A DNA stretch of 64,000 bases, taken from a bacterium (lineage in GTDB: Bacteria; Cyanobacteriota; Vampirovibrionia; Gastranaerophilales; Gastranaerophilaceae). Below the pieces are notes generated by a model. The model was not told where the DNA came from. It saw only the letters and a list, made by a program, of their open reading frames with translations, and ran no database searches. This document shows positions 1-64,000 of this stretch, in pieces. Made by a program: the position numbers and the translations under genes. The DNA is taken from positions 62,001 through 126,000 of the forward strand of contig JAFXYZ010000068.1 in NCBI GenBank assembly GCA_017541465.1. Direction: 5' to 3'. The stretch's first letter is position 1. The number at the start of each line of letters is the position of its first letter.

Positions 1-162
1 TGCGCCCGTAAGTTTATTCAAAACAAACTTTATTCCCCTGATTACAAAATAAAGAATAATCAGCGCAAGAGTAATATTGAAAGGCTTTGAATGTACTATT
101 GTATGTAAAAACGAGCCCTGATATATCTGCCAAATGTTTTGAAAAGTTTCAGTAAATGTCAT
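1..162 (-). CDS. N-terminal part of a small membrane protein (cut by window edge)
   Basis: The minus strand has an ATG at 162 preceded by a GGGATAAAA ribosome site and an open frame of 54 codons that leaves the window. The start reads M-T-F-T-E-T-F-Q-N-I-W, and residues ~30-46 form one hydrophobic stretch (I-T-L-A-L-I-I-L-Y-F-V-I) that could be a membrane anchor. It starts 15 bases after the pheT stop, so it is probably cotranscribed with pheT. I do not recognise the family, and the rest of the protein is not visible. Confidence 0.6.
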   Translation of the reverse strand, partial: MTFTETFQNIWQIYQGSFLHTIVHSKPFNITLALIILYFVIRGIKFVLNKLTGA

Positions 163-177
163 ATTTTTATCCCTTTA

Positions 178-2631
178 TTATCTGAACTTAACTTCGCCGA
201 GTTGTTTTTCCAAACCTGCTCGAACAGAGTTCATTTCGGCATCTATCATCTCATCAGTCATTGTCATTTCAGAGTTTTGGAGTTTAATTCTGTATGCAAC
301 ACTCTTAAATCCTGCCTCAACACCGTCACCCTGATATACATCAAAGACATCACAGCTTCTGAAGAGCTTCGGATTAACCGATTTCTTAATTGCATTAACG
401 ATTTTATCGTTGTCAATATCAGTCTTAACCGCAAACGATATATCTCTCTGGACTTCGGGGAACTGCTCAAGTTTTTTGTATTTGACCACTTTGTTTGCAA
501 CCGCCCTGATTATTGCATCAAGGTTGAGTTCAAAGAGGTAAACATCTTTTGTGAGCTTCATATCGTCTTTTAAAATCGGATAAATCTCGCCAAAAACACC
601 GATTTGAACCATGGGCTTACCCAGAAGTTCAATCTTTGCGCTCTTCCCGGGGTGAAGATACTCGGAATTTTCAATATTGGAAATTTTTACTCTCGGGGTT
701 AAACCGAGCATATCAAAAAGCCCCATTAACATACCTTTTAAGGTATAGAAATCAATTTTTTCGGTCTTTTTCCACAAATTAGGGTTACCTTCGCCCATCA
801 TAACCCCTGAGAGCATCTGAGTTTCACGAACACCGCCGTCTTGGAGCGTCGCTTCTCTTTCAACAAAATAAGTTTTGCCGATTTCATATAACCAGACATT
901 CTTTTGTCCGTTGTCAGCATTGAGTTTTACAGAGTTCAGCATATTTACGATTAAAGTCTGCCTTAACATTGTATGCTCTTCAGACTGGGGATTTTGGACA
1001 TAGACTGCTTTTTTATCATCAAAACTTAGCCCGAATTGTTTTAATAACGGCTTTCCGATTAAGGAGGAAGAAATTGCTTCATTAAAGCCGTAACCCAAAA
1101 AGAGATTATTAATCTGTCTTATTATCTTTGTTTCATCTGAAATTTCAGGTGTTACGGTCTTTTTCGGAAGTGTCGGCTCAATTTTGTCATAACCGTAAAT
1201 TCTTGAAATTTCCTCTATTAAATCGCATTCTCTCGTGACATCGTTTGCCCTGTAAGAAGGAACGGAGTATCTTGCAGCGGAATCGTTTTTACCGCAAAGT
1301 TTAAAGCCGAGGTGTTCGAGTATCTGAGTGCAGGTTTCGGGCTCTATTGTGCAGCCTAAAAGTTTGTTCATATAGGCATATCTCAGAGTTATCGTTTGCT
1401 CGGGGAGTTTATTGTTTCCTGTTTCAACAACACCTTCGATTTTTGCCTCAGCAAGCTCAGCCATTAACTGCATAGCTCTGAAAAGAGCAGGCTTCGTTGC
1501 TTCAATATCAACTCCTCTTTCAAATCTGGCACTCGCTTCACTGCGGTAGCCCACACTTCTTGCACTTTTTCTGTTTGTGTGAGGTGTAAAATATGCGCTC
1601 TCTAAAACAATATTCTTTGTATTCTCATCAACCTCACTGTTTTTACCGCCAAAGACACCGGCGATACAAACACCTTCTTCTTTTGTTGCGATTAAAACAG
1701 AATCTTTTGTGAGTTTTCTTTCATTTTCATCAAGCGTAACAATGGTTTCACCGTCTTTAGCGCGTCTGACACAAAGATAGCCGTTCAGTTTATCCATATC
1801 AAAAGCATGCAAGGGCTGACCGTATTCGAGTAAAACATAATTTGTTATATCAACAACGTTGTTAATAGACCTTATCCCCGAAGCTTCAAGCCTGTTTTTG
1901 AGCCAGGAGGGTGAAGGTTTGATTTTGACATCTTTTATAAGCCCGGCTGAGTAGTATTTGCAGGTATCTTCATCTATAATTTCAACCTTAAACTTGTCGG
2001 TGGTTAAATCTTTGTTAAATTCAACATTTGAAAAATTGAGTTTTTTATTAAAAATAGCGCAAATTTCTCTTGCAACACCGAGAACGGACATCTCATCCCC
2101 TCTGTTTGCAGTCGGGGCAACGTCTATAACTGTATCTTCTTTTATCCCTAAAACCTCTTCAAGTTTTTTGCCGAGAGGAACATCACCAAAAATACGGTTT
2201 AAAATCAAAATTCCGTCTTCCTCCTGCATATTTTCAAGGCCGAGTTCGTCCTGAGAACAAAGCATACCCTGAGATTCAACCCCTCTTATGACTGCCGGGG
2301 TGAGTTCAAACTGTTCGCCTGTTTTTCTGTTCAGAACCTTTGAACCGACAGAGGCATAAGGGATAACCTGACCGACTTCGATGTTCTGAGCGCCGCAGAC
2401 AACGGTTTTAATCGTGTTTCCGAGATTAACCTCAACAAGATGAAGTTTATCTGCGTTCGGATGCCGGTGGATAGCCTCAATTCTTGCGGTTATAATGTTT
2501 GTGAACTTAACGCTTGTCTTTTCGATTTCCTCAACCTCAAGTCCGCTCATTGTTAAGCCGTGAGCGATTTGCTCCGGAGTTAAATCAGATATATCAACCA
2601 ATTCACTAAGCCAGTCTAAAGATATTTTCAT
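178..2631 (-). CDS. pheT: Phenylalanine-tRNA ligase beta subunit
   Basis: This is the 817-aa beta subunit of the cytoplasmic alpha2-beta2 enzyme that charges tRNA-Phe. It starts MKISLDWLSELVDI as the family does. Next come an EMAP/tRNA-binding fold (residues ~40-150), B3/B4 (G-V-E-S-Q-G-M-L-C-S, editing region), B5, the catalytic-like core (R-I-Y-G-Y-D-K-I) and a C-terminal ferredoxin-fold anticodon-binding domain ending in G-E-V-K-F-R. Length is typical. An in-frame extension up to 2682 only translates a REP-like repeat (H-H-H-R-R-N), so I place the start at the ATG at 2631, which follows an AAGGGAAAA ribosome site. pheS is not in the window; a small membrane gene follows. Confidence 0.97.
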   Translation of the reverse strand: MKISLDWLSELVDISDLTPEQIAHGLTMSGLEVEEIEKTSVKFTNIITARIEAIHRHPNADKLHLVEVNLGNTIKTVVCGAQNIEVGQVIPYASVGSKVLNRKTGEQFELTPAVIRGVESQGMLCSQDELGLENMQEEDGILILNRIFGDVPLGKKLEEVLGIKEDTVIDVAPTANRGDEMSVLGVAREICAIFNKKLNFSNVEFNKDLTTDKFKVEIIDEDTCKYYSAGLIKDVKIKPSPSWLKNRLEASGIRSINNVVDITNYVLLEYGQPLHAFDMDKLNGYLCVRRAKDGETIVTLDENERKLTKDSVLIATKEEGVCIAGVFGGKNSEVDENTKNIVLESAYFTPHTNRKSARSVGYRSEASARFERGVDIEATKPALFRAMQLMAELAEAKIEGVVETGNNKLPEQTITLRYAYMNKLLGCTIEPETCTQILEHLGFKLCGKNDSAARYSVPSYRANDVTRECDLIEEISRIYGYDKIEPTLPKKTVTPEISDETKIIRQINNLFLGYGFNEAISSSLIGKPLLKQFGLSFDDKKAVYVQNPQSEEHTMLRQTLIVNMLNSVKLNADNGQKNVWLYEIGKTYFVEREATLQDGGVRETQMLSGVMMGEGNPNLWKKTEKIDFYTLKGMLMGLFDMLGLTPRVKISNIENSEYLHPGKSAKIELLGKPMVQIGVFGEIYPILKDDMKLTKDVYLFELNLDAIIRAVANKVVKYKKLEQFPEVQRDISFAVKTDIDNDKIVNAIKKSVNPKLFRSCDVFDVYQGDGVEAGFKSVAYRIKLQNSEMTMTDEMIDAEMNSVRAGLEKQLGEVKFR

Positions 2632-2657
2632 AATTTTCCCTTTGTTTCTTCTGTGAT

Positions 2658-2687
2658 GGTGGGAACACTTCGCTTTTCCCACCCTAC
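2658..2687. repeat. REP-like palindrome (GGTGGGAA/TTCCCACC)
   Basis: GGTGGGAA and TTCCCACC pair around a 10-base loop, followed by CCTAC. This resembles a REP-like palindrome seen in many bacterial genomes. It lies just upstream of pheT and together with the next element fills most of the gap to htpX. Confidence 0.7.
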
Positions 2688-2698
2688 TTGTTTTGTTC

Positions 2699-2726
2699 GG
2701 TAGACTGAAGTCTACCCTACAGTCTG
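2699..2726. repeat. REP-like palindrome GGTAGACT/AGTCTACC with CTACAGTCTG tail
   Basis: A perfect 8-bp inverted repeat with a 2-base loop, followed by CTACAGTCTG. An identical copy including the tail is at 11005. The 22449 element keeps the tail with a different stem. Confidence 0.75.
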
Positions 2727-2863
2727 CCCTATTGCTTTGTTTTTTTTAATATTTCAGGCATAAAATATGCACAACAAATATTTTATTATAAAGAAAATTA
2801 TTTGTCATGGAATTGTAAATTGTGTTAAATTACAAAATTGGTGCGTTATATAACGCACCATTA

Positions 2864-4063
2864 CTAAACAAAATGCACTTTTTTACAATGCGGACATTTC
2901 ATTTCCATTCCTTTATATTCGGGAGGGAATTTGAGTTTCGTTCCGCATTCACACTCAATAAATATGTAGTCGTTATATTTCCACATAATATTTTCTGTTT
3001 GTCTGTGTTTTTGAATTTTGACCTCAGGCGGTTCTTCCTCGGGAATTGCCGTTGAAATTGCGGCAGCGGCAAGAGGCACAGCCCAGGAAACCCCCTTAGA
3101 CATTTTACCCGTTACGGGCGATTGCGATTTATGGGTGATTGCTTTAAATGCTTTTTCATAACTTTCAAAATCGACATTCGCCATTTTGGTTAAAATTTTT
3201 ATCCTCTCTTGTGTTGAGGGGTGAGTAGAAGAAAGATCGTTTAATTTTTTTGTTACCTTATCAAACTTCAGAGGATTAACTATATACATAGCGGCGGTGA
3301 CGTTGTTTGCGCTTTTCATCTCATCTGTGTTAGATGAAATCTTCATCAGCGCGTTAGCCAGCCCCATAGGGTATCTTGTAAACTGTGCTGCGCACGCATC
3401 TGCGAGATATTCTCTTTTTCTTGAAATTGCAAGATAAATTAACTGTGCGCATATAGGTCCTAAAATAAGAGCAAGAAGGTAGAGAATAATTATATATCCT
3501 CCGCCTTTACCGCTTGAACTTCTTGTGTTTATTCTTGAGCGAAGAAGTATATCCGACATAAGCACGATAGTACCGAGGATAGTGCCCGTATAGAGCATAA
3601 CAAGAATGTCAGAGTTCGCTATATGCGCCATTTCGTGGGCAATAACTCCCTGAAGTTCTTGTCTGTTCAGTCTTACGAGCAGACCTCTTGTAACGGCAAC
3701 AGATGCGCTTTCAGGTGAGCGGCCTGTTGCAAAAGCATTCGGAGCATCTTCATCAATAATATAAATATCGGGCATCTTCGGAAGTCCCGAGGCGATTTTC
3801 ATTTCCTCAACGACATCATAGAGGACAGGAAAATCTTCTTTGGTTATCTTTTTTGCACCTGCAGAGGAAAGAAACATCTTATCCCCGCTGAAATAAGTGA
3901 TAAGGCACATAACTATCCAGACAACAATACCGATAAGAAGCCCAAAGAGGACATCATTAACGAAATAAAGCCCGACAGCAGACATAAACATGGCAAATAT
4001 GATTAACATAAATGCCGTAAATATGAATGTTTTTCTTTTATTTGATGAAATTTGCTCCCACAT
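2864..4063 (-). CDS. htpX: HtpX-like M48 membrane zinc metalloprotease with C-terminal zinc ribbon
   Basis: A 399-aa integral membrane protease. Two N-terminal membrane segments (about residues 13-35 and 37-57) precede the zinc-binding H-E-M-A-H at 143-147. Another hydrophobic pair lies near 155-175 and 190-215, and an R-E-Y-L-A-D-A motif supplies the third ligand. This is the M48B plan of HtpX, which degrades misfolded membrane proteins. Unlike classical HtpX (~290 aa), it has a ~100-aa tail ending in a four-cysteine ribbon (C-E-C-G ... C-P-H-C, about 370-396). It follows lemA with a 5-base gap, a common lemA-htpX pairing. The exact substrate is unknown. Confidence 0.88.
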   Translation of the reverse strand: MWEQISSNKRKTFIFTAFMLIIFAMFMSAVGLYFVNDVLFGLLIGIVVWIVMCLITYFSGDKMFLSSAGAKKITKEDFPVLYDVVEEMKIASGLPKMPDIYIIDEDAPNAFATGRSPESASVAVTRGLLVRLNRQELQGVIAHEMAHIANSDILVMLYTGTILGTIVLMSDILLRSRINTRSSSGKGGGYIIILYLLALILGPICAQLIYLAISRKREYLADACAAQFTRYPMGLANALMKISSNTDEMKSANNVTAAMYIVNPLKFDKVTKKLNDLSSTHPSTQERIKILTKMANVDFESYEKAFKAITHKSQSPVTGKMSKGVSWAVPLAAAAISTAIPEEEPPEVKIQKHRQTENIMWKYNDYIFIECECGTKLKFPPEYKGMEMKCPHCKKVHFV

Positions 4064-4068
4064 AATTC

Positions 4069-4635
4069 TTAGAACTGTACTTTAGGTGCCTGTCTTTCTT
4101 CGTTATCGGTAATTTCAAACATTGTAAAGTTTTCAAATCTGAAAACTTCAACGATAACGTTATTCGGGAAGATTTCCTTCTCTGTATTATAGTTCATAAC
4201 ACAGTCGTTATAGAACTGACGGGCAAAGCTGATTTTGTTTTCCGTTGTCGCAAGCTCTTCCTGAAGTGCAAGGAAATTCTGGTTAGCCTTTAAATCAGGA
4301 TAATTTTCGGCAACAGCAAAGAGTGATTTCAGAGTTCCGGTAAGAATATTTTCAGCATTAGCCTGTGATTTTGCATCACCCTGAGAGCTCATCGCTATCT
4401 GTCTTGCCTTAACAACAGCTTCAAGAGTTGCTCTTTCGTGTTCCATATAGCCTTTGACCGTTTCCATTAAATTAGGAATTAAGTCATATCTTCTTTTGAG
4501 CTGAACTTCAATTTGCGCCCAGGCATTCTTAACCTGGTTTTTCTTTGCAATCAGAGAGTTATAAATCCTGATAATCAAAAGAATAAAGATTATCGCGGCA
4601 GCTACACCGATAAGAGTTAAAGTATTTCCACCCAT
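4069..4635 (-). CDS. lemA: LemA family membrane protein
   Basis: A 188-aa protein with one N-terminal membrane helix (residues ~7-24), then a helical-bundle domain with the LemA hallmarks K-N-A-W-A-Q-I-E-V-Q-L-K-R-R-Y-D-L-I-P-N-L and A-E-N-Y-P-D-L-K-A-N. The bulk should face the periplasm or outside. LemA is often encoded next to HtpX and may work with it; the molecular function is not settled. The AAGGAGAAA site before the ATG at 4635 supports the start. It lies 12 bases downstream of the zinc-ribbon gene and 5 bases upstream of htpX. Confidence 0.93.
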   Translation of the reverse strand: MGGNTLTLIGVAAAIIFILLIIRIYNSLIAKKNQVKNAWAQIEVQLKRRYDLIPNLMETVKGYMEHERATLEAVVKARQIAMSSQGDAKSQANAENILTGTLKSLFAVAENYPDLKANQNFLALQEELATTENKISFARQFYNDCVMNYNTEKEIFPNNVIVEVFRFENFTMFEITDNEERQAPKVQF

Positions 4636-4647
4636 TTTTATTTCTCC

Positions 4648-5028
4648 TTACTTTTTAAAAACTTCACCTAAAAAACCAACCGTACCTGAGCCCTCTTCAG
4701 ACTCAGAAAACTTATTGAATAATTCCGATAATTCGGACTTATCGAACCAGATTCCGTGGTTTTTAATACATTTATCGAGAATAATTCCCTGCACCTCGAC
4801 TTTTCCCATAGGGGCATTGCATCTCGGGCACTTATAAATATTCTCGTCAGTCCTGACATAATCAAGTTCCATAGGATTTATAACCTTATGGTTAATCCCG
4901 AGTTTATATTTTAAAATCTCAATCTCGCTCTCATCAAACCAAAAGCCCTCACATTCGGGACACCAGTCGAGTTCAATATCGTTTCGTTCAACAACAACAA
5001 GCGGAACTGAGCATTTAGGACAAAGCAT
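4648..5028 (-). CDS. Tandem TFIIB-type zinc-ribbon protein
   Basis: A 126-aa soluble protein with two zf-TFIIB-like ribbons: C-P-K-C ... W-C-P-E-C-E-G-F-W-F-D near the start, and C-P-R-C ... G-I-W-F-D-K-S-E-L in the second half. Both carry the W-F-D signature after the second cysteine pair; in the second ribbon one of those cysteines is replaced (K-C-I-K-N-H-G). A TTG at 5040 is in frame, but GGAGGATAGA sits directly before the ATG at 5028, so I start there. It is the first gene of the lemA-htpX operon. The role is unknown; it may assist the protease module. Confidence 0.85.
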   Translation of the reverse strand: MLCPKCSVPLVVVERNDIELDWCPECEGFWFDESEIEILKYKLGINHKVINPMELDYVRTDENIYKCPRCNAPMGKVEVQGIILDKCIKNHGIWFDKSELSELFNKFSESEEGSGTVGFLGEVFKK

Positions 5029-5086
5029 TCTATCCTCCAAATATGCTTTAAGTATAAAATATTTTGCTCAGAAATGTCAAATAAAA

Positions 5087-5374
5087 TTACCAGGTGGTAG
5101 AATGAGCAAATTTTTCAAATTCGCGGTAAGGAATATCCCCGGGCAGATAATAATACAGTAAATTTTCCTTCTTACAGCGCTTCAGCACCTCTTTTTCCGC
5201 TTCACCTTCAAGACGAAGCCAGATAAAACCGTCTCTTCTCTTACTTTCAATAACCTGACCTTTTGCATTTTCCTTCAGATAGTCATAGGTCAGGTGTTTG
5301 CAGTTATCTAAATCGTTGCGGTTTAAATATAGTCTTCCTTTAAATGAACACGGCTGTATAGATCTAATCTGCAT
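5087..5374 (-). CDS. Hypothetical 95-aa protein with N-terminal S-F-K-G motif
   Basis: A small protein that I do not recognise. It begins M-Q-I-R-S-I-Q-P-C-S-F-K-G-R. A short N-terminal S-F-K-G-like motif is also seen in the Ski2 helicase of this window and seems a lineage habit (inference). The rest is mixed polar/aromatic with no membrane segment. The ATG at 5374 follows AAAGGTAATGAGATT. It is 58 bases upstream of the zinc-ribbon gene on the same strand and may lead that operon. Confidence 0.65.
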   Translation of the reverse strand: MQIRSIQPCSFKGRLYLNRNDLDNCKHLTYDYLKENAKGQVIESKRRDGFIWLRLEGEAEKEVLKRCKKENLLYYYLPGDIPYREFEKFAHSTTW

Positions 5375-5554
5375 AATCTCATTACCTTTAACTCATTTGC
5401 TTTAAAAACGGAAAAAATATTTTTTTCTATTTGTTCAGGGAATTTCTTTACAAAAGATAATAATATGAAAAATGGGAGTTGTAAAGGAATTAACACTTGT
5501 ATTTTTCTCTCTGATTTATTAATATTATCGGTAGAGGAAAAAATTTTGGAAGAA

Positions 5555-6541
5555 ATGTTTAATTTACCAAAACTGTCTTTTATTGTTATCTCTCATAATT
5601 TTGAGAGATACATTCGCCAGTGTCTTGAAAGTATTGTTAATCAGACCTACCAAAATATTGAAATCATTATCGTTGATGATTTTTCAGAGGATAAAACGGT
5701 AGAAGTCATTGAAAATTACCTCGGGAGTTTAACGACAAAGATTAATATAAAGCTGATTAAAAACGAAAAAAACCTTGGGCAGTTAAACTCGTTCCTCATA
5801 GGTCTTGAAAAGGCGGAAGGGCAGTTTGTAGCCCAGATTGACGGCGATGACGTGCTTTTCAAAGAGTATGCTTCAATTCATATTGAAACGCACATGCAGA
5901 CACCTGTTGCGCTCACGACCTGCCAGCAGATAGAAATTGACGAAAACAATGTTATCCACACCCTCTCCTCTATTGATTCACCTTTGGAAGAAAGAAACGA
6001 ATTTTCGGTTAATTTTAAAACCTTAAACGAGTTTGAGGAATACAGAAACGGTCAGAATATTTATCGCCAATCATCTCAGGTAAAGGTTTTGGATAATTCA
6101 AAATACAGTTTTGCAACCTGGCACTGGGGACCTTCAAGCTCGGGGGTTATGAGGAAATCGGTCTGCGACATACTTTTAAACCTCAACAGGAATAAAAACC
6201 TCAAAATAACGGCGGACAAATTCATTTTTTCCTTTGCCCACCTGATAGGCTCAAGCGCTATCATCTATAAACCGCTCTATGCCTACAGAAGGCACACTTC
6301 AAACTTCTCACTTGCAAACCCCGTTATGGGAAACAAAAAATACTTCCACCCCTCCACCCAAAGAAATTACTACCGTAACAACAGAAGAATAAGAACCCAG
6401 ATGTTCAAATTCATCTTTAAAAACAGAAAATATTTTAAAGAAAACTTCAACGAAGCTAATCTTATGTTAATTTATAAAAAAATTATCTTCTCTTTTGATA
6501 AAAATACTCTGAAAGGTGTCATAAAAGCATTGTTTACCTGA
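5555..6541 (+). CDS. Family 2 glycosyltransferase
   Basis: A 328-aa GT-A fold glycosyltransferase. It opens with L-S-F-I-V-I-S-H-N, has the I-I-I-V-D-D-F-S-E-D nucleotide-binding strand (DD at 41-42) and the metal-binding D-G-D-D at 96-99. The C-terminal half is basic and has the R-R-H-T-S-N region typical of these enzymes. It transfers a sugar from a nucleotide-sugar donor, probably for surface glycan; the acceptor is unknown. The frame is open from an ATG at 5465, but that start has no ribosome site and adds 30 unrelated residues. The ATG at 5555 is preceded by TTGGAAGAA. It is isolated between divergent genes. Confidence 0.87.
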   Translation: MFNLPKLSFIVISHNFERYIRQCLESIVNQTYQNIEIIIVDDFSEDKTVEVIENYLGSLTTKINIKLIKNEKNLGQLNSFLIGLEKAEGQFVAQIDGDDVLFKEYASIHIETHMQTPVALTTCQQIEIDENNVIHTLSSIDSPLEERNEFSVNFKTLNEFEEYRNGQNIYRQSSQVKVLDNSKYSFATWHWGPSSSGVMRKSVCDILLNLNRNKNLKITADKFIFSFAHLIGSSAIIYKPLYAYRRHTSNFSLANPVMGNKKYFHPSTQRNYYRNNRRIRTQMFKFIFKNRKYFKENFNEANLMLIYKKIIFSFDKNTLKGVIKALFT

Positions 6542-6558
6542 TAAAAAAGTGGTATAAT
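6530..6558 (+). promoter_or_regulatory. Sigma70-type promoter of the helicase-nuclease gene
   Basis: TTGTTT at 6530-6535, a 17-bp spacer and a perfect TATAAT at 6553-6558. The -35 overlaps the end of the glycosyltransferase gene. The ATG at 6592 is 33 bases downstream with AGAGGGGAA as ribosome site. Confidence 0.7.
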
Positions 6559-6591
6559 CGTCTTAATCATACTTAATCAGAGGGGAAATTA

Positions 6592-9500
6592 ATGCTTCAG
6601 GAAGCAACAAAGATACTTAATTCGGCATTTCACAACAGTTTTATCAAGTCACTGAGCCTGTATCTCCACGACTGCGTGAGAGAAGAGGTTAAAAGTTCAA
6701 CCTTCAGAAACCTCAAACAGGATAAAGATAACAAGTGGATATTCTTAAAAACAGACGAAAACAAATCAAACTCGCTTCTTGACGGCGAAAAGATGTTTGT
6801 AAACTTTCCCGAACCGTTAAAACTTGACGGCTCGGACAGATTTTTAACCGAGCTGATGATTCAGACGGAAATGAGCCAAAAGGATAAATACCTTATCTAC
6901 GGCTTTATGTTTCTTGTCGGAAAAAGCGGAAAAGGTAAAAGGCAGAATGAATTTCTGACACCGCTTCTCTATGCACCCTGCAAACTCGAAAGAAGCGGGG
7001 TAAACATTAACTGCGTGCTTCAGGACGAGGTGCTTTCTCTCAATACTGGCGCTCTGACTGCGCTTATGAACAAAAACGATGACGAAGATGAGATGGAATG
7101 TATGCTCGACGGACTTCTCGAGGTCGTGCCCGACCTTCCGATGAAGGAAGAGCAGCTTCAAATTTTCCTGACCACACTTCGCTCACTCATCCCCGATATT
7201 GAAGTTGAATTTAACTCTGAAATCTCTGATTCTCTTTCGCTCGATGACGTTAAACAGACTGATGACGAAGAGAAAATGATAACCTACGACAACTTAGACG
7301 AGGTTTTGGAGGACGAAAAGCCCAAAAAAGTAAAACTTGATAAGGTGTCTATCACAACCCAGAGCGCAATTATTCTCACAAAACGCCCCGATGTTACGGC
7401 AGGAGTACTGCATGAATTAACACAGATTTCAGAAAAACCAAGCGGTATCTTCAGAGAAACTGCCTTAGGTGTCATTAATGAAGAGTATATGCAGACAAAG
7501 GGCAAAATTTTAGACAAACCCAGGAAAGAATTAAAAGATTTTGTTGCGGTAACACCGCTTTCCCTGAGCGATTCTCAGGCTGACGTTATAAAAAAAGTTG
7601 AAGAAAATCCGCTTGTTGCTGTTTATGGGCCTCCGGGAACAGGTAAATCACAAACAATAGTAAATCTCGTTGCGCACTTAATTGCAAACGGCAAGACTGT
7701 TTTGGTTGCATCAAAAATGGATAAGGCAACCGATGTCATCGCAGACAGGCTCAATGAACTGACCGCACCATATTTAGCGCTGAGAGCCGGAAGAATGAAC
7801 TATCAAAAGCAATTATCCTTTGACCTTCAGGATTTAATTTCGAACAAAGTCGATCTGGACACGGGTTTTGAAGATTCAATCCTCGTTGATATTAAGGATA
7901 TGGAGGATTTACTTAATAACATCAAAAAGCTCGAGGACAAGTGTGAAAGCATTATTAAACTTGAAAAAAGCTGGCACAGTTATATTGAGCAGTATGATGA
8001 GCAGGTTAAAATCTTCGGTGAACCAAAATATATCAAAAATACCCTCACAAAACAGGAATTGATAAACCTCGAAAATTCAATAAACGCGTTTGAAAAACAC
8101 TTTGAAAAATCAGGATTTTTCAGCAATATTCAGATAAAACTCGCGGAATTTAATTTTAAGAAAATGCTTAATCTCGGCAATATGGCAATAGATATGAACA
8201 CTCTAGAGACTTTAAAGCAGGAGGTTAATACCCTTAAATTCCTTGCTGACGCGAGAAATACGGAAACGGAAATCTATAAAATCGGAAATATCCATAACTT
8301 GACCGAACAAATACATCTCTTAAAGCGCAAACAAAAGAAACTCGCCATAGAAATTCTGCGATCAAAGAGAAGAGAAGCACTAAAAGGACTGTTAAGAGAC
8401 CAGGTAAAGCGCCAGAGACTTATCGTTCATACAAAGGCACTCGTTGAGAGGAAGAAAAATCTTCAGAACAGATTGCTTGAAGATGAAGATTTCAAACCGC
8501 TTCTTGAAGCCTTCCCCTGCTGGTGCGTTACGACTTATGCCGTTTCGGGCTCACTTCCGATGAAGCCCGGACTGTTTGACGTTGCAATTATCGATGAAGC
8601 ATCACAATGCGATATTGCAAGCTGTTTCCCGATACTTTTCAGAGCAAAAAAGGCGGTTATTGTGGGTGACGACAAACAACTTCCCCACCTTTCCTTCCTG
8701 GAAAAGGCAAAAGAACAGTCCTTCCTCTCTCAATACAATATTCCCGATAAATACCAGCTTATGTGGAGGTTCAGAACGAACTCAATGTTTGATTTGGCAA
8801 ATTATTACTCCACCAGCCCCGTTCTGCTCGATGAACACTTCAGAAGTTATGCGCCTATCGTAGAGTTCAGCAATAAAGAATTTTACGGCTCTAGAATGAG
8901 GGTTATGTCGCGAGCGAAGGTCAAAAACGTACTGGAATTAGTGACTGTGCCTGAGGGAAAAGTCGATTTTGAAGTAACGAGAAACGTTCCCGAGTGTGAA
9001 GCTATTATGCAAAAACTCCACGAGATAATTCTGAACGATGAAAAGCGCCAGCAGGAAGGCTACCCGCCTGTTTCAATCGGTATTGTTTCGCCCTTCAGAG
9101 GTCAGGTTGAGTTAATTAAAAAGGCTATTGCGCAGGTTATTTCCGATACCCAGGTCAGAAAACACAGAATAGAAGTCGGTACGGCGCACGCATTTCAGGG
9201 TGACGAAAGAGATATTATGCTTGTTTCCTGGACGATTGCGAACAACAGTTTCTCTCAAAGCCTTATGTTCCTTCAGAAAGCAAACCTCTTTAACGTTGCA
9301 ATTACAAGAGCAAAGAAAAAGCAGTATGTATTCCTCTCAAAAGATGCAAAATCACTGCCTGACGGACTTTTAAGAGATTATATCGAATATATCCAAAACT
9401 ATAAGGCGCAGGATAACCTCAGCGAAGAAGAGGTTGATGAAAATGTTTACAAGAACAAGTTTGAAAGAACCGTTGCAAATGCACTCAGAGAAGGTGGTTT

Positions 9501-9750
9501 AAAAGTTGTTGCAGGGGTTGATGTTGCAGGCTTTTCAACAGACCTGACGGTATCAGATGAGACAGGAAATACAATAACGGTTGAGCTTGACGGGGTTGAA
9601 GATACCCCGCCCTCTCGCACATCAAATATGAAAAAGCAGGCTATACTTGAGCGCTCGGGGTTAAAGGTTATCAGACTTTCCTTTAGAGAATGGTACAACA
9701 GCCAAAAAGGCTCTGTTGAAAGAATTAAGAACTCACTTATAGAGGAATAA
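6592..9750 (+). CDS. SF1 helicase fused to a C-terminal restriction-endonuclease-like domain
   Basis: A 1052-aa single-gene helicase-nuclease. The N-terminal ~320 residues are an uncharacterised substrate or regulatory region. Walker A is G-P-P-G-T-G-K-S at 346-353, Walker B is D-E-A-S-Q at 668-672, and Q-G-D-E-R-D plus V-A-I-T-R-A-K-K mark the second RecA domain (AAA_11/AAA_12 group of SF1). A helical insert lies between motifs I and II (~430-620). The last ~95 residues (from K-F-E-R-T-V-A-N-A) resemble the Vsr/MTES_1575 nuclease fold: D-L-T-V then V-E-L-D-G, with a closing L-K-V-I-R-L-S-F-R-E-W. Such fusions often act in phage defence or DNA repair; which applies here is not shown. It has its own promoter. 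Confidence 0.85.
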   Translation: MLQEATKILNSAFHNSFIKSLSLYLHDCVREEVKSSTFRNLKQDKDNKWIFLKTDENKSNSLLDGEKMFVNFPEPLKLDGSDRFLTELMIQTEMSQKDKYLIYGFMFLVGKSGKGKRQNEFLTPLLYAPCKLERSGVNINCVLQDEVLSLNTGALTALMNKNDDEDEMECMLDGLLEVVPDLPMKEEQLQIFLTTLRSLIPDIEVEFNSEISDSLSLDDVKQTDDEEKMITYDNLDEVLEDEKPKKVKLDKVSITTQSAIILTKRPDVTAGVLHELTQISEKPSGIFRETALGVINEEYMQTKGKILDKPRKELKDFVAVTPLSLSDSQADVIKKVEENPLVAVYGPPGTGKSQTIVNLVAHLIANGKTVLVASKMDKATDVIADRLNELTAPYLALRAGRMNYQKQLSFDLQDLISNKVDLDTGFEDSILVDIKDMEDLLNNIKKLEDKCESIIKLEKSWHSYIEQYDEQVKIFGEPKYIKNTLTKQELINLENSINAFEKHFEKSGFFSNIQIKLAEFNFKKMLNLGNMAIDMNTLETLKQEVNTLKFLADARNTETEIYKIGNIHNLTEQIHLLKRKQKKLAIEILRSKRREALKGLLRDQVKRQRLIVHTKALVERKKNLQNRLLEDEDFKPLLEAFPCWCVTTYAVSGSLPMKPGLFDVAIIDEASQCDIASCFPILFRAKKAVIVGDDKQLPHLSFLEKAKEQSFLSQYNIPDKYQLMWRFRTNSMFDLANYYSTSPVLLDEHFRSYAPIVEFSNKEFYGSRMRVMSRAKVKNVLELVTVPEGKVDFEVTRNVPECEAIMQKLHEIILNDEKRQQEGYPPVSIGIVSPFRGQVELIKKAIAQVISDTQVRKHRIEVGTAHAFQGDERDIMLVSWTIANNSFSQSLMFLQKANLFNVAITRAKKKQYVFLSKDAKSLPDGLLRDYIEYIQNYKAQDNLSEEEVDENVYKNKFERTVANALREGGLKVVAGVDVAGFSTDLTVSDETGNTITVELDGVEDTPPSRTSNMKKQAILERSGLKVIRLSFREWYNSQKGSVERIKNSLIEE

Positions 9751-9765
9751 CTTTATAAACTGTAA

Positions 9766-10968
9766 TCACAAAAACCTTTTGACAAACTCCAGTTCTTCCT
9801 CTTTTGTTTTGAGTTTCCCCGAGAGTTTTTGCTTTAAAACCTCATCAAATATCATTTTAAACTGTTCAGAGGGTACAAAGCCCAAAGAAATCAAATCATT
9901 TCCGTTTATTGAAATACGAACATCCTTTATCGTTTCAAGATATTTTTTTGCGCCCGCGCTTCCTGAAGCCGTATATTCACACACAACCGCATCTTCAGAG
10001 AGTTTTGAATATCTTTCATAAATCTCAAAATCCTCAGCTTCACATGAAGGACATTCGCTGTTCAGAAGCAGAGAAAAATCAGATAAACACCTCTTTTCCT
10101 GAGAAGTCAGGTTCAGTCTTTCCCAATAGTCCTTTGAATTAACAGTCAGACACGCGAGCGGAATAAACCACGAAAACGAAGAAGAAACAAAACCTTTATC
10201 AAGGCAATAATCAAGTCTGTCCTGGGAAAATTCAAGGGGTTCAGCCCCGATGAGTTTATAAACACCCGTCAGGAGAGTTTTTGTATAAGAAAGAGGGTTA
10301 TTCAGAGAAAACAACTGCCGAAATTCGCCCTTTATTCTCTCTAAAGGCATTGAAGTATCAATATCGTTAAGATATTCCGTCATTAATTTTTTTGTATGGG
10401 CTTCTGTATCAAAGCCAAAGCGAACCGCAAACTTCAGCATACGGACCAAGCGGGAGGGATCATCAATAAAACTTTTATCGTGCAGAACCCTCAGCTGTTT
10501 ATTCTTTATATCCTCTTCCCCTCCAAGAAAATCAATGAGTTCATAGTCTCCAAGCTTTAAAGCAAGAGTATTTACAGTAAAATCGCGCCTTTTGACGTCT
10601 TCAGACAAAGGACAACCAAACTCACTCAAGACGGGCAACTGCCCCGAAGACTTATAAAACTCTTTTCTTGTCGAGGAAAAATCAGCCTCAACCCCGTTTT
10701 CAAACAAGACCTTCGCCGTTCTTAAATTTTCCTGAACCCCCAAAATCTCGCCCTTGACCTCGGTTACTAGCTGCTGAGCGAACAAAACCGCGTCACACTC
10801 AACAACAATATCAATATCGAACAAAGGGCGGTTTAAAATTAAATCCCTTACAACTCCACCGATTAAATAGGCATTTATCCCCTTTTTCCGCGCAAAACCG
10901 CCAGTCTGAGCCAAAACAGACTTTTGCTCAGAGGAAAACATCTTTTCATATTCGGTTTTGAGGTTCAT
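9766..10968 (-). CDS. cca: CCA-adding tRNA nucleotidyltransferase / poly(A) polymerase family
   Basis: A 400-aa class II nucleotidyltransferase that adds or repairs the 3' CCA of tRNAs. It has G-G-V-V-R-D-L at 37-43, the metal-binding D-I-D at 51-53, R-R-D-F-T-V-N at 127-133, and D-D-P-S-R-L-V-R-M motifs of the family. The C-terminal half is helical and has no obvious HD domain. tRNA-Gln genes in this window lack encoded CCA, so such an enzyme is needed. It is separated from rel by 87 bases containing a REP-like element and is probably the last gene of the rel operon. An A-adding-only enzyme is possible, since some relatives split CC- and A-addition. Confidence 0.9.
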   Translation of the reverse strand: MNLKTEYEKMFSSEQKSVLAQTGGFARKKGINAYLIGGVVRDLILNRPLFDIDIVVECDAVLFAQQLVTEVKGEILGVQENLRTAKVLFENGVEADFSSTRKEFYKSSGQLPVLSEFGCPLSEDVKRRDFTVNTLALKLGDYELIDFLGGEEDIKNKQLRVLHDKSFIDDPSRLVRMLKFAVRFGFDTEAHTKKLMTEYLNDIDTSMPLERIKGEFRQLFSLNNPLSYTKTLLTGVYKLIGAEPLEFSQDRLDYCLDKGFVSSSFSWFIPLACLTVNSKDYWERLNLTSQEKRCLSDFSLLLNSECPSCEAEDFEIYERYSKLSEDAVVCEYTASGSAGAKKYLETIKDVRISINGNDLISLGFVPSEQFKMIFDEVLKQKLSGKLKTKEEELEFVKRFL

Positions 10969-11004
10969 AAATTATCCCGTAATTTATTTTTATGTTTTAT
11001 ATTC

Positions 11005-11032
11005 GGTAGACTGAAGTCTACCCTACAGTCTG
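11005..11032. repeat. REP-like palindrome GGTAGACT/AGTCTACC with CTACAGTCTG tail
   Basis: An exact second copy of the 2699 element, here between cca and rel. Its position between two same-strand genes may create an mRNA hairpin. Confidence 0.75.
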
Positions 11033-11055
11033 ACTTCATTCCACACACAATCGAA

Positions 11056-13248
11056 TTATTTCTTTTTCTTCTTTGATTTTGGTGCGCTCTCGGGGGCACG
11101 TTTTGTCTTTGAGTTCATCGGTATTCTCTTAACCGAATTAACATCGGGAAGAGACTGAAGCGCGGTTATAACCGTTCTTAATTTATCAATACTGTTTACC
11201 TCAACCCCGAGTTCAATAATACCGATTTTTTTGGCAGGAATGGTTTTAACATTCGCATAAGTAATACTTGTATCGCAGTCCGATGCCTTAACAAGAATAT
11301 CCTTCAGAACACCTATCTTGTCATTTGCCGTTATTTTAATTGAGGTTACATAGGTTCTGTTTGTCGAGGCACTGTCGCGCCAAGAAAGTTCCATCAGACG
11401 CTCTTCAGGCACTTCATCGAGCGAATTGCAGTCAACCCTGTGGACTGTAATTCCCTTACCCCTTGTAACAACACCCACGATAGGCTCTCCCGGGAGCGGG
11501 GTACAACACTTTGCAAAGCTGTACATCATTCCCTCTAAGCCGATAATCTCATTTGATTTAGTTGCTTCTTTATGCTCTGTAAGTTTTGGCGAGGCAGGTT
11601 CGGGCTTTTTAATCTTGCTCGTTATCTTGCCGACAGTCGTTTCACCGCTTCCGAGCCCTGCAAACAAGTCATCAAGAGTCTGGTAATTGAGCATTTTCGC
11701 GACACGCAGAATTTCACCTGACTTAACATGCTCATCAAACGCAGTTTTGCCGATTTCCTGTTCGAGCATACTCCTGCCGACCGCAGTGTATTCTTCCTTC
11801 TTATGCTTCTTAAACCATTGTCTGATTTTGGTCTGAGCCTGTTTAGTCACGCAGAAATTAAGCCAGTGAAGTTTGGGAGTTCCTGTTTTCGAGGTGAAAA
11901 GCTCAACAATGTCACCATTTTTGAGTTTGGTATCGAGCTGGGCAATTCTTCCGTTAATAAGCGCACCCGTAGTCCTGTACCCGACATCCGTATGGATTCT
12001 GAACGCAAAGTCAATAGGGGTAGCATTCAGCGGTAAATCAATAACATCGCCCATCGGCGTAAACGCAAAAACCTGGTTGCCAAAAACATCAAGTTTGACA
12101 TTTTCAAAAAATTCGCTCGCATCAGACGAGTCCCTGTCTATCTCCAGCATTTTCCTCAGCCATGTAAACTTCACATCTGCATCAGAATCGACCTTAACCG
12201 AGCCCGATTCCTTATACTTCCAGTGCGCCGCAATACCGTATTCAGCGACCTGGTGCATCTCTCTTGTTCTTATCTGGACTTCCAGAGGCTTTTGTTTAGG
12301 ACCTAAAACCGAAGTGTGCAGAGATTTATACCCGTTTCCCTTCGGCATTGCGATATAATCTTTAAACCTCCCCGGGATAGGCTTAAACTGAGAGTGAATG
12401 ATACCGAGAACCTCATAGCACTCCTTTTCGTCCTCAACAATGATACGAACCGCAGTTATGTCATATAAATCGTGAAACTGAACATTGAGCTTCTGCATTT
12501 TCTTGTAAATACTGTAGTAGTGCTTCGCTCTGCCTGTTATTTCTGCGTTAATATTGTTCGTATTTAAAATAGAAGAAATTTTATCGATTAAAAGCTGAAC
12601 CGTTAAATCTCTTTCAGCCTTTTTCTGAGCGACTAATTGCGCTATTTCAAAATATTTTTCGGGCTCAAGATACCTGAGAGACAAGTCCTCAAGCTCTGCC
12701 TTAATTTTTCCGATACCAAGACGATTAGCAAGCGGGGCGAAGATGTCGAGTGTTTCTCTTGCTATCCTCTGCTGTTTTTGGGGTGTCATATAGTTAAGAG
12801 TTCGCATGTTATGAAGTCTGTCGGCAAGTTTCAGGAAAATAACCCTGACATCCTTTGCCATAGCAATAAACAAACGTCTGAAGTTTTCCGCCTGCCGTTC
12901 CTCTTTTGACTTAAACTGAAGTTTATCAAGTTTGGTTATCCCCAAAACCAGATTAAGAACGTCCTCGCCGAATTTTTCCTGAATGACCTCCGGGGTAATT
13001 CCCGTATCTTCAATGGTATCGTGGAGCATTGCCGCCATAAGAGTGTGTTTATCAACCCTCAAGGTCGCCAAAATCTTTGCAACTTCAACAGGGTGAATGA
13101 TATAGGGCTCTTCAGAAACCCTGTATTGCCCTTTGTGAAGCTCATCGGCGAATTTAAAAGCCTCATAAATCTCTTTTATATCTTCATCAGGAGTGTTTTG
13201 CTCCTTCAAAATTTTCTCTAACGATGTAAAAAGTTCGTTTTCTGACAT
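11056..13248 (-). CDS. rel: RelA/SpoT-type (p)ppGpp synthetase/hydrolase
   Basis: A 730-aa long RSH enzyme of the stringent response. An N-terminal HD hydrolase domain is intact (H52, H76-D77, then T-I-E-D). The synthetase domain follows (Y-S-I-Y-K-K-M, Y-D-I-T-A-V-R-I, G-N-G-Y-K-S-L-H), then TGS (V-F-A-F-T-P-M-G-D) and a C-terminal ACT domain, ending in a lysine-rich tail. With both catalytic halves intact it is probably bifunctional and the only long RSH of the cell (inference). GGAGAGATAA precedes the ATG at 13248. It lies downstream of yqeK and nadD, linking nucleotide and NAD metabolism genes. Confidence 0.95.
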   Translation of the reverse strand: MSENELFTSLEKILKEQNTPDEDIKEIYEAFKFADELHKGQYRVSEEPYIIHPVEVAKILATLRVDKHTLMAAMLHDTIEDTGITPEVIQEKFGEDVLNLVLGITKLDKLQFKSKEERQAENFRRLFIAMAKDVRVIFLKLADRLHNMRTLNYMTPQKQQRIARETLDIFAPLANRLGIGKIKAELEDLSLRYLEPEKYFEIAQLVAQKKAERDLTVQLLIDKISSILNTNNINAEITGRAKHYYSIYKKMQKLNVQFHDLYDITAVRIIVEDEKECYEVLGIIHSQFKPIPGRFKDYIAMPKGNGYKSLHTSVLGPKQKPLEVQIRTREMHQVAEYGIAAHWKYKESGSVKVDSDADVKFTWLRKMLEIDRDSSDASEFFENVKLDVFGNQVFAFTPMGDVIDLPLNATPIDFAFRIHTDVGYRTTGALINGRIAQLDTKLKNGDIVELFTSKTGTPKLHWLNFCVTKQAQTKIRQWFKKHKKEEYTAVGRSMLEQEIGKTAFDEHVKSGEILRVAKMLNYQTLDDLFAGLGSGETTVGKITSKIKKPEPASPKLTEHKEATKSNEIIGLEGMMYSFAKCCTPLPGEPIVGVVTRGKGITVHRVDCNSLDEVPEERLMELSWRDSASTNRTYVTSIKITANDKIGVLKDILVKASDCDTSITYANVKTIPAKKIGIIELGVEVNSIDKLRTVITALQSLPDVNSVKRIPMNSKTKRAPESAPKSKKKKK

Positions 13249-13300
13249 TTATCTCTCCAACGTTACTTATCATACAACTTTTTTGAGAGTTTTTCCAGTC

Positions 13301-13900
13301 TTAATGAGTAGTTTTCTTCAAAAGTTCATTATAAACATCAATGGTTGTCTGGCAGATGGGAAGATTTCGTTCGGTCAGAGAGCATATTGTCATCTTAAAA
13401 CTCTTTAAAATTGCCATATCTAAGTCGCCGGTTTCCTTTAAAACCTTATCAATGGGAACTCTGTATTCTATCTCTCTTGTTCTCTCCTCGATTTTATCAG
13501 CGAGATAAACGATTTTTTCAAGCAAAGTCATATTTAGTCTGCCCATTGTATGCCATTTTATTGCGCTCAGAATTTCTTTGTCATTTACCCCATAATCCTT
13601 CTGAGCCAAAAACGCGCTGACAGGCGCATGCCAGACCTTATAACTCCCCGCGCAGCAGTTATCCTCATCAAGATTATTTTCATCTATCATTTTTTTGAGT
13701 TCGGATTTATCGATACATTTTGCGCAGTCGTGCAATAGCCCCGCAAGTCTTGCTTTGTCTGTATCAGCGCCAAACTTTTGCGCCAGCTCAACCGATTTTT
13801 CCATAACACCCAAAGAATGTTCAAACCTCTCTTCGCTCAAACACTCCTTTAATCTCATCTCGATTTCTTCAAGGCTTATTAATGTATAATCCGTTTTCAT
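13301..13900 (-). CDS. yqeK: YqeK-like HD-domain nucleotide phosphohydrolase
   Basis: A 199-aa HD-superfamily protein. It has an H-S-L-G-V motif near residue 29, A-G-L-L-H-D-C-A-K (H-D at about 57-58), H-A-P-V-S-A and I-K-W-H-T-M-G. These match YqeK, which cleaves diadenosine tetraphosphate symmetrically in characterised members. It overlaps the 3' end of nadD by about 32 bases, the usual nadD-yqeK arrangement. A TTG lies one codon upstream; I use the ATG at 13900. Confidence 0.9.
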   Translation of the reverse strand: MKTDYTLISLEEIEMRLKECLSEERFEHSLGVMEKSVELAQKFGADTDKARLAGLLHDCAKCIDKSELKKMIDENNLDEDNCCAGSYKVWHAPVSAFLAQKDYGVNDKEILSAIKWHTMGRLNMTLLEKIVYLADKIEERTREIEYRVPIDKVLKETGDLDMAILKSFKMTICSLTERNLPICQTTIDVYNELLKKTTH

Positions 13901-14468
13901 CAATATACTCTCTCACTCTATCAGGTATTATACCACAAACACTCTCACCGCGTCCGATTTTTTCTCTTATCTCGCGCGAGGAAATATCCTCAAACTCAAG
14001 CGGCATAAATTCAAATGAATAACCTTTTTCCTTCAAACCGTAAAAATCCGTTTCCTTAAAATTGTTTTCTCTGACAAAAACCCTGAACTCTATTAATTCT
14101 TTTAACAACTCCGCCTTATGCCAGCTTTCAATATGCCGAAAAGCATCGGTACCGATTAAAAAATACGGTTTTTCGAGCAAATTCATTGATTTATAGAGCT
14201 CACAGACAGTATCAAAGGTATAAGAGGGAATATTTCTTCTGTATTCAATATCGCTGACCTCAAACCTTTCGTTATATTCCGTTGCAAGTCTGACCATATT
14301 TAATCTGTGTTTTGCGTTCTCTTCACCCTCAAACTTCTTATGGGGCGGAATATGAGCAGGAACAAACAGTATTTTATCAAAATTAAAATAATCTAGCGCG
14401 AACTCCGCAAGCCTCAAATGAGCATTATGAACAGGATTAAAAGTTCCCTGAAACAAACAGAGCTTCAT
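13869..14468 (-). CDS. nadD: Nicotinate-nucleotide adenylyltransferase
   Basis: A 199-aa enzyme joining ATP and nicotinate mononucleotide to form deamido-NAD. The nucleotidyltransferase signature G-T-F-N-P-V-H-N-A-H is at residues 8-17, with V-P-A-H-I-P-P-H-K in the substrate loop and I-S-S-R-E-I-R near 160. Length is normal. GGGTGAGAAA precedes the ATG at 14468. It follows the uridine-kinase-like gene by 12 bases and overlaps yqeK. Confidence 0.95.
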   Translation of the reverse strand: MKLCLFQGTFNPVHNAHLRLAEFALDYFNFDKILFVPAHIPPHKKFEGEENAKHRLNMVRLATEYNERFEVSDIEYRRNIPSYTFDTVCELYKSMNLLEKPYFLIGTDAFRHIESWHKAELLKELIEFRVFVRENNFKETDFYGLKEKGYSFEFMPLEFEDISSREIREKIGRGESVCGIIPDRVREYIDENGLYINKP

Positions 14469-14480
14469 TTTCTCACCCTA

Positions 14481-15341
14481 TTATAAAGAAACTTCCTGAA
14501 CCATGGATAGAATTTTGTTTAGGAAGTCTTTATATTGTTTTCTGTCTGCGTTTCCGTCAATTACAATATCAGCAGTCTCAAAAGCAGGACGGATATAGAT
14601 TTTTGCTTTATTGAGCGCGTTTTCATAAATTGCCTTTGCGCCTTCTCCAAGCCCTCTTTCGTTTGCACGAATGAAAAATCTTTCCTTCTGAATATCGTTA
14701 TTTACATGGACATATAATTTAAAATCAAACGCGTCTCTTATGTCCTCTGTCAGAGTGAACAAACCCTCTGAAATAATCATCTTAGCTGGGAAAGCGGGTT
14801 TAACATTATCCCTTCTTATCGTAGTTCCAGACATATCATATTCAGGAAGCATTACAGGATTACCGTTTAAAAGTTCCTTAATGTGCTTTTTCATCAGAGA
14901 AAGTTCAAGCGCCTCGGGAACATCAAAGTCATAGGTCTTTGAAAAATTCGCCATTCCGCCTGCCGCCTTAACCATTTCAGAGCGGTCATAATAATAATCG
15001 TCAGTGTTTACCCTGGTTACGATATTTTTAATCTCAAACTCTTTTGAAAACATTTCAAGAGTTTCAATAATATCAAAAGTTACGGTCGATTTACCGCTTG
15101 CGGTTTCGCCTGCAATACCTAAAGCCGCGCTTCTTGGTATCATGCCCGACAAAAACATCGCCGCTTTTGAAATAATCTCAGGGTTATAGCGAACAATAGC
15201 ACTTTCCGTCTTGCTCATCTCGTCCTGAAAAATCTTCATCAGGCGGTGCTCAATCGTTTTATATCTTGAATCAATAATAGGGTTATTAACAATTCTCACA
15301 TTTTGAGTTTTTATATTATCTTTTAACAGGGTATCTTTCAC
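14481..15341 (-). CDS. Uridine kinase / phosphoribulokinase family P-loop protein
   Basis: A 286-aa protein with an ~70-residue N-terminal extension before the P-loop G-E-T-A-S-G-K-S at 78-85. N-T-D-D-Y-Y-Y-D and P-E-Y-D-M-S-G match the Udk/PRK fold (substrate aspartate and lid), and V-I-S-E-G-L-F resembles the Walker B strand. It may phosphorylate uridine/cytidine or another small substrate; the extension makes it non-canonical. The start codon is GTG at 15341 after TGAGGTAAAATC. It is the first gene of the nadD-yqeK-rel-cca operon and divergent from the gene at 15535. Confidence 0.78.
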   Translation of the reverse strand: MKDTLLKDNIKTQNVRIVNNPIIDSRYKTIEHRLMKIFQDEMSKTESAIVRYNPEIISKAAMFLSGMIPRSAALGIAGETASGKSTVTFDIIETLEMFSKEFEIKNIVTRVNTDDYYYDRSEMVKAAGGMANFSKTYDFDVPEALELSLMKKHIKELLNGNPVMLPEYDMSGTTIRRDNVKPAFPAKMIISEGLFTLTEDIRDAFDFKLYVHVNNDIQKERFFIRANERGLGEGAKAIYENALNKAKIYIRPAFETADIVIDGNADRKQYKDFLNKILSMVQEVSL

Positions 15342-15479
15342 GATTTTACCTCATAAACTGTTTCCATGATTGTCTTGCAAAAACACAGTTTTTTCAACAT
15401 TATTACTAAAAATTGTAAAGAATATTTTTGCTATTCAAAAAATTAAACACCCTAATAATACAACTCTTGAATTAAAAAA

Positions 15480-15508
15480 TTGACTTTATATGTTTAAATA
15501 ATTATCAT
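15480..15508 (+). promoter_or_regulatory. Sigma70-type promoter
   Basis: TTGACT, a 17-bp spacer and TATCAT, each one mismatch from consensus, 27 bases before the ATG at 15535. GGGATAAAAA just before the ATG is the ribosome site. Confidence 0.55.
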
Positions 15509-15534
15509 GATAAAATACAGGTTAGGGATAAAAA

Positions 15535-15801
15535 ATGAAACTAGTTGATAAATTAAAAACATTTGAAAGACAAGTTGTATTTATGCGCTGGGGTGTAAAT
15601 GAAAGTTATGGCAGGCTCAATTATGTCGGCTATGACTTTGTCGAGTTTGAAGTTTTTGATGCTGACGAACTCGAATTTACGGATAAAATCCTCATAAATG
15701 CTCAGCTTATCCTGGAAGTAGTTGTCAACGGCTCTGATATATCAAGAATTTTAGCCGAATATTCAGGCAGCCTGCCCACACACGAAAACGAAGCAAATTA
15801 G
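15535..15801 (+). CDS. Small 88-aa protein, possibly Sm-like
   Basis: A soluble 88-aa protein with alternating hydrophobic residues suggesting a small beta barrel (Y-G-R-L-N-Y-V-G-Y-D-F-V-E-F-E-V-F then I-L-I-N-A-Q-L-I-L-E-V-V). This resembles Sm/Hfq-like or PRC-barrel-like folds, but I see no diagnostic RNA-binding motif, so this is only a shape argument. It is a single-gene unit with its own promoter and terminator. Confidence 0.7.
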   Translation: MKLVDKLKTFERQVVFMRWGVNESYGRLNYVGYDFVEFEVFDADELEFTDKILINAQLILEVVVNGSDISRILAEYSGSLPTHENEAN

Positions 15802-15815
15802 AATTTTTATTAAAT

Positions 15816-15853
15816 AAAAAAGACGGGAATTTAAAGTATTCCCGTCTTTTTTT
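15816..15853 (+). terminator. Rho-independent terminator
   Basis: AAGACGGGAAT pairs with ATTCCCGTCTT around a 7-base loop and is followed by T7, 15 bases after the stop at 15801. The A-run on the other arm would also allow termination in the reverse direction. Confidence 0.9.
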
Positions 15854-16160
15854 GTGTATGTCCGATACAAATTATTGCTTCATTTCATTCGGTGAGACTA
15901 CGCAAAATTTGCTCTCTTGAAAAACCTTCTCGCTCGTTGCTGCCGTTGACTTCACTCCGTTGTCGTCAACTTCGCACTCGCTCACCGGACTCGTTCACGT
16001 TGTTCTCTCCGTCCGTCCGGTTTTTCGCTGTCTTGAATTTTGGCGGTTCAAAACTCTTGCATTACGTTTCACAATTTGCTATTCGCAAATTGCTCCACTT
16101 CAGCGAGTTTTTCACCCGGACGGCGTTTCGTTCGCATTCGCTCACTTCAGCCTTGCAAAA

Positions 16161-16327
16161 ATCCGCAAAAAAAAAAGCTCCGAGATGGAGCATTGCTTTT
16201 AGAAAAGGGATAAAATTAGGTAAGGTGTAAGTAAGTAGGTAAGTATAAATATCTTCGTGATTATTTTTTGTTTGCGTATGTCTTATGTATATATAAAGTA
16301 TATACTCAATTAAAAATTGCAGAAATT
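16161..16327. repeat. Direct repeat copy 1 (167 bp)
   Basis: Nearly identical to 18804-18970, with a few substitutions and small shifts. Both copies contain a GCTCC/GGAGC hairpin behind an A-run, a GTAAG-rich stretch and the GTATATA/TATATAC palindrome. They flank the 712-aa gene. Confidence 0.88.
16287..16305. promoter_or_regulatory. Palindrome GTATATA-N5-TATATAC (candidate operator)
   Basis: A perfect 7-bp inverted repeat with TAAAG spacer. An identical site is at 18930, and GTATATA and TATATAC half-sites also occur in the promoter of the ribbon-helix-helix gene at 19515. Binding by that regulator is an inference. Confidence 0.45.
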
Positions 16328-16426
16328 AAATATTTTGTTACAAAAGTTCATATTTGAATAAAATGTATAAAGTTTTCTCTCTCAATTCCGAAAAATTAAA
16401 TTAGCATTAAAATTTAGGAGAAAAGT

Positions 16427-18565
16427 ATGACAGACAAACTCAGCGCGGATTATTTGAAAGTACACGGTACGGAAGCTCAGAAGAAAGCTCTCGAAAAACT
16501 CGCAAGCGGAAATTATGACGAGAAAGCGGACAAGCTCAAAAAGGACTATGATCCAAAGAAAATTGAAGGTGATTTAAATGCCTTCAAAAAATCGGTATTA
16601 AAACAATCCTTCAGCGAAAAAGAGCTCGAGGAGGTATTTAAAATTATTGATGCTGACGGTGACGGAAAAATCAGCTCGGCTGAGGCAAAAAATCTCGCAA
16701 AATTAGGCTCGAAATCAAAAGACGGCAAAATCGACAGCTCTGATATTAAGGCGCTGTTTAAAAATGCCAAGACATATAAAAGTGACCAAAAAGCCGGCAC
16801 TACAACAAAAACCAATAAAGACGGCTCTAAAAAAGTTACTACCGTTAAAGATGACGGAACAAAAGTCGTAACAAAATACGACAAAGACGGAAAAAAGACA
16901 TCTAAAGTAACAAAAACAGACGATGGTGTTACAAAAACCACCAAATATAAATATGATGACAAAGGAAATGTTAAAGAAACAAAAACAAAGAAAACCGTTC
17001 TTCAGGAAAACGGCAAAAAAGTAACGGCAACACAAACAAAAACGACCTATAAAAACGGCAAAAAAAGCCAGAAGGTCGTTACAGATGCAAAGGGAAACAA
17101 ACTCAGCACAACGAACTACCGTTATAATGCCAACGGAAAACTGGTAGAAACCAAAAAGACACAAACAAACGGAAATACAACCGTTACTCAGTATGATGCA
17201 AAAACAGGCAACAAAACTTCTAAAACAACTACCAACAAAAATAACGAGGTTACCTCAAAAACCATCTACGACAAAACAACAGGTAAGCCAAAAACAAAAA
17301 CTTCATATTCTTATGATGATAACGGGAACAGAACAGGCTCAAAAACATATTCCTACGATAAAAACGGCAACCTGGCGACAAGAAACGTCTATGATAAAGA
17401 TAACAAACTTGTTTCAACCAGCACCTACAAGCACAATTCTGACGGAACTATGGTCAGAACGGATAAAGATACTTCAGGCAAAGTTATCTCAACAACAACT
17501 TTTGAATATGATAAGCTGGGCAAAAATACAAAGAAGGTAACGAAAGATGCAGACGGCAACGTTACAAAAGAAGTGACAAATGAATATTATGACTCGGGTG
17601 TTATCAAAACAAAAACAACTAAAAAGATTAACTCTGACGGTTCTTATTCCGTGACAACCAGCTCTTATGACGTTCAGGGAAATAAAACCGGAGAGGCTGT
17701 TGCAAAATACGATAAACACGGGAATGCAATCAGCAATAAGGCTAACACCGAAGAAGAACAGACCGAAGCTCCTGCAACTCCCACACCAACAGGAACGGAT
17801 GAAACAACTACTTCTACAACTCCATCGACCACTCCGTCAACTACTCCGAGTACAACAACCTCGACTACTCCGAACACCACTCCCTCTACAACTCCGAGTA
17901 CGACACCCTCAACTACTCCCTCGACAACTCCTTCAACAACACCGTCGGTTACTCCGACCATTGACGGAACAAATATGAATATTGTCATCGACAAAGTCGT
18001 TCTGATGGATAACGGCAAAATCGGAACTCTCGTTAAACAATCAGAGCTTCCTGAAGGCTACAAAATTCAAAACAACAAAATCGTTGATAAAGACGGTAAT
18101 GAAATCGGCGAAGTTCATTCAACAGAAAAAGACATAGACGGAGACGGTGTCGAAGATTCAATAGAATCATTCTATCTCTACGATAAGCCTAAAGAACATG
18201 CCGTAGCCCAAAAGAATCTGCCTGAAAATGCCAGAATTAAAAACGGAAAAATACTTGATAAAGACGGGTATGAAATAGGCAGAACCGAAGTGATGAATAT
18301 TGACTTAGGCAACGGCGACATCAAGGGTGTTACAAAGTATTTCCTCTATGATTCGGGCAGTACCTTCATCAACGTTGACGGAAGAACGGGTGTTGCATCA
18401 GAACTTTCAGCCTTCCCCGAAAACTACATCAAAGACGGGTTAATCTATGACAAGAAAACAAATCAGGTAATAGGTATCGTCAAAACAACAACCGCTGATG
18501 TCAACGGTGACGGTGTTCCGGACAACATTGATGAATACTACAGGTTTGTAGCCCTCTCATCATAA
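16427..18565 (+). CDS. EF-hand protein with YD-like repeats, Thr/Pro linker and calcium-type C-terminal repeats
   Basis: A 712-aa protein I cannot name. Residues 75-86 form a canonical EF-hand loop (D-A-D-G-D-G-K-I-S-S-A-E) with a weaker partner at ~96-107. From ~115 to 445 there are many short lysine/threonine-rich repeats of the form Y-D-x-x-G-N-x-x-x-x-x-T, recalling YD/RHS repeats but without a toxin tip. A T-P-S-T-T-P linker spans ~455-510. Then three related ~60-aa units follow, two ending in calcium-type D-x-D-G-D-G-V or D-V-N-G-D-G-V motifs plus an F-Y-L-Y-D-like strand. There is no signal peptide or membrane helix. TTTAGGAGAAAAGT supports the start; a terminator follows. Direct repeats flank it. 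Confidence 0.85.
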   Translation: MTDKLSADYLKVHGTEAQKKALEKLASGNYDEKADKLKKDYDPKKIEGDLNAFKKSVLKQSFSEKELEEVFKIIDADGDGKISSAEAKNLAKLGSKSKDGKIDSSDIKALFKNAKTYKSDQKAGTTTKTNKDGSKKVTTVKDDGTKVVTKYDKDGKKTSKVTKTDDGVTKTTKYKYDDKGNVKETKTKKTVLQENGKKVTATQTKTTYKNGKKSQKVVTDAKGNKLSTTNYRYNANGKLVETKKTQTNGNTTVTQYDAKTGNKTSKTTTNKNNEVTSKTIYDKTTGKPKTKTSYSYDDNGNRTGSKTYSYDKNGNLATRNVYDKDNKLVSTSTYKHNSDGTMVRTDKDTSGKVISTTTFEYDKLGKNTKKVTKDADGNVTKEVTNEYYDSGVIKTKTTKKINSDGSYSVTTSSYDVQGNKTGEAVAKYDKHGNAISNKANTEEEQTEAPATPTPTGTDETTTSTTPSTTPSTTPSTTTSTTPNTTPSTTPSTTPSTTPSTTPSTTPSVTPTIDGTNMNIVIDKVVLMDNGKIGTLVKQSELPEGYKIQNNKIVDKDGNEIGEVHSTEKDIDGDGVEDSIESFYLYDKPKEHAVAQKNLPENARIKNGKILDKDGYEIGRTEVMNIDLGNGDIKGVTKYFLYDSGSTFINVDGRTGVASELSAFPENYIKDGLIYDKKTNQVIGIVKTTTADVNGDGVPDNIDEYYRFVALSS

Positions 18566-18590
18566 ATGATTTAATTTAAATATAATAAAC

Positions 18591-18617
18591 AAAAAGCCGA
18601 ACAAATGTTCGGCTTTT
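18591..18617 (+). terminator. Rho-independent terminator
   Basis: AAAAAGCCGAACA/TGTTCGGCTTTT hairpin 25 bases after the stop at 18565. Confidence 0.9.
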
Positions 18618-18803
18618 GTGTTTGGATAACGGCATTCTCATATTTCGTTTAAGTTGCCTACGCAAAAATTAAATGCAATTCCGTCCGTCCGGTTTTTCGC
18701 TGTCTTGGATTTTGCTTCACAAAAAACTGTATTCGCTTCGCTGCGCTGCCGCTCATTAGTTTTTTGCTACTTCGTGTCTACTCTGCGCTTCGCACTACGC
18801 AAA

Positions 18804-18970
18804 ATCCGCAAAAAAAAAGCTCCGAGATGGAGCATTGCTTTTAGAAAAGGGATAAAATTAGGTAAGGTGTAAGTATGTAAGGTAAGTATAAATATCTTCG
18901 TGATTATTTTTTGTTTGCGTATGTCTTATGTATATATAAAGTATATACTCGATTAAAAATTGCAGAAATT
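18804..18970. repeat. Direct repeat copy 2 (167 bp)
   Basis: The partner of 16161-16327, about 2.64 kb away in the same orientation. After its last shared word (GCAGAAATT) the two copies diverge sharply. Confidence 0.88.
18930..18948. promoter_or_regulatory. Palindrome GTATATA-N5-TATATAC (second copy)
   Basis: Identical to the 16287 site and inside direct-repeat copy 2. There is no gene immediately downstream on the plus strand, so if it is an operator this copy may be a by-product of the duplication. Confidence 0.4.
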
Positions 18971-19029
18971 CTTAAATTCGTTACAATTGTTTACAAAATA
19001 AAAAGGGCAGAAAAATAAGCATTAAAAAA

Positions 19030-19100
19030 CTCTCAGCGATGGATTCGAACCACCATAGCAAAATCCAGAGTTTTGCGTCCTGCCATTAGACGAGCTGAGA
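19030..19100 (-). tRNA. tRNA-Gln (anticodon CTG)
   Basis: Read on the minus strand the acceptor stem is TCTCAGC/GCTGAGA, the D stem GTC/GAC, the anticodon stem CAAAA/TTTTG with loop CTCTGGA, and the T loop TTCGAAT. The anticodon is therefore CTG, decoding CAG. CCA is not encoded. Confidence 0.92.
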
Positions 19101-19132
19101 ATATTCGTTTTAAATTATTCAGTTTTCAAATC

Positions 19133-19205
19133 CTGGGGTGGAAGGATTCGAACCTCCGAGATGCCTGGACCAAAACCAGGTGCCTTACCACTTGGCGACA
19201 CCCCA
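19133..19205 (-). tRNA. tRNA-Gln (anticodon TTG)
   Basis: The minus-strand acceptor is TGGGGTG/CACCCCA, the anticodon stem CCTGG/CCAGG with loop TTTTGGT, and the T loop TTCGAAT. The anticodon is TTG, decoding CAA. It lies 32 bases upstream of the CTG tRNA-Gln, so the two are likely cotranscribed. CCA is not encoded. Confidence 0.94.
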
Positions 19206-19275
19206 TTGAGTATCGCTTATTTAATATTATTAAGAGGGCACTCAAATGTCAAGAGGTTATTTCAATTTACATACC

Positions 19276-19301
19276 AAAAAAGGATGACAAATGTCATCCC
19301 T
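19276..19301 (-). terminator. Rho-independent terminator
   Basis: On the minus strand, GGATGAC-ATTT-GTCATCC is followed by T6, about 25 bases after the stop of the ribbon-helix-helix gene. Confidence 0.85.
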
Positions 19302-19326
19302 CTTTAGTTTCCTTATTCCTTATTCC

Positions 19327-19515
19327 CTAATCCAGCAAGCTGTCCAATATCGCTGCGTTCTTTGATGCGAGCGCATTTTCTCGTACCCTGTTTTTATGAA
19401 TGTATGTTCTCAAAGCTTCTCTGATCAATTCGCTTCTTGAACGATTTTCCGTATCCGCTACCTTATCAATCTCACCCAGAAATTTCTCGGGCATTGAAAT
19501 TAAAACTCTTGCCAT
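19327..19515 (-). CDS. Ribbon-helix-helix (CopG/ParD-like) DNA-binding protein
   Basis: A 62-aa protein of the ribbon-helix-helix fold: the beta strand M-A-R-V-L-I-S-M-P is followed by E-I-D-K-V-A and the signature R-S-R-S-E-L-I-R-E-A-L-R-T-Y-I. It should bind short AT-rich repeats as a dimer or higher oligomer and is often autoregulatory. No toxin partner is adjacent. The AAAGGAACAACC site supports the ATG at 19515. The region just upstream has TATATAC and GTATATA half-sites like the palindromes at 16287 and 18930. Confidence 0.9.
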   Translation of the reverse strand: MARVLISMPEKFLGEIDKVADTENRSRSELIREALRTYIHKNRVRENALASKNAAILDSLLD

Positions 19516-19527
19516 TGGTTGTTCCTT

Positions 19528-19553
19528 TATATACTTTTGTACTCTCGTATATA
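19528..19553 (-). promoter_or_regulatory. TATATAC / GTATATA half-sites in the promoter of the RHH gene
   Basis: TATATAC at 19528-19534 and GTATATA at 19547-19553 lie 13-38 bases upstream of the ATG. The same heptamers form the perfect palindromes in the two direct repeats, which fits an autoregulated RHH repressor. Not proven. Confidence 0.4.
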
Positions 19554-19596
19554 TATAAAGTATTTCATGGAATAAAAATTGCCTTAATCAGAAAAA

Positions 19597-20889
19597 TTAA
19601 TTTTTCCTTCTGGTTAAAGCACTTGATTTGACAAGATATACAAGGTATTCTTCTTTTGAACTAAACCTCTTCGACTGATTAAGAAATTCAGGGTTCATAT
19701 ATAGTCTTTGTTTGTATAAAGGTCTTATTTTGAGGGCATTTACAGAGGTAACCTTATCTCTGTTATCGGTAAACACACCATTTTCTGCACATATTGAAGC
19801 GATAAGAACATTCAGTTCTCCTGTGCTGTCTTTTGTTCCGGTCTGGGTTAAAAAGGTTATATAATCATTTGTCAAACCTGTCATGTAAGTTAAGGCTTTA
19901 GAAGAATACAAATTAGATGACATGGTCATGATTTTTTGTTTAAAGATTTCATTAATCTGATCGTTTGTGAGCTGGGCGGAGGTTTCCTTCAGAGTGCCGG
20001 ACAAAAGCTGATATACTTTTGAAGTGGTTTCGGCAGACATCTTCCCCTGATGATAAAAATCAGAGATATTATTTTCAAATTTAATCCAAAACTCCGTCAA
20101 ATCGCCTTTTTTATTCCTGTTGCAATAGTCATAAGCCGACTGATACTGGGGAAACAGCTTCAGACCTGCAACTCTGTAGTAATAATCAAAAAGTGCAGGC
20201 ACACAGTTCTTCAGATACGGCTTTGATTTTGCCTTAGTCTGAAGCGCATTATCTATATTATTAAAAATAGAGGATATTTTCGCCATATCCCCTCTGTTTT
20301 GGGGTTTCCCGTAATAATATATCAAAATTCTGTCGGAAACGGCATAAGCACTGAGTTCAAGCGGATTTCTCATAGGCTCCGAAAAGCGGAAGAAATCGGC
20401 ATAACTGCTGACAAGATCCATATCAAGCTGATTTGCCTGGCGGTAAATGGCATTATAATATTTCTGAACATCAAAATTATTTATGTTTGCATACTGTATA
20501 TTTTTTGTCCAGAAAACGGAATCTGAAGCCGACCTCTGGGGAAAAATCGTAACATACCTGGAAACACCAACCCCCCTTGCCACCTTAATCGCCTTATCAA
20601 AGTGATCGAGTTCATGCGCCAAAATAGCAACAAGTGTCGGAGTATCTATTCTTTGAATTGCCTGTCTGTTAAAAGTCAGTTTTCCCGTCTGAATATTAAA
20701 TTCACCCATCGGGAAAGATGCCTGTGTTTTGGCACCCGTCATCGAAAGATTTTCAATATTCAGAGGAAGAATATTTTTCGGATACCCCATTGAAACCAAA
20801 AGTTTTTCAACAATGGTTTTTGCGGTCTGGTCGGTATTTGGAGGAAGTTCCAAAAAAGAATTTAAAAGAGCATCATTTCCTAATGTTTG
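19597..20889 (-). CDS. Metalloprotease domain (H-E-L-D-H), probably the -1 frame extension of the upstream ORF
   Basis: The frame is open from 20889 (CAA codon after the A-tract) to the stop at 19597. It has no ATG near its start, only a TTG at 20853 without a ribosome site. Counting from the TTG, H-E-L-D-H at residues 80-84 is a zinc metalloprotease motif, and P-L-E-L-S-A-Y-A-V-S-D (~147) may supply the third ligand. The rest is helical and ends in basic residues (L-T-R-R-K-N). The codons between 20889 and 20853 read Q-T-L-G-N-D-A-L-L-N-S-F, as expected of real coding sequence. I infer that it is made as a ~543-aa fusion with the membrane ORF at 20880-21227. The substrate is unknown. Confidence 0.75.
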   Translation of the reverse strand, partial: QTLGNDALLNSFLELPPNTDQTAKTIVEKLLVSMGYPKNILPLNIENLSMTGAKTQASFPMGEFNIQTGKLTFNRQAIQRIDTPTLVAILAHELDHFDKAIKVARGVGVSRYVTIFPQRSASDSVFWTKNIQYANINNFDVQKYYNAIYRQANQLDMDLVSSYADFFRFSEPMRNPLELSAYAVSDRILIYYYGKPQNRGDMAKISSIFNNIDNALQTKAKSKPYLKNCVPALFDYYYRVAGLKLFPQYQSAYDYCNRNKKGDLTEFWIKFENNISDFYHQGKMSAETTSKVYQLLSGTLKETSAQLTNDQINEIFKQKIMTMSSNLYSSKALTYMTGLTNDYITFLTQTGTKDSTGELNVLIASICAENGVFTDNRDKVTSVNALKIRPLYKQRLYMNPEFLNQSKRFSSKEEYLVYLVKSSALTRRKN

Positions 20890-21227
20890 TTTTTTTTTAC
20901 CGATTGATTCGTGTTTGAGCCGTTATCATAACGAACAATAGAAAATTCCTTGGGAAGAGGAACATAATAATTATGCTTTTGAACTTCAACAGTCTGCGGT
21001 TTTGCTGCCTTCAAATCATCAACATAAGTATCCATGAAGTTTTTATCCAGCTCCTCACCGACCTTTTGAGTCTTTTGATATGCGGCTTTAACCTCTGCCT
21101 CATTTTCAAAACCGTTTGTCTGGAGTGAATACGGCTCTTTAATTATGTTAAAAAGCACAACAAATATTAATACGAGAATCCCGCACAGAGTTAATTTTGT
21201 AATAAAATCGATTAAAGCCTTGTTCAT
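20880..21227 (-). CDS. Membrane-anchor ORF upstream of the metalloprotease
   Basis: A 115-aa product with one N-terminal membrane helix (L-T-L-C-G-I-L-V-L-I-F-V-V-L-F-N, residues ~12-28) and a polar domain facing the other side. It has its own promoter and an AGAGAACACAA site before the ATG at 21227. It ends two codons after an A-AAA-AAC slippery sequence that leads into the protease frame. The product may exist both as the short form and as the N-terminus of the fusion. Confidence 0.75.
   Translation of the reverse strand: MNKALIDFITKLTLCGILVLIFVVLFNIIKEPYSLQTNGFENEAEVKAAYQKTQKVGEELDKNFMDTYVDDLKAAKPQTVEVQKHNYYVPLPKEFSIVRYDNGSNTNQSVKKNKH
20889..20895 (-). promoter_or_regulatory. A-AAA-AAC slippery heptamer (candidate -1 frameshift site)
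   Basis: On the minus strand a run of nine A is followed by C. In the upstream frame the codons are G-T-A, AAA, AAA, AAC, so the heptamer A-AAA-AAC is in the correct X-XXY-YYZ register. A -1 slip continues CAA-ACA-TTA in the protease frame, while the zero frame stops at 20880-20882. Transcriptional slippage on A9 would give the same fusion. I see no clear stimulatory stem-loop by eye. Confidence 0.6.
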
Positions 21228-21256
21228 TTGTGTTCTCTATATAATCTTCTATAATG

Positions 21257-21285
21257 ATTTTATCACCTTTTTTCATTTTTTTCAA
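21257..21285 (-). promoter_or_regulatory. Promoter of the membrane-anchored metalloprotease
   Basis: The minus strand reads TTGAAA, 17 bp, TAAAAT, about 30 bases before the ATG at 21227. This separates the protease transcription unit from the phage cluster. Confidence 0.6.
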
Positions 21286-21306
21286 TAAATATAGTATTTC
21301 TTTGCT

Positions 21307-21579
21307 CTAAAAATCATTGTCCTTACTTATCAGAAGTTTTTTGATATAGTCTATCCCCTCCTTTACTTCTTTTAAATCGTCAAGCGCCTGCTCCCTGAAG
21401 CTCAGGTAAGCAGGCAGAGTAACGTATAATTTAGGAAGCTCCTTAAACCTTTTTTCTATATCAAAAATAATTTCACGGTGTTTCTTTTCAAGTTGTTCGG
21501 GAGTAATAATGAGTTTTTGCTGAAACAGAAAAACCAGCACAACGATTATGACGGGAGCATATTCGATAAACGTATCCAT
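21307..21579 (-). CDS. Small membrane protein with coiled tail (phage lysis-type)
   Basis: A 90-aa protein with one N-terminal membrane helix (Y-A-P-V-I-I-V-V-L-V-F-L-F, residues ~7-20) and a charged helical remainder. In phages such a gene behind the fibre module is often a spanin- or holin-associated protein; that is inferred from position only. GGGGATAAAA precedes the ATG. It starts 3 bases after the stop of the 67-aa gene, so the two are coupled. Confidence 0.65.
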   Translation of the reverse strand: MDTFIEYAPVIIVVLVFLFQQKLIITPEQLEKKHREIIFDIEKRFKELPKLYVTLPAYLSFREQALDDLKEVKEGIDYIKKLLISKDNDF

Positions 21580-21581
21580 TT

Positions 21582-21785
21582 TTATCCCCTGAATACCTCT
21601 ATAATCAGATTTTTAAGGTTAATGTAAGTGTCCTTCAGCTCAGGCGCTTTCTTAATTAACCTTTCAAAATCATCTCTGATAGCACCGATGATTTCCTTCA
21701 TCTCTTCATCAATTCTTGAATTATCAAAGTATTTTTTGACTTTGTTGATAATTATAACAACCTTTAACCCCTTAAAAATGTTCAT
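21582..21785 (-). CDS. Small 67-aa phage-cluster protein
   Basis: A charged helical protein (R-I-D-E-E-M-K-E-I-I-G-A-I-R-D-D-F). An initial K-V-V-I-I-I-N-K-V stretch is too short to be a sure membrane segment. The AAAGGACAAGAAGA site supports the start. It lies between the fibre-associated gene and the 90-aa membrane gene. Function unknown. Confidence 0.6.
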   Translation of the reverse strand: MNIFKGLKVVIIINKVKKYFDNSRIDEEMKEIIGAIRDDFERLIKKAPELKDTYINLKNLIIEVFRG

Positions 21786-21805
21786 TCTTCTTGTCCTTTC
21801 TTTTT

Positions 21806-22423
21806 TTAATATTCAATCACAATTTCTTTTAACTCTTCATACGTCTGAGCCTCGGCGATTTGTTCTTTGTATGATAAATATTCTTCATTCCAAATATGCG
21901 CTTTAAACCCTGCAATTAAACCGCCCAAAGTTCCAAAGTCCTCAAGTGTTAATTCGACAACCTTATCATCTTTTGAGAGCCAGGAATAAGTTTCCATGCC
22001 CGTTGCCTGCATTAATAACATTGTCGCTGTTAAATCGCCTACTGTCTGCGCATTTGTTTCAAATTGTGCATCCTTAAACTCTACATAGCCCTTTTCAACC
22101 GCCATTTTTGCGCTTTTTGTGTTTTCATCATTCAGCTGATTTCTCAGAGCATTTATTCTGTCTGTGTCAAAGTCAGGATTTATAGTTCCATCCGTATAAT
22201 TAGCCGCATAACAGATATAATAATTCGGTTCGGCAATCAGGAGTTCAGCAACCTCTTCCTTAATTATTTCGGTATGATAGCCTATAATATTGCCATCCTC
22301 ATCATAATCAGGTACTTGAATTTCACGTTCTTCCTCGTGTACCCAAATATAGAGCCTTTTGCCCTCTCTGTTTGCTTCGACAGCTTTGTCGGCATAATCT
22401 TTATCCGTATATTTTTTAATCAT
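21806..22423 (-). CDS. DUF4376-type tail-fibre-associated protein
   Basis: A 205-aa soluble protein. The N-terminal part resembles phage fibre-assembly proteins (Y-D-E-D-G-N-I-I-G-Y). From ~95 the sequence A-L-R-N-Q-L-N-D-E-N, then T-V-G-D-L-T-A-T, Y-S-W-L-S-K-D-D-K-V-V-E-L-T and a final Y-K-E-Q-I-A-E-A-Q-T-Y-E-E-L-K match the DUF4376 pattern found next to tail fibres. It directly follows the fibre gene. AGAGGTTTTAA supports the start. A chaperone or accessory role in fibre assembly is inferred. Confidence 0.72.
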   Translation of the reverse strand: MIKKYTDKDYADKAVEANREGKRLYIWVHEEEREIQVPDYDEDGNIIGYHTEIIKEEVAELLIAEPNYYICYAANYTDGTINPDFDTDRINALRNQLNDENTKSAKMAVEKGYVEFKDAQFETNAQTVGDLTATMLLMQATGMETYSWLSKDDKVVELTLEDFGTLGGLIAGFKAHIWNEEYLSYKEQIAEAQTYEELKEIVIEY

Positions 22424-22448
22424 TTAAAACCTCTTTTTCTTTTATTTT

Positions 22449-22478
22449 GTCGGGTTAGTAAACCCGACCTACAGTCTG
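22449..22478. repeat. REP-like palindrome GTCGGGTT/AACCCGAC with CTACAGTCTG tail
   Basis: An 8-bp inverted repeat with AGTA loop plus the same CTACAGTCTG tail as the 2699 and 11005 elements but a different stem. It sits between the tail fibre and the DUF4376-type gene. Confidence 0.7.
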
Positions 22479-22497
22479 ACCTGCTACTACCCTACAA

Positions 22498-25164
22498 TTA
22501 ATATCCGATAGCAACCCAGTCAAAAGCCATAGTTACTGTATCTAAAGTTTTCTCAAATCTGTCCGTGTATTTATCTGCATAATAATATCCGCTTGCAATA
22601 CCGACTGACTGATTATAATTCGGGCGGATTAACAGGCAATAATTTGTATCAGAGAAAGGTTTTAGGAAACTGCAGGAATTATTTGCCGTTGAACCCTGCC
22701 CCCATTGAACAATCAGCCCGTCAGAGTAAACTTTATACCCGTCTGTACCGTTCAAATAGTTTTCTTTAACCACCGCAGGCTTATTGAGTGTTGCCGTTGA
22801 GTCCGTTGTAGGCTCGGTTACACACCAATCACCTATGACCTGTTTATCATCGGAAGCCTTTTGCATAAGCCCGTATATTTCGCCTGGGGGCAACATAGCT
22901 TTTTGATTTGCTTCATCTATCACATAATATATAGCTTTGCCGTTATAATCATAAACCGCCATAACCCTGTCGAGATATGCGCTGTCAACAACTTTTGTGC
23001 CGTATTTTTCCGCGCTTTCTGTGTAAGGAACGGCTAAACGAGCCATATAAACAACTTTCCCGCCTATCTTTATCGATATTGAGTTAAGGTCAACATCGCC
23101 GTTATAAGCCGTTCCGTCTATTGTCCAGCCTAAAATCTCATTTATGCTTGTGAACGGGGTTATTACCGTGCTTGTTTTTGTAGTCCAGTTTATTTTGTCG
23201 GTTGAATACGAAAAATAAACCGTATTACCTTCCACACCTACTTTTACATAGTATCTTGCGGAGGTTGATGTAATTATGTAATCAGTCCAAAATGTCCCAA
23301 AATGAGAGTTATAACTTGCTAAACCGAAACGACCGACACCATTACTTCCAGCCAAAATAAAGTTCATTGTCTTTGGTTTGTCTATACCGCCCAAAATTGC
23401 CCTGATGTTGTTTGTTATCGAACTCGGAGTTATAAAAGAAAAACTTATCTCAAAATCTTTGCCAGTTACATCGAGTTCTCCGCCTATTCCGATATAGTTT
23501 GCTCCCGAGAACCCACTCGCCATATAGTTTGAAGATATGGTCGGTGTACCTGTTACGGTATAATTATTCGGAATTATAGTGTCTGTCCCCGTCTTATTCC
23601 CCGAAAATACAGGGTAGCCGTCAACTGTCACAGAGAATTGTTTAAGGTCGATAGAACCTAAGAAATTACTATCATCCCATATTAAATTTCTTCCTAAGAC
23701 AATTTGAGAGTATAACAAACCAGTATAAGTTGCAGTTTTAGTGTCTAATAATGTATCGTTTTCTGAATATAGTTTAAATGTACTTGTTGTATTTGTTTGT
23801 GTAAACTCAACGGTATAAGTTGTATTTGCAGAAATATGAATAGAGTTTGCCTGATTCCACCCTGTGCCTGTACCTATTCTGTAATTAATTCCCCCATTAT
23901 TAATTGTGATACCTATACCTTTTTGTACATTCTCACCTATTCCCCTTATGGCTTGTCTTGTAGTAATATCGTTCCCTGTTGTGAATTTAATTTTTTCAGT
24001 ATAATTAACCACATTATCAGAATAAATATATGGTAGGGTTAAATAATTACTAAGAGTAAATCCACTCGCAACCCCGTCAGCCGTAATATTAGGACTGCCG
24101 ACTACGGTAAACTTTGTACTGTCAAAAGACGAATGTGCATATTTGTAGACATCATTGTATAAATGCACATCTGAGAGAAGTTCCGTTCTTTCATAGCCTA
24201 AATTTGCGTTTAATTGAGCAAAGGTAATCGCGGACTCATCTCTTGCCTGAAGGGCATAGTATTTTGCGCTGTATTCATTTCCGTCAACGGTTGAGCCCAT
24301 TTTATTCGCCCAGTCTTTTGCGAGATTTTCGGATGCAAGAGCATTGTTGGCACTTGTTAAAGCACTCTGTGCGTTTGTGTAGGCATTGTTGATGTCCGAA
24401 ATATTAGCTGCGCAGGTTGAAATATCAGTTGCGTTGTTCTTAACGGCAGTAATATCAGAGGAAATTCCTGCAACAGTCGTAATGTCAGAACTTATACCTG
24501 CGACAGTGTCAATGTTTGTTTTGTTTGAGTTTACCGCAGTAATATTTGTTTCATTGTCTGCAACGGCTGAAATATCAGAGGAAATTCCTGCGACAGCCGA
24601 AACATCGGAGGCAATACCCGAAACCGTGTTTATGTTTGTTTCGTTGGAATTTACGGCATTAATGTTTGAAATATTACTGTTAATATTAATCAGAGAAGGC
24701 AGATTTATCCCGATTTTATCGATATTATTAACAAGGCTCTCTGTGTCTATGGTCGGGCTTTCTTTTACCTTAATTGCCCTGTCGAGTTTTCGGCTCAGAA
24801 TCTGAATTAACCTCACGACATAGTCAAAAGTGCGCTCTATGACAGGCAGACTAAGTTTTATATCGGTCGGAAAACTGCTTTCCTGTTTAATATCCAAATC
24901 AAGCGCAAGTGTTAAGACTTCTGAAGAAGACAAAACGGAATAACCTGATGACGCAAGAGGAAAGGTAATATAGCTTCCCGAGGTATTCCCGGTTTCGTGA
25001 ACCGAATAGTCGAGATTTTCAACAAGTGTAACAATATTCCCGCCTGAATCAGTTTTTGTTACGACCAGTTCAGAGCCGTTTTCAATAAGAAAATCGAAGT
25101 CAAAAGTTGTAGTAGAGCCGTTTCCGAGGTAGTTATTTACAGGAACGACAGATGAAATTGTCAT
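22498..25164 (-). CDS. Tail fibre / receptor-binding protein
   Basis: An 888-aa fibre. The N-terminal ~150 residues match the T7 fibre base that binds the tail (N-N-Y-L-G-N-G-S-T-T-T-F-D-F-D-F). Residues ~155-270 hold repeated S-D-I-S-A-V / N-E-T-N-I-N-T-V units that likely form a trimeric shaft, followed by A-K-D-W-A-N-K-M. Two related lectin-like (LamG-type) domains occupy about 320-480 and 530-680 (N-Y-L-T-L-P, N-Y-I-G-I-G). The end (G-L-I-V-Q-W-G-Q-G, then M-A-F-D-W-V-A-I-G-Y) is the gp53-like tip of many fibres. The frame extends to 25311, but the ATG at 25164 with GGACCGGGAA is the real start. Confidence 0.88.
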   Translation of the reverse strand: MTISSVVPVNNYLGNGSTTTFDFDFLIENGSELVVTKTDSGGNIVTLVENLDYSVHETGNTSGSYITFPLASSGYSVLSSSEVLTLALDLDIKQESSFPTDIKLSLPVIERTFDYVVRLIQILSRKLDRAIKVKESPTIDTESLVNNIDKIGINLPSLININSNISNINAVNSNETNINTVSGIASDVSAVAGISSDISAVADNETNITAVNSNKTNIDTVAGISSDITTVAGISSDITAVKNNATDISTCAANISDINNAYTNAQSALTSANNALASENLAKDWANKMGSTVDGNEYSAKYYALQARDESAITFAQLNANLGYERTELLSDVHLYNDVYKYAHSSFDSTKFTVVGSPNITADGVASGFTLSNYLTLPYIYSDNVVNYTEKIKFTTGNDITTRQAIRGIGENVQKGIGITINNGGINYRIGTGTGWNQANSIHISANTTYTVEFTQTNTTSTFKLYSENDTLLDTKTATYTGLLYSQIVLGRNLIWDDSNFLGSIDLKQFSVTVDGYPVFSGNKTGTDTIIPNNYTVTGTPTISSNYMASGFSGANYIGIGGELDVTGKDFEISFSFITPSSITNNIRAILGGIDKPKTMNFILAGSNGVGRFGLASYNSHFGTFWTDYIITSTSARYYVKVGVEGNTVYFSYSTDKINWTTKTSTVITPFTSINEILGWTIDGTAYNGDVDLNSISIKIGGKVVYMARLAVPYTESAEKYGTKVVDSAYLDRVMAVYDYNGKAIYYVIDEANQKAMLPPGEIYGLMQKASDDKQVIGDWCVTEPTTDSTATLNKPAVVKENYLNGTDGYKVYSDGLIVQWGQGSTANNSCSFLKPFSDTNYCLLIRPNYNQSVGIASGYYYADKYTDRFEKTLDTVTMAFDWVAIGY

Positions 25165-25269
25165 AAAATTCCCGGTCCTTTCTTTATTTTTTGTTAAGAA
25201 TCTGATACAATATAGCAATATTTTGTTTTTATAAGTTTTGAGATGTTGTGATAAGTTGAAAGGTAAAAT

Positions 25270-25671
25270 ATGGAAGTAAGCGCAATTCAAAATTCCCCAA
25301 TGCAGCATCAAAAGCAGGTTAAGCGCAATAATATTCTGACCTCAGCCCTCAGCGGTGCAGGAATCGGCGCAGCTATCAACGGGTTTCAGAGTTTTTCACA
25401 ACAAAAACAACTGCTTAAAAACGGCGATGCCTTTATTAAAAATATGACGGAAGAAATCGCCCAGATTACAGAGCCCGAGCTGAAGCAACAGGCAGAAAAA
25501 GTTGCACAGGCAACAACAGATTTTATCAAGGCAGGCAAAATCAACCTTAAAGCCATCGGCATCAACGCACTCAAAGGCGCTTTGATGTTCGGTATCGTTT
25601 TTGCAGGTGTGGAAGTTATTTCTAACGCAATAAGAAACGCGAAAGCAAAGAAACAGGCAAAACAAGTATAA
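25270..25671 (+). CDS. Cargo gene: small protein with two hydrophobic segments
   Basis: A 133-aa product, opposite in strand to the phage genes and placed between the fibre and internal virion genes. It has a polar start, a glycine/alanine-rich hydrophobic segment (S-A-L-S-G-A-G-I-G-A-A-I, ~27-38), a helical middle and a C-terminal membrane-like segment (A-L-M-F-G-I-V-F-A-G-V-E-V-I, ~102-115) with a lysine-rich end. GAAAGGTAAAAT precedes the ATG. No family recognised; its style resembles host membrane proteins rather than virion proteins. Confidence 0.65.
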   Translation: MEVSAIQNSPMQHQKQVKRNNILTSALSGAGIGAAINGFQSFSQQKQLLKNGDAFIKNMTEEIAQITEPELKQQAEKVAQATTDFIKAGKINLKAIGINALKGALMFGIVFAGVEVISNAIRNAKAKKQAKQV

Positions 25672-25703
25672 GTTTCAAAAGCGGAATTCACCTCTCTTTC
25701 TAA

Positions 25704-27014
25704 CTACGAATTTCGCTTCTTTATCTGAGCCGTGACGCTCTCAATGAGCTGAGCGGCTTGGATTAAAGATATTTGTTTGTTGTTGTTCTTTTCCCATATA
25801 CTTTTTTCTCTGTTCAGTGTTTTAATCAGTAAAACATTGAAATTGTCGTCTTTTCCGAAATATTGTTTTATCAAATCGTATTCGTTTTTTAAATCGAGGT
25901 ATTTTTCAGGGGTTAAGTTGTTTTTTAACCCCGTAAAATAGTCAAAATCAAAACTGCTCAGGGTGTTTTTAAAGTTATAGAGATTTTCTTTTTCAAATTT
26001 TTCAAAATCTTCAAAGAGCATTTTGAATAATTCAAAGAATTTTTTGTTATCGGTCTCGGTTTTCCCCTGTTTTATCATTGTTTTTATATAGCTAATCTGA
26101 GAATTTATTGCCTTCTCGTCCTGGTTCAAATCGACCTCAAAGAGCGCTAAATCAGAGTTTTCCTTTAATAATTTGTCGATGTTTTCCCAGGTGGCGCGGG
26201 TTAACTCTGCGCGTTTTTCTTTTAAAAGGTTATCTTTTGAGTTTTTAAAGCCTTCAAAATAGAGCTTTGTGTACTTTTTGAGCTCTTCCCCTTTTATTTT
26301 TGAGAGCTTACTTTCGGCATCGTTATCGGTTAAGAGCTCCTTTGCCGTTTCAAACGCCTGAAGTTTGTTTCCGAGCTGGGATAAAACAGGTTCAATTTGG
26401 TTTCGTTTTTCTTCAAGGATATATTTTTTGTTTTTTTCATAAAAAGACAGGGCGGAAGCAGAGTTATCGTCAACAAAACTCCAGACCACCTCTTCAAAAA
26501 AATCGGAATTAAACTGAGTTATCAGATTATTTGTGCCTGATTTTGAAAGCCCTGTGAGTTCAGACTTAACCCCGAGCGCGGATAAGCCGTTCATATAGCA
26601 GGTTTCAAGCATATCAGGATAATTTTTGTATTCCTTCGCCTTTGTTTTTGAGTGCTCGATGGCGCTCTCAACGGTCTGAAGCTCCCAGCTTTTCTTTTCG
26701 CTCTCTTCAAAGCCGAGCATTTTGGATTGTATAGTGTTAATTTTGACTTTTATTATCTCTTCGGCTTTTCTGAGAGAGAACTGGGAATCAAAGACTGTTT
26801 CCGAGAGAATTTTTTCGGTATCACCTTTTAAAACCTGAAGCAGTTCTTTTGTTTTGCCCAGGACAGATTTACCTTTAAGAGAATAAAACCCGCCCGGGGA
26901 AAACAAAACACTTTGCTCCCAGTCGTCAATAAAATTAGATATTTCAAGTATTTTTGCGAGGTCAAAAACAGATGAGTGTTCGCCTTCAGCCTGTGATTTT
27001 ATGATATTTTCCAT
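25704..27014 (-). CDS. Probable internal virion (ejection) protein, 436 aa
   Basis: A long, almost wholly helical, charged protein with no membrane segment. It lies between the gp14-like gene and the tail fibre, the place of the large internal core proteins in T7-like phages. Those form the DNA-ejection channel, but this one is much shorter than T7 gp15/gp16 and I see no sequence motif to confirm it. AAAAGGAACGAACA precedes the ATG at 27014. The call rests on position and composition. Confidence 0.65.
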   Translation of the reverse strand: MENIIKSQAEGEHSSVFDLAKILEISNFIDDWEQSVLFSPGGFYSLKGKSVLGKTKELLQVLKGDTEKILSETVFDSQFSLRKAEEIIKVKINTIQSKMLGFEESEKKSWELQTVESAIEHSKTKAKEYKNYPDMLETCYMNGLSALGVKSELTGLSKSGTNNLITQFNSDFFEEVVWSFVDDNSASALSFYEKNKKYILEEKRNQIEPVLSQLGNKLQAFETAKELLTDNDAESKLSKIKGEELKKYTKLYFEGFKNSKDNLLKEKRAELTRATWENIDKLLKENSDLALFEVDLNQDEKAINSQISYIKTMIKQGKTETDNKKFFELFKMLFEDFEKFEKENLYNFKNTLSSFDFDYFTGLKNNLTPEKYLDLKNEYDLIKQYFGKDDNFNVLLIKTLNREKSIWEKNNNKQISLIQAAQLIESVTAQIKKRNS

Positions 27015-27026
27015 TGTTCGTTCCTT

Positions 27027-27566
27027 TTATAATACTATTTCACCATTCATTTTTTCTTCAAACTTCTTTGCGCCGTTAATCATTCCCTGCCCGAGAAGTG
27101 AAATAGCCATATTTTTCATATTATTTTTTGCGTTAGAGATATATAAATCAGCCCTGTCATCGTACATTTTGGCAGCGAGAAGTTGTTTTTGGGCATTTTC
27201 CTCTCCCTTTTTTAAGATATTCAGGGCATCGAGCTCACCCGAGAGCGAGACTGTGTCGATTAAATCGAGCGCCGTTCCCGAATTAAGGTCAATATTTCCC
27301 GAGGCTATGGAAGTTTTCAGAGAAGAAATACCCTGAAGGGTTTTAAGTCTTTGAAGTCTTGCTTCTTCAAGAGCCTCCTGACGTTCGAGCATAGCATTCT
27401 GCCTTGCTATTTCGGCATTCTGCTTTGCTGCGTTTGCATTTTCTTCAGCCTGAACATTCTGAACCTTAATCGTCTGCACGACTGAATAAATATTAAACAA
27501 ACCCTCAAAAAACGAGGAAAAGGTTGAAAAGGATGAAGATAGAGGTGTTGAATCTACAACGCACAT
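27027..27566 (-). CDS. Probable internal virion protein (gp14-like), 179 aa
   Basis: It begins with a short hydrophobic part (S-S-F-F-E-G-L-F-N-I-Y-S-V-V), then an alanine/glutamate/glutamine-rich coiled coil (A-A-K-Q-N-A-E-I-A-R-Q-N-A-M-L-E-R-Q), and later D-R-A-D-L-Y-I-S-N-A-K-N-N-M. This plan is typical of the small internal virion protein of short-tailed phages, which enters the host envelope at injection. AAGGAGTAAATC precedes the ATG. It sits 12 bases upstream of the 436-aa gene. Confidence 0.72.
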   Translation of the reverse strand: MCVVDSTPLSSSFSTFSSFFEGLFNIYSVVQTIKVQNVQAEENANAAKQNAEIARQNAMLERQEALEEARLQRLKTLQGISSLKTSIASGNIDLNSGTALDLIDTVSLSGELDALNILKKGEENAQKQLLAAKMYDDRADLYISNAKNNMKNMAISLLGQGMINGAKKFEEKMNGEIVL

Positions 27567-27668
27567 GATTTACTCCTTACAGTTTTATATTTGATTAGAT
27601 TTCATACAATTAAAATTACAAAATTTCACTCTGCAAACCCCAAATGAACTTTTTTAAATAAAATGCGT

Positions 27669-27674
27669 TATAAT
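27669..27674 (+). promoter_or_regulatory. -10 box TATAAT of the repeat-protein gene
   Basis: A perfect TATAAT ends 4 bases before the first ATG (27679) and 7 before the second (27682). No good -35 is seen. A transcript starting here would have essentially no leader. Confidence 0.4.
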
Positions 27675-27678
27675 AAAT

Positions 27679-28032
27679 ATGATGATGTCGTCAATGAAAA
27701 AAGTTTTGATTTTAATGTTAATATTTTTCTTTTCAATGCCTGTTATGAGCATGCCTGTTTACTATCGTAGCGACGGAAAAATTATCAGCATTGGCGATAT
27801 GAGAGTAAATTATTCAAACGGGCGTATTAGTGATATTGGCGATTTACATGTTTACTATCGTAGCGACGGAAAAATTATCAGCATTGGCAATATGAGAGTA
27901 AATTATTCAAACGAGCGTATTAGTGATATTGGCGATTTGCATGTTTACTATCGTAGCGACGGAAAAATTATCAGCATTGGCAATATGAGAGTAAATTATT
28001 CAAACGGGCGTATTAGTGATATTGGCGATTAA
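27679..28032 (+). CDS. Cargo gene: secreted protein made of three 31-aa repeats
   Basis: A 117-aa product with a Sec signal (M-K-K-V-L-I-L-M-L-I-F-F-F-S), then three nearly identical 31-residue units encoded by 93-bp tandem DNA repeats starting at 27757, 27850 and 27943. Each unit has two similar halves (Y-Y-R-S-D-G-K-I-I-S-I-G and N-Y-S-N-G-R-I-S-D-I-G), suggesting a small beta solenoid. ATGs at 27679, 27682 and 27694 are all possible; there is no ribosome site, and a TATAAT lies just upstream. It sits against the phage direction. No family recognised. Confidence 0.72.
   Translation: MMMSSMKKVLILMLIFFFSMPVMSMPVYYRSDGKIISIGDMRVNYSNGRISDIGDLHVYYRSDGKIISIGNMRVNYSNERISDIGDLHVYYRSDGKIISIGNMRVNYSNGRISDIGD
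27757..28029 (+). repeat. Three 93-bp tandem repeats inside a gene
   Basis: The copies differ by very few bases (for example gggcg/gagcg and ttacatg/ttgcatg); the third stops two codons short of a full unit. The near identity implies recent expansion or gene conversion. Confidence 0.9.
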
Positions 28033-28151
28033 ATAAAATTACAAATTTTCTTGAATATATTTTAATTTTGTTTTAACTTTTTCTTTTGCGCCGATAATAT
28101 TATGCGAACTCGATATTATTAAATATTTTCCATTAATTCCTATACTATCAA

Positions 28152-28179
28152 GCAGGTATGTTAGGCACTGCCTGACATT
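28152..28179. repeat. REP-like element (GCAGGTAtGTtAGGC.. type), left of the LprI-like gene
   Basis: Shares the layout G-C-A-G-G-T-A then an AGGC/GCCT hairpin then TGACATT with the element at 28769. The pair brackets the 28235-28750 gene. Confidence 0.65.
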
Positions 28180-28197
28180 TTATAATTTTTTAAAATC

Positions 28198-28226
28198 TTG
28201 TCTTTTGTATCTTCATTATTTATAAT
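28198..28226 (+). promoter_or_regulatory. Promoter of the LprI-like gene, next to the start codon
   Basis: TTGTCT, 17 bp, TATAAT at 28221-28226, with the ATG at 28235 only 8 bases further on. No ribosome site fits in between, so the mRNA is probably leaderless. Confidence 0.5.
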
Positions 28227-28234
28227 AATTGATT

Positions 28235-28750
28235 ATGAAACGAATTATTGTATTTTTTATTTTTCTATTATTATTTTTTGTTGCTTGTTTTATCCAAAAA
28301 TCTATTTATGATAACAAAATTCAGCTGCTCAATACTGAGTTAAACAATATCAAAGAAGAAAACAAGTTTATAAGTGATGTAAATAATAAAATATTAAACA
28401 ATACTAGCCCCATAGATAGAAATGAAAAAGAATGTTTAGAGAAAGCCGTTTCTACTTCTGAATCTTTAGAATGTATTAATAAATCATTAAAAGAATGGGA
28501 TAGTGAAATTGAAAAATACCTTGGTTTATTAAAACAATCAATGACAAATGAAGAATATAAACAAATTCAGACAAATCAGGATTTATGGATAACCCAAAAT
28601 AAAAGTAACAATGAAATCATAACCCAATTTGTTTTTAACCATGGCGGTACAATGTATTATCAAATTGCGTCTGATTATTATGTTCAGGACAAAAAACAAC
28701 GTGCTGAATTTTTAAAAGCCATTTATAACACATATAATAATGAATTGTAA
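28235..28750 (+). CDS. Cargo gene: LprI-like (DUF1311) anchored or secreted protein
   Basis: A 171-aa protein with a hydrophobic N-terminus (I-I-V-F-F-I-F-L-L-L-F-F-V-A-C, a signal or lipoprotein-like segment), a short coiled coil and a C-terminal domain. The domain has spaced cysteines (K-E-C-L-E-K ... L-E-C-I-N-K), L-K-E-W-D-S-E-I-E-K-Y-L and Q-D-L-W-I-T-Q-N-K, which match the lysozyme-inhibitor LprI N-terminal family. Such proteins can protect peptidoglycan from lysozyme, a notable trait beside a virion lysozyme gene. An in-frame TTG at 28229 is rejected because the promoter abuts the ATG at 28235. Confidence 0.72.
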   Translation: MKRIIVFFIFLLLFFVACFIQKSIYDNKIQLLNTELNNIKEENKFISDVNNKILNNTSPIDRNEKECLEKAVSTSESLECINKSLKEWDSEIEKYLGLLKQSMTNEEYKQIQTNQDLWITQNKSNNEIITQFVFNHGGTMYYQIASDYYVQDKKQRAEFLKAIYNTYNNEL

Positions 28751-28768
28751 ACATCAATCTTTATTAGC

Positions 28769-28794
28769 AGGTAGGTCAGGCACCGCCTGACATT
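28769..28794. repeat. REP-like element, right of the LprI-like gene
   Basis: Contains TCAGGC-ACC-GCCTGA with the same flanks as 28152 (G-C-A-G-G-T-A before, C-A-T-T after). Confidence 0.7.
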
Positions 28795-28820
28795 AAATAA
28801 TTTCAACAAATACTATTAAC

Positions 28821-28850
28821 TTGACCAAAAAATATTCAATAATTTATAAT
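28821..28850 (+). promoter_or_regulatory. Strong promoter directly abutting the start codon at 28857
   Basis: TTGACC, 18 bp, perfect TATAAT at 28845-28850. The ATG follows after 6 bases, so transcription should start at the ATG itself. Confidence 0.65.
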
Positions 28851-28856
28851 ATTCTT

Positions 28857-29213
28857 ATGAAAAAGCTTTTTATTATTTGTTTATTTTTAATTTTTGCTAA
28901 TTTTCAAATGTGTTTAGGAAATTCCATATACAATTATGCAGACACAATGTCATTTGACGAATATTTAAATATAAAAAAATCACGTAAAGATTGGAAAACT
29001 CTTAAATTAAACGAAAATGGCGATGTTATCTTTAAAAATAGAATCATATTAACTAGCAACGGACTACCATTAAATGAAAATACCGCATATACAACTACTG
29101 AATTAAAAATTTTATTTGGTGCGCAAGGTATAAAGCCAAGAAAGGGCTGCAATCCTAAAAACATTAAAAAAAATGGTACTTTAGGATGCTATATTGATAA
29201 TCCTGATGAATAA
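28857..29213 (+). CDS. Cargo gene: small secreted protein, 118 aa
   Basis: It has a clear Sec signal (K-K-L-F-I-I-C-L-F-L-I-F-A-N-F) and a mature part of about 95 residues with two cysteines (K-G-C-N-P, L-G-C-Y-I-D) that could form a disulfide. An in-frame TTG at 28821 is part of the -35 box, so the ATG at 28857 is the start; it has no ribosome site and is probably leaderless. It is the last of three plus-strand genes lying between two internal virion genes. Family not recognised. Confidence 0.68.
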   Translation: MKKLFIICLFLIFANFQMCLGNSIYNYADTMSFDEYLNIKKSRKDWKTLKLNENGDVIFKNRIILTSNGLPLNENTAYTTTELKILFGAQGIKPRKGCNPKNIKKNGTLGCYIDNPDE

Positions 29214-29223
29214 TTATTATCTG

Positions 29224-30492
29224 TTAAATTGGACTCAAAAACATTTTCTTTTCTTCTTGCCGCCTTTTTATTAATCCATCTACTTTTCTTCCATTTTTGT
29301 AAATCCATTTATCAAATTCATTGGCGGCACCTTGTTTGTCACCATTATTTAATTTCTTTAATAATGTGGAATTTTTAAAAGCAGTTGGACCTATATTGTA
29401 TATAAAACTTGTTAGTGCAACTTTTTCATTATCATTTAGTGGTACAGTAACATATTTTAATGGCTTACTATATTTACTAAAATCTTGTTTGAATAATTTC
29501 TCAGCCTCTTCTCTTGTTATAGTGTCGCCTTCTTTTACTCCTTCTGTATGTCCATATCCTATTGTTAATACATCATCCTTTAAAGGTCTTTTTGCAACAG
29601 GAATAAAACCTTCTGCACCAGTTATAAATATTCTGGTTTTTTCCCAAGTAGCATCAGTAAATTTTGTATTATCTACTGATTCAAACTTTTTATGTGGAGT
29701 TGTTTCTTCAGGAACACTCATTTCAATTTTTCCTTTTAATATATTCCCGGCCCCGCCTGTCATTGTTCCTTTATCCTGCATTGATGAAAACAAAATTGCG
29801 GCACGGTTGTTGAATTGTATTTCTCTTTCAAGTGCATCTTTTAAAAGTTTGTTTTCCTGTTTAAGCAAATTGTTTTCCGCATTTTGAGAAAGAAACTCTC
29901 TGTCGGCAATTGTAGGTTGTTGATTTTGTAAATTTACCCGAGGTCTTATATCCTCAAAAGAAGGATATTTTGAAGTTCTGATTTGACTTTCCTCTGACAT
30001 TGAAGGATACATCACATTTGCAATTTCTTCATAATTCTTCTTTGGCTCAAACCTTCTTGTTGTCATTTCAATTTGTTCGGTCTGCTCGGGCGCTTTTAGT
30101 CCGTTAGAGTTTGAATATTGCCGGTTTATATAATCGACATTTCCCTTAGGAAATCTTTGTGTAGTACTTACATTCCCTCTCGCAACACCATTTCTTCCCT
30201 GAACATCAAAGCCGTATAAATCAGAATATTTCAAATTTCGGTTTATTGGCTGACCTCCAAGCCCCAAAGATTTTATATCAGAATTGACACCACCCAAACC
30301 CGTATTGTTATTTTGGGTTATATCATCAGTATTGATATTTGCAAAATCTGAAACGACCTCAGCAGTGTTGATAGCGACCTGACCTGCAATTTCACCTGCA
30401 GCCTGTCCCGCACTTTTCAAAATTTCACCCAAAGCTTGTCCGATACCTCTGACGACTTCAACACCTCCCTGAAGAACGACCTCTGCTACCAT
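29224..30492 (-). CDS. Internal virion protein with C-terminal GH24 phage lysozyme
   Basis: A 422-aa protein. The first ~270 residues are low-complexity and alanine/asparagine-rich, with amphipathic A-G-Q-A-A-G-E-I-A-G-Q-V-A and a short coiled coil near 200-220. The last ~140 form a T4/lambda-type lysozyme: G-A-E-G-F-I-P as catalytic Glu region, D-D-V-L-T-I-G-Y-G-H-T as Asp/Thr region, and S-F-I-Y-N-I-G-P-T-A-F. Its place among virion genes suggests it locally cuts peptidoglycan during DNA entry, as T7 gp16 does with another lysozyme type. A role in final lysis is also possible because no separate endolysin is seen. AAAGGTAAAATA supports the start. Confidence 0.85.
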   Translation of the reverse strand: MVAEVVLQGGVEVVRGIGQALGEILKSAGQAAGEIAGQVAINTAEVVSDFANINTDDITQNNNTGLGGVNSDIKSLGLGGQPINRNLKYSDLYGFDVQGRNGVARGNVSTTQRFPKGNVDYINRQYSNSNGLKAPEQTEQIEMTTRRFEPKKNYEEIANVMYPSMSEESQIRTSKYPSFEDIRPRVNLQNQQPTIADREFLSQNAENNLLKQENKLLKDALEREIQFNNRAAILFSSMQDKGTMTGGAGNILKGKIEMSVPEETTPHKKFESVDNTKFTDATWEKTRIFITGAEGFIPVAKRPLKDDVLTIGYGHTEGVKEGDTITREEAEKLFKQDFSKYSKPLKYVTVPLNDNEKVALTSFIYNIGPTAFKNSTLLKKLNNGDKQGAANEFDKWIYKNGRKVDGLIKRRQEEKKMFLSPI

Positions 30493-30527
30493 ATTATTTT
30501 ACCTTTCTTTCATTACGTTTTTATCAC

Positions 30528-30992
30528 TCACCCCGAAATTTTATAGAAAAATTCAAAGCCTTCGGGCACTTCTATTCCGTTCGGGCGGGGGGTATCAAAT
30601 CTGAAGCCCAGCATTTTGAGCCATTTTTTGGCGCTATGGTTTGTTTTATAGATGAAATTATAGAGAATTAAATATTCCTTTTCTGCCTTATTTATCTCTT
30701 CTGAGAGGTTTTTAATCAGAGAAAGTTTGTGATATTTAACCTCCTCGGTTGAAAGAAGCCAGACACAAGCTATCCCCGAATTTTTACCGCCGACACCCCA
30801 GACTCCGCCCATAACAACGGGGTTATCACTCACACCAAGAAGGACATAAAAATCGGTATTCATAATATTTTTGAGGGTTTCATCTCTCCACTCTTCACCC
30901 CAGAGCGCTTTTAATTCTTCTAAATCTTCACTTCTGAGATGAGAGAGAATGTATTCAACATCCTTCAGATTTTTTTGTTTTTTTCTTAGCAT
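30528..30992 (-). CDS. GNAT-like phage protein (T7 gp13-type)
   Basis: A 154-aa protein with the look of a GNAT acetyltransferase: an early helix pair, strands (F-Y-V-L-L-G-V-S-D-N-P-V-V-M-G-G-V-W-G-V), A-C-V-W-L-L-S-T-E, then N-F-I-Y-K-T-N-H-S-A-K-K-W-L-K-M-L-G-F-R at the end. Such proteins lie at this site in T7- and BPP-1-like phages (gp13 family) and may aid virion assembly rather than acetylate. It is 35 bases upstream of the lysozyme-bearing gene. Confidence 0.8.
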   Translation of the reverse strand: MLRKKQKNLKDVEYILSHLRSEDLEELKALWGEEWRDETLKNIMNTDFYVLLGVSDNPVVMGGVWGVGGKNSGIACVWLLSTEEVKYHKLSLIKNLSEEINKAEKEYLILYNFIYKTNHSAKKWLKMLGFRFDTPRPNGIEVPEGFEFFYKISG

Positions 30993-31098
30993 ATCTGAAC
31001 CTTGTCTGTCCCAAAAACGTTTTATCTATTGTTAAGAAATAATCATACATATCTTTAAAACTCAAAAAAAATGTTTTATACTGTAAAAAAGGTGATTT

Positions 31099-31476
31099 AT
31101 GTTAAAGAGATTAGTTTTATTATTATCAGTTCTTTTAATCTGTCCGCTTTGCTTTGCAGGTCAGCCAGTCAATGCAACAATTTCACCTGTTCAAAATAAT
31201 AATGTTTATCCAAAATATCCTCAAGAACTCTTAATTAATTACAATAAAGAATATCTTGATTATTATTTTTCTCTGCCGGAAGAATCGAGAACAAATGACG
31301 ATTTAAACAGATTTGGTCTATATGATTCAAAAAGCATTTCTTGTTTCAATTCTCAATATAAACCCACCTCAACAATTTATCCTTTAGTTCCGGAATGGCA
31401 GTTAAAACAAGCCGAATATTATTTCAACGAGGGGCTTAAAATGGAAGAAAGAGAAAGAAAAGCAAGATTTCAATAA
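31099..31476 (+). CDS. Cargo gene: small secreted protein, 125 aa
   Basis: A Sec signal (L-V-L-L-L-S-V-L-L-I-C-P-L-C-F-A, probable cleavage after C-F-A) and a mature domain rich in Tyr/Pro/Asn (Y-P-K-Y-P-Q-E-L-L), ending in a charged helix (M-E-E-R-E-R-K-A-R). It has AAAGGTGATTT before the ATG and a TATACT box ~20 bases up, so unlike its cargo neighbours it has a leader. It is opposite to the phage genes, between gp13-like and nozzle genes. Family not recognised. Confidence 0.68.
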   Translation: MLKRLVLLLSVLLICPLCFAGQPVNATISPVQNNNVYPKYPQELLINYNKEYLDYYFSLPEESRTNDDLNRFGLYDSKSISCFNSQYKPTSTIYPLVPEWQLKQAEYYFNEGLKMEERERKARFQ

Positions 31477-31574
31477 TCTTACTTTATCTTAAACTCTGTC
31501 AGAGATATTGAATATTCAATATCCTTTACTGCGTTTTCAATAAAAGAATATTTATCTATTGAAACAAGCAGTAG

Positions 31575-31698
31575 GTCGTGTTTGACAACACGACAATCAA
31601 CAGGTAGGTTGGGTTCGTAGTTTTTTTTGTGAACCCAACATATTTTTCATTTTGTTTAATTTGTCGTGTTCAATAAATATCAACGAACACGACCTACG
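31575..31698. repeat. Nested REP-like palindromes
   Basis: Three hairpins in ~120 bp: GTCGTGTT/AACACGAC (31575-31594), GTTGGGTTC/GAACCCAAC around a T-rich loop (31608-31639), and GTCGTGTTC/GAACACGAC (31663-31693), the last followed by CTACGGACTG. They lie between a cargo gene and the convergent nozzle gene and could end transcription both ways. Confidence 0.7.
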
Positions 31699-31721
31699 GA
31701 CTGAGCATAATAACCTTAAAA

Positions 31722-33785
31722 TCAATTCTCAACACTCACATCCGCCGAAACAGAGGTTATCGTCAAAGGAAAAGGATGAGGTTGTTTTATGTGAATACGA
31801 ACCTCATCCGTGTAGTTGGAAAATGAATAGGAATTTATATTTCCGGTGTATAGATAGTTTGTATCCTGAATACTTTCAATAGTTCTGAGGTTTATTTCAA
31901 CATCTCCGTCAGTACCTATAAGCCTGAAGGTTTCTCTCGATTTTTCAACCGAAATAGAGATATTATTTGCAATTTTCAAGAGCCCGTGGGTATTTTCCCC
32001 TTCAATATTAAGAGTTTCCATCTCAAACTCATAAGGAAGCCCGACTGTTATCTTTGAAGCCGCGAGCGGAATTGATACAGAGCCGTTTTCGACCGTTACC
32101 CCTTCCACAAGTCCGCCGTCAGCGAGGATATTAACCTTTTCCCCTTCAAGATGAGAAAGCCCCGAAACAGTCGTGACAGGCGAGCCCGAATACTGAAGCG
32201 AGCAGTCGAGAAAAACTCCATCCTCAGTCTCTGAAACCATTCTTGAAGCCATTCTCTCAATAAACCGTTTTGTCTGGTTATTAATCGTTCGTCTCACGAC
32301 AAAATAGGGAACATCTTCATTATTTTCCCTCACAACGGCAACCGATTCAAACGCACCCTTCGTCTCATGCCTGCTCCAGCCGCAAACTTCCTGCTTTTTA
32401 TTGTAGGTTAAGGCATTAACCGTTCCGTCAGACATAACGCACCACAAAATCCGATAGGGTTCTTTCGCATAAGCCATATCGACAATTTGTTTCCCCTCAA
32501 ACAGGTGGTTTGCAAAAATTGTGAGCTCATCGCCGTCATAACTGTCCGAAACATAAGTATATCCTAAATCTCTGACTATGTTTCCACCCGACTGCACAAA
32601 TAAAATCATATTCCCTGAAACAACAGGCGCAATATGAGAACATCCGTAAAAACTCTGGGGAAACGCACTCAGATTGGAAGATGCGCTGAAAGTTCCGTCA
32701 GAGCCGTTTACCTTCCACTCTCCGCCCGAGGTAAGCAAAATCAAATCGTTCAGGGCAACAATATGCCTGATTTCATTAACCTCTCTCTCTGAAAGAGTAA
32801 TATTTATACTGTCAGAAGCATTCAGCGGTCTAGAAATATTAAAGTTATTGTTTGTCGAGGTCTGAGAAGCAACAAGTGTCTGAGGGCTGTTTTTAAGGCA
32901 GGCATAGACCTTTCTTTGCTGAAAATAGTTTACGCACGCGGGGTTGTTATTGTTATCAAACGGATTTTGGGCTATCGGTGCGGTCGCAGTTAAATCAGGT
33001 TCTATTTTATCATCGACAAAAGTTGTCGTTGCGGTTGTACCGACATAGGCAAAAATTCCGTTTACACTCCTGTAAACATTATACTCACAGGCATCTGAAA
33101 CCGCATTAAAGGTAACGGTAATATATTCACCCGTACCCCACGCAGACTCCATTTCCCCCGTAACACTGACTTCACTTGAGCGCTCTGATTCTTCATAAGT
33201 CTCATTTTTAACGGCTGTTACAAGATAGGTATAAGTCTTTGGATTAGCACTTCCTCCGGTCCAGCTTGCGCTGACGTTTTCGGGCGCGCTAATCTGAGAA
33301 GAAAAAGTTATATCCGACAAAGTCCAGTTATAGTGCGAAAGTCTTGAAAGCTCTTTTGCGCAGTAATCGTTTGAGCAAATCGTCAGGACATCGGCGTTCT
33401 GGGCATATTTAAGCGAAAAAAGACTGTCCTCAAGGTATGCGGTGGTAATTTCAACGGGAAGCCCCCTCAGAAGCGGATCGGAATAGTCATCGGGGTAAAT
33501 TATCCTTCCCCCGTCTTTTATAAACCTGGCATATTTATCCCCGAGCTCAATAATATAAGTCTGTTCGGTATTAAACGAAAACGGGATAATTCTGACTTGT
33601 GACGAGGAATCTTTAACCTCGCATACAAGCTCGAGCCCGCTCCTGTTTGAAACACACCCTTCTGTCCTCACAAACCCGTTTTTTAAGGTTCTCAGTCCGA
33701 CAGAATACTTAACCAAATCATTTCTTGAATACAGAGAGGGTGATAATTCCCCGCCCGTAAAGGATTTTTGTGTTACTCTTGTCAT
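31722..33785 (-). CDS. Tail nozzle protein (T7 gp12-like)
   Basis: A 687-aa protein that starts T-Q-K-S-F-T-G-G-E-L-S-P-S-L-Y-S-R, followed by L-K-N-G-F-V-R-T-E-G-C-V-S-N-R-S-G and I-P-F-S-F-N-T-E-Q-T-Y, the usual start of tail nozzle (tubular B) proteins. The middle contains a fibronectin-like insert (S-W-T-G-G-S-A-N-P-K-T-Y-T-Y-L-V-T). The family closes the tail tip of short-tailed virions. GAAAGGTTCTG precedes the ATG. A cargo gene separates it from the tail tube gene. Confidence 0.88.
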   Translation of the reverse strand: MTRVTQKSFTGGELSPSLYSRNDLVKYSVGLRTLKNGFVRTEGCVSNRSGLELVCEVKDSSSQVRIIPFSFNTEQTYIIELGDKYARFIKDGGRIIYPDDYSDPLLRGLPVEITTAYLEDSLFSLKYAQNADVLTICSNDYCAKELSRLSHYNWTLSDITFSSQISAPENVSASWTGGSANPKTYTYLVTAVKNETYEESERSSEVSVTGEMESAWGTGEYITVTFNAVSDACEYNVYRSVNGIFAYVGTTATTTFVDDKIEPDLTATAPIAQNPFDNNNNPACVNYFQQRKVYACLKNSPQTLVASQTSTNNNFNISRPLNASDSINITLSEREVNEIRHIVALNDLILLTSGGEWKVNGSDGTFSASSNLSAFPQSFYGCSHIAPVVSGNMILFVQSGGNIVRDLGYTYVSDSYDGDELTIFANHLFEGKQIVDMAYAKEPYRILWCVMSDGTVNALTYNKKQEVCGWSRHETKGAFESVAVVRENNEDVPYFVVRRTINNQTKRFIERMASRMVSETEDGVFLDCSLQYSGSPVTTVSGLSHLEGEKVNILADGGLVEGVTVENGSVSIPLAASKITVGLPYEFEMETLNIEGENTHGLLKIANNISISVEKSRETFRLIGTDGDVEINLRTIESIQDTNYLYTGNINSYSFSNYTDEVRIHIKQPHPFPLTITSVSADVSVEN

Positions 33786-33895
33786 AAAAACAGAACCTTT
33801 CTTTTATCGGTTTAACAAAAAAAATTATTTTCCCCGTTTAAGTTTTATAAAAAATATGGTAAAATAAGTTATAGAAGCTAATATAGGACAGACAA

Positions 33896-34453
33896 ATGAA
33901 ACGAATTTTATTTTTGCTGACTTTAAGCGCAATATTTCTTACCCCTGATGCCTTTGCACTAGACCAGACCAAAGGCTATTGTATGGAATACGTCAACGAT
34001 TCCTGTGTAAAAGTCAGGTATTGCCATTACAAAAACACCAACGGCTGCAACGGTTATGAGGTCTGCGACCTTGAAAATGACAAATATGCCTGCTATATGG
34101 AAGATGACGAAAAGCACAACATAACCTACAGAACGCAGGACTATGTCAATTCCCAAATTCTGCAAAAGCATACCCCGTATTATACAGATAAGGTCGTGGA
34201 TAAAGTCGAAAGAATGAAAATGAGCGATACGATGTATCCCGATCCCGAAAAATCAAGATATATGAAAAAAGCGGAAAATACTCAGACGGAAATGCCCAAA
34301 AACTACTTTAAGGCAACTGATTACGGTTCTTTTGTCCAGTACCAGGGACCTCCGAGACGTGACATCGCTGTTCATTACAAACAGCCCTATACCTCTGCCA
34401 GCAGAATACACCATAAAATGTACTGGCATACTTATGTAAATCCGACTCCGTAA
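33896..34453 (+). CDS. Cargo gene: secreted cysteine-rich protein, 185 aa
   Basis: A Sec signal (I-L-F-L-L-T-L-S-A-I-F-L-T-P-D-A-F-A) precedes a domain of about 60 residues with seven cysteines (K-G-Y-C-M-E-Y, D-S-C-V, R-Y-C-H-Y, N-G-C-N-G, E-V-C-D-L, Y-A-C-Y), probably disulfide-bonded. The rest is polar and Tyr/His/Lys-rich. AGGACAGACAA precedes the ATG. It is opposite to the phage genes, between nozzle and tail tube genes, ending 2 bases before the tail tube stop. Family not recognised. Confidence 0.72.
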   Translation: MKRILFLLTLSAIFLTPDAFALDQTKGYCMEYVNDSCVKVRYCHYKNTNGCNGYEVCDLENDKYACYMEDDEKHNITYRTQDYVNSQILQKHTPYYTDKVVDKVERMKMSDTMYPDPEKSRYMKKAENTQTEMPKNYFKATDYGSFVQYQGPPRRDIAVHYKQPYTSASRIHHKMYWHTYVNPTP

Positions 34454-34454
34454 G

Positions 34455-35045
34455 CTATCTTAACTCCATCCACTTATTATCCTCTTTTGTCTCAAGAAAC
34501 CCTTCCTGAGCATTTAAAACCTTTGCGCGCTTTAAAATGGCATTGTAAACACTAAGGCAGTCATTCTGAAGCGCTCTGTTTGCGCTGATTGAGGGCGCAG
34601 CAAGAAACGCAAGATACCACGACAGCGCCATGGCAAACTCAACAGGGAAAAAGTTTTCATTCGTGATAACCTTTGTATATCTGAGTATTGCAGGCGAAAC
34701 ATTCGTGGTTATTACCTTCTGGAAGGTCGGAGTTGCAGAAACCTCAAACTCGATTATCCTCTCAGAATACCCGTCAATCAGCTCTCTTGCGAACAAACAA
34801 TCGTTAGGATAGTCATATTCATAGAGAAAATGAGGGTTTTGAGGAACATTCCCCGTAGGTGTCAATTCTCTGTATGCATTGGCAAAATTCCAGTCAAAGT
34901 CCTTCAGCACTTCATCTCTTGCGCTTTCATAATATTCGTTCAGAATGACGGTGTTTCTGTCCGTCTGCTGTGCACTCTGAAGGCTCTGGCTTATCCTTAA
35001 ATTCTTCAGTGCAATATTAAAAATCTTGGCTTTTGTATAGTTCAT
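34455..35045 (-). CDS. Tail tube / adaptor protein (T7 gp11-like)
   Basis: A 196-aa protein. It starts K-A-K-I-F-N-I-A-L-K-N-L-R-I-S-Q and continues with Y-Y-E-S-A-R-D-E-V-L-K-D-F-D-W-N-F-A, the standard motif of the gp11/tubular A family that forms the ring under the portal. The Y-E-Y-D-Y-P-N-D-C-L strand and C-terminal A-M-A-L-S-W-Y-L-A-F are also typical. AAAGGTCAGAACAG precedes the ATG. Confidence 0.9.
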   Translation of the reverse strand: MNYTKAKIFNIALKNLRISQSLQSAQQTDRNTVILNEYYESARDEVLKDFDWNFANAYRELTPTGNVPQNPHFLYEYDYPNDCLFARELIDGYSERIIEFEVSATPTFQKVITTNVSPAILRYTKVITNENFFPVEFAMALSWYLAFLAAPSISANRALQNDCLSVYNAILKRAKVLNAQEGFLETKEDNKWMELR

Positions 35046-35125
35046 CTGTTCTGACCTTTAAAGAAAACCGGCTCTCAAAGAGAGCCGGGTGTACATAGTT
35101 GCAGCAAATAATGAATGGTTAAATT

Positions 35126-35518
35126 CTACGCATGATGCTCCTGGTGTCCTGCGACAATACCGGCAAGAATTTTGCCGGTTGTCGGCGCAGTACCTGTCAC
35201 ATCATAATATAATCTGACAAACCCTAAGTTGCCTTTAGGGAGGAAAATCAAAGAAGATTGCGCCCCTTTCGTGAGGTTTGCCAAAAGTATTGTCTGCGAT
35301 GCCAGGGTTACGGGAGTTGTAAAAGCGGCATCAGTTGCCGTCTGCACCTTGATTTCAAGTGAAGTAAGGTTATTAAATGCTTCCGTTACCTGAATAAAAA
35401 TCGGTATGGGAGTTGCACTCGCAAACTCACCTGAACCTAATTCAACAATGTTTGTTGAAGCAGCATCGGCTGTAACAGCCTGGTTATTTGAAAATAGTGC
35501 CTGTTCATCTAATATCAT
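35126..35518 (-). CDS. Capsid decoration/cement protein (Bbp16-like)
   Basis: A 130-aa beta-rich protein starting M-I-L-D-E-Q-A-L-F-S-N-N-Q-A-V-T, then A-A-S-T-N-I-V-E-L-G, with L-P-K-G-N-L-G-F-V-R-L-Y-Y-D-V near the end. This matches the cement protein of BPP-1-type phages, which binds the capsid surface. A TTG two codons earlier is in frame; AAAGGAAAATTGAAA places the start at the ATG at 35518. It directly follows the capsid gene. Confidence 0.82.
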   Translation of the reverse strand: MILDEQALFSNNQAVTADAASTNIVELGSGEFASATPIPIFIQVTEAFNNLTSLEIKVQTATDAAFTTPVTLASQTILLANLTKGAQSSLIFLPKGNLGFVRLYYDVTGTAPTTGKILAGIVAGHQEHHA

Positions 35519-35533
35519 TTTCAATTTTCCTTT

Positions 35534-36529
35534 CTATGAAACCTGAGCTTCCGTATTGAGAATTTGGTCACATTCTCTTATAGGAATGTTTTTATAGTGA
35601 AGTACATTCTCATTCAGATACTCTTTTACCGTAAAGTTGACATTGTTCTTTGCTCTGATTTGGGCTTCAAAATACATCAGCGCGGTAGAGTTGCAGTAAA
35701 TAACCGTTCTGCCTGTTTTTGAATAACGTTTAATTCTGTAGTATGCCTGGTTCATAAGGCTTTCAATATCGGCAGCGGAAACACCCGCAAGGTCAGAAAC
35801 ATCTATATTCGCAATTCTGCAGGTAGAGCGCCAGTCACGGACAGACAAGCCGACATCCATTTTATAGTGGTCCTGATAAACCTTTCTCTTTCCGCCTGCG
35901 GAGTCTGTTTCAGTCATAACACCGTCATCTCTGTGCTGAACACCTGCCTGAGAGCCCTGAGGATAGATTAAAGAGGTATGCTGGTCGCCCCAGGTAACAA
36001 ACCAGATAGAAGTGTTATCTGTTCCGGAACCGCCCGCATCGATAATGTTATAACCGATTTTCTTGTCATCATTTGATTTTTTGCCGTATCTGACCGCTAA
36101 ACCGTCAAAGGCAGCCGCGTTGTCCTTAATACTTCCATAAAAAATGGTGTCCTGAAGCTTCTGGTTCATCGCCTCAATAAATGCCGAGGACTCTGACAGT
36201 CTGAAGAGCTTAGGGTTTTCAGCCTTATCCACCAAATCAACATCAACAATGGAATAGGTTTCAAGCATACCCGTTACATCTTTAACCTGTGTGGTAACAG
36301 ATTTTGAAGGGGGCACAAAGCCATAGAGCTTTCTGAAGGTTGCACTCGGAAGCCCGCTTCTGATAGTTGTGATGTGGTTAGTTCCGTCATTGCACTGAAG
36401 AGCATTCGCGTCCTGCAAAAGCTCGTTTGTTTCCGACATCATTTCGATAATTTCTGCGGCAGTTTTACCATTTTCGGTACGTTTAAAGGAATCTGCCAAA
36501 TTTAAGTAAGTAGAGCCTAAAGTAGCCAT
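35534..36529 (-). CDS. Major capsid protein
   Basis: A 331-aa HK97-fold capsid protein of short-tailed phages. Markers are the N-terminal A-E-I-I-E-M-M-S-E-T-N-E-L-L-Q-D, T-I-R-S-G-L-P-S-A-T-F-R-K-L-Y-G, an insertion with F-D-G-L-A-V-R-Y and W-F-V-T-W-G-D, and D-W-R-S-T-C-R-I-A-N. AAAGGAGAATTTA is one of the strongest ribosome sites in the cluster, as expected for the most abundant product. It sits between scaffold and cement genes. Confidence 0.92.
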   Translation of the reverse strand: MATLGSTYLNLADSFKRTENGKTAAEIIEMMSETNELLQDANALQCNDGTNHITTIRSGLPSATFRKLYGFVPPSKSVTTQVKDVTGMLETYSIVDVDLVDKAENPKLFRLSESSAFIEAMNQKLQDTIFYGSIKDNAAAFDGLAVRYGKKSNDDKKIGYNIIDAGGSGTDNTSIWFVTWGDQHTSLIYPQGSQAGVQHRDDGVMTETDSAGGKRKVYQDHYKMDVGLSVRDWRSTCRIANIDVSDLAGVSAADIESLMNQAYYRIKRYSKTGRTVIYCNSTALMYFEAQIRAKNNVNFTVKEYLNENVLHYKNIPIRECDQILNTEAQVS

Positions 36530-36551
36530 TAAATTCTCCTTTCGTTAGTTC

Positions 36552-37112
36552 TTATTGCATACTCGGGAAAAGAATATCTTCCCTTGCCTCTCTGACAGGC
36601 TGTGCAAAGGCTGAAGGACGGATTTTATCAGAGTCCATCTGCCTGCCGATTTCAAGAAACATTTTGACGATTTTGGGGTGATAGTTAAGCCCTGAGCGTG
36701 AAAGCAGGGTTTGTACCTCATCATCGGCAAATTTCTCATAGGCAATATTTGCAACCTTCAGAGAAGAATCGAGATTTTTTCCGCCGATTTCTTTATCGTT
36801 TCTGAGCATTTCTTTATAGCTTTCGATTTGACTCTGGGTAGTTGTGCTGAGCGCCTTCGCAAAATTATCTCGCGTCTGCTTTGTCAGTCTGACGGCCATT
36901 GTCATAAGCTCATTTGCCCCTTTTTGCGATAAATCGTATTTCGCGGCAAGTTCGTTAAAATCCTTGAGTAAATTTTCATCGTATTCCATATCAGCGCCAA
37001 GCTCTATGTCTTTGTAGTCGTAGGCTTCAGGGCGACCGAAATAGCCCCCGTCTTTCGGCAATTCAGCTTCATTTGGCTGCTGAGCGGAGATTGGTTGTTG
37101 TTCTTCTTCCAT
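36552..37112 (-). CDS. Capsid scaffold protein
   Basis: A 186-aa acidic, helical protein between portal and capsid genes. It starts with E/Q-rich sequence, then Y-D-L-S-Q-K-G-A-N-E-L-M-T-M-A, T-R-D-N-F-A-K-A-L and E-M-L-R-N-D-K-E-I-G-G-K-N-L-D. The K-E-I-G-G and K-M-F-L-E-I-G-R-Q-M motifs are usual in phage scaffold/assembly proteins. GAAAGGATTTTTT precedes the ATG. It should guide procapsid formation and then leave. Confidence 0.82.
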   Translation of the reverse strand: MEEEQQPISAQQPNEAELPKDGGYFGRPEAYDYKDIELGADMEYDENLLKDFNELAAKYDLSQKGANELMTMAVRLTKQTRDNFAKALSTTTQSQIESYKEMLRNDKEIGGKNLDSSLKVANIAYEKFADDEVQTLLSRSGLNYHPKIVKMFLEIGRQMDSDKIRPSAFAQPVREAREDILFPSMQ

Positions 37113-37128
37113 AAAAAATCCTTTCTCT

Positions 37129-38781
37129 TTAACTTATTCCTAGTCTTTGCAGGAGTTCGGCACCGTAGGCATCCGAGCCTGCTATGTTTTTTATTATTTC
37201 AGAGCCTTTTTTAATTTCTTCTATCTGCTCTGCTCTTTGGGTTTCCTCCTTCTGAGCCTGCTTTAATCTCTCAAGTTCTGTGTCTGAGATTAACTGCTCG
37301 GGCGAAATATTTGCGAAATCGGCATAATCGTCTATTATCTTTGAAGCATTGAGCTTCATCGAAAGCGATTTATCAAGTGTCTGGGCAAGGTTAATCGTGA
37401 AGGTGGTAAATCTCTCCATAGCGGAAATTTTGACCGCCTTTTGCGCCTGCGCCAGGGTAGAAACGAACTCAATTTCGAGATTTCTGCCTTTTATTGCCTC
37501 GGGAGGTTCGGGCAGGACAGAATTTTTCATACATTCAGCGAAGAGCCAGCCTATAATCCGGTTCAGTCCGTTGTGTATCTGCTCTAAAAGTGGCGAGAGA
37601 AGTACCATCTTTTCTTCCTTGAGCTCGTTTACCTCGGTCGCCGTTCTTGAACGTTCGGCAGTGTTTAAAATCATTGCAAATAAATCGTTATAAAATATCT
37701 CTTTTATTGAACTTTTGAGCTTTTCAATAATAGAATCGACTTCTAAAACACGAGGATTAACTTCATAAATAGGACTTAACCCGCGCCCATTCTCGTCCTC
37801 CTCGATGAAAGCAGCAGGAGCATCAATCATTTTCTTGTTTTTTAAGCTGGCAGGTCCTTTATAAGTCGGACTTATCATCTTTTTGACCGCTTTAGCTTCA
37901 TCAATGACCATGCTCATAAGCTGCTTAACATCGGGAAGGGCATTAATCCCGGGGCAATCAGAGGGATAGACATCTTCCCCGTTGACTTCGGCTTCAAAAA
38001 CGGCATAGGGGAATTTATCAAAACCGCTTGCCGAAAGAAATTTTCCGTCTTTTGAGTTTTGCTCATAATAAACGGAAATAAACTTTTTGTCCTTTGCCCA
38101 GGGGGAAGACGGGTTATAATCTTTATTCGGTTCAACGAAGTGGACTATTTCAAACATTTCTTCAAATCTGTTTGAAGCTATCGCCTGCTTTATATCGTCA
38201 GAGACATTTTCCTGCCCGAAGGTATTATAAATATTCTTCGCGCTGTCCATATACACTCTTGCTATGGTATCAACAGTGCCTTTTTCATCTTTTGCAATTC
38301 TGTATGAGCCGACAGGAAGGAGGTAGCAGCGAAAAACAGAGTTTTCGTCAGGCGAAAGTGCGACAACGGAAATTCCGAAAACCCCGATTTGCTTATAGAC
38401 AGAGGGTAAAATGCGGTAGAGATTTGAGGAATTAAAAATATCCCTCATAATCTTTTCCACTTTTGCGCACCAGGTACGGACTGTAAAGGAGGGTTCATGT
38501 TCAAAACTTCTGACTTTAACCTTAAACCAGTTTGTCGCAGGGCTTGTAGCTCCCGACATCATGCCGGAGGAAAAATTCCTGAGAGCGATAAGCGGAGTTG
38601 AATCCTTAATCTTTTTATTTTTTGCAGGAGCTTTGTTGACGTTCCTTGCAAGAAATCTCACACTTCTCGGGAGGAAATAATCCGCCAGATCCTGCCAGTC
38701 GGGTTTTATAGCAAGGTAGGCATCCTCGAGTTCAGCAAGACGGGCGTTAAAATACTGTTTTGTATAAGAAGATTTTTCCAT
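37129..38781 (-). CDS. Portal / head-to-tail connector protein
   Basis: A 550-aa portal of the short-tailed phage type. Early W-Q-D-L-A-D-Y-F-L-P-R-S, then L-R-N-F-S-S-G-M-M-S-G-A-T-S-P-A-T-N-W-F and the long helical stem with E-R-S-R-T-A-T-E-V-N-E are characteristic. A coiled, glutamate-rich end follows (E-E-T-Q-R-A-E-Q-I-E). It forms the dodecameric DNA entry ring. The frame reaches 38826, but GGAGAATAACGGC places the start at the ATG at 38781, 4 bases after the preceding stop. Confidence 0.93.
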   Translation of the reverse strand: MEKSSYTKQYFNARLAELEDAYLAIKPDWQDLADYFLPRSVRFLARNVNKAPAKNKKIKDSTPLIALRNFSSGMMSGATSPATNWFKVKVRSFEHEPSFTVRTWCAKVEKIMRDIFNSSNLYRILPSVYKQIGVFGISVVALSPDENSVFRCYLLPVGSYRIAKDEKGTVDTIARVYMDSAKNIYNTFGQENVSDDIKQAIASNRFEEMFEIVHFVEPNKDYNPSSPWAKDKKFISVYYEQNSKDGKFLSASGFDKFPYAVFEAEVNGEDVYPSDCPGINALPDVKQLMSMVIDEAKAVKKMISPTYKGPASLKNKKMIDAPAAFIEEDENGRGLSPIYEVNPRVLEVDSIIEKLKSSIKEIFYNDLFAMILNTAERSRTATEVNELKEEKMVLLSPLLEQIHNGLNRIIGWLFAECMKNSVLPEPPEAIKGRNLEIEFVSTLAQAQKAVKISAMERFTTFTINLAQTLDKSLSMKLNASKIIDDYADFANISPEQLISDTELERLKQAQKEETQRAEQIEEIKKGSEIIKNIAGSDAYGAELLQRLGIS

Positions 38782-38785
38782 GCCG

Positions 38786-38989
38786 TTATTCTCCAAGAAG
38801 TTTCTTTTTCTCGGAGGATGGTTCATCCGTCAATCCCAGAGCGGATGTCCTGGTATTTTCAGATACAATTCCGCCAAGATTTCTTCTGATGTCTTTTGAA
38901 CCTTTTGTTGCATTTGCGTTCGCCTGAACCGCATTTTTAATAACTTCGGAAGAGGTCGTAATCGTTGTTACTTTTGGTGTTGAGCACAT
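38786..38989 (-). CDS. Small conserved virion-module protein, 67 aa
   Basis: It begins M-C-S-T-P-K-V and ends A-L-G-L-T-D-E-P-S-S-E-K-K-K-L-L-G-E. The pattern of an M-C start, a central charged helix, then G-L and K-K-x-L-L-G resembles small genes found next to portals in many short-tailed phages. Function unknown. AAAGGAAACATT places the start at the ATG at 38989; a longer frame to 39049 adds a phenylalanine-rich stretch that is not real. Confidence 0.72.
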   Translation of the reverse strand: MCSTPKVTTITTSSEVIKNAVQANANATKGSKDIRRNLGGIVSENTRTSALGLTDEPSSEKKKLLGE

Positions 38990-39049
38990 AATGTTTCCTT
39001 TCAAAAATTTGAATTTAAAAAAATTTACAAAGCAAAAAAAGAGGGGCAA

Positions 39050-39373
39050 TTTTGAAAAAATAAAATACTTTATTAATACATAAGAGAATCAACAAAAACA
39101 AAAACAAAAGTTCTTTCAGCGACTGCAGACGAACGGAAGGAGAAAAAGGGGATAGGTCTGAAAGACAGGAATCAAGACAATTTGAAAGAGGAGGGTCACA
39201 GATTTTTCAAAAAGGAACTGATTTTATCAGTTCCTTTTTTGCATGAAAAAACTTCCTAAAATTTTTAGTCCCGCAATATATGATTTTGTAAATTTTTATA
39301 AAAATGACTAAAAAAAACAATGATAAATTTATATATTACAAGGATAATAAATGGTGAAAGGAATGTATAAAAT
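39050..39373. other. Intergenic stretch with an orphan terminator
   Basis: About 324 bases between the small virion gene and the plus-strand cargo gene. It has a purine-rich part (39110-39200), then the terminator at 39208-39240 with no plus-strand gene ending before it. A short RNA is possible; see findings. The ribosome site of the cargo gene lies near 39357. Confidence 0.5.
39208..39240 (+). terminator. Rho-independent terminator without an upstream gene
   Basis: AAAGGAACTGA pairs with TCAGTTCCTTT around a TTTTA loop and is followed by T residues. The stronger T-run is in plus-strand direction. Confidence 0.75.
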
Positions 39374-40351
39374 ATGTTTGTAAACCCTGTAAGATTAGAG
39401 AGCAAAGCTACCCCAAGTATGAAAAGAAGTTATAAGGGCTACAGAGAAATAAACGAGCCCCTTGTTGATAATACCCGTAAACTCTCAAAAGTATTAGTTG
39501 CGCTGGGAGTTATAATGACCGCAGGTATCGGCATCGGTATGGCAGCAACAAAACGAAATGCAAAACAGGCTGAAAAAATAATAGTTCAGGCAGGAAATGA
39601 TATTTCAGACGTTGCCTCATCATCTAAAACCGCGGCAAAAGCCATAGAAGTCGTTCAGGAGGTTACCGAAAACCTCCAGAATAAAGTTTCGGGAACAATT
39701 CAGGAGGTTGCCGAAGATACTCAAAACAAGGTTGCAGTCAAAGTAACAGAAACCGTTGACGTCAAACCCGAAAAAATTCAGGATACTCTTGAAGATGCCT
39801 TTGAAGAATTTCAAAAGAGTATAAATGAAACCTCCCAAAATGCAACAGAGAAAACTAAAAAAGCCTCTGCAGACCTTTTTGAAGATTTTGAATTTACAAT
39901 AGAAAAAAAGTCTGATGACAGAGCAGTTCGGGAAATAAGAGAAAGAATGTCAAACGAGTTCAGTGAAAAAGTAGCTCAGGCGACAGACGAATATCAATAC
40001 AGGATAAACAACGGTCTCAGGCTCTCTGACAGAGTTAAAGCCCTTAAAGACAGCGGTGCTGAGAGGGAAGCAAATATTGCGGTTTCAAAAATGAGAAGCC
40101 TTCAGCTTAATACCCTTTCAAATAATCAGATAAATGCGCTAAGCGATGAAACTCTTGAGCATCTTTTATTCAGTCCTGCCCACGCAAAAGGGAAATTAAG
40201 GAACATGAAATTCCTGAAATCACTTACCCCCGAACAATTAATAAGGATACAGACGGACAAACACAGATTATATGCGCTTTATGAAGTTATCGAAAGTGAT
40301 ACGAAAGGATATGGTCTTGACTGTATGATTAATTCGCTGAGAAACTTTTAA
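39374..40351 (+). CDS. Cargo gene: membrane-anchored coiled-coil protein, 325 aa
   Basis: It has one hydrophobic segment at ~39-57 (S-K-V-L-V-A-L-G-V-I-M-T-A-G-I-G-I-G), then ~120 residues of Lys/Glu/Ala/Thr helical repeats (V-T-E-N-L-Q-N-K-V, V-A-E-D-T-Q-N-K-V) resembling apolipoprotein-like coils. A more globular end follows with L-S-N-N-Q-I-N-A-L-S and L-T-P-E-Q-L-I-R-I-Q. It lies opposite to the phage genes, filling the gap between terminase and the small virion gene; its stop directly abuts the terminase stop. GAAAGGA lies 14 bases upstream of the ATG. Family not recognised. Confidence 0.7.
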   Translation: MFVNPVRLESKATPSMKRSYKGYREINEPLVDNTRKLSKVLVALGVIMTAGIGIGMAATKRNAKQAEKIIVQAGNDISDVASSSKTAAKAIEVVQEVTENLQNKVSGTIQEVAEDTQNKVAVKVTETVDVKPEKIQDTLEDAFEEFQKSINETSQNATEKTKKASADLFEDFEFTIEKKSDDRAVREIRERMSNEFSEKVAQATDEYQYRINNGLRLSDRVKALKDSGAEREANIAVSKMRSLQLNTLSNNQINALSDETLEHLLFSPAHAKGKLRNMKFLKSLTPEQLIRIQTDKHRLYALYEVIESDTKGYGLDCMINSLRNF

Positions 40352-41665
40352 TCAGCCGTAAGGATCAAAATCGCTCTCTAAAAAGACCGTTCCTTCGCTT
40401 TCGCGGTAAATGAGATAGGAATAATAGTTTATTGCGTAAATACCCATCATCAGACTGTCCGCAAAATCGGGACTTTCGCCATGCTCTGATTTTATATCCC
40501 TTTTCGCTTCAATAAAGATTTTCCCGTCAGGTCTGTAGGTCTTTTTGAGGTATTCGAGCTGGCTTATGACTTCCGTGGAAGTAATTTTGAGCCAGCCGTT
40601 ATCAATATATTCCTTTAAGGTCATATACCCGTCAGCTCTTTGGTTTGTTGCGTTTTCCCGTTTGCTCTGCCCTGCTCCATTGAACTTTATGGCATTTTTT
40701 ATTATGTTTTTTATACTCACATAAATAGGATAGCCGAGCCCGTCAGCATCTAAAATCAGGAGTTCGGGCTTGATTTCAGAGTACATCGAAATGATTTTTC
40801 CCTTTGTTATATCGGTATCGGGTTCGGACCAGCCGACCTGTTTTGTTAATTCCCAGGCATTTTCGCCTCTTGCTTCAATAACGGAGGCAACGCACAAATC
40901 ACCGCCTGCACCCGCCAAATCAACCGATAAACAGGAAATTTCCCTGTGGTTTGATAGCGGAAAAACGAGTTTTTGGGCTTTATCGAGTTTAGAAGAAGAA
41001 AACAAAAATTCGCTTGAGGACTCTTTGGGGTTTCCTTCCCAGATGTGTTCATAATCCCCGGGGCTTCTTAATTTGCATCTTCTAGCCTCATCAATAAGCT
41101 TCTCGGGGCAGTGTTTATTGTCATAATAGTTGATTTTAATATGAAGGCAGTCATCTCTTGTTATGAACTCAGAATAAACGGCATCCTTTCTGACAAACCT
41201 GTTCATAGAAAAGAGCACTATCGAATTTTTTCTTCTTATGGTCGGAATAATGACATCAAGCGTTGACTTGGTAATCGCCTGCGCTTCATCTATCCAGAGA
41301 ACGTCAATTCCTTCAAGCCCCTTAATATTAACCTTGCCCTGCTCACGAAAGCCTTTAAAGATAATATCAGAGCCTGTTATATTATGGTAAATTTTCGTTG
41401 ACATAACCGTAAAATTGAGGGAATATTCCTCAATCAAATCAACAAAAATTTTATAGACACTGTCAGAGATAGTCATCTGAATTTCGCGCCCGCAGCAGAT
41501 ATGCACCTTCCTCTGTTCTGCGAGCCAAAGTAAAATCCTTGCTATACTTTGTGATTTGCCACCACCTCTTCCCCCTTCAATTAAAAAATAGTTATAATCA
41601 TTGATATTTTTGATAACACTAAGCATTTTTAAGGGTAAATCAAGTATTTCAGGCAGTTCAATCAT
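40352..41665 (-). CDS. Terminase large subunit
   Basis: The 437-aa DNA-packaging motor. Walker A is G-G-R-G-G-G-K-S at 31-38; V-L-W-I-D-E-A-Q (D-E at 126-127) is Walker B plus catalytic Glu; S-M-N-R-F is the coupling motif. The nuclease half has S-V-D-L-A-G-A-G-G-D (D249), L-L-I-L-D-A-D-G-L-G and P-D-F-A-D-S-L-M as metal ligands. All key residues are present, so the motor may still work. It resembles the Terminase_3/PBSX type. It starts 4 bases after the 96-aa gene. Confidence 0.93.
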   Translation of the reverse strand: MIELPEILDLPLKMLSVIKNINDYNYFLIEGGRGGGKSQSIARILLWLAEQRKVHICCGREIQMTISDSVYKIFVDLIEEYSLNFTVMSTKIYHNITGSDIIFKGFREQGKVNIKGLEGIDVLWIDEAQAITKSTLDVIIPTIRRKNSIVLFSMNRFVRKDAVYSEFITRDDCLHIKINYYDNKHCPEKLIDEARRCKLRSPGDYEHIWEGNPKESSSEFLFSSSKLDKAQKLVFPLSNHREISCLSVDLAGAGGDLCVASVIEARGENAWELTKQVGWSEPDTDITKGKIISMYSEIKPELLILDADGLGYPIYVSIKNIIKNAIKFNGAGQSKRENATNQRADGYMTLKEYIDNGWLKITSTEVISQLEYLKKTYRPDGKIFIEAKRDIKSEHGESPDFADSLMMGIYAINYYSYLIYRESEGTVFLESDFDPYG

Positions 41666-41669
41666 AGTC

Positions 41670-41960
41670 TCACTCAGAATTATTAACGTCCTCTCCGACC
41701 TTCGGCTTTATTGTCGTGCCGTCAATTTTAACCGCACCCATTTTGTTTAGTGTTGTTTTCCCTTCCGTTTTATCGGAATACAAACCGCAGAGTTTTCCTT
41801 TAAGTTCCTCCGCCTTGAGAAAAACGGAAATATCGGGGTTGAGCTCGTCATCCTTTCCTTTTCTGTTCAGCGCAAGCTCCTGCACAGTTTCAAGATTATC
41901 AAAAGAATCCTGCTTGGAATATTTGACCGTATTATCACTTTTTTTCTTTTTACGAGGCAT
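41670..41960 (-). CDS. Small gene upstream of terminase (possible small terminase subunit)
   Basis: A 96-aa charged protein with a very basic start (M-P-R-K-K-K-K-S). Its place just upstream of the large terminase subunit is where the small, DNA-recognising subunit usually lies. I see no helix-turn-helix, so this is inferred from position alone. It overlaps the upstream gene by 11 bases. Confidence 0.6.
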   Translation of the reverse strand: MPRKKKKSDNTVKYSKQDSFDNLETVQELALNRKGKDDELNPDISVFLKAEELKGKLCGLYSDKTEGKTTLNKMGAVKIDGTTIKPKVGEDVNNSE

Positions 41961-42327
41961 TCTGAATAACCTTAACTAACTTTTTTACTCCGTTAAAATC
42001 AACCGCAAACTGTTTTATATTGCCGCTCTTGTCCTGTTCGTTTACACCGTAGATGAAGGAAGAGTTGCTCTTTGTTCCGAATTTAATTATTTCCTCTTCT
42101 CTCCACTCCCCGTTTTCAATCGAATTGATAAACTGAAAAGTCTTTTTCCGCTTTGGACGTATTCTCTCAAACTCCTGTTTTATAAGAGAATACTGGGTTA
42201 ATTCCGCAACAAGCGAATTACAGTTCGGACAAATCAAAATTTCAAGTTTCCTGTCTGTATAATTAAAACTATCCGCAGGAATAATCACCCTCGATGGCGT
42301 ATGATACGCACCACAGCAATAAATCAC
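41950..42327 (-). CDS. First gene of the phage cluster, cysteine-containing, 125 aa
   Basis: It has C-C near the start and C-P-N-C at ~33-36, which could bind zinc, then a helical and a beta-rich part (N-S-S-F-I-Y-G-V, K-Q-F-A-V-D-F-N-G-V-K-K). The start is GTG at 42327 with a strong GGGGGAGAG site. It overlaps the next gene, so it belongs to the terminase operon. Function unknown. Confidence 0.65.
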   Translation of the reverse strand: MIYCCGAYHTPSRVIIPADSFNYTDRKLEILICPNCNSLVAELTQYSLIKQEFERIRPKRKKTFQFINSIENGEWREEEIIKFGTKSNSSFIYGVNEQDKSGNIKQFAVDFNGVKKLVKVIQNAS

Positions 42328-42757
42328 GCACTCTCTCCCCCGACTTAGCGAATTTAGTCACCTCTTCAAACAAAATTGTTTTACTAAAGTCTTAATTCAA
42401 ATCTTGATTTTAATATAACACAATTTATTTCTAAACGATATATCTTTTAGAAATATATTTACAAAAGTTTATATTCATATACTTTGCCCTTACGGGAAAA
42501 CCCTCACCCCAACCCTCTGTCTTGAAATTTCTTCATGCTCAAGCAGTCGTCCTTTTTGGACTTCGTCCACATCGGACTTTTGCTTTCGCTACCCGAGTTT
42601 CACTCGTCCGAAATTTCGCTCCCAAAGGAGAGGGAGAACACTGATTTTATATTTCAAAATGTAAAATAATATAAGGTTTTGACCGAAAAATAGCGAATAT
42701 TTTCCTGTTCGGGTTTTAAAGCAGACAGTCAAGGAATTGTTAGCAAAGAGAAGTCAG
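42328..42757. other. 430-bp intergenic region with a split REP-like repeat
   Basis: It separates the divergent phage cluster and helicase gene. The left 130 bp are AT-rich and should hold both promoters, though I find no convincing -35/-10 pair. At 42493-42514 the word CCCTCACCCCAACCCTCT occurs, and its expected partner AGGAGAGGGAGAACA is at 42625-42639, with ~110 bp of other hairpin-forming DNA between. The intact form is found at 46985-47022. Confidence 0.65.
42493..42639. repeat. REP-like CCCTCACCCC...GGAGAGGGAGAAC element, enlarged by ~110 bp
   Basis: The two arms match a compact copy read on the other strand at 46985-47022. The inner part (TTGAAATTTC ... GAAATTTCG) can pair with itself, suggesting a nested element. 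Confidence 0.6.
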
Positions 42758-45700
42758 ATGAGTATGAAAATTTTACCTGTTACTCCGTTAAAGCTTCAGA
42801 GGACGGAACAACCAAAGATTAAAGCATCCGAAAACAAACAAATCTCGAATTTCGGTTTAAACACTCTTCCCTCAGGGTTTTTAGGGAAGGATTTATTGTC
42901 GTTTAAAGCAAGAAGATTTTATGACACTGTAAAAGAAAACTACTACAAATTAGGGGAAGGATTTCACCCCGACAAATTTCAGGTGGAAGCAGGTCAGCAT
43001 CTGAACAACGATAAGAGTGTTCTTGTTACCGCGCCTACGGGAACAGGCAAGACTGCCATTGCGCACTATGCCGTTTCAAAGAATATGAACGAAGGGAAAA
43101 AGACCTTCTATACAACCCCCTTAAAGGCACTCAGCAACCAAAAATACAGGGAATTTCAGGAGGTCTGGGGTAAAGACAATGTCGGAATTTTGACGGGGGA
43201 CAGAAAAGAAAACCCCGATGCGCCCATCCTCATTATGACCACCGAAGTTTTCAGAAATATGGCAATGTCAAGATACTTCGGGCAGAAGGCAGATTTAATG
43301 GACAACCTCGGAACGGTTATTTTCGATGAATTTCACTACCTTGGCGACTATTCAAGAGGACCTGTCTGGGAAGAATCGGTTATTTTTACCCCGAAGGATG
43401 TTCAAACCCTTGCTCTCAGTGCAACCGTAGGCAACCCGGAAAAACTGACCGACTGGCTCAATTCACTTCAGAATAAGAAAAGTGAGCTCGTCTATGTACC
43501 GCCCGAAAACAGGCACGTTCCTCTTGAATTTAAGACTTTTCAGACAAATAACCTGAATATTCAAAAGAAAATGGTTGACAAAAACCCTCGTTCGCTCGAA
43601 GTAAAAGCAATGATGAGGGGCGCTTTTCAGGATAACCCCGAGGAAATCGATTTTAAAAATATTACTTCTCTCTTAAAAAACAAAAACCAACTCCCCTCGA
43701 TTTACTTTGTTTTTAGCCGAAAAAACTCTTTTTCGCTCGTTGAATACCTCGGCAAAAAAGGGGAAGATTTGACTTCTGACGATGAAAAGAGCGAAATCAG
43801 AAGTATTATGGAAAAATACCAGGCTAAAAACTTCTCTTCACTTGACACAAAAGCACTTTTAAACGGCTATGCCGTTCATAACGCAGGCATCCTGCCCGAC
43901 CAGAAGGCGATGATAGAAGAACTTTTCCAGAAAAAACTCGTCAAGGTTGTTGTTGCAACCGAAACCCTCGGTGCAGGCATAAACATGCCGGCAAAAACAG
44001 TCGTTATTTCACAGTGCACAAAGCCTGCCGACAGAGAATCAATAAAGACAGAAGAAAAAGAGCCGTTTTACAAGAAATTTGACCGAAAAACAGACAGAAC
44101 ACAAAGGCAGGAAGAGCCCGAAAGAAAAGGGCACAAGAGAGTTTTGACCGCAAACGAATTTCACCAGATGGCAGGAAGGGCAGGCAGAAGGGGAATTGAC
44201 GAAAGAGGATATGTCTATGTTATGCCGTCCTCTATCAAAGGAAAACAGGCATTTGACACACTGATTTCTTCACCCTCAGAGCCGATTTCAAGCAAACTGA
44301 ACCCTGACTATGCTTTTCTTGCAAGTGTTTATGACTACGCGCAAAAGCCCGAAATGTTAAAGGAAATTCTCGATAAATCCTTCTATTCGTTCTCTTTAGG
44401 GGGCGACACCTCTCAAATCTATTCTGATGCAATGAAAAAGACTGATTTAATGGTAAAAAGAGGGTTTTTGAAGAATTATGATGACAAATTCTTTGAACCG
44501 ACAGATAAAGGACATCTGCTCTCTGTTATAAAGGGCTATTCCCAGCTTCCTCTCTCAGAAGCCGTTTATAATAAATACTTTGATAAGCTCACTCCCGTTG
44601 CACTCGCTTCAGTTGTGGCTTCAATGGCAAACCCCGCGGACTCAAAGGAAACAGCTTACGGAGTTTCCGAAAATAACGGGAGCGCACCCACCTCAAAACT
44701 CGAAAACGGTGTTTCAGAGCTCTATTACAGAATGCTTAATTCCTTAAAAACAAATCTCTCTTATGTCGGGGATAAAAAATTCGGCGATTTTAAAGATATG
44801 CACGAAATTACGGAGTATTTAAACACAATAGAAGAGCCCGAAGAGGATTTGGAGGAAATAGCGCAAAAGAAGGCAAAATATAATTATAACCTCGATAAAC
44901 TGATGAAATTGACCGAAAAATACCAGTCCTGGAGCCTTCAGAGTATCGCTAAATCGCTGAAAGAAGGCAAAACCGTTTCCGTTGATGCGATGAACGGCTG
45001 CTGGAAAAAGGTTCAGGAAAATATGAGAAAATATCAGGGAGCAGAAAGGATTGATTCAAGAATAGAACAACTGACCAGAAAACTCAGTTCACTTGATATG
45101 GACTCAAAGAAGGGCAAAGAAAAAAGAAAATTCAGGCTTGAAGCTCAGGACTTAAAATATGAAATCGAACTGCTTGAAACGATTAAGTATTTAGACGAAC
45201 ACCTGCCCTCCGAGATGAGCAAAGCGGATAAGTTTATCAAGGCAAACAACCTGAGCGCAACATCAGCACTTGCAAAGAAATACACCGATTTATTCGATAC
45301 CGCATCACACTTAGAAGCACTTAAAGTTGCCGCTACAGGCTGCGAACAGCTCGAAAAATATTTTGAAAGCCACGATGTTAAAGAGGAAGATAAATATAAT
45401 ATGTCGATGGTGAAGGATACAATGGATAAAATGGTAAATTTGAGTGCGCAGATTTATTCTGATTCCGTAGCTTCAGGACTTCAGACAAAGCCTGACGGAT
45501 ACGGAAAAACCTCGATGCAGCTCGTTTATAACTTTGCGCAACTCAATAAAATCAACCCTGATTCAATGTCTAACTGGCACCAGGTTGTCGGCGACCTCGG
45601 GAATATAAACGAGAACTTTGATGAAGGTCAACTCTTCCGCTCGGTAACCCAGACCATAGACCTTCTGAGCCAGATTTCCGAAATGGCGACAGAAGGAAAA

Positions 45701-45805
45701 CAGTTCGCACAAACACAGGAAGATAAACAATATTACTCTGAACTCAAAAATAATACGGCAGAAGCTATAAAATTACTGAATAAATACCCTGTTGTGTTTA
45801 ATTAG
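42758..45805 (+). CDS. Ski2-like DEAD/DEAH-box RNA helicase
   Basis: A 1015-aa helicase. The Walker A A-P-T-G-T-G-K-T is at 92-99, T-T-P-L-K-A-L-S-N-Q is motif Ia, D-E-F-H at 190-193 replaces the usual D-E-V-H, L-S-A-T-V-G-N is motif III, and Q-M-A-G-R-A-G-R-R-G is motif VI. The C-terminal ~450 residues are helical and poorly conserved. Ski2/Mtr4-like enzymes unwind RNA for decay or processing and occur in cyanobacteria and plastids. The N-terminus carries L-L-S-F-K-A-R, like the S-F-K-G motif of the 5087 gene. A TTG at 42737 is in frame; the ATG at 42758 with AGAGAAG is more likely. Confidence 0.88.
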   Translation: MSMKILPVTPLKLQRTEQPKIKASENKQISNFGLNTLPSGFLGKDLLSFKARRFYDTVKENYYKLGEGFHPDKFQVEAGQHLNNDKSVLVTAPTGTGKTAIAHYAVSKNMNEGKKTFYTTPLKALSNQKYREFQEVWGKDNVGILTGDRKENPDAPILIMTTEVFRNMAMSRYFGQKADLMDNLGTVIFDEFHYLGDYSRGPVWEESVIFTPKDVQTLALSATVGNPEKLTDWLNSLQNKKSELVYVPPENRHVPLEFKTFQTNNLNIQKKMVDKNPRSLEVKAMMRGAFQDNPEEIDFKNITSLLKNKNQLPSIYFVFSRKNSFSLVEYLGKKGEDLTSDDEKSEIRSIMEKYQAKNFSSLDTKALLNGYAVHNAGILPDQKAMIEELFQKKLVKVVVATETLGAGINMPAKTVVISQCTKPADRESIKTEEKEPFYKKFDRKTDRTQRQEEPERKGHKRVLTANEFHQMAGRAGRRGIDERGYVYVMPSSIKGKQAFDTLISSPSEPISSKLNPDYAFLASVYDYAQKPEMLKEILDKSFYSFSLGGDTSQIYSDAMKKTDLMVKRGFLKNYDDKFFEPTDKGHLLSVIKGYSQLPLSEAVYNKYFDKLTPVALASVVASMANPADSKETAYGVSENNGSAPTSKLENGVSELYYRMLNSLKTNLSYVGDKKFGDFKDMHEITEYLNTIEEPEEDLEEIAQKKAKYNYNLDKLMKLTEKYQSWSLQSIAKSLKEGKTVSVDAMNGCWKKVQENMRKYQGAERIDSRIEQLTRKLSSLDMDSKKGKEKRKFRLEAQDLKYEIELLETIKYLDEHLPSEMSKADKFIKANNLSATSALAKKYTDLFDTASHLEALKVAATGCEQLEKYFESHDVKEEDKYNMSMVKDTMDKMVNLSAQIYSDSVASGLQTKPDGYGKTSMQLVYNFAQLNKINPDSMSNWHQVVGDLGNINENFDEGQLFRSVTQTIDLLSQISEMATEGKQFAQTQEDKQYYSELKNNTAEAIKLLNKYPVVFN

Positions 45806-45834
45806 ATTTTGGGTTTTTATATTTTGGTTCAATG

Positions 45835-45862
45835 AAAATGTCGGGCTAAAGCCCGACATTTT
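45835..45862. terminator. Bidirectional terminator / REP-like hairpin
   Basis: A 13-bp perfect inverted repeat with a 2-base loop (core GTCGGGCT/AGCCCGAC) flanked by A4 and T4, between the convergent helicase and pseudopilin genes. The core is a REP-like palindrome of the same type as at 22449. Confidence 0.8.
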
Positions 45863-45871
45863 CAATACAAT

Positions 45872-46600
45872 TTACCAAGGATAATCATCCTTAATTTGCC
45901 AACCGTCTACCATAATAACTGCAGCACAACGACATCCGTCTGAATTTTTATGACATTTCCAATTTCCAGCTTCAAGCATTGTATCTCTGTCGTCACCATA
46001 TCCTTCAGGAATAAATTTCCCTTCCAGATGAGGAGAGGAACTATTTTTAATAGTATAATAATAAAGAAAAATATCTCTACCTTCTTTGTTTGGTTTTTTA
46101 TCTCCGTTAATATCAACCCAAACCTGATATCTGTTTATTGTTCCATTATTTATATGGCTCATAGTATAAGATGTTCCATCAGATAAATAAAAACGAACAA
46201 AGACAGAAGGATCATAAGTTTGTTCAGTACCGCTCAAATAATAATAAGTAGGATTCCAATTTGCTTCAGTTCTTGTACTCGCAGGTTTTGCAACATTCAG
46301 ATAAGGGGTAATGTATTTATTAACAAAAACTTTTGTTGTTTCAGCAGTTATCTCATCAGATGTTTCCCAAGTTTTTATTTGTCCATAATCAGCAATAGCC
46401 CTGTTTGTTGTTTGAGCAAGAGAGGAATATGCTTTCTTTAATCTCGTTACAGTCTGTTCTTTTTGATATTTGGTTATCAAAGTCGGAACTGTTATTGCAG
46501 CAATAACACCGATTATTACAAGAGTAATTAATACTTCTGCGAGCGTAAATCCGTTTTTATAGGGGGGGGTAGAAATTAAACTTTTTTTATTAAATATCAT
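45872..46600 (-). CDS. Type II secretion / type IV pilus pseudopilin
   Basis: A 242-aa prepilin-like protein with the processing site N-G-F-T-L-A-E-V-L-I-T-L-V-I-I-G-V-I, where cleavage before F gives the methylated N-terminal helix. The rest is a globular domain with T-V-T-R-L-K-K-A-Y, a calcium- or loop-type D-I-N-G-D-K-K-P-N-K-E-G-R near 170, and a C-terminal pair of cysteines (W-K-C-H ... G-C-R-C). It stands alone, away from the secretion operon at 55.6-62.4 kb, and probably uses that machine. Confidence 0.9.
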   Translation of the reverse strand: MIFNKKSLISTPPYKNGFTLAEVLITLVIIGVIAAITVPTLITKYQKEQTVTRLKKAYSSLAQTTNRAIADYGQIKTWETSDEITAETTKVFVNKYITPYLNVAKPASTRTEANWNPTYYYLSGTEQTYDPSVFVRFYLSDGTSYTMSHINNGTINRYQVWVDINGDKKPNKEGRDIFLYYYTIKNSSSPHLEGKFIPEGYGDDRDTMLEAGNWKCHKNSDGCRCAAVIMVDGWQIKDDYPW

Positions 46601-46693
46601 ACAAAAAAACCTCTCTTACCTAATATATTTATTATAATACCACATTTTTTTTAAAATTAACATATTAAAAATTCGACCATAACGTAGTGAGCC

Positions 46694-46789
46694 GTAATTG
46701 TTATGTTTTGTGACGATTAGTCCGCACTGTCTGAACAACATCGCTTTGTGTGAGTTTGCGGACTCTATACAAAACATTTACAAATTACG
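46694..46789. repeat. Nested inverted-repeat element (~96 bp)
   Basis: Outer arms CGTAATTGTTATGTTTTG and CAAAACATTTACAAATTACG are imperfect inverted copies. Inner arms AGTCCGCA (46719-46726) and TGCGGACT (46757-46764) pair perfectly. It could fold as a long hairpin in RNA or as a small palindromic mobile element. It lies in the gap between the pseudopilin and the C-GCAxxG-C-C gene. Confidence 0.65.
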
Positions 46790-46821
46790 TGCGAACGGAG
46801 TTCAGGTCGAGAGTTTCTTTG

Positions 46822-46850
46822 CAACTTTCTTGTCGGCACAAGAAAGTTAG
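46822..46850. terminator. Hairpin AACTTTCTTGT/ACAAGAAAGTT
   Basis: An 11-bp stem with loop CGGC between the pseudopilin promoter region and the end of the C-GCAxxG-C-C gene. In the plus direction GAAAAATTTTTT follows. It could stop the minus-strand operon or be part of the neighbouring repeat. Confidence 0.5.
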
Positions 46851-46874
46851 AAAAATTTTTTATAAATTCTTTTC

Positions 46875-47411
46875 TTATTTTACCAACTCTTCCTCAATAA
46901 TTCTCGCTGCGCTATAGACGAGCATTGAACAGGGGCGGGTTTTGTAGTATTGTTCCGTTCTCTCTGAGGGAATATAGGAATATTGTTCTCCCTCTCCTAG
47001 GGAGAGGGTTGGGGTGAGGGTTGAACCCTGAGATTCTGAAACAAGTTCAGGGTGACATTCATCTTTTTTATTGCCATTTTTATCCAAACCCAACAACTCA
47101 GCGCAAATAATCGAACCGTTTTCTTCTTTAAACTTTTTCGCTAACTCCTGTATTAATTTATAATGCTGAGCCTTAATTTCCCCTGTCTCAGGCGAGGAAT
47201 ATCCTTTTAAAACTCCTGCAACCATAAACATTGCGCTGACTGCACCGCAGACCTCTCTCAGTTTCCCCATTCCTCCGCCAAAAGAGGAACTGAGTTTCAT
47301 AGCCAAATCAAAATCCAAACCGATTAAATCGGAAAAAGCGCCCAGAGTAGCCTGGGCGCAATTATATCCTTGTTCAAATAGTTCCTTCGCTCTGTCAGCT
47401 CTTGAACCCAT
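46875..47411 (-). CDS. C-GCAxxG-C-C family protein with an in-frame repeat insertion
   Basis: A 178-aa protein of the redox/Fe-S-linked C-GCAxxG-C-C family: C18 in Q-G-Y-N-C-A-Q-A-T, glycine-rich S-F-G-G-G-M-G with V-C-G-A-V-S-A (C55), C103 in I-I-C-A-E-L-L-G, and C161 in R-P-C-S-M-L-V. Between the last two cysteines, residues ~119-142 (C-H-P-E-L-V-S-E-S-Q-G, then L-T-P-T-L-S-L-G-E-G-E) are translated REP-like DNA, not family sequence. AAGGAGATTTCA supports the ATG at 47411. It overlaps no gene but starts within 11 bases of the GGGtGRT stop and is cotranscribed with it. Electron-transfer or cluster function is inferred. Confidence 0.85.
   Translation of the reverse strand: MGSRADRAKELFEQGYNCAQATLGAFSDLIGLDFDLAMKLSSSFGGGMGKLREVCGAVSAMFMVAGVLKGYSSPETGEIKAQHYKLIQELAKKFKEENGSIICAELLGLDKNGNKKDECHPELVSESQGSTLTPTLSLGEGEQYSYIPSERTEQYYKTRPCSMLVYSAARIIEEELVK
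46985..47062. repeat. REP-like elements inside a coding sequence
   Basis: Two known-style intergenic repeats in tandem: CTCCCTCTCC...GGAGAGGG followed by TTGGGGTGAGGG, then AACCCTGAGATTCTGAA with CAAGTTCAGGGTGACA. They keep the frame of the C-GCAxxG-C-C gene open. Confidence 0.8.
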
Positions 47412-47421
47412 TGAAATCTCC

Positions 47422-48420
47422 TTATTTTGAAGCATTTTCAACGGCTACGGCAACCGCAACGGTAGCACCTACCATCGGGTTATTACCCATGCCGATGACA
47501 CCCATCATCTCAACGTGGGCAGGAACAGAGCTTGAACCTGCGAACTGAGCATCTGAGTGCATTCTTCCCATTGTATCAGTCATACCGTAGGAAGCAGGGC
47601 CTGCCGCAACGTTGTCGGGGTGAAGTGTTCTTCCCGTTCCGCCGCCTGATGCTACAGAGAAGTATTTCTTGCCGTTTTCCGTGCACCATTTTTTATAAGT
47701 GCCTGCAACAGGATGCTGGAATCTTGTCGGGTTTGTTGAGTTACCGGTAATTGAAACATCAACACCCTCGTGAATCATAATAGCAACACCTTCTGAAACA
47801 TCGTCGGCACCGTAAACTTTAACCTTTGCCTTTTCTCCGTCTGAGAATGGCTGTTCTTTTACGATATTGAGTTTGCCTGTCTTATAGTCATACTGAGTTT
47901 CAACAGATGTAAACCCATTGATTCTTGAAATAATATAAGCGGCATCCTTGCCAAGTCCGTTCAAGATAACTCTCAAAGGAGTTTTTCTGACCTTATTTGC
48001 GTTTCTTGCAATACCAATAGCACCTTCAGCAGCTGCGAAAGATTCGTGACCTGCCAAAAAGCAGAAGCATTGTGTTTCTTCCCTTAAAAGCATTGCAGCA
48101 AGGTTTCCATGCCCGAGACCGACTTTTCTCTGGTCACCGACCGAACCCGGAACTGCAAAAGCCTGCAAGCCCAAACCAATAGCTTCAGCTGCCTCGGCTG
48201 CGGTTTTGATGCCTTTTTTGAGTGCAATAGCGCAGCCTAATGTATAAGCCCAAACTGCGTTTTCAAACGCAATCGGCTGAATACCTTTAACGATTTGCTC
48301 AACATCGATACCCTTTGATAAACAAAGTTCTCTTGTTTCATCAATATTGTTGAAGCCATATTCTTTTAAAGTAATATTTAATTTTTCCTGTCTTCTGTCT
48401 TGTCCTTCAAATGTAGCCAT
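47422..48420 (-). CDS. GGGtGRT family protein
   Basis: A 332-aa protein with the naming motif A-S-G-G-G-T-G-R-T near residue 265 and further glycine-rich conserved parts (G-L-G-H-G-N-L-A-A-M-L, F-L-A-G-H-E-S-F-A-A-A-E-G, G-V-I-G-M-G-N-N-P-M-V-G). No membrane segment. It is usually found next to the NifU-like and C-GCAxxG-C-C genes as here; its biochemical role is not known to me. GGAGAGTACAAA supports the start. It lies 11 bases after the NifU-like gene. Confidence 0.9.
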   Translation of the reverse strand: MATFEGQDRRQEKLNITLKEYGFNNIDETRELCLSKGIDVEQIVKGIQPIAFENAVWAYTLGCAIALKKGIKTAAEAAEAIGLGLQAFAVPGSVGDQRKVGLGHGNLAAMLLREETQCFCFLAGHESFAAAEGAIGIARNANKVRKTPLRVILNGLGKDAAYIISRINGFTSVETQYDYKTGKLNIVKEQPFSDGEKAKVKVYGADDVSEGVAIMIHEGVDVSITGNSTNPTRFQHPVAGTYKKWCTENGKKYFSVASGGGTGRTLHPDNVAAGPASYGMTDTMGRMHSDAQFAGSSSVPAHVEMMGVIGMGNNPMVGATVAVAVAVENASK

Positions 48421-48431
48421 TTTGTACTCTC

Positions 48432-49124
48432 CTATTCTTTTCTCGGATCAATGTACTTAACGGCTTCATCATATCTGCCGTATTTACCGATATTTTTCTC
48501 AAACGCATCCTTCGGCTCAACACCTTTTCTGATTTGCTCCATAACCTTGCCTAAGTGTACAAACTTATAGCCGATGATTTCGTTGTCTTTATCTAAACCT
48601 AAAGAAAGGATATACCCTTCTGCAAGTTCAAGATACCTCGGGCCTTTTTCTTTTGTTGAGAAAATAGTTCCGACCTGAGAGCGAAGTCCTTTGCCTAAAT
48701 CCTCTAAGCCTGCGCCTATCGGAAGTCCGTTTTCAGAAAAAGCGGTTTGAGTTCTTCCGTAAACAATTTGAAGGAACAGTTCTCTCATTGCAACGTTAAT
48801 AGCATCGCATACAAGGTCTGTGTTAAGTGCTTCGAGAAGAGTTTTTCCCGGGAGAATCTCTCCTGCCATAGCAGCAGAGTGTGTCATCCCTGAGCAGCCG
48901 ATAGTTTCAACGAGTGCTTCCTGGATAATTCCGTTTTTAACGTTTAAAGTTAATTTGCATGTTCCCTGCTGGGGTGCACAGCAGCCACACCCATGTGTTA
49001 AGCCTGAAATATCCTTAATTTCTTTGCATTTTGTCCATTGTCCCTCTTGAGGAATAGGAGCAGGTTCACCCTTTACCCCTCTTTTTACGGGGCACATTTC
49101 CTGAACTTCTTTTGTTATTTGCAT
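48432..49124 (-). CDS. NifU-like iron-sulfur cluster scaffold protein
   Basis: A 230-aa cysteine-rich protein: C-P-V-K-R-G, W-T-K-C, H-G-C-G-C-C-A-P-Q-Q-G-T-C, and I-G-C-S-G-M-T-H-S-A-A-M-A-G-E in a NifU N-terminal-like fold. It probably assembles or holds an Fe-S cluster for the partner GGGtGRT protein (inference from context). A TTG at 49136 is in frame, but GGAGGCAAAA places the start at the ATG at 49124. It is the first gene of the three-gene module. Confidence 0.85.
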   Translation of the reverse strand: MQITKEVQEMCPVKRGVKGEPAPIPQEGQWTKCKEIKDISGLTHGCGCCAPQQGTCKLTLNVKNGIIQEALVETIGCSGMTHSAAMAGEILPGKTLLEALNTDLVCDAINVAMRELFLQIVYGRTQTAFSENGLPIGAGLEDLGKGLRSQVGTIFSTKEKGPRYLELAEGYILSLGLDKDNEIIGYKFVHLGKVMEQIRKGVEPKDAFEKNIGKYGRYDEAVKYIDPRKE

Positions 49125-49367
49125 TTTTGCCTCCAATTATGTAATAAAAAATTATTTCGTTATAATGATGCAAAAAAATTGCACCCTACTCTACCAACAA
49201 AATAATTGTACTATAAACACAAATATTTTTTACTATTTTTACCCTGTTTACTCCCCCTTATCTGTAACAAATCCTTAATAATTATTTTCACAAAAAAGCA
49301 ATTTATAAAAAAAATATAACTTTTATATAATACAGGGACATAAAGAGAAAAATACAAAGGACAAAAC

Positions 49368-49619
49368 ATGGCTATTATTGGGGCGAAAGATAAGATTGAC
49401 AGAATGTTAGTGAAAAAGTATGCATCGGTTAAGATGGATAACTACGAATCCAACAAAATGGTAGATGCACAAAAGATGTTAGACACAATGAATGATTATG
49501 CCCAAATGCAACGGGATATGCTTACTCTATGTAATAAATTAAAGGGTGTTTGCGAAGGTGTTACCGCTAAATCAGCATTTTATATGCACTCTAAACCAAG
49601 AGCACCGAAGAAAGCATAA
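49368..49619 (+). CDS. Small helical protein, 83 aa
   Basis: A soluble 83-aa protein, mostly helical (N-K-M-V-D-A-Q-K-M-L-D-T-M-N-D-Y-A-Q-M-Q) with a basic proline-containing end (K-P-R-A-P-K-K-A). AAAGGACAAAAC precedes the ATG. It is monocistronic, with a TATAAT-like box about 40 bases upstream (49327 region). No family recognised. Confidence 0.65.
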   Translation: MAIIGAKDKIDRMLVKKYASVKMDNYESNKMVDAQKMLDTMNDYAQMQRDMLTLCNKLKGVCEGVTAKSAFYMHSKPRAPKKA

Positions 49620-49624
49620 GTTTT

Positions 49625-49650
49625 GTCGTGTTTAACAACACGACCTACAT
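49625..49650. repeat. REP-like hairpin GTCGTGTT/AACACGAC
   Basis: An 8-bp stem with TAAC loop, followed by CTACA, at the junction of convergent genes; it overlaps the stop codon of smpB by a few bases. Same stem as at 31575 inside the phage cluster. Confidence 0.75.
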
Positions 49651-50097
49651 TTTCTTGTTTTTAAAGTTGCGCTGAATATCTCTCTGCTGAGATTTTTTGG
49701 CAATATCTTCACGTTTATCGTAAAGTTTTTTACCTTTAGCAAGCGCTATTTCAACTTTTGCAAAACCTCTTTCTATAAAGACTGAAAGAGGAACTATCGT
49801 ATATTTCTCTTTATTGACTTTTATCTGGAATTTTTCGATTTCTTTTTTCTTTAAAAGAAGTTTTCTAACCCGCTCAGGCTCGTGGTTATAAATATTTCCT
49901 TTGTCATAGGGGCTTATATGACAGCTATAAAGAAGTGCTTCGCCGTTTTCGATTTTAACGAAGCTGTCTTTTAAGTTTATTCCGCCCTGTCTGATTGATT
50001 TAATTTCAGTACCCGTCAAGACCATACCTGCGGTCAGTTTGTCGAAGATATGGTATTCGTGGAAGGCTTTTCTGTTTGTCGTAATTGTCTTGCCCAT
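49645..50097 (-). CDS. smpB: SsrA-binding protein
   Basis: A 150-aa tmRNA-binding protein for ribosome rescue. It starts with N-R-K-A-F-H-E-Y-H-I, has G-M-V-L-T-G-T-E-I-K-S-I-R-Q-G and D-S-F-V-K, L-S-C-H-I-S-P-Y-D-K-G-N, and the C-terminal basic tail (K-K-L-Y-D-K-R-E-D-I-A-K-K) that enters the decoding site. The tmRNA gene itself is not in the window. It follows the membrane glycosyltransferase by 28 bases. Confidence 0.96.
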   Translation of the reverse strand: MGKTITTNRKAFHEYHIFDKLTAGMVLTGTEIKSIRQGGINLKDSFVKIENGEALLYSCHISPYDKGNIYNHEPERVRKLLLKKKEIEKFQIKVNKEKYTIVPLSVFIERGFAKVEIALAKGKKLYDKREDIAKKSQQRDIQRNFKNKKM

Positions 50098-50125
50098 AGT
50101 AAAAATATTATATCATAAGAAAAAA

Positions 50126-52318
50126 TTATCGCCTGCGGTAAACTATCAAATCCGCATTATCTTTTTTTCTTTCTGCCTCGGGAATTAAATCGTAATACTT
50201 GTTACTCGGAATAAACGCATCAATATAATACCCGAGTTCATCAAGCTGTTCAATGGGTGTCTGGCACTTCACAAGTGTCGGAATTGCATCTGAATCAATA
50301 TTTATCGGGGAATATCTGTAATTCTGGTAAAAACACCCGACACCGTTTTCCCTGTCAAAATAAATCTTCAGCCCTGAAGGCAAAACTGCTGAATTTTCTT
50401 TTGAATTAAATTTTTTAATATAAGGTGAAATCTGGTGAAGAGTATGAACGATAATTGCGTCATAATCCCTCAGATTAATGCCTTTTAAATCCTCAAAATC
50501 AAGAAAATCTATTTTATACCCGTAAAGTCTTAATAAATCAACAGGAACGATATAATCACCATAGTTAGAAAAATATGCCGTTCTTTTTGGTTTTGTCTGA
50601 ACAAGATACTTCCTCAGCCTGCAAAAATTCAGCTCGTCACCCGAATACGTAAGAACACTCGAACGCATTTTATCCCGAAGAATATGAATATTCGGGGTTT
50701 CACGAAACGCATTGAACATCTTCTTAACGTCTCTGTAGGGGCTCAGCTGGGAAACAAAAATCAGATAATAAGAAGCGACTACAATTAAAAGCCATTTATA
50801 AACATTTTTATATGATTTCAGATATGTAAACACCAAAACAGGCATGCTCATAACCGCAAACGTGGTTAAGTATCTTGAATTATACCCTGTATAAATCATC
50901 ACTCCCGCAAACAACAATATATTAAAGATATAAGCAAGCCCGATTACCCCTATAAGCGACTTATTATTTCTGCTCTTCTTTTTAAATCTGCGAAACGAAA
51001 TGATAAGAGAGGGGAAGAAGGCTAAAATACCCAAAATTCCCATACCGACTTTTGTTTCAAGCAAAAAGATATTTGTCTTTATAATATCGGTATCGGGGAA
51101 CTGCATGGAGGTGAAAGTATCAGTGTGAACACCTATTAAAAGATGGCAGATTTCGCACAACTGTCTTGCAAATTCATTGAAAACCCCCATAAAATTTATC
51201 CCCGAAAAATCGGCGACTATCATAAAGAAATATTTTATAAGGTTTGACAAATACCCTTTTATTCCGCCCCTGAACCTGTTTATCTCATACTGGGCGCTTG
51301 TCGTTACAAAATCATTAAAATGAATATAGTTTAAAATGTAATTATAAGCTGAAAAAACAATAAAATTAAGGAAAAAGAAAAGAGAAAATTTCAGAATGGG
51401 TTTATAAAAATTCTTTTTATTATAAATAAATGAAAGATAAAGCATAATTAGTGCAACAGAAGGAAGTGCAATTATTGCGGTTGTTTTAACCCCGCAGTCA
51501 AGCGCAAGCGCAAGCGAGGAAATAAACAAAAGCAAATTCTTATTATGTTTAACTCCTGCATAGAAAAGATAAATAGCGGTTAAGAGCAAAGAGCCGACAA
51601 ACATATTCGTATCAAGGCTCGTTGTCTCAATAACTATAAACGCAAAAGCGGAGGCAATAAAAACAGTCCAGAGCCTTTTTCTCACGCAAAACCCGAGTTC
51701 ACCCAAAAAGCAATAGAGAACGGTAATCAGATTTATATACCCGAAATACGGGAGCATCCCTAAAGCGACATCTGATTTTAAGAACAAAATCACCCAGGCA
51801 AAAAAGAGTTCAGAGTTAATCGGCATCGAAAGCATACGGGGATCAATGGTCGAAAAATGCTCAAGAGAACCCTGATATACCCAGCTGACGGCACGGGGAA
51901 CGTGATATACCATCGCATCTGATATTGCAACAGGCGAAATCAAAGAAATTATAAACGCAAGGAGAATAAAAAAGGATAGTGCAACAAGCCCTATAATTAA
52001 TGTTTTATCCCGCTTCACCGCCTTATTTATATCAGAAAAAAAGCCCTTTAAATCAGGCACAAAGACAGGAATGTTTTTAACTCTTAAAAGGACAACGGAA
52101 GAGAGCAAAAATAAGAAATTAACCGCCAAACAGTTTATCTCTGAAATACCTTTAAACAAAGATAATATTTCAAACGACAAAATAATCTCTGAAAATGCGA
52201 ACAACAGAAGGTAAGATAAAAACGGCTTGGTCTTTATCGGGGAATAATGCTCCGCCATTGACGAAAAAAGGTATGAAGATATAAAAATCATTAAAAAGGA
52301 CAATATAAACAAAAACAT
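50126..52318 (-). CDS. GT-C-type membrane glycosyltransferase
   Basis: A 730-aa polytopic protein with about a dozen hydrophobic segments in the first ~530 residues, then a soluble ~200-residue C-terminal domain. An early loop P-V-A-I-S-D-A-M-V-Y-H-V-P-R-A has the aspartate and histidine pattern of the first external loop of GT-C enzymes, which use lipid-linked sugars; S-T-I-D-P-R-M-L-S-M follows. It probably decorates surface glycan or protein. The acceptor and donor are unknown. It is likely cotranscribed with smpB. Confidence 0.75.
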   Translation of the reverse strand: MFLFILSFLMIFISSYLFSSMAEHYSPIKTKPFLSYLLLFAFSEIILSFEILSLFKGISEINCLAVNFLFLLSSVVLLRVKNIPVFVPDLKGFFSDINKAVKRDKTLIIGLVALSFFILLAFIISLISPVAISDAMVYHVPRAVSWVYQGSLEHFSTIDPRMLSMPINSELFFAWVILFLKSDVALGMLPYFGYINLITVLYCFLGELGFCVRKRLWTVFIASAFAFIVIETTSLDTNMFVGSLLLTAIYLFYAGVKHNKNLLLFISSLALALDCGVKTTAIIALPSVALIMLYLSFIYNKKNFYKPILKFSLFFFLNFIVFSAYNYILNYIHFNDFVTTSAQYEINRFRGGIKGYLSNLIKYFFMIVADFSGINFMGVFNEFARQLCEICHLLIGVHTDTFTSMQFPDTDIIKTNIFLLETKVGMGILGILAFFPSLIISFRRFKKKSRNNKSLIGVIGLAYIFNILLFAGVMIYTGYNSRYLTTFAVMSMPVLVFTYLKSYKNVYKWLLIVVASYYLIFVSQLSPYRDVKKMFNAFRETPNIHILRDKMRSSVLTYSGDELNFCRLRKYLVQTKPKRTAYFSNYGDYIVPVDLLRLYGYKIDFLDFEDLKGINLRDYDAIIVHTLHQISPYIKKFNSKENSAVLPSGLKIYFDRENGVGCFYQNYRYSPINIDSDAIPTLVKCQTPIEQLDELGYYIDAFIPSNKYYDLIPEAERKKDNADLIVYRRR

Positions 52319-52443
52319 AAATTATACTCTCAGGCTAATCATAAATAACTCAAAAACTAATCGACAGAGGAATATACAAACACCGCTCAAAAAAATATTA
52401 TAACACTATACATATTCCACTCTCACTCGTAAACTGTTTAAAT

Positions 52444-52471
52444 GACCGACTTGTCGGTCTTTTTTTTTATC
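52444..52471 (+). terminator. Rho-independent terminator without an upstream plus-strand gene
   Basis: GACCGACTTGTCGGTC followed by T9. The nearest plus-strand gene upstream is over 2.8 kb away; the glycosyltransferase starts on the other strand at 52318. A short RNA may end here. Confidence 0.75.
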
Positions 52472-52556
52472 CTATCATATTTAATCAAAATGAACAATAA
52501 TTGCGCATTATGTTTAACCATGATAATCTTAAAGTTGTTGGTGATATGAGATTGGT

Positions 52557-53594
52557 ATGAAGAATTATATAAAAATAGGATTATCGGTTAGTTTGATAAT
52601 GCTTATTCCGTTAAAAGCAAATGCTCTCGACATTAAAAACAATTATCAGGGTTATGTTGTTCAAAACCAAAGATTTGAAGCTGTTGAAGAAGGGATAAAA
52701 AGCAAATTTAAGGAATATTCAATCACGACAAAACAAATAGAAAATGTCCCGAATGCTTACTACGAAATAACTCCGCAGGGTGAACACTACTACGTTCGTT
52801 TTTACCCTGCTATGCCCGACACGAATATTTATATCGTATCTCAGGATCCTTTTGACCTCATTGATAACAAATTAACTAAAACTCTTGATTCGCTTTCTTA
52901 TTCCTATGATATATTAATCGACAAAAAAGCGCTCAGAGAATATAAACAGGATTTCATAGAACTTGCCCGCTCGGGAGCATTTGATGGTTTCTTCCTTCTT
53001 CCCGATTACATAAAACCTTTAAAGACAACCGTTTCTAATGTAAACGGTTATGTCAACAAAAATCACAAAAGAAAGACACTTGCAGAATATTCACCTGATG
53101 AAAAAGAGATTTATTTAACACTTCTCGATACAAAAGAATATCAGGATGAAAAAGATGGAATAAGAATAGTTTCAAATGAATACAGACTAAAACAAAAAGC
53201 AAACAAATACGTTCACTCGTTTGAGTATAATATTTATAATGAATCCGCTGAGCCGATAACCCTGAAAGAAGTTACGGGAGAGAGCGTACAGTCTTTAAGA
53301 GATGTTGCGACATCAGCACTTGCCGATTTAGACAGATTAAATCTTCTTGACACGGCAGGCACAATCCTTGCAATTCCGACAGGAGGAACGGCACTTGCGC
53401 TGAAGATTCCGAATTATCTCAGAATACTGAAAATGACAAAAGAGGCGAAACGATATACAAAAGGACTGCCGCAAAATATAACAATAGAACAGGGTGAAAA
53501 ACTAAGAATATTAACTCTAAAATCCAAACAAAACCCAAAACCTCTGAACTTTACCTTTGAAAAAGATGGAAAAGAATTTAAAGTTGATTTTTAA
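52557..53594 (+). CDS. Secreted hypothetical protein, 345 aa
   Basis: A Sec signal (K-I-G-L-S-V-S-L-I-M-L-I-P-L-K-A-N-A) precedes a mature protein with repeated beta/alpha patterns (Y-Y-E-I-T-P-Q-G-E-H-Y-Y-V-R-F-Y-P-A). A short glycine-rich hydrophobic segment near 262-277 (G-T-I-L-A-I-P-T-G-G-T-A-L-A-L) might touch a membrane. No known family. It is monocistronic with a terminator. Confidence 0.72.
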   Translation: MKNYIKIGLSVSLIMLIPLKANALDIKNNYQGYVVQNQRFEAVEEGIKSKFKEYSITTKQIENVPNAYYEITPQGEHYYVRFYPAMPDTNIYIVSQDPFDLIDNKLTKTLDSLSYSYDILIDKKALREYKQDFIELARSGAFDGFFLLPDYIKPLKTTVSNVNGYVNKNHKRKTLAEYSPDEKEIYLTLLDTKEYQDEKDGIRIVSNEYRLKQKANKYVHSFEYNIYNESAEPITLKEVTGESVQSLRDVATSALADLDRLNLLDTAGTILAIPTGGTALALKIPNYLRILKMTKEAKRYTKGLPQNITIEQGEKLRILTLKSKQNPKPLNFTFEKDGKEFKVDF

Positions 53595-53636
53595 AACCCC
53601 GTTTCGCTGTTCTCGTTATCCGATTTCAAAGCATAA

Positions 53637-53672
53637 TAAAATCGGAAATGACAAAAGTCATTCCCGATTTTA
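53637..53672 (+). terminator. Rho-independent terminator
   Basis: AAAATCGGAAATGAC pairs with GTCATTCCCGATTTT around AAAA, 43 bases after the stop at 53594. Confidence 0.85.
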
Positions 53673-53758
53673 TGGTGGGAGCAAATAGACAAATTTAGAA
53701 CTTTTTTGTTTAATCAAGAAAATGTTGAAGAATTAAAAACATTTTTATGTCTTTCTAC

Positions 53759-53787
53759 TTGATTTATTGTTCACTATAGTTTACAAT
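53759..53787 (+). promoter_or_regulatory. Promoter of the higBA operon
   Basis: TTGATT, 17 bp, TACAAT at 53782-53787. The ATG at 53794 comes after 6 bases, so the toxin mRNA is probably leaderless. Confidence 0.55.
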
Positions 53788-53788
53788 A
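53765..53788. promoter_or_regulatory. 24-bp palindrome over the promoter (candidate HigA operator)
   Basis: Outer half-sites TATTGT and ACAATA and the central ACTATAGT share one symmetry centre, with only the two pairs between them mismatched. It covers the -10 box. Repressor binding is inferred from the usual autoregulation of HigBA. Confidence 0.55.
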
Positions 53789-53793
53789 TAGAT

Positions 53794-54117
53794 ATGAAAG
53801 AAATATTGTTCTATACATTAGATAATGGCAAAATTCCTGTTCAGGAATGGATAAATTCTCTTGATTCAACTAACAAGGCAAGAATTTATGCAAGGTTAGC
53901 AAGAATACAAGAAGGTAACTTTGGAGATTTTAAAAAACTTGATAGTGAAATATCCGAATTCCGTTTTCAATTTGGAAGCGGTTATCGAATTTATTTTTCT
54001 GAAATTGATAATGTCATTGTATTATTAATCAACGCAGGAGACAAAAAATCACAAACCAACGATATCAAAAAAGCAAAAGAATACTTTAAAATTTGGAGGC
54101 AAAACCAAAATGGCTAA
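53794..54117 (+). CDS. higB: HigB/RelE-family toxin
   Basis: A 107-aa toxin of the phage-derived Gp49-like HigB group: D-N-G-K-I-P-V-Q-E-W-I-N-S-L near the start, A-R-L-A-R-I-Q-E-G-N-F-G-D, F-R-F-Q-F-G-S-G-Y-R-I-Y-F and L-L-I-N-A-G-D-K-K-S-Q near the end. Members cut mRNA on the ribosome. A frame from a TTG at 53767 is longer, but the promoter overlaps it, so I start at 53794. It overlaps the antitoxin by 8 bases. Confidence 0.88.
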   Translation: MKEILFYTLDNGKIPVQEWINSLDSTNKARIYARLARIQEGNFGDFKKLDSEISEFRFQFGSGYRIYFSEIDNVIVLLINAGDKKSQTNDIKKAKEYFKIWRQNQNG

Positions 54118-54415
54118 ATATAAAAATTCAACATCAATAGAAAAAGTAATGGAAGAATATTTAAAAACACCTGAAGATATAAAAGCATATCTCAATGCAG
54201 CCTTGGAACTTTATATAGAAGAAGGTGATTTTAATGCGTTCTATCGTTCCCTTGAATATGTTGTTAAAGCACAGGGAACACTTTCTGAATTTGCAAATAA
54301 AATAGGTCTTTCAAGGACTAATTTATATAATATTTTTCAATCAAAAAAAGAACCTAAAATTCAAACTGTTGCAAAAATATTGAAAGAATTGGGTTTCAGC
54401 CTTCAGGTTGCTTGA
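54110..54415 (+). CDS. higA: HigA-type antitoxin
   Basis: A 101-aa addiction-module antitoxin. The N-terminal ~50 residues contact the toxin (S-I-E-K-V-M-E-E-Y-L-K), and the C-terminal half is an XRE-type helix-turn-helix (L-S-E-F-A-N-K-I-G-L-S-R-T-N-L-Y-N). It should neutralise HigB and repress the operon. The stop overlaps the N-terminal region of the next frame, and the third gene starts 4 bases later, so all three are coupled. Confidence 0.9.
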   Translation: MAKYKNSTSIEKVMEEYLKTPEDIKAYLNAALELYIEEGDFNAFYRSLEYVVKAQGTLSEFANKIGLSRTNLYNIFQSKKEPKIQTVAKILKELGFSLQVA

Positions 54416-54419
54416 AAAT

Positions 54420-55388
54420 ATGAATAAGAAATTTATTGAAAGTTTTAATAATTTTACTTATAAACGAATTGTTTTATTGTTTGTTGTTTTTGCAATTATC
54501 AATATTATAGCAAATTTGCCGTCATTTAATTTTTGTGTCGATATTATTTCTCACTATAAATGGCAGTATTTTTGTTTGTCATTTTGTTTTATTTTTGGTT
54601 TTATATATTTTTCATTTTTTAACAAAAAATCAATTATATTTCTTATAATATCTTTTATAATTTGTCTGATTAATTATTCTGATATAAATAAATTTTATGC
54701 TAAAACTGTTTCTAACAATGATACAGGTATAAAAATTGGATTGTTCAATGTTTTAACTGAAAATGTGAATTATGACTTATTATTAAAAGAAATTGAACAA
54801 AATAATCCTGATATTGTTATATTACAGGAGGTTGATTGGGAATGGCTTGAACATATTGAAAAAATTAAATCGGAATATCCTTATTTCGTTGAATTTCCAA
54901 GAACAGATAATTTTGGAATAGCACTCTATTCAAAACTTAAATTCGAAAATTCAGAAATACTTTCTTGGACACAACATCAACTTCCCGTTATTAAAATCCG
55001 GTCAATATATAATAATTCTCCATTTGAACTCTATGCAATTCATACACTTCCTCCTGTCGGTAAAAAATATATAACAATAAGAAATGAAATGTTAAATAAA
55101 ATTCAGGAAATTGTTACAACTACAAAAACAAATCTTATTTTGTCAGGTGATTGGAATACTACAATATATTCAAATGCTTATAAACAATATATAGCAAAAA
55201 GTGGAATGATAGATGTTCAAAGTTCAAAAGGTTTGCATACAGGAAGTTGGGCAACATATTATATTCCTTTTATGCGTATTCCTTTAGAACATATCGTTGT
55301 AAACAAAGAAATAAAAATTAATTCTTGTTATTTAGGAAATAATTTTAAAAGTGACCATTTGCCTTTGTATGCCATATTAGAATTTTAG
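54420..55388 (+). CDS. Membrane-anchored endonuclease/exonuclease/phosphatase family protein
   Basis: A 322-aa protein. Three hydrophobic segments (~17-36, 45-65, 70-87) precede an EEP domain: I-V-I-L-Q-E-V-D (catalytic Glu), F-G-I-A-L-Y-S, H-T-L-P-P, S-G-D-W-N-T (Asp/Asn), and final K-S-D-H-L-P-L. All hallmark residues are present. The domain should lie outside the membrane, which suggests a phosphodiesterase or lipid/nucleotide target rather than genomic DNA. It is strongly AT-rich, like higBA. The frame starts with a TTG at 54408; the ATG at 54420 is preferred. Confidence 0.82.
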   Translation: MNKKFIESFNNFTYKRIVLLFVVFAIINIIANLPSFNFCVDIISHYKWQYFCLSFCFIFGFIYFSFFNKKSIIFLIISFIICLINYSDINKFYAKTVSNNDTGIKIGLFNVLTENVNYDLLLKEIEQNNPDIVILQEVDWEWLEHIEKIKSEYPYFVEFPRTDNFGIALYSKLKFENSEILSWTQHQLPVIKIRSIYNNSPFELYAIHTLPPVGKKYITIRNEMLNKIQEIVTTTKTNLILSGDWNTTIYSNAYKQYIAKSGMIDVQSSKGLHTGSWATYYIPFMRIPLEHIVVNKEIKINSCYLGNNFKSDHLPLYAILEF

Positions 55389-55458
55389 TTCATATAATTA
55401 AATTAGAAGTTTATTCATTTTCAACTTCTCGAACTTGCAAAACTCAATAAATATAATA

Positions 55459-55490
55459 AAAGACAGGATAAAAACTTATCCTGTCTTTTA
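55459..55490. terminator. Bidirectional terminator
   Basis: AAAAGACAGGATAA pairs with TTATCCTGTCTTTT around AAAC, lying between the EEP gene and the tRNA-Ile, which point at each other. Confidence 0.88.
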
Positions 55491-55567
55491 TGGTGGGCCG
55501 CAATGGACTCGAACCATCGACCTTACGCTTATCAGGCGTACGCTCTAACCACCTGAGCTAGCAGCCC
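55491..55567 (-). tRNA. tRNA-Ile (anticodon GAT)
   Basis: The minus-strand acceptor is GGGCTGC/GCGGCCC with one G-U pair, the anticodon stem TACGC/GCGTA with loop CTGATAA, and the T loop TTCGAGT. The anticodon is GAT, decoding AUC/AUU. The 3' CCA is encoded, unlike the two tRNA-Gln genes. Confidence 0.95.
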
Positions 55568-55634
55568 TCAACAAATTATATTGAAACATAGACATAATTT
55601 AAAATCAACAAAAAATTTTAAAAATTATTGAAAA

Positions 55635-55970
55635 CTACTGTTTCAATGGTCTTAAAAGAATAATTGCATTCAGATTAAGTTGCAAAAAGTCATGTGTTTC
55701 AACTTTTCTGTTCGGAAAATCTCTGTGGATAATCTCACAATCTTTAATTGCTACAAATCTCTTACCGCCGTTTAAAATATCCGATAAAATTCTGTTCTTT
55801 CTGCCTGTCTTTGGCATAAAGACACTTCCTCTAATCTCATAGTCCTTCGTGATTACCAAAATTCTCTCTGACCAAATGCCGTCAAGAAAAGAGGTTGCAC
55901 CAGCAGTATCCTCAGAGCTAAATTGTTCATCATCTATATCAAGTTTTGTAGTTTTCTTCTTTACAGCCAT
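55635..55970 (-). CDS. Small soluble protein at the end of the secretion operon, 111 aa
   Basis: A basic start (M-A-V-K-K-K-T-T-K), an acidic loop, and a beta-rich core (E-R-I-L-V-I-T-K-D-Y-E-I-R-G-S-V-F, R-I-L-S-D-I-L-N, R-F-V-A-I-K-D-C-E-I-I). It resembles a small family of beta proteins found near pilus genes; I cannot name it with certainty. AGAGGTTTAA supports the ATG. It follows gspF by 15 bases, so it probably serves the same machine. Confidence 0.7.
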   Translation of the reverse strand: MAVKKKTTKLDIDDEQFSSEDTAGATSFLDGIWSERILVITKDYEIRGSVFMPKTGRKNRILSDILNGGKRFVAIKDCEIIHRDFPNRKVETHDFLQLNLNAIILLRPLKQ

Positions 55971-55985
55971 TTAAACCTCTATATT

Positions 55986-57212
55986 CTATTGTGCGTATGA
56001 TTGGAACAACGGTAAGTACAGTGACAAAGCCAGGAAACATACAATAGTACCGATTACAATCATCAAAAGCGGTTCTAACATCTTTGTTAATGTATCAATA
56101 ATAGCATCTAACTGCTGGTCGATAAAGTGTACGCACTGTCCCATCAACTCACCAAGCTGACCTGACTGTTCACCTGTTGAAATCATAAACAAAATCATCT
56201 TCGGAAACAATTTTGATGCCTTCATCGCAAGTGATAAATGAGCACCCTGCTGCATCTTCTTAATCGTTACCTTAATAGCATTGTTCATAACTGAGTTTTC
56301 AAACGTCAGATTTGCAAGATACAGAGAATCGATAATCGGAATACCGGCTTCATAACCTACCTGCAATACCGTCAAAAAGTTTGAAAATGCAGCCGTCTTA
56401 ATCAAATCAGACAACAGAGGTACTGTTAATACAAATTCATCAATACGTTTTCTTGTATATTCGTTCTTTAATAAGTATTTGATAAGGAAAATAATAGCAA
56501 TAATCGTCAAAGGAATAAAGTACCATTTATCCTTCAGAAAATCGCCGGCATCCATACAGAACTGGGTAATTCCGGGGAGTTGTTTTCCTGTCTGGTCAAA
56601 CATATCTTTAAACGCAGGAAATACGAACATCAACATGACCAAAACTACGCAAATTGCAAGTATAATAACCATACAAGGATATGTCAGTGTTGAAATTACC
56701 TTCCCTCTGATGTTGCCCTGTTTAGTGAGCAAACCGATAATACGGTCTAAGGTCTTTTCCATTTCTCCGGTATCTTCACCGGCTTTTGTAAGACCTATAT
56801 AAACCTGTCCGAAGATTTCGGGGTATTTCGCAATCGTATCAGAGTAAGTTAAACCTGAAATAACCTGTAGACGAATTTCCTTTGCAAGCTGCCTCATCTG
56901 TCTTGTTGAAGCATCCTTTTCCATAAAAATTAAACTCTCTATGATAGGCAGACCTGCTCTGTTCAAAGTCTGGAAAGTTTTTGTAAAATCAATTTTTTCT
57001 TTTAAACTTAAAGAATGTAATTTATGCTCCTGAGGCTGCCCACTGAGAAAAGAAGGCATCTTACTCTTGTTTGCACCCTCAACCTCAACCTTTACGGGAG
57101 TATAGCCGAGTTGTTTGATTTTCTCACGGGCACTTCTCGGGTTATCCGCATCTATTTTACCCTTGACCTTCTGGCCGGTGTTATTTATTGCTTGATATTC
57201 GTATATAGCCAT
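55986..57212 (-). CDS. gspF: Type II secretion/type IV pilus inner-membrane protein (GspF/PilC)
   Basis: A 408-aa platform protein with two related cytoplasmic domains (~70-190 and ~275-395), each with the F-x-x-T-F/L-Q-V-G-like T2SSF pattern (F-T-K-T-F-Q-T-L-N-R-A-G-L-P, F-L-T-V-L-Q-V-G-Y-E-A-G-I-P). There are three membrane helices (about 180-200, 225-245, 382-400). It links the ATPase to the growing pseudopilus. AAGGAGTAGTTA supports the start. Confidence 0.95.
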   Translation of the reverse strand: MAIYEYQAINNTGQKVKGKIDADNPRSAREKIKQLGYTPVKVEVEGANKSKMPSFLSGQPQEHKLHSLSLKEKIDFTKTFQTLNRAGLPIIESLIFMEKDASTRQMRQLAKEIRLQVISGLTYSDTIAKYPEIFGQVYIGLTKAGEDTGEMEKTLDRIIGLLTKQGNIRGKVISTLTYPCMVIILAICVVLVMLMFVFPAFKDMFDQTGKQLPGITQFCMDAGDFLKDKWYFIPLTIIAIIFLIKYLLKNEYTRKRIDEFVLTVPLLSDLIKTAAFSNFLTVLQVGYEAGIPIIDSLYLANLTFENSVMNNAIKVTIKKMQQGAHLSLAMKASKLFPKMILFMISTGEQSGQLGELMGQCVHFIDQQLDAIIDTLTKMLEPLLMIVIGTIVCFLALSLYLPLFQSYAQ

Positions 57213-57222
57213 TAACTACTCC

Positions 57223-59685
57223 TTAATCGGTAACCGGTCCTAAGACTCTGACAAATTCCTGAATTGTGGTCTCCCCTGCAATAATATGCTTCAGGCAGGA
57301 CTGTTGAAGTGTATTCATACCCAGACCGACTGCGGCTTCTTCAATTTCAATATCATGTGCCCCCTGGGCAATAAGTTTCTTAATTTCCTTAGTAACCTGC
57401 AGGATTTCATAAACACCGATACGGCCTGTATAACCTTTGAACTTACATTTATCACAACCTTTGGCTCTGTATATAGGCATCTTCATAAAGGCTGCAACTT
57501 CATCAGGTGTTGAGACAACCAGTTTTGCTTCCTCTTCGGTTGCAAAATATTTTTCCTTACAGTCAGGGCATAAGTGTCTGACAAGACGTTGAGCAACAAT
57601 ACCTGCAACAGTTGAAGAAACAAGATAATTCTTAGCGCCCATTTCTATCAACCTGGTGATAGTAGCTGCAGCACTGTTGGTGTGAAGTGTACTCAATACA
57701 ACGTGACCTGTCAAGGCTGCTGAAATCGCAGCTTCAAGTGTTTCATAGTCACGAATTTCACCGATAAGTATAATATCAGGGTCCTGTCTTAAAATCGCTC
57801 TCAAACATGAAGCAAATGTGATACCCGCTTTGGTATTAATCTGCGACTGGTTAATACCTTCAATCTTAATTTCAACAGGATCCTCAATCGTGGTAATGTT
57901 TACACCTTCATCGTTTACTGATTTCAGCAAAGTATAAAGTGTTGTCGTTTTACCTGAACCGGTAGGACCTGTTGCAAGAATGATACCGTTCGGAACATTG
58001 TTAATCTTTTTGATTAAATCAATATCCTCTTTGGTAGCACCTACAAGAGTTATCTCTTCCTTCTTAGCAGCGATGGAAACGGCAGGAGCCAAAATTCTTA
58101 TAACCATCTTCTCTTTGTCTGAAACAGGCAAAGTGTTAATACGGAAGTCATAATCTTTATTCTTGTATCTGATTGTAAATGAACCATCCTGAGGACGTCT
58201 GTGCTCTGCGATGTTCATTTTTGAAATAACTTTTAAACGTGTTAAGATAGCAGACTCTGTCTTGGCGGGAAGTCTTAAAACCTCCTGCAAAATACCGTCA
58301 ATTCTGTATCTTACAACATAACAATCAAGACGGGGCTCGATGTGAATATCGGATGCTCTCATATCAATAGCATCTGATACGATTTTATTAACAAACTTAA
58401 CGGTCGTACTTGAATCGTCTTTAAGTTCTCTTTCGGCCTGTTCAAAGAGGGTTTCTTCACTGCCCTGCATCTGCAAGGTTTCATCTTCCATCTTCTTGAT
58501 GATTTGATCTGTTTCCTTCTTCGACTGGCTGAAATATGTATCAACGCACTTATTGAACTCATAGTGCGTAATCAACATAATTCTCGGACGAATACCGGTC
58601 AAATAAACAACGTCATTGATAACCTTTTTATCATTCGGGTTAATCATACCGATTGTTAATGTATTGTCCTCAAAAGAAATAGGAATAACTTTATTTAACT
58701 TGATAAAGTCCTCAGGGAGCATTTTGATAACGTTTGCGTTAATTTTGAGTTTTTCTTCATCAACGAAATCATAACCCTGTTGCAAAGATAATGCTTTTTT
58801 GAGGTTATCAAGAGTAACAAATTTACGCTGAACAAGAATTGTACCGAGAGGAATATGTGTTTTCTTTGCCTCAATTAAGGCTGTAAACAAATTATCCTGG
58901 TTAACATAACCGAGTTCAACAAGAATTTCACCGATTTTCTTCTTTGATAATTCTTTAACATCGATATTGCTCAAATCCGGACCGACAGGAGTCTTTGGTG
59001 CCGGCTGTTCAATATGTAATTCCTCCTGCGAAGGTGCAGGCGGGGTTTCCGGCTTAGCAGACGCTGAAGGAGTTTCAGCAGTAAGTGAAATATCTGCCGG
59101 TTTTTCATCAATATCAAGTTTTATATCATCAATCGGTTCAAGTTTCTGAATTTTAGAAATAGAATTGTTTAAAGAAGCAGCAAACTTAGCCGCTTTATCC
59201 GAATACTGTTTTTCCTCAAGATTAATCGGCTCAACCGCTTTTGGAGCAGGCTGAGGAAGAGGTTTTTGAGATGCCGCAGGCTTAATATCAAGAACAGGTG
59301 AATCTGAAACAGAATCAAGATCATCATCAAATCCGTCAATATCATCGAAGTTTTCGAGTCCGTCAACATCACCAATATCATCAAAATTATCATCATCCTC
59401 AGAAGATGATGATGAAGCTCCTGTATTCTGATTGACGATTTCAAGCAACTGTTTAAAAACAGCGGGCTCAACAACACTGTATCTTGCTGAAGACAACTTC
59501 AGTGTTGAAGAAACAACCGAGGTAATGGCCGAGTGGTCGGAATTTGCCACCGTAACAATCATTACATCCGAATCTTTAATAAATGCAGGTATAAAATTGT
59601 ATTTGGCAAATTCCTTGTTATTAAACTTCCCGATAACTGTGTAATCAAGAATATTTTTTAATTGTTCTAATATATTACTGGCCAT
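57223..59685 (-). CDS. gspE: Secretion/pilus assembly ATPase (GspE/PilB)
   Basis: An 820-aa ATPase, longer than usual. The first ~120 residues and a proline/acidic linker (to ~235) are unusual. MshEN-like domains (K-K-I-G-E-I-L-V-E-L-G-Y, P-L-G-T-I-L-V) follow, then the motor: S-D-I-H-I-E-P, Walker A G-P-T-G-S-G-K-T at 573-580, the Asp box D-P-D-I-I-L-I-G-E-I-R-D, a His box T-L-H-T-N-S-A, and the four-Cys zinc motif C-P-D-C ... C-D-K-C. It drives pilin extraction at the inner membrane. The ribosome site is weak. Confidence 0.95.
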   Translation of the reverse strand: MASNILEQLKNILDYTVIGKFNNKEFAKYNFIPAFIKDSDVMIVTVANSDHSAITSVVSSTLKLSSARYSVVEPAVFKQLLEIVNQNTGASSSSSEDDDNFDDIGDVDGLENFDDIDGFDDDLDSVSDSPVLDIKPAASQKPLPQPAPKAVEPINLEEKQYSDKAAKFAASLNNSISKIQKLEPIDDIKLDIDEKPADISLTAETPSASAKPETPPAPSQEELHIEQPAPKTPVGPDLSNIDVKELSKKKIGEILVELGYVNQDNLFTALIEAKKTHIPLGTILVQRKFVTLDNLKKALSLQQGYDFVDEEKLKINANVIKMLPEDFIKLNKVIPISFEDNTLTIGMINPNDKKVINDVVYLTGIRPRIMLITHYEFNKCVDTYFSQSKKETDQIIKKMEDETLQMQGSEETLFEQAERELKDDSSTTVKFVNKIVSDAIDMRASDIHIEPRLDCYVVRYRIDGILQEVLRLPAKTESAILTRLKVISKMNIAEHRRPQDGSFTIRYKNKDYDFRINTLPVSDKEKMVIRILAPAVSIAAKKEEITLVGATKEDIDLIKKINNVPNGIILATGPTGSGKTTTLYTLLKSVNDEGVNITTIEDPVEIKIEGINQSQINTKAGITFASCLRAILRQDPDIILIGEIRDYETLEAAISAALTGHVVLSTLHTNSAAATITRLIEMGAKNYLVSSTVAGIVAQRLVRHLCPDCKEKYFATEEEAKLVVSTPDEVAAFMKMPIYRAKGCDKCKFKGYTGRIGVYEILQVTKEIKKLIAQGAHDIEIEEAAVGLGMNTLQQSCLKHIIAGETTIQEFVRVLGPVTD

Positions 59686-59713
59686 TTGTTAATCTGTTCT
59701 TTCCGGCTATTCC

Positions 59714-61492
59714 TTATAATTCAACAACATCTTCAGAGTCTTTGATAATTCTCGGAGTTAAAAGAATAACAAGCTCTTTCTTTTCCTTTTTAGCCATACT
59801 GTTTCTGAAGAAAGCACCGATGACGGGAACATCACCCAAGCCAGGTATCTTAGAAGTTTTCTTTGCTTCTTCTTCAGTAATGAATCCGGCTAACATTAAG
59901 GTTTCTTCATCCTTAATTCTTACATTTTTAAGCTCAAAATTTCTTCTCTGAAGGAGTGTTGCAACCTGTTCAACAACATCAGGTAAAATTTCTGCAGTAA
60001 CAGGTCTCAAGATGGAAGCATAATCTGATTTGATTGTAAGAGAAATATATCCGTCAGGACTGATGAATGGTTCAAGTTCAATTTTGATACCGTTATCGTT
60101 GGCGATGTTATATGTTCTCTGAACTGCATTTCCTGCAATACCCTGTGCAGAAGTCAAAACCTGAGCATCAACTGATTCGATGTAGTCAGAAGTTAAGTCG
60201 ATAACTGATTTTTCACCATTTGTTAAGATGATTTTCGGATTTGATAACATTCTGCCTTTGCTGTTATGAGTTATATAAGCAAGTTTTTGTGATAAAGAAA
60301 ATCCGTAAGCTGTTCCGCTCTTTCTGTCCCAAGGAATGGTCCCGAAATCGGTTGTACCGTTATCATAATCACCCGAGAAGGAGATTTTGATGTTTCCTGT
60401 AGTCAAAGTCCATTCGTTCTGAAGTTCTTTTGAACCCTCTTCATTAAGCTCAATGATAGAAACTTCAAGATATGCCTGGGGTTGTTTTCTGTCATTTGCG
60501 ATAATAAACTCGTTAATCATCTGAATTTGTTCATCAGAACCGCCGATAACAGTCAGAGTACCGAGCTCCTGCTGAGAGATAATGGTAAGAGAAGGCGCAA
60601 CGGCATAAGATGAAATGTTATCCGTTGTAACCGTGCTGTTGACAACACATGAGGTAACACCACCACCGAGACTTACTCCGCTTGAATCAGCAGAAGAGTT
60701 GCTGCCAGCCTGTACAGATGAGTTAAGAGTTGAACCTGTTCCCGTACCTGATGAAGGTGAACTTGCAGGCTGAGCGAACAATGTATCGCAAATCAATGCA
60801 GCCATTTGTTTTGGTGTTGTATGGTTAACCTTATAAGTTGTCATTGTCGGTTTTTTATCGAGTTTTTCCAAAATTCTTTTTGCCATTTTGGTATCATTGT
60901 CGGTACCAAAAATCATAAGCTCATTCTTTGCAGGGTTTGTAACTACGATAGGTCCGTAAGTTAATCCCGGAGTACCGAGGTTAAAAATACTTGAGTTAAG
61001 GAATTGTGCAACATAACCTGCATCAACGTATTTAACGGGAAGGATGTCAATATTGCCTTTTGAAATATTGACCGCTTCAGCCGCACCCTTTGCAACTACC
61101 ATCATTGTATTGTCGTTGACAATGTAGGTTAAATCGTTCATTTTCATAACGTATTTGAAGGCATCCTCCAAAGTTACATTTACAAGGTCTAATGTAACCG
61201 TACCTGCAACAGAGTTATGAAGAATGATATTTAAACCTGCCTTATCGGCGAACATTCTCAAAACCTGTTTTACGTCAGCATCACGCAGACTTATTGTAAT
61301 CGGCTGATTTTGACGATTCTGGAATAAAATCTGTCCCTCTAACTTAATTGAATCGGGAGCTGAGATTTCATCTCTTACGAACGGGCTGTCCAAGGAATAT
61401 TCCAGAGGAGCAGCATTAATTGGTCCTGCCATAAACAGTGACAAGCAGGATGCTGTCAAAATGGCGCTTCTAAATGTTCTACTTCTTTTCAT
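59714..61492 (-). CDS. gspD: Secretin (GspD/PilQ)
   Basis: A 592-aa outer-membrane channel subunit. There is a Sec signal (L-T-A-S-C-L-S-L-F-M-A-G-P-I-N-A-A). An STN/N0 domain (S-L-R-D-A-D-V-K-Q-V-L, ~65-130) is followed by N1-type V-K-Y-V-D-A-G-Y-V-A-Q-F-L and a serine/glycine-rich insert (~245-275). The C-terminal secretin core has V-P-V-I-G-A-F-F-R-N and E-L-V-I-L-L-T-P-R-I-I. There is no AMIN domain. GGAGATAGGTATAAATT supports the start. Presence of a secretin implies an outer membrane. Confidence 0.94.
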   Translation of the reverse strand: MKRSRTFRSAILTASCLSLFMAGPINAAPLEYSLDSPFVRDEISAPDSIKLEGQILFQNRQNQPITISLRDADVKQVLRMFADKAGLNIILHNSVAGTVTLDLVNVTLEDAFKYVMKMNDLTYIVNDNTMMVVAKGAAEAVNISKGNIDILPVKYVDAGYVAQFLNSSIFNLGTPGLTYGPIVVTNPAKNELMIFGTDNDTKMAKRILEKLDKKPTMTTYKVNHTTPKQMAALICDTLFAQPASSPSSGTGTGSTLNSSVQAGSNSSADSSGVSLGGGVTSCVVNSTVTTDNISSYAVAPSLTIISQQELGTLTVIGGSDEQIQMINEFIIANDRKQPQAYLEVSIIELNEEGSKELQNEWTLTTGNIKISFSGDYDNGTTDFGTIPWDRKSGTAYGFSLSQKLAYITHNSKGRMLSNPKIILTNGEKSVIDLTSDYIESVDAQVLTSAQGIAGNAVQRTYNIANDNGIKIELEPFISPDGYISLTIKSDYASILRPVTAEILPDVVEQVATLLQRRNFELKNVRIKDEETLMLAGFITEEEAKKTSKIPGLGDVPVIGAFFRNSMAKKEKKELVILLTPRIIKDSEDVVEL

Positions 61493-61514
61493 AATTTATA
61501 CCTATCTCCTCTAA

Positions 61515-62360
61515 TTATCTTCTTGAACCCGCGAATTTTTTCTCTAAATTCGGAACAACCCTACCTGAAGTCATATCTTCAGGAGAGAACAACTGACCGA
61601 TAGATGCGGTAAAGGTATTCTTTCCGTAGGATATAACAACTTTATCCCTGGTGATGGAAGTAATTGTATAACCGAAAATCTTATCCCCGGTCTTAACAAA
61701 CTCATCAACACCATTTATAACAACAACTGCAGAAGGGCTTTGAGCATCATATAAAATACCCGTGATTTTTGCTTCAAGCAGGTTGTTAATATTTGAATCA
61801 ACCGTAACACTTGTCGGCGGTTCGATAATTTCAAAAGGAACACTGTCAAATTCCGCATTAGAGGCATTGTTTATAGTAGCTCTTTTGTGCGGAACAAACG
61901 GGTTCTGACGTCTCGGAGTACCGAGAGAAACCATCATGGAGTTATCCTCCTGACCGCTTCCAAAGTTCAGTGCATTTTCATAATTATCATTATTTTCTTC
62001 TTCCTGAGCGGCTTGTTCCTGAGGTTGTTCCTGATTTTCCTCCTCATTTCCGCCTGCTTCGTTATAGAAGTAATCTCCCATGCTCTCATCGGGATTGTTA
62101 GCCAAAAGTTCGCCATCCGGATTAATCCTGGCTGCTGCCGATACATCCATAATCTTAGGCTGCTTGTTTCCGACTATCTTACTGACTAATTTCGGATATT
62201 GGACAGCAAGTACACCTGCTACACCGAAAAGGACGAGAAGTGCAACAACAAGTTTCATAAGAGAATTGTTTTGAGGCGGCTGACAATAATAACCGTAATC
62301 ATCGTCATATCCGGTCTCAGTGTCTATTCTCGGATTTCTGTTCATTTCGTTATCATACAT
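61515..62360 (-). CDS. GspC/PilP-like inner-membrane pilus protein
   Basis: A 281-aa protein. One membrane helix (L-V-V-A-L-L-V-L-F-G-V-A-G-V-L, ~37-52) follows a short acidic cytosolic start. A long Glu/Gln/Asn linker leads to a C-terminal ~90-residue beta domain (A-K-I-T-G-I-L-Y-D, A-V-V-V-I-N-G, V-K-T-G-D-K-I-F-G-Y-T-I-T-S-I) with the HR/PilP pattern that binds the secretin periplasmic part. First gene of the operon, 22 bases before the secretin gene. Confidence 0.82.
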   Translation of the reverse strand: MYDNEMNRNPRIDTETGYDDDYGYYCQPPQNNSLMKLVVALLVLFGVAGVLAVQYPKLVSKIVGNKQPKIMDVSAAARINPDGELLANNPDESMGDYFYNEAGGNEEENQEQPQEQAAQEEENNDNYENALNFGSGQEDNSMMVSLGTPRRQNPFVPHKRATINNASNAEFDSVPFEIIEPPTSVTVDSNINNLLEAKITGILYDAQSPSAVVVINGVDEFVKTGDKIFGYTITSITRDKVVISYGKNTFTASIGQLFSPEDMTSGRVVPNLEKKFAGSRR

Positions 62361-62617
62361 CGTTTAGTACTCTCTCTTTTTCAAGATTATCATTTCCCTT
62401 ATTGTATATATTTATTTTTAATATGGCAAATATTTTACATTAATATCATTTTAAATTGTATTTCTTAATTTTGGTTTTGTGTTCAATTAAATGTAGTATA
62501 TTTTTATTTTTTCCTGATATTTTTACTTTAGTTCTTTAATAACGGACATTTTCAGCCCTTCAATTTTCGTAAAATAATTATATTTTTTGTCTCAGACTTG
62601 AAAAATAATTCAAAAAT

Positions 62618-62647
62618 TTGTAATATATTTTTGTAACAAAATATAAA
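62618..62647 (+). promoter_or_regulatory. Promoter of the U32-like gene, near the start codon
   Basis: TTGTAA, 18 bp, TATAAA at 62642-62647; the ATG at 62657 is 9 bases downstream, so a leaderless transcript is plausible. Confidence 0.4.
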
Positions 62648-62656
62648 GTTTTATCC

Positions 62657-64000
62657 ATGTCAAACATAAAAATTATATCTCCCGTTAAAACTCCATCCGA
62701 TATAGGTCAGTTTGTATCGGAAACCTCCTGCCGTGATTTTTATGTTTACCACCATAAATTCCTTAACAATAATTTTAATTATATAGATGAATTTATAGAA
62801 GAAGCAAGAAAAAACGGAGCAAGAATTTTTGTAAACTTTAAGCACAGTATTAAAGAAGAAGAACTGCTTGAAATCAAAAAGTTTATTAATTATTTAAAAT
62901 CCACAAAGATTGACGGTATTTTTGTTAATACTTATGCTGTACTTGAGGTTATAAAAACCCATTCTCTTCCCTTTAAAGTCATCATTGACTCTTATTTTGA
63001 CCTTCATAACATCTCGGGTATAGAGTTTATCAAAAACTTCCACAAAATTGATATGCTTATTGTTACAGAGGAAATATATTTAAAAAATATAGTTAAATTA
63101 AAACAATATACAAACCTCGCCCTTGCGATAGATTCCGATAATCTTCCCTGGTGCGCGGAGGATATTAAGAAAATTAAAGCTATAGATGCGGTTGTAATAA
63201 AGGGTAAATTCTTCTCACCGGAGGAAATTCTTGAAGGAATAAAGCTCATAGAAAAAATTCTCGCCCGCCCAAAGATGTTTAAAGAACAGAAACTTCCCTT
63301 TAAACACACAAGAAAAAGTTTATATCAGACAAACCATTTCTCGGGTGAAATCATAAGTGCACATGGGCAGGACTTCAAGTTCAGCCGTTATATTCAGACC
63401 TTTGAATGGACTGTTAAACGCTCAAAACTAAAAACCGATTTTGATTATACAAAACTCAAAATTCCGAGAATTAATGTTAAATTAACTTCTCTGGCGCAGT
63501 TAAAGCAGTTAAAAAAGTTTATTGATAAGATAGGGTTCAACCTGATTTATTCGATAGAGTTCGGCGAAATACTGAATACCGCAGACTTATCAAAAAGCAG
63601 TTTTGATGAGATTACGAAAAAAGTTAAAAATTTTTGCAGAAAAAACGGAATTATTTTCCAGCTGAGTACAACAAGAATCTTAATTGAAAGAGATTTTGAC
63701 AGGGTTTATGAGCATGTAAAAAGGCTCTGCCTCGAAGAACCTCACCCAAATTCCGTCATAGTCAATAACATCGGCTTCTTCTGGGCAATGATTAACGACT
63801 CAGACCTCGCCAGATTTCCCATAGAAATAGGTCAGGGACTGAATCTTATAAACAGTATGTCCATCGGTTGTTTAAACAATCTGAAGCAAATTGACACTAT
63901 TGATTTAACACCGATTAAAGATATTGAAAACCTGACAAAGTGTTTAAAGCGTTTAAAAAATGTCATCCCCAACACCAAACTTACGGTTGCGGGGGGAATA
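62657..64000 (+). CDS. U32-peptidase-like protein (cut by window edge)
   Basis: Open for 448 codons from the ATG to the end of the window, with no stop. The order of motifs resembles the U32 family: a start I-I-S-P-V-K-T-P-S-D-I, then F-I-E-E-A-R-K-N-G-A-R-I-F-V-N, K-S-T-K-I-D-G-I-F-V-N, V-T-E-E-I-Y-L-K-N-I, and V-V-I-K-G-K-F-F-S-P-E-E. U32 members include collagenase-like and RNA-modification-linked proteins; I do not see the classic cysteine cluster in this part. There is no ribosome site. Divergent from the secretion operon. Confidence 0.65.
   Translation, partial: MSNIKIISPVKTPSDIGQFVSETSCRDFYVYHHKFLNNNFNYIDEFIEEARKNGARIFVNFKHSIKEEELLEIKKFINYLKSTKIDGIFVNTYAVLEVIKTHSLPFKVIIDSYFDLHNISGIEFIKNFHKIDMLIVTEEIYLKNIVKLKQYTNLALAIDSDNLPWCAEDIKKIKAIDAVVIKGKFFSPEEILEGIKLIEKILARPKMFKEQKLPFKHTRKSLYQTNHFSGEIISAHGQDFKFSRYIQTFEWTVKRSKLKTDFDYTKLKIPRINVKLTSLAQLKQLKKFIDKIGFNLIYSIEFGEILNTADLSKSSFDEITKKVKNFCRKNGIIFQLSTTRILIERDFDRVYEHVKRLCLEEPHPNSVIVNNIGFFWAMINDSDLARFPIEIGQGLNLINSMSIGCLNNLKQIDTIDLTPIKDIENLTKCLKRLKNVIPNTKLTVAGGI

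Follow-up and report, generated by a model that had tools for sequence, protein, structure and literature searches.

A probable short-tailed, vertically inherited gene transfer agent-like element in the Gastranaerophilaceae

The gene cluster and its chromosomal surroundings

The window analysed here comprises 64,000 nucleotides (contig JAFXYZ010000068.1 of assembly GCA_017541465.1, positions 62,001 to 126,000) from a member of the Gastranaerophilaceae. At 21307-42327 it harbors an intact short-tailed virion cluster of the epsilon15/phiV10 type together with lysis genes (Table 1). Gene identities were assigned by Pfam and PHROG profile matches and from the list of open reading frames (ORFs) of the window. 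The structural genes are located on the minus strand in the order TerS (small terminase)-TerL (large terminase)-portal-protease-major capsid protein (MCP)-Bbp16-tail-tail-internal virion proteins-fibre, and all of their frames are open. Within TerL, Walker A and B as well as all three nuclease motifs are intact. The preliminary description of a complete short-tailed virion set with intact terminase motifs is thereby confirmed.

The cluster does not form a single continuous operon. Five plus-strand stretches of small host-type genes (25270-25671, 27679-29213, 31099-31476, 33896-34453 and 39374-40351) lie between the minus-strand structural genes, none of which is broken by an insertion. Since these insertions split the operon in the species of the window, coordinated expression there needs internal promoters.

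On one side, the cluster is flanked by the host genes pheT, htpX, lemA, a helicase-nuclease gene, pcnB, relA, nadD and udk, and on the other by those for a DSHCT helicase and GGGtGRT, smpB and pilC-pilB-pilQ; several of these names were read from the sequence and not obtained by family search. As had been described before, the cluster contains no integrase, repressor or replication gene and the flanks no integrase or replication gene, and a repeat search revealed no direct repeats (att) bracketing the cluster. The search for an early module elsewhere in the genome was limited to two genes. An early replication-type gene and a giant polyvalent protein are both absent from the genome of the window. 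Two tRNA-Gln genes are located 2 kb from the cluster; these were rejected as its insertion site because their 3' ends point away from it.

Table 1. Features of the virion cluster in the window.
Feature	Position	Strand	Evidence and remarks
Small Cys-motif protein, 125 aa	41950..42327	-	Upstream of TerS; homologue cluster in GTA loci and prophages
Small terminase TerS, 96 aa, N-terminal DNA-binding domain deleted	41670..41960	-	Aligns with C-terminal part of phage TerS
Large terminase TerL, 437 aa, ATPase and nuclease motifs intact	40352..41665	-	Terminase_3 1.5e-25
Host-type gene of unknown function, between terL and portal	39374..40351	+	ORF list; no homologue in other compared loci
Small conserved virion-cluster protein, 87 aa	38786..39049	-	Cluster c11; homologues in 25/32 loci
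Portal / head-to-tail connector	37129..38826	-	Head-tail_con PF12236 1.4e-117; solved portal 8ck0, E 1.8e-94
Scaffold/protease-like protein	36552..37112	-	phrog_458 1.8e-32
Major capsid protein (MCP), GP7 family	35534..36529	-	PF20911 1.1e-119; solved capsids 8cjz, 3j4u, 3j40
Bbp16-like head protein	35126..35524	-	PF21190 5.5e-13
Tail protein A	34455..35045	-	phrog_394 3.4e-36
Inserted host-type secreted protein	33896..34453	+	ORF; no family match; absent from other compared loci
Tail protein B	31722..33785	-	phrog_376 2.2e-189
Inserted host-type small protein	31099..31476	+	ORF; no family match
Internal virion protein, T7 gp13-like	30528..30992	-	PF11090 2.2e-6, phrog_308 2.9e-28
Phage lysozyme, long N-terminal extension, probable endolysin	29224..30492	-	PF00959 1.8e-38
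Inserted small secreted protein	28821..29213	+	ORF
LprI-type lysozyme inhibitor, adjoining lysozyme gene	28229..28750	+	PF07007 7.6e-9
Inserted repeat protein, three 93-bp repeats	27679..28032	+	Repeat search; ORF
Internal virion protein	27027..27566	-	phrog_418 2e-14
Shortened virion protein, without C-terminal part	25704..27014	-	phrog_10475/1044; aligned with 700-747 aa phage forms
Inserted host-type small protein	25270..25671	+	ORF
Tail fibre, fast-evolving	22498..25311	-	phrog_13893 N-terminus, gp53-like PF21882 C-terminus
DUF4376/tail-fibre-associated protein	21806..22423	-	PF14301 5e-5, phrog_3811
Small transmembrane protein, putative holin	21307..21579	-	Transmembrane inference only, no family match; same-place homologue in G135

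Distribution, inheritance and selection

The genera are labelled here as g1 (the genus of the window, with one genome), g21 (its sister genus) and g18 (a distant genus). The MCP gene is present in 1/1, 41/41 and 28/28 of their species, respectively, and thus in 70/70 species of three genera, while TerL was found in 40/41 species of g21. MCP is open in all these carriers but one, the g21 genome G302 (1/41), which has stops in both MCP and TerL. Outside the three genera, MCP occurs sporadically and mostly in true prophages; in genus g25, one of two genomes carries an element. Contamination by binning was ruled out, as host operons are found on the same contigs as the loci.

The site of the locus is fixed in g21, with the rlmH-FAD-gcvT side found in 23 of 24 informative loci and the lysC side in 18 of 19. 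The locus of the window and those of g21 occupy different positions, one to either side of the pilC-B-Q/kdsC region and both close to it. The capsid tree is congruent with the tree of the host protein PheT (Mantel r 0.867 for g1 and g21, 0.602 for g18; 0/2000 permutations each), and the element evolves at 0.94 (g1 and g21) and 1.02 (g18) of the rate of PheT. Median dN/dS values are 0.032 for terL, 0.027 for portal, 0.026 for MCP and 0.057 for terS; for the tail fibre, a value of about 0.36 was obtained in relatives. Vertical inheritance and a dN/dS well below 1 for terminase, portal and capsid (0.026-0.032), both expected of a domesticated element, were therefore observed, the locus is not confined to a single strain, and nearly all relatives have kept its structural genes intact.

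These data also bear on the question whether the cluster is a structural remnant or an ordinary prophage in slow decay, as the preliminary description had considered. The absence of early genes and the stops in G302 would fit such a decay, yet 70/70 species with nearly always open genes, a dN/dS of about 0.03, host-like rates and a truncated TerS which is itself under purifying selection contradict it for both g21 and g18 overall, and we regard this explanation as the least credible of all those considered.

The small terminase

In all 13 related phage-type loci, TerS consists of 155-173 amino acids and possesses an N-terminal DNA-binding domain, whereas all 30 g1/g21 copies and all 20 g18 copies are short and lack this domain. 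The Terminase_2 profile matches the phage forms only, and the segment missing from the short forms (about residues 9-63 of the phage protein) matches the DNA-binding domain structures of the SF6 terminase (2cmp, 4zc3). AlphaFold models, whose overall confidence was low (pTM 0.43-0.44), served solely to compare the N-terminal helices; they display four such helices in the phage form that are missing in the form of the window. A frameshift or a mis-called start was rejected as an explanation, since the frame upstream contains stops throughout and the start of TerS is overlapped by the adjacent gene.

The absent N-terminal domain has been proposed as the hallmark of TerS of the gene transfer agent (GTA) type (PMC6854486, PMC11841831). 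The loss of this domain in the GTA-like loci, as opposed to its retention in the phages, is the decisive point in favor of a GTA-like element. By contrast, the catalytic motifs of TerL are conserved in 51/51 GTA-like loci. This is of importance for a further explanation, a domesticated capsid with a non-DNA role such as storage or protein delivery. Such a capsid would presumably also tolerate the lost specificity of TerS; the conserved ATPase and nuclease motifs and the dN/dS of 0.03 of TerL, however, indicate that DNA packaging is still selected, which makes a non-DNA role very improbable.

Related prophages and two origins

Complete prophages of the same family are present in Gastranaerophilaceae (G001, G179b, G138 and others). 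Their late genes are homologous to those of the window and their MCPs are 45-72% identical to its MCP. Unlike the window, they encode a full TerS, a long virion protein and a polyvalent protein of 2.4-3.0 kaa, in addition to an integrase and a repressor in G001 and RecT in G179b. The C-terminal part missing from the shortened virion protein of the window carries an M23 peptidase in the phage G179b (1.1e-25). The distribution of these prophages is patchy, and hosts from different genera carry near-identical ones (G001/G160).

A few g21 genomes (G179, G240, G296) harbor such prophages alongside the element, and some of these prophages could provide it with trans-acting functions. This would suit a satellite-like or bipartite element, in which a co-resident helper prophage or early genes at another place mobilise or replicate the late module; a satellite replicated in trans had been raised as a possibility in the preliminary description. 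Against it stand the fixed chromosomal site, the host-congruent tree, a TerS without the domain needed to recognize a packaging site, and the finding that the genome of the window and most GTA genomes contain no matching early gene. A satellite is therefore improbable, although slightly less so than a capsid with a non-DNA role.

A single origin of all GTA-like loci was rejected (lnL 546 lower, AU p = 2.3e-5), from which it follows that domestication happened twice. A temperate phage of the epsilon15/phiV10 type was acquired by the common ancestor of g1 and g21 and reduced to its head, tail, packaging and lysis genes. Its TerS lost the sequence-specific DNA-binding domain while the other genes stayed under purifying selection, and g18 did likewise independently. 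Four losses are common to both domestications: this domain, the early module, the C-terminal part of the virion protein and the giant polyvalent protein. In the g25 genome G135, on a contig of only 16 kb, the peptidase part and the giant protein are gone and TerS is complete, which makes it a possible intermediate between phage and GTA; it may also represent a third GTA. On balance, we favor the view that, among non-photosynthetic Cyanobacteriota of the gut, one short-tailed phage family gave rise to a functional GTA at least two times through the same losses, the steps of which are readable from living sister phages and possibly from G135.

Comparison with known systems

A podovirus-like GTA-like element, FpGTA, was published in 2026 for Faecalibacterium prausnitzii; it packages random host DNA, its particles have been seen, and every Faecalibacterium genome of that study carries it (PMC12946183). 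As in the present cluster, the structural operon is podovirus-like, the bacteria live in the gut, lysis genes are present and TerS lacks an obvious DNA-binding domain (PMC12946183). By its description, FpGTA differs in belonging to the phylum Bacillota and in having two separate operons, while the present element forms one locus of the epsilon15/phiV10 lineage, with a predicted activity. Thus, a short-tailed GTA is not new as a category, to which the present element adds a variant in the Gastranaerophilaceae. The preliminary description had expected such a GTA to be new in this lineage; no GTA of Gastranaerophilales or Melainabacteria was found in the literature covered, which excluded subscription papers and preprints.

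RcGTA (Rhodogtaviriformidae) likewise displays a head-tail cluster, vertical descent, purifying selection and a TerS without the N-terminal DNA-binding domain; in contrast, it is siphovirus-like, occurs in Alphaproteobacteria, is of unrelated origin and has demonstrated functions. The Uetakevirus phages phiV10 and epsilon15 and the Bordetella phage BPP-1 have the gene order of the window, whose MCP is about 48% identical to that of phiV10. These are, however, complete temperate phages that have early genes, further large virion proteins and a full-length TerS (PF03592). Accordingly, the virion genes of the cluster correspond in homology and order to those of Uetakevirus-like temperate phages, whose integrase, repressor and replication genes and full-length TerS the cluster lacks. 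With GTAs it has in common a gene set that is complete for structure and packaging and devoid of replication and integration genes, vertical inheritance with host co-evolution, purifying selection on structural genes and a TerS without the sequence-specific N-terminal domain.

Interpretation and proposed mechanism

Vertical inheritance, dN/dS and the loss of the TerS domain strongly support the domesticated GTA-like system suggested earlier. We consider it likely that the cluster is a short-tailed GTA-like element which the Gastranaerophilaceae have domesticated and pass on vertically, and which would most likely package and share host DNA.

Another domesticated phage, PBSX, packages random host DNA and acts as a bacteriocin that kills with a contractile tail. 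A PBSX-like killing particle, which may package random host DNA and whose selected function would be to kill or deter competitors rather than gene transfer, would likewise be expected to be inherited vertically, to be under purifying selection and to have lost its packaging specificity, and the fast-evolving fibre suits target selection. The particle predicted here is short-tailed, however, and the loss of the virion peptidase domain and of the giant polyvalent protein would weaken contact killing. We therefore judge this explanation unlikely, even if it is the most plausible of the alternatives.

For a GTA-like element, the following mechanism can be proposed. The host would induce the cluster in some cells, in which capsids would assemble. 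The TerS-TerL pair, freed from the phage packaging site, could start on any chromosomal DNA and fill the heads with host DNA. Lysis of the cell would be brought about by a holin-like protein together with a lysozyme, GH108 or M15 endolysin, and recipients would be selected by the fast-evolving fibre. DNA uptake may use ComEC and DprA; both are present in all genera tested, including genera without the element, and are therefore uninformative as support.

GTAs are known from few lineages, and the path from phage to GTA has so far had to be reconstructed from remote relatives. In the present case, one phage family was domesticated twice independently, and both outcomes can be compared with close intact phages; the same TerS domain was lost each time, which provides a natural experiment on whether losing DNA binding by TerS is the key step. 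All examined species of three animal-gut Gastranaerophilaceae genera probably carry a gene-sharing particle. Virus-finding pipelines file such a particle as phage, which bears on the reading of gut viromes; IMG/VR contains such contigs.

Virion cluster in the window

The virion cluster (contig G000:C33, genome 99.7% complete) is real and complete. All structural and packaging genes are present and open, essentially in the gene order of phiV10/epsilon15, which bears out the complete short-tailed virion gene set claimed in the preliminary description. The capsid shares about 48% identity with that of phiV10 and matches solved capsid structures of the phiV10/epsilon15 group. Small host-type genes lie on the + strand at five places between structural genes, no structural gene is broken, and both flanks are ordinary host genes. 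As had also been claimed, no integrase, repressor or replication gene was found in the cluster or its flanks; the search revealed no flanking direct repeat and no means of self-propagation either.

Features of the window cluster and of related loci
Sequence	Position	Strand	Feature
Window	42327-21307	-	Virion cluster
Window	from 42327	-	Head end: small Cys-motif protein, small terminase (TerS), large terminase (TerL), small protein, portal, protease/scaffold
Window		-	Middle: major capsid protein (MCP), Bbp16, tail A, tail B, gp13-like internal protein, lysozyme, internal virion protein
Window	to 21307	-	End: lysin-like virion protein, tail fibre, fibre-associated protein, putative holin
Window	27752-28030	+	Three tandem repeats of 93 bp, near-perfect, within a small gene between virion genes
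Window	28229-28750		LprI-type lysozyme inhibitor
Window	29224-30492	-	Cluster lysozyme
L056 (genome G124)	9558-10193		Three tandem LprI-type inhibitor copies between portal and terL, near GH108 gene
L092	1850-10639		2929-aa phage polyvalent protein (ART-PolyVal ADP-ribosyltransferase domain, LPD1), lost in both GTA-like lineages
G254:C36 (g21)	2136-2855		Prophage-type early gene

Distribution and vertical inheritance

The window's genome has a single copy of the capsid gene, which is present in 52/286 genomes of Gastranaerophilales, all within one family. Restriction to one strain had been named as an argument against domestication; instead, the gene is present in 41/41 species of the sister genus g21 and 28/28 of the distant genus g18, and TerL in 40/41 g21 genomes. 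Outside these and the window's genus (g1) it is rare and, genome G135 aside, part of prophages with an early module, which encode a polyvalent protein of 2.4-3.0 kaa; integrase and repressor were identified in the G001 prophage and RecT in G179b. Stops in both MCP and TerL occur in a single g21 genome (G302:C13 and C82), reflecting decay or assembly error. The early gene of G254, which lacks a second phage capsid match, is probably a piece of a fragmented prophage.

In g21 the locus occupies one site, with rlmH-FAD-gcvT beyond TerS (23/24 informative loci) and lysC-kdsC-rpsP on the fibre side (18/19); the g1 cluster lies on the other side of the pilC-pilB-pilQ/kdsC region. All g18 loci seen share an identical gene order, in which one host-type gene has become fixed among the virion genes, on the other strand. 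A tree built from six virion proteins tracks that of the host protein PheT (Mantel r 0.867 for g1+g21, 0.602 for g18; 0/2000 permutations as high), sharing 10/19 and 4/15 splits (0.25 and 0.23 by chance), with mean distance ratios to PheT of 0.94 and 1.02. Capsid, portal and TerL have median dN/dS values of 0.026-0.032, TerS one of 0.057 and the fibre one of 0.36. Thus, the proposed checks of vertical inheritance and of dN/dS below 1 both came out in favor of domestication. Almost identical complete prophages (G001:C14, G160:C4) occur in hosts from two genera, so the sister phages cross between genera, whereas the GTA-like elements do not.

The IMG/VR contigs L158-L163 that were placed in the tree fall within the g21 GTA clade, and in that tree L160 is identical to MAG locus L126. 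Virus-prediction pipelines file a g21 host locus as phage.

Terminase and two origins

TerS measures 155-173 aa in 13/13 phage-type loci, with an N-terminal Terminase_2 domain in 4/4 tested; in L167 this domain matches the SF6 terminase DNA-binding domain structures 2cmp and 4zc3 in sequence and fold. The DNA-binding domain is gone and the remainder kept in 30/30 g1/g21 and 20/20 g18 loci with a readable gene. In the window this is a deletion and not a frame error, since there is no open frame upstream of TerS, and its start is overlapped by the neighboring gene. Such loss has been proposed as the trait that defines GTA terminases (PMC6854486, PMC11841831) and was noted in FpGTA of Faecalibacterium prausnitzii (PMC12946183). 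TerL ATPase and nuclease motifs are kept in 51/51 GTA-like loci, indicating that packaging itself is still under selection.

Phylogenetically, g1 and g21 elements cluster with G179b, L165, L167 and G135, and g18 elements with another phage set (G001, G085, G138 and others). A single GTA-like clade was rejected (cost 546 log-likelihood units, AU p = 2.3e-5). The host tree agrees, placing g18 beside g25 and well away from g1 and g21. Each lineage has lost the early module, the giant polyvalent protein, the TerS domain and the C-terminal part of a ~700-aa virion protein, a part that carries an M23 peptidase in G179b. The G135 element (L085, G135:C29; g25) lacks the giant protein and the peptidase part and has a full-length TerS; it is possibly an intermediate or a third domestication. 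In the other g25 genome the capsid gene is absent.

Proposed function

That the element is domesticated, vertically inherited and short-tailed is established with high confidence; the best explanation, and a probable one, is that it functions as a gene transfer agent. Packaging and virion genes are intact and under selection, and lysis genes are present. Capsids would package host DNA from arbitrary starting points, cell lysis would release them, and the variable fibre would pick recipients among related strains. The expectation that a short-tailed GTA in this lineage would be new holds for the phylum, the phage lineage and the two parallel domestications, whose sister phages still exist, since the podovirus-like FpGTA has already been published (PMC12946183).

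The lysis gene differs by lineage: the window has a lysozyme, g21 a GH108 gene and g18 an M15 peptidase. The neighboring LprI-type inhibitors are possibly a lysis brake, perhaps restraining lysis here, or an immunity pair with the lysis gene. The terL-portal gap of g21 loci (G124, G291; L055-L056, L109-L110) is an insertion hot spot, where variable genes and small, repeated Cys-rich peptides, together as much as about 10 kb, have entered while the GTA genes are kept.
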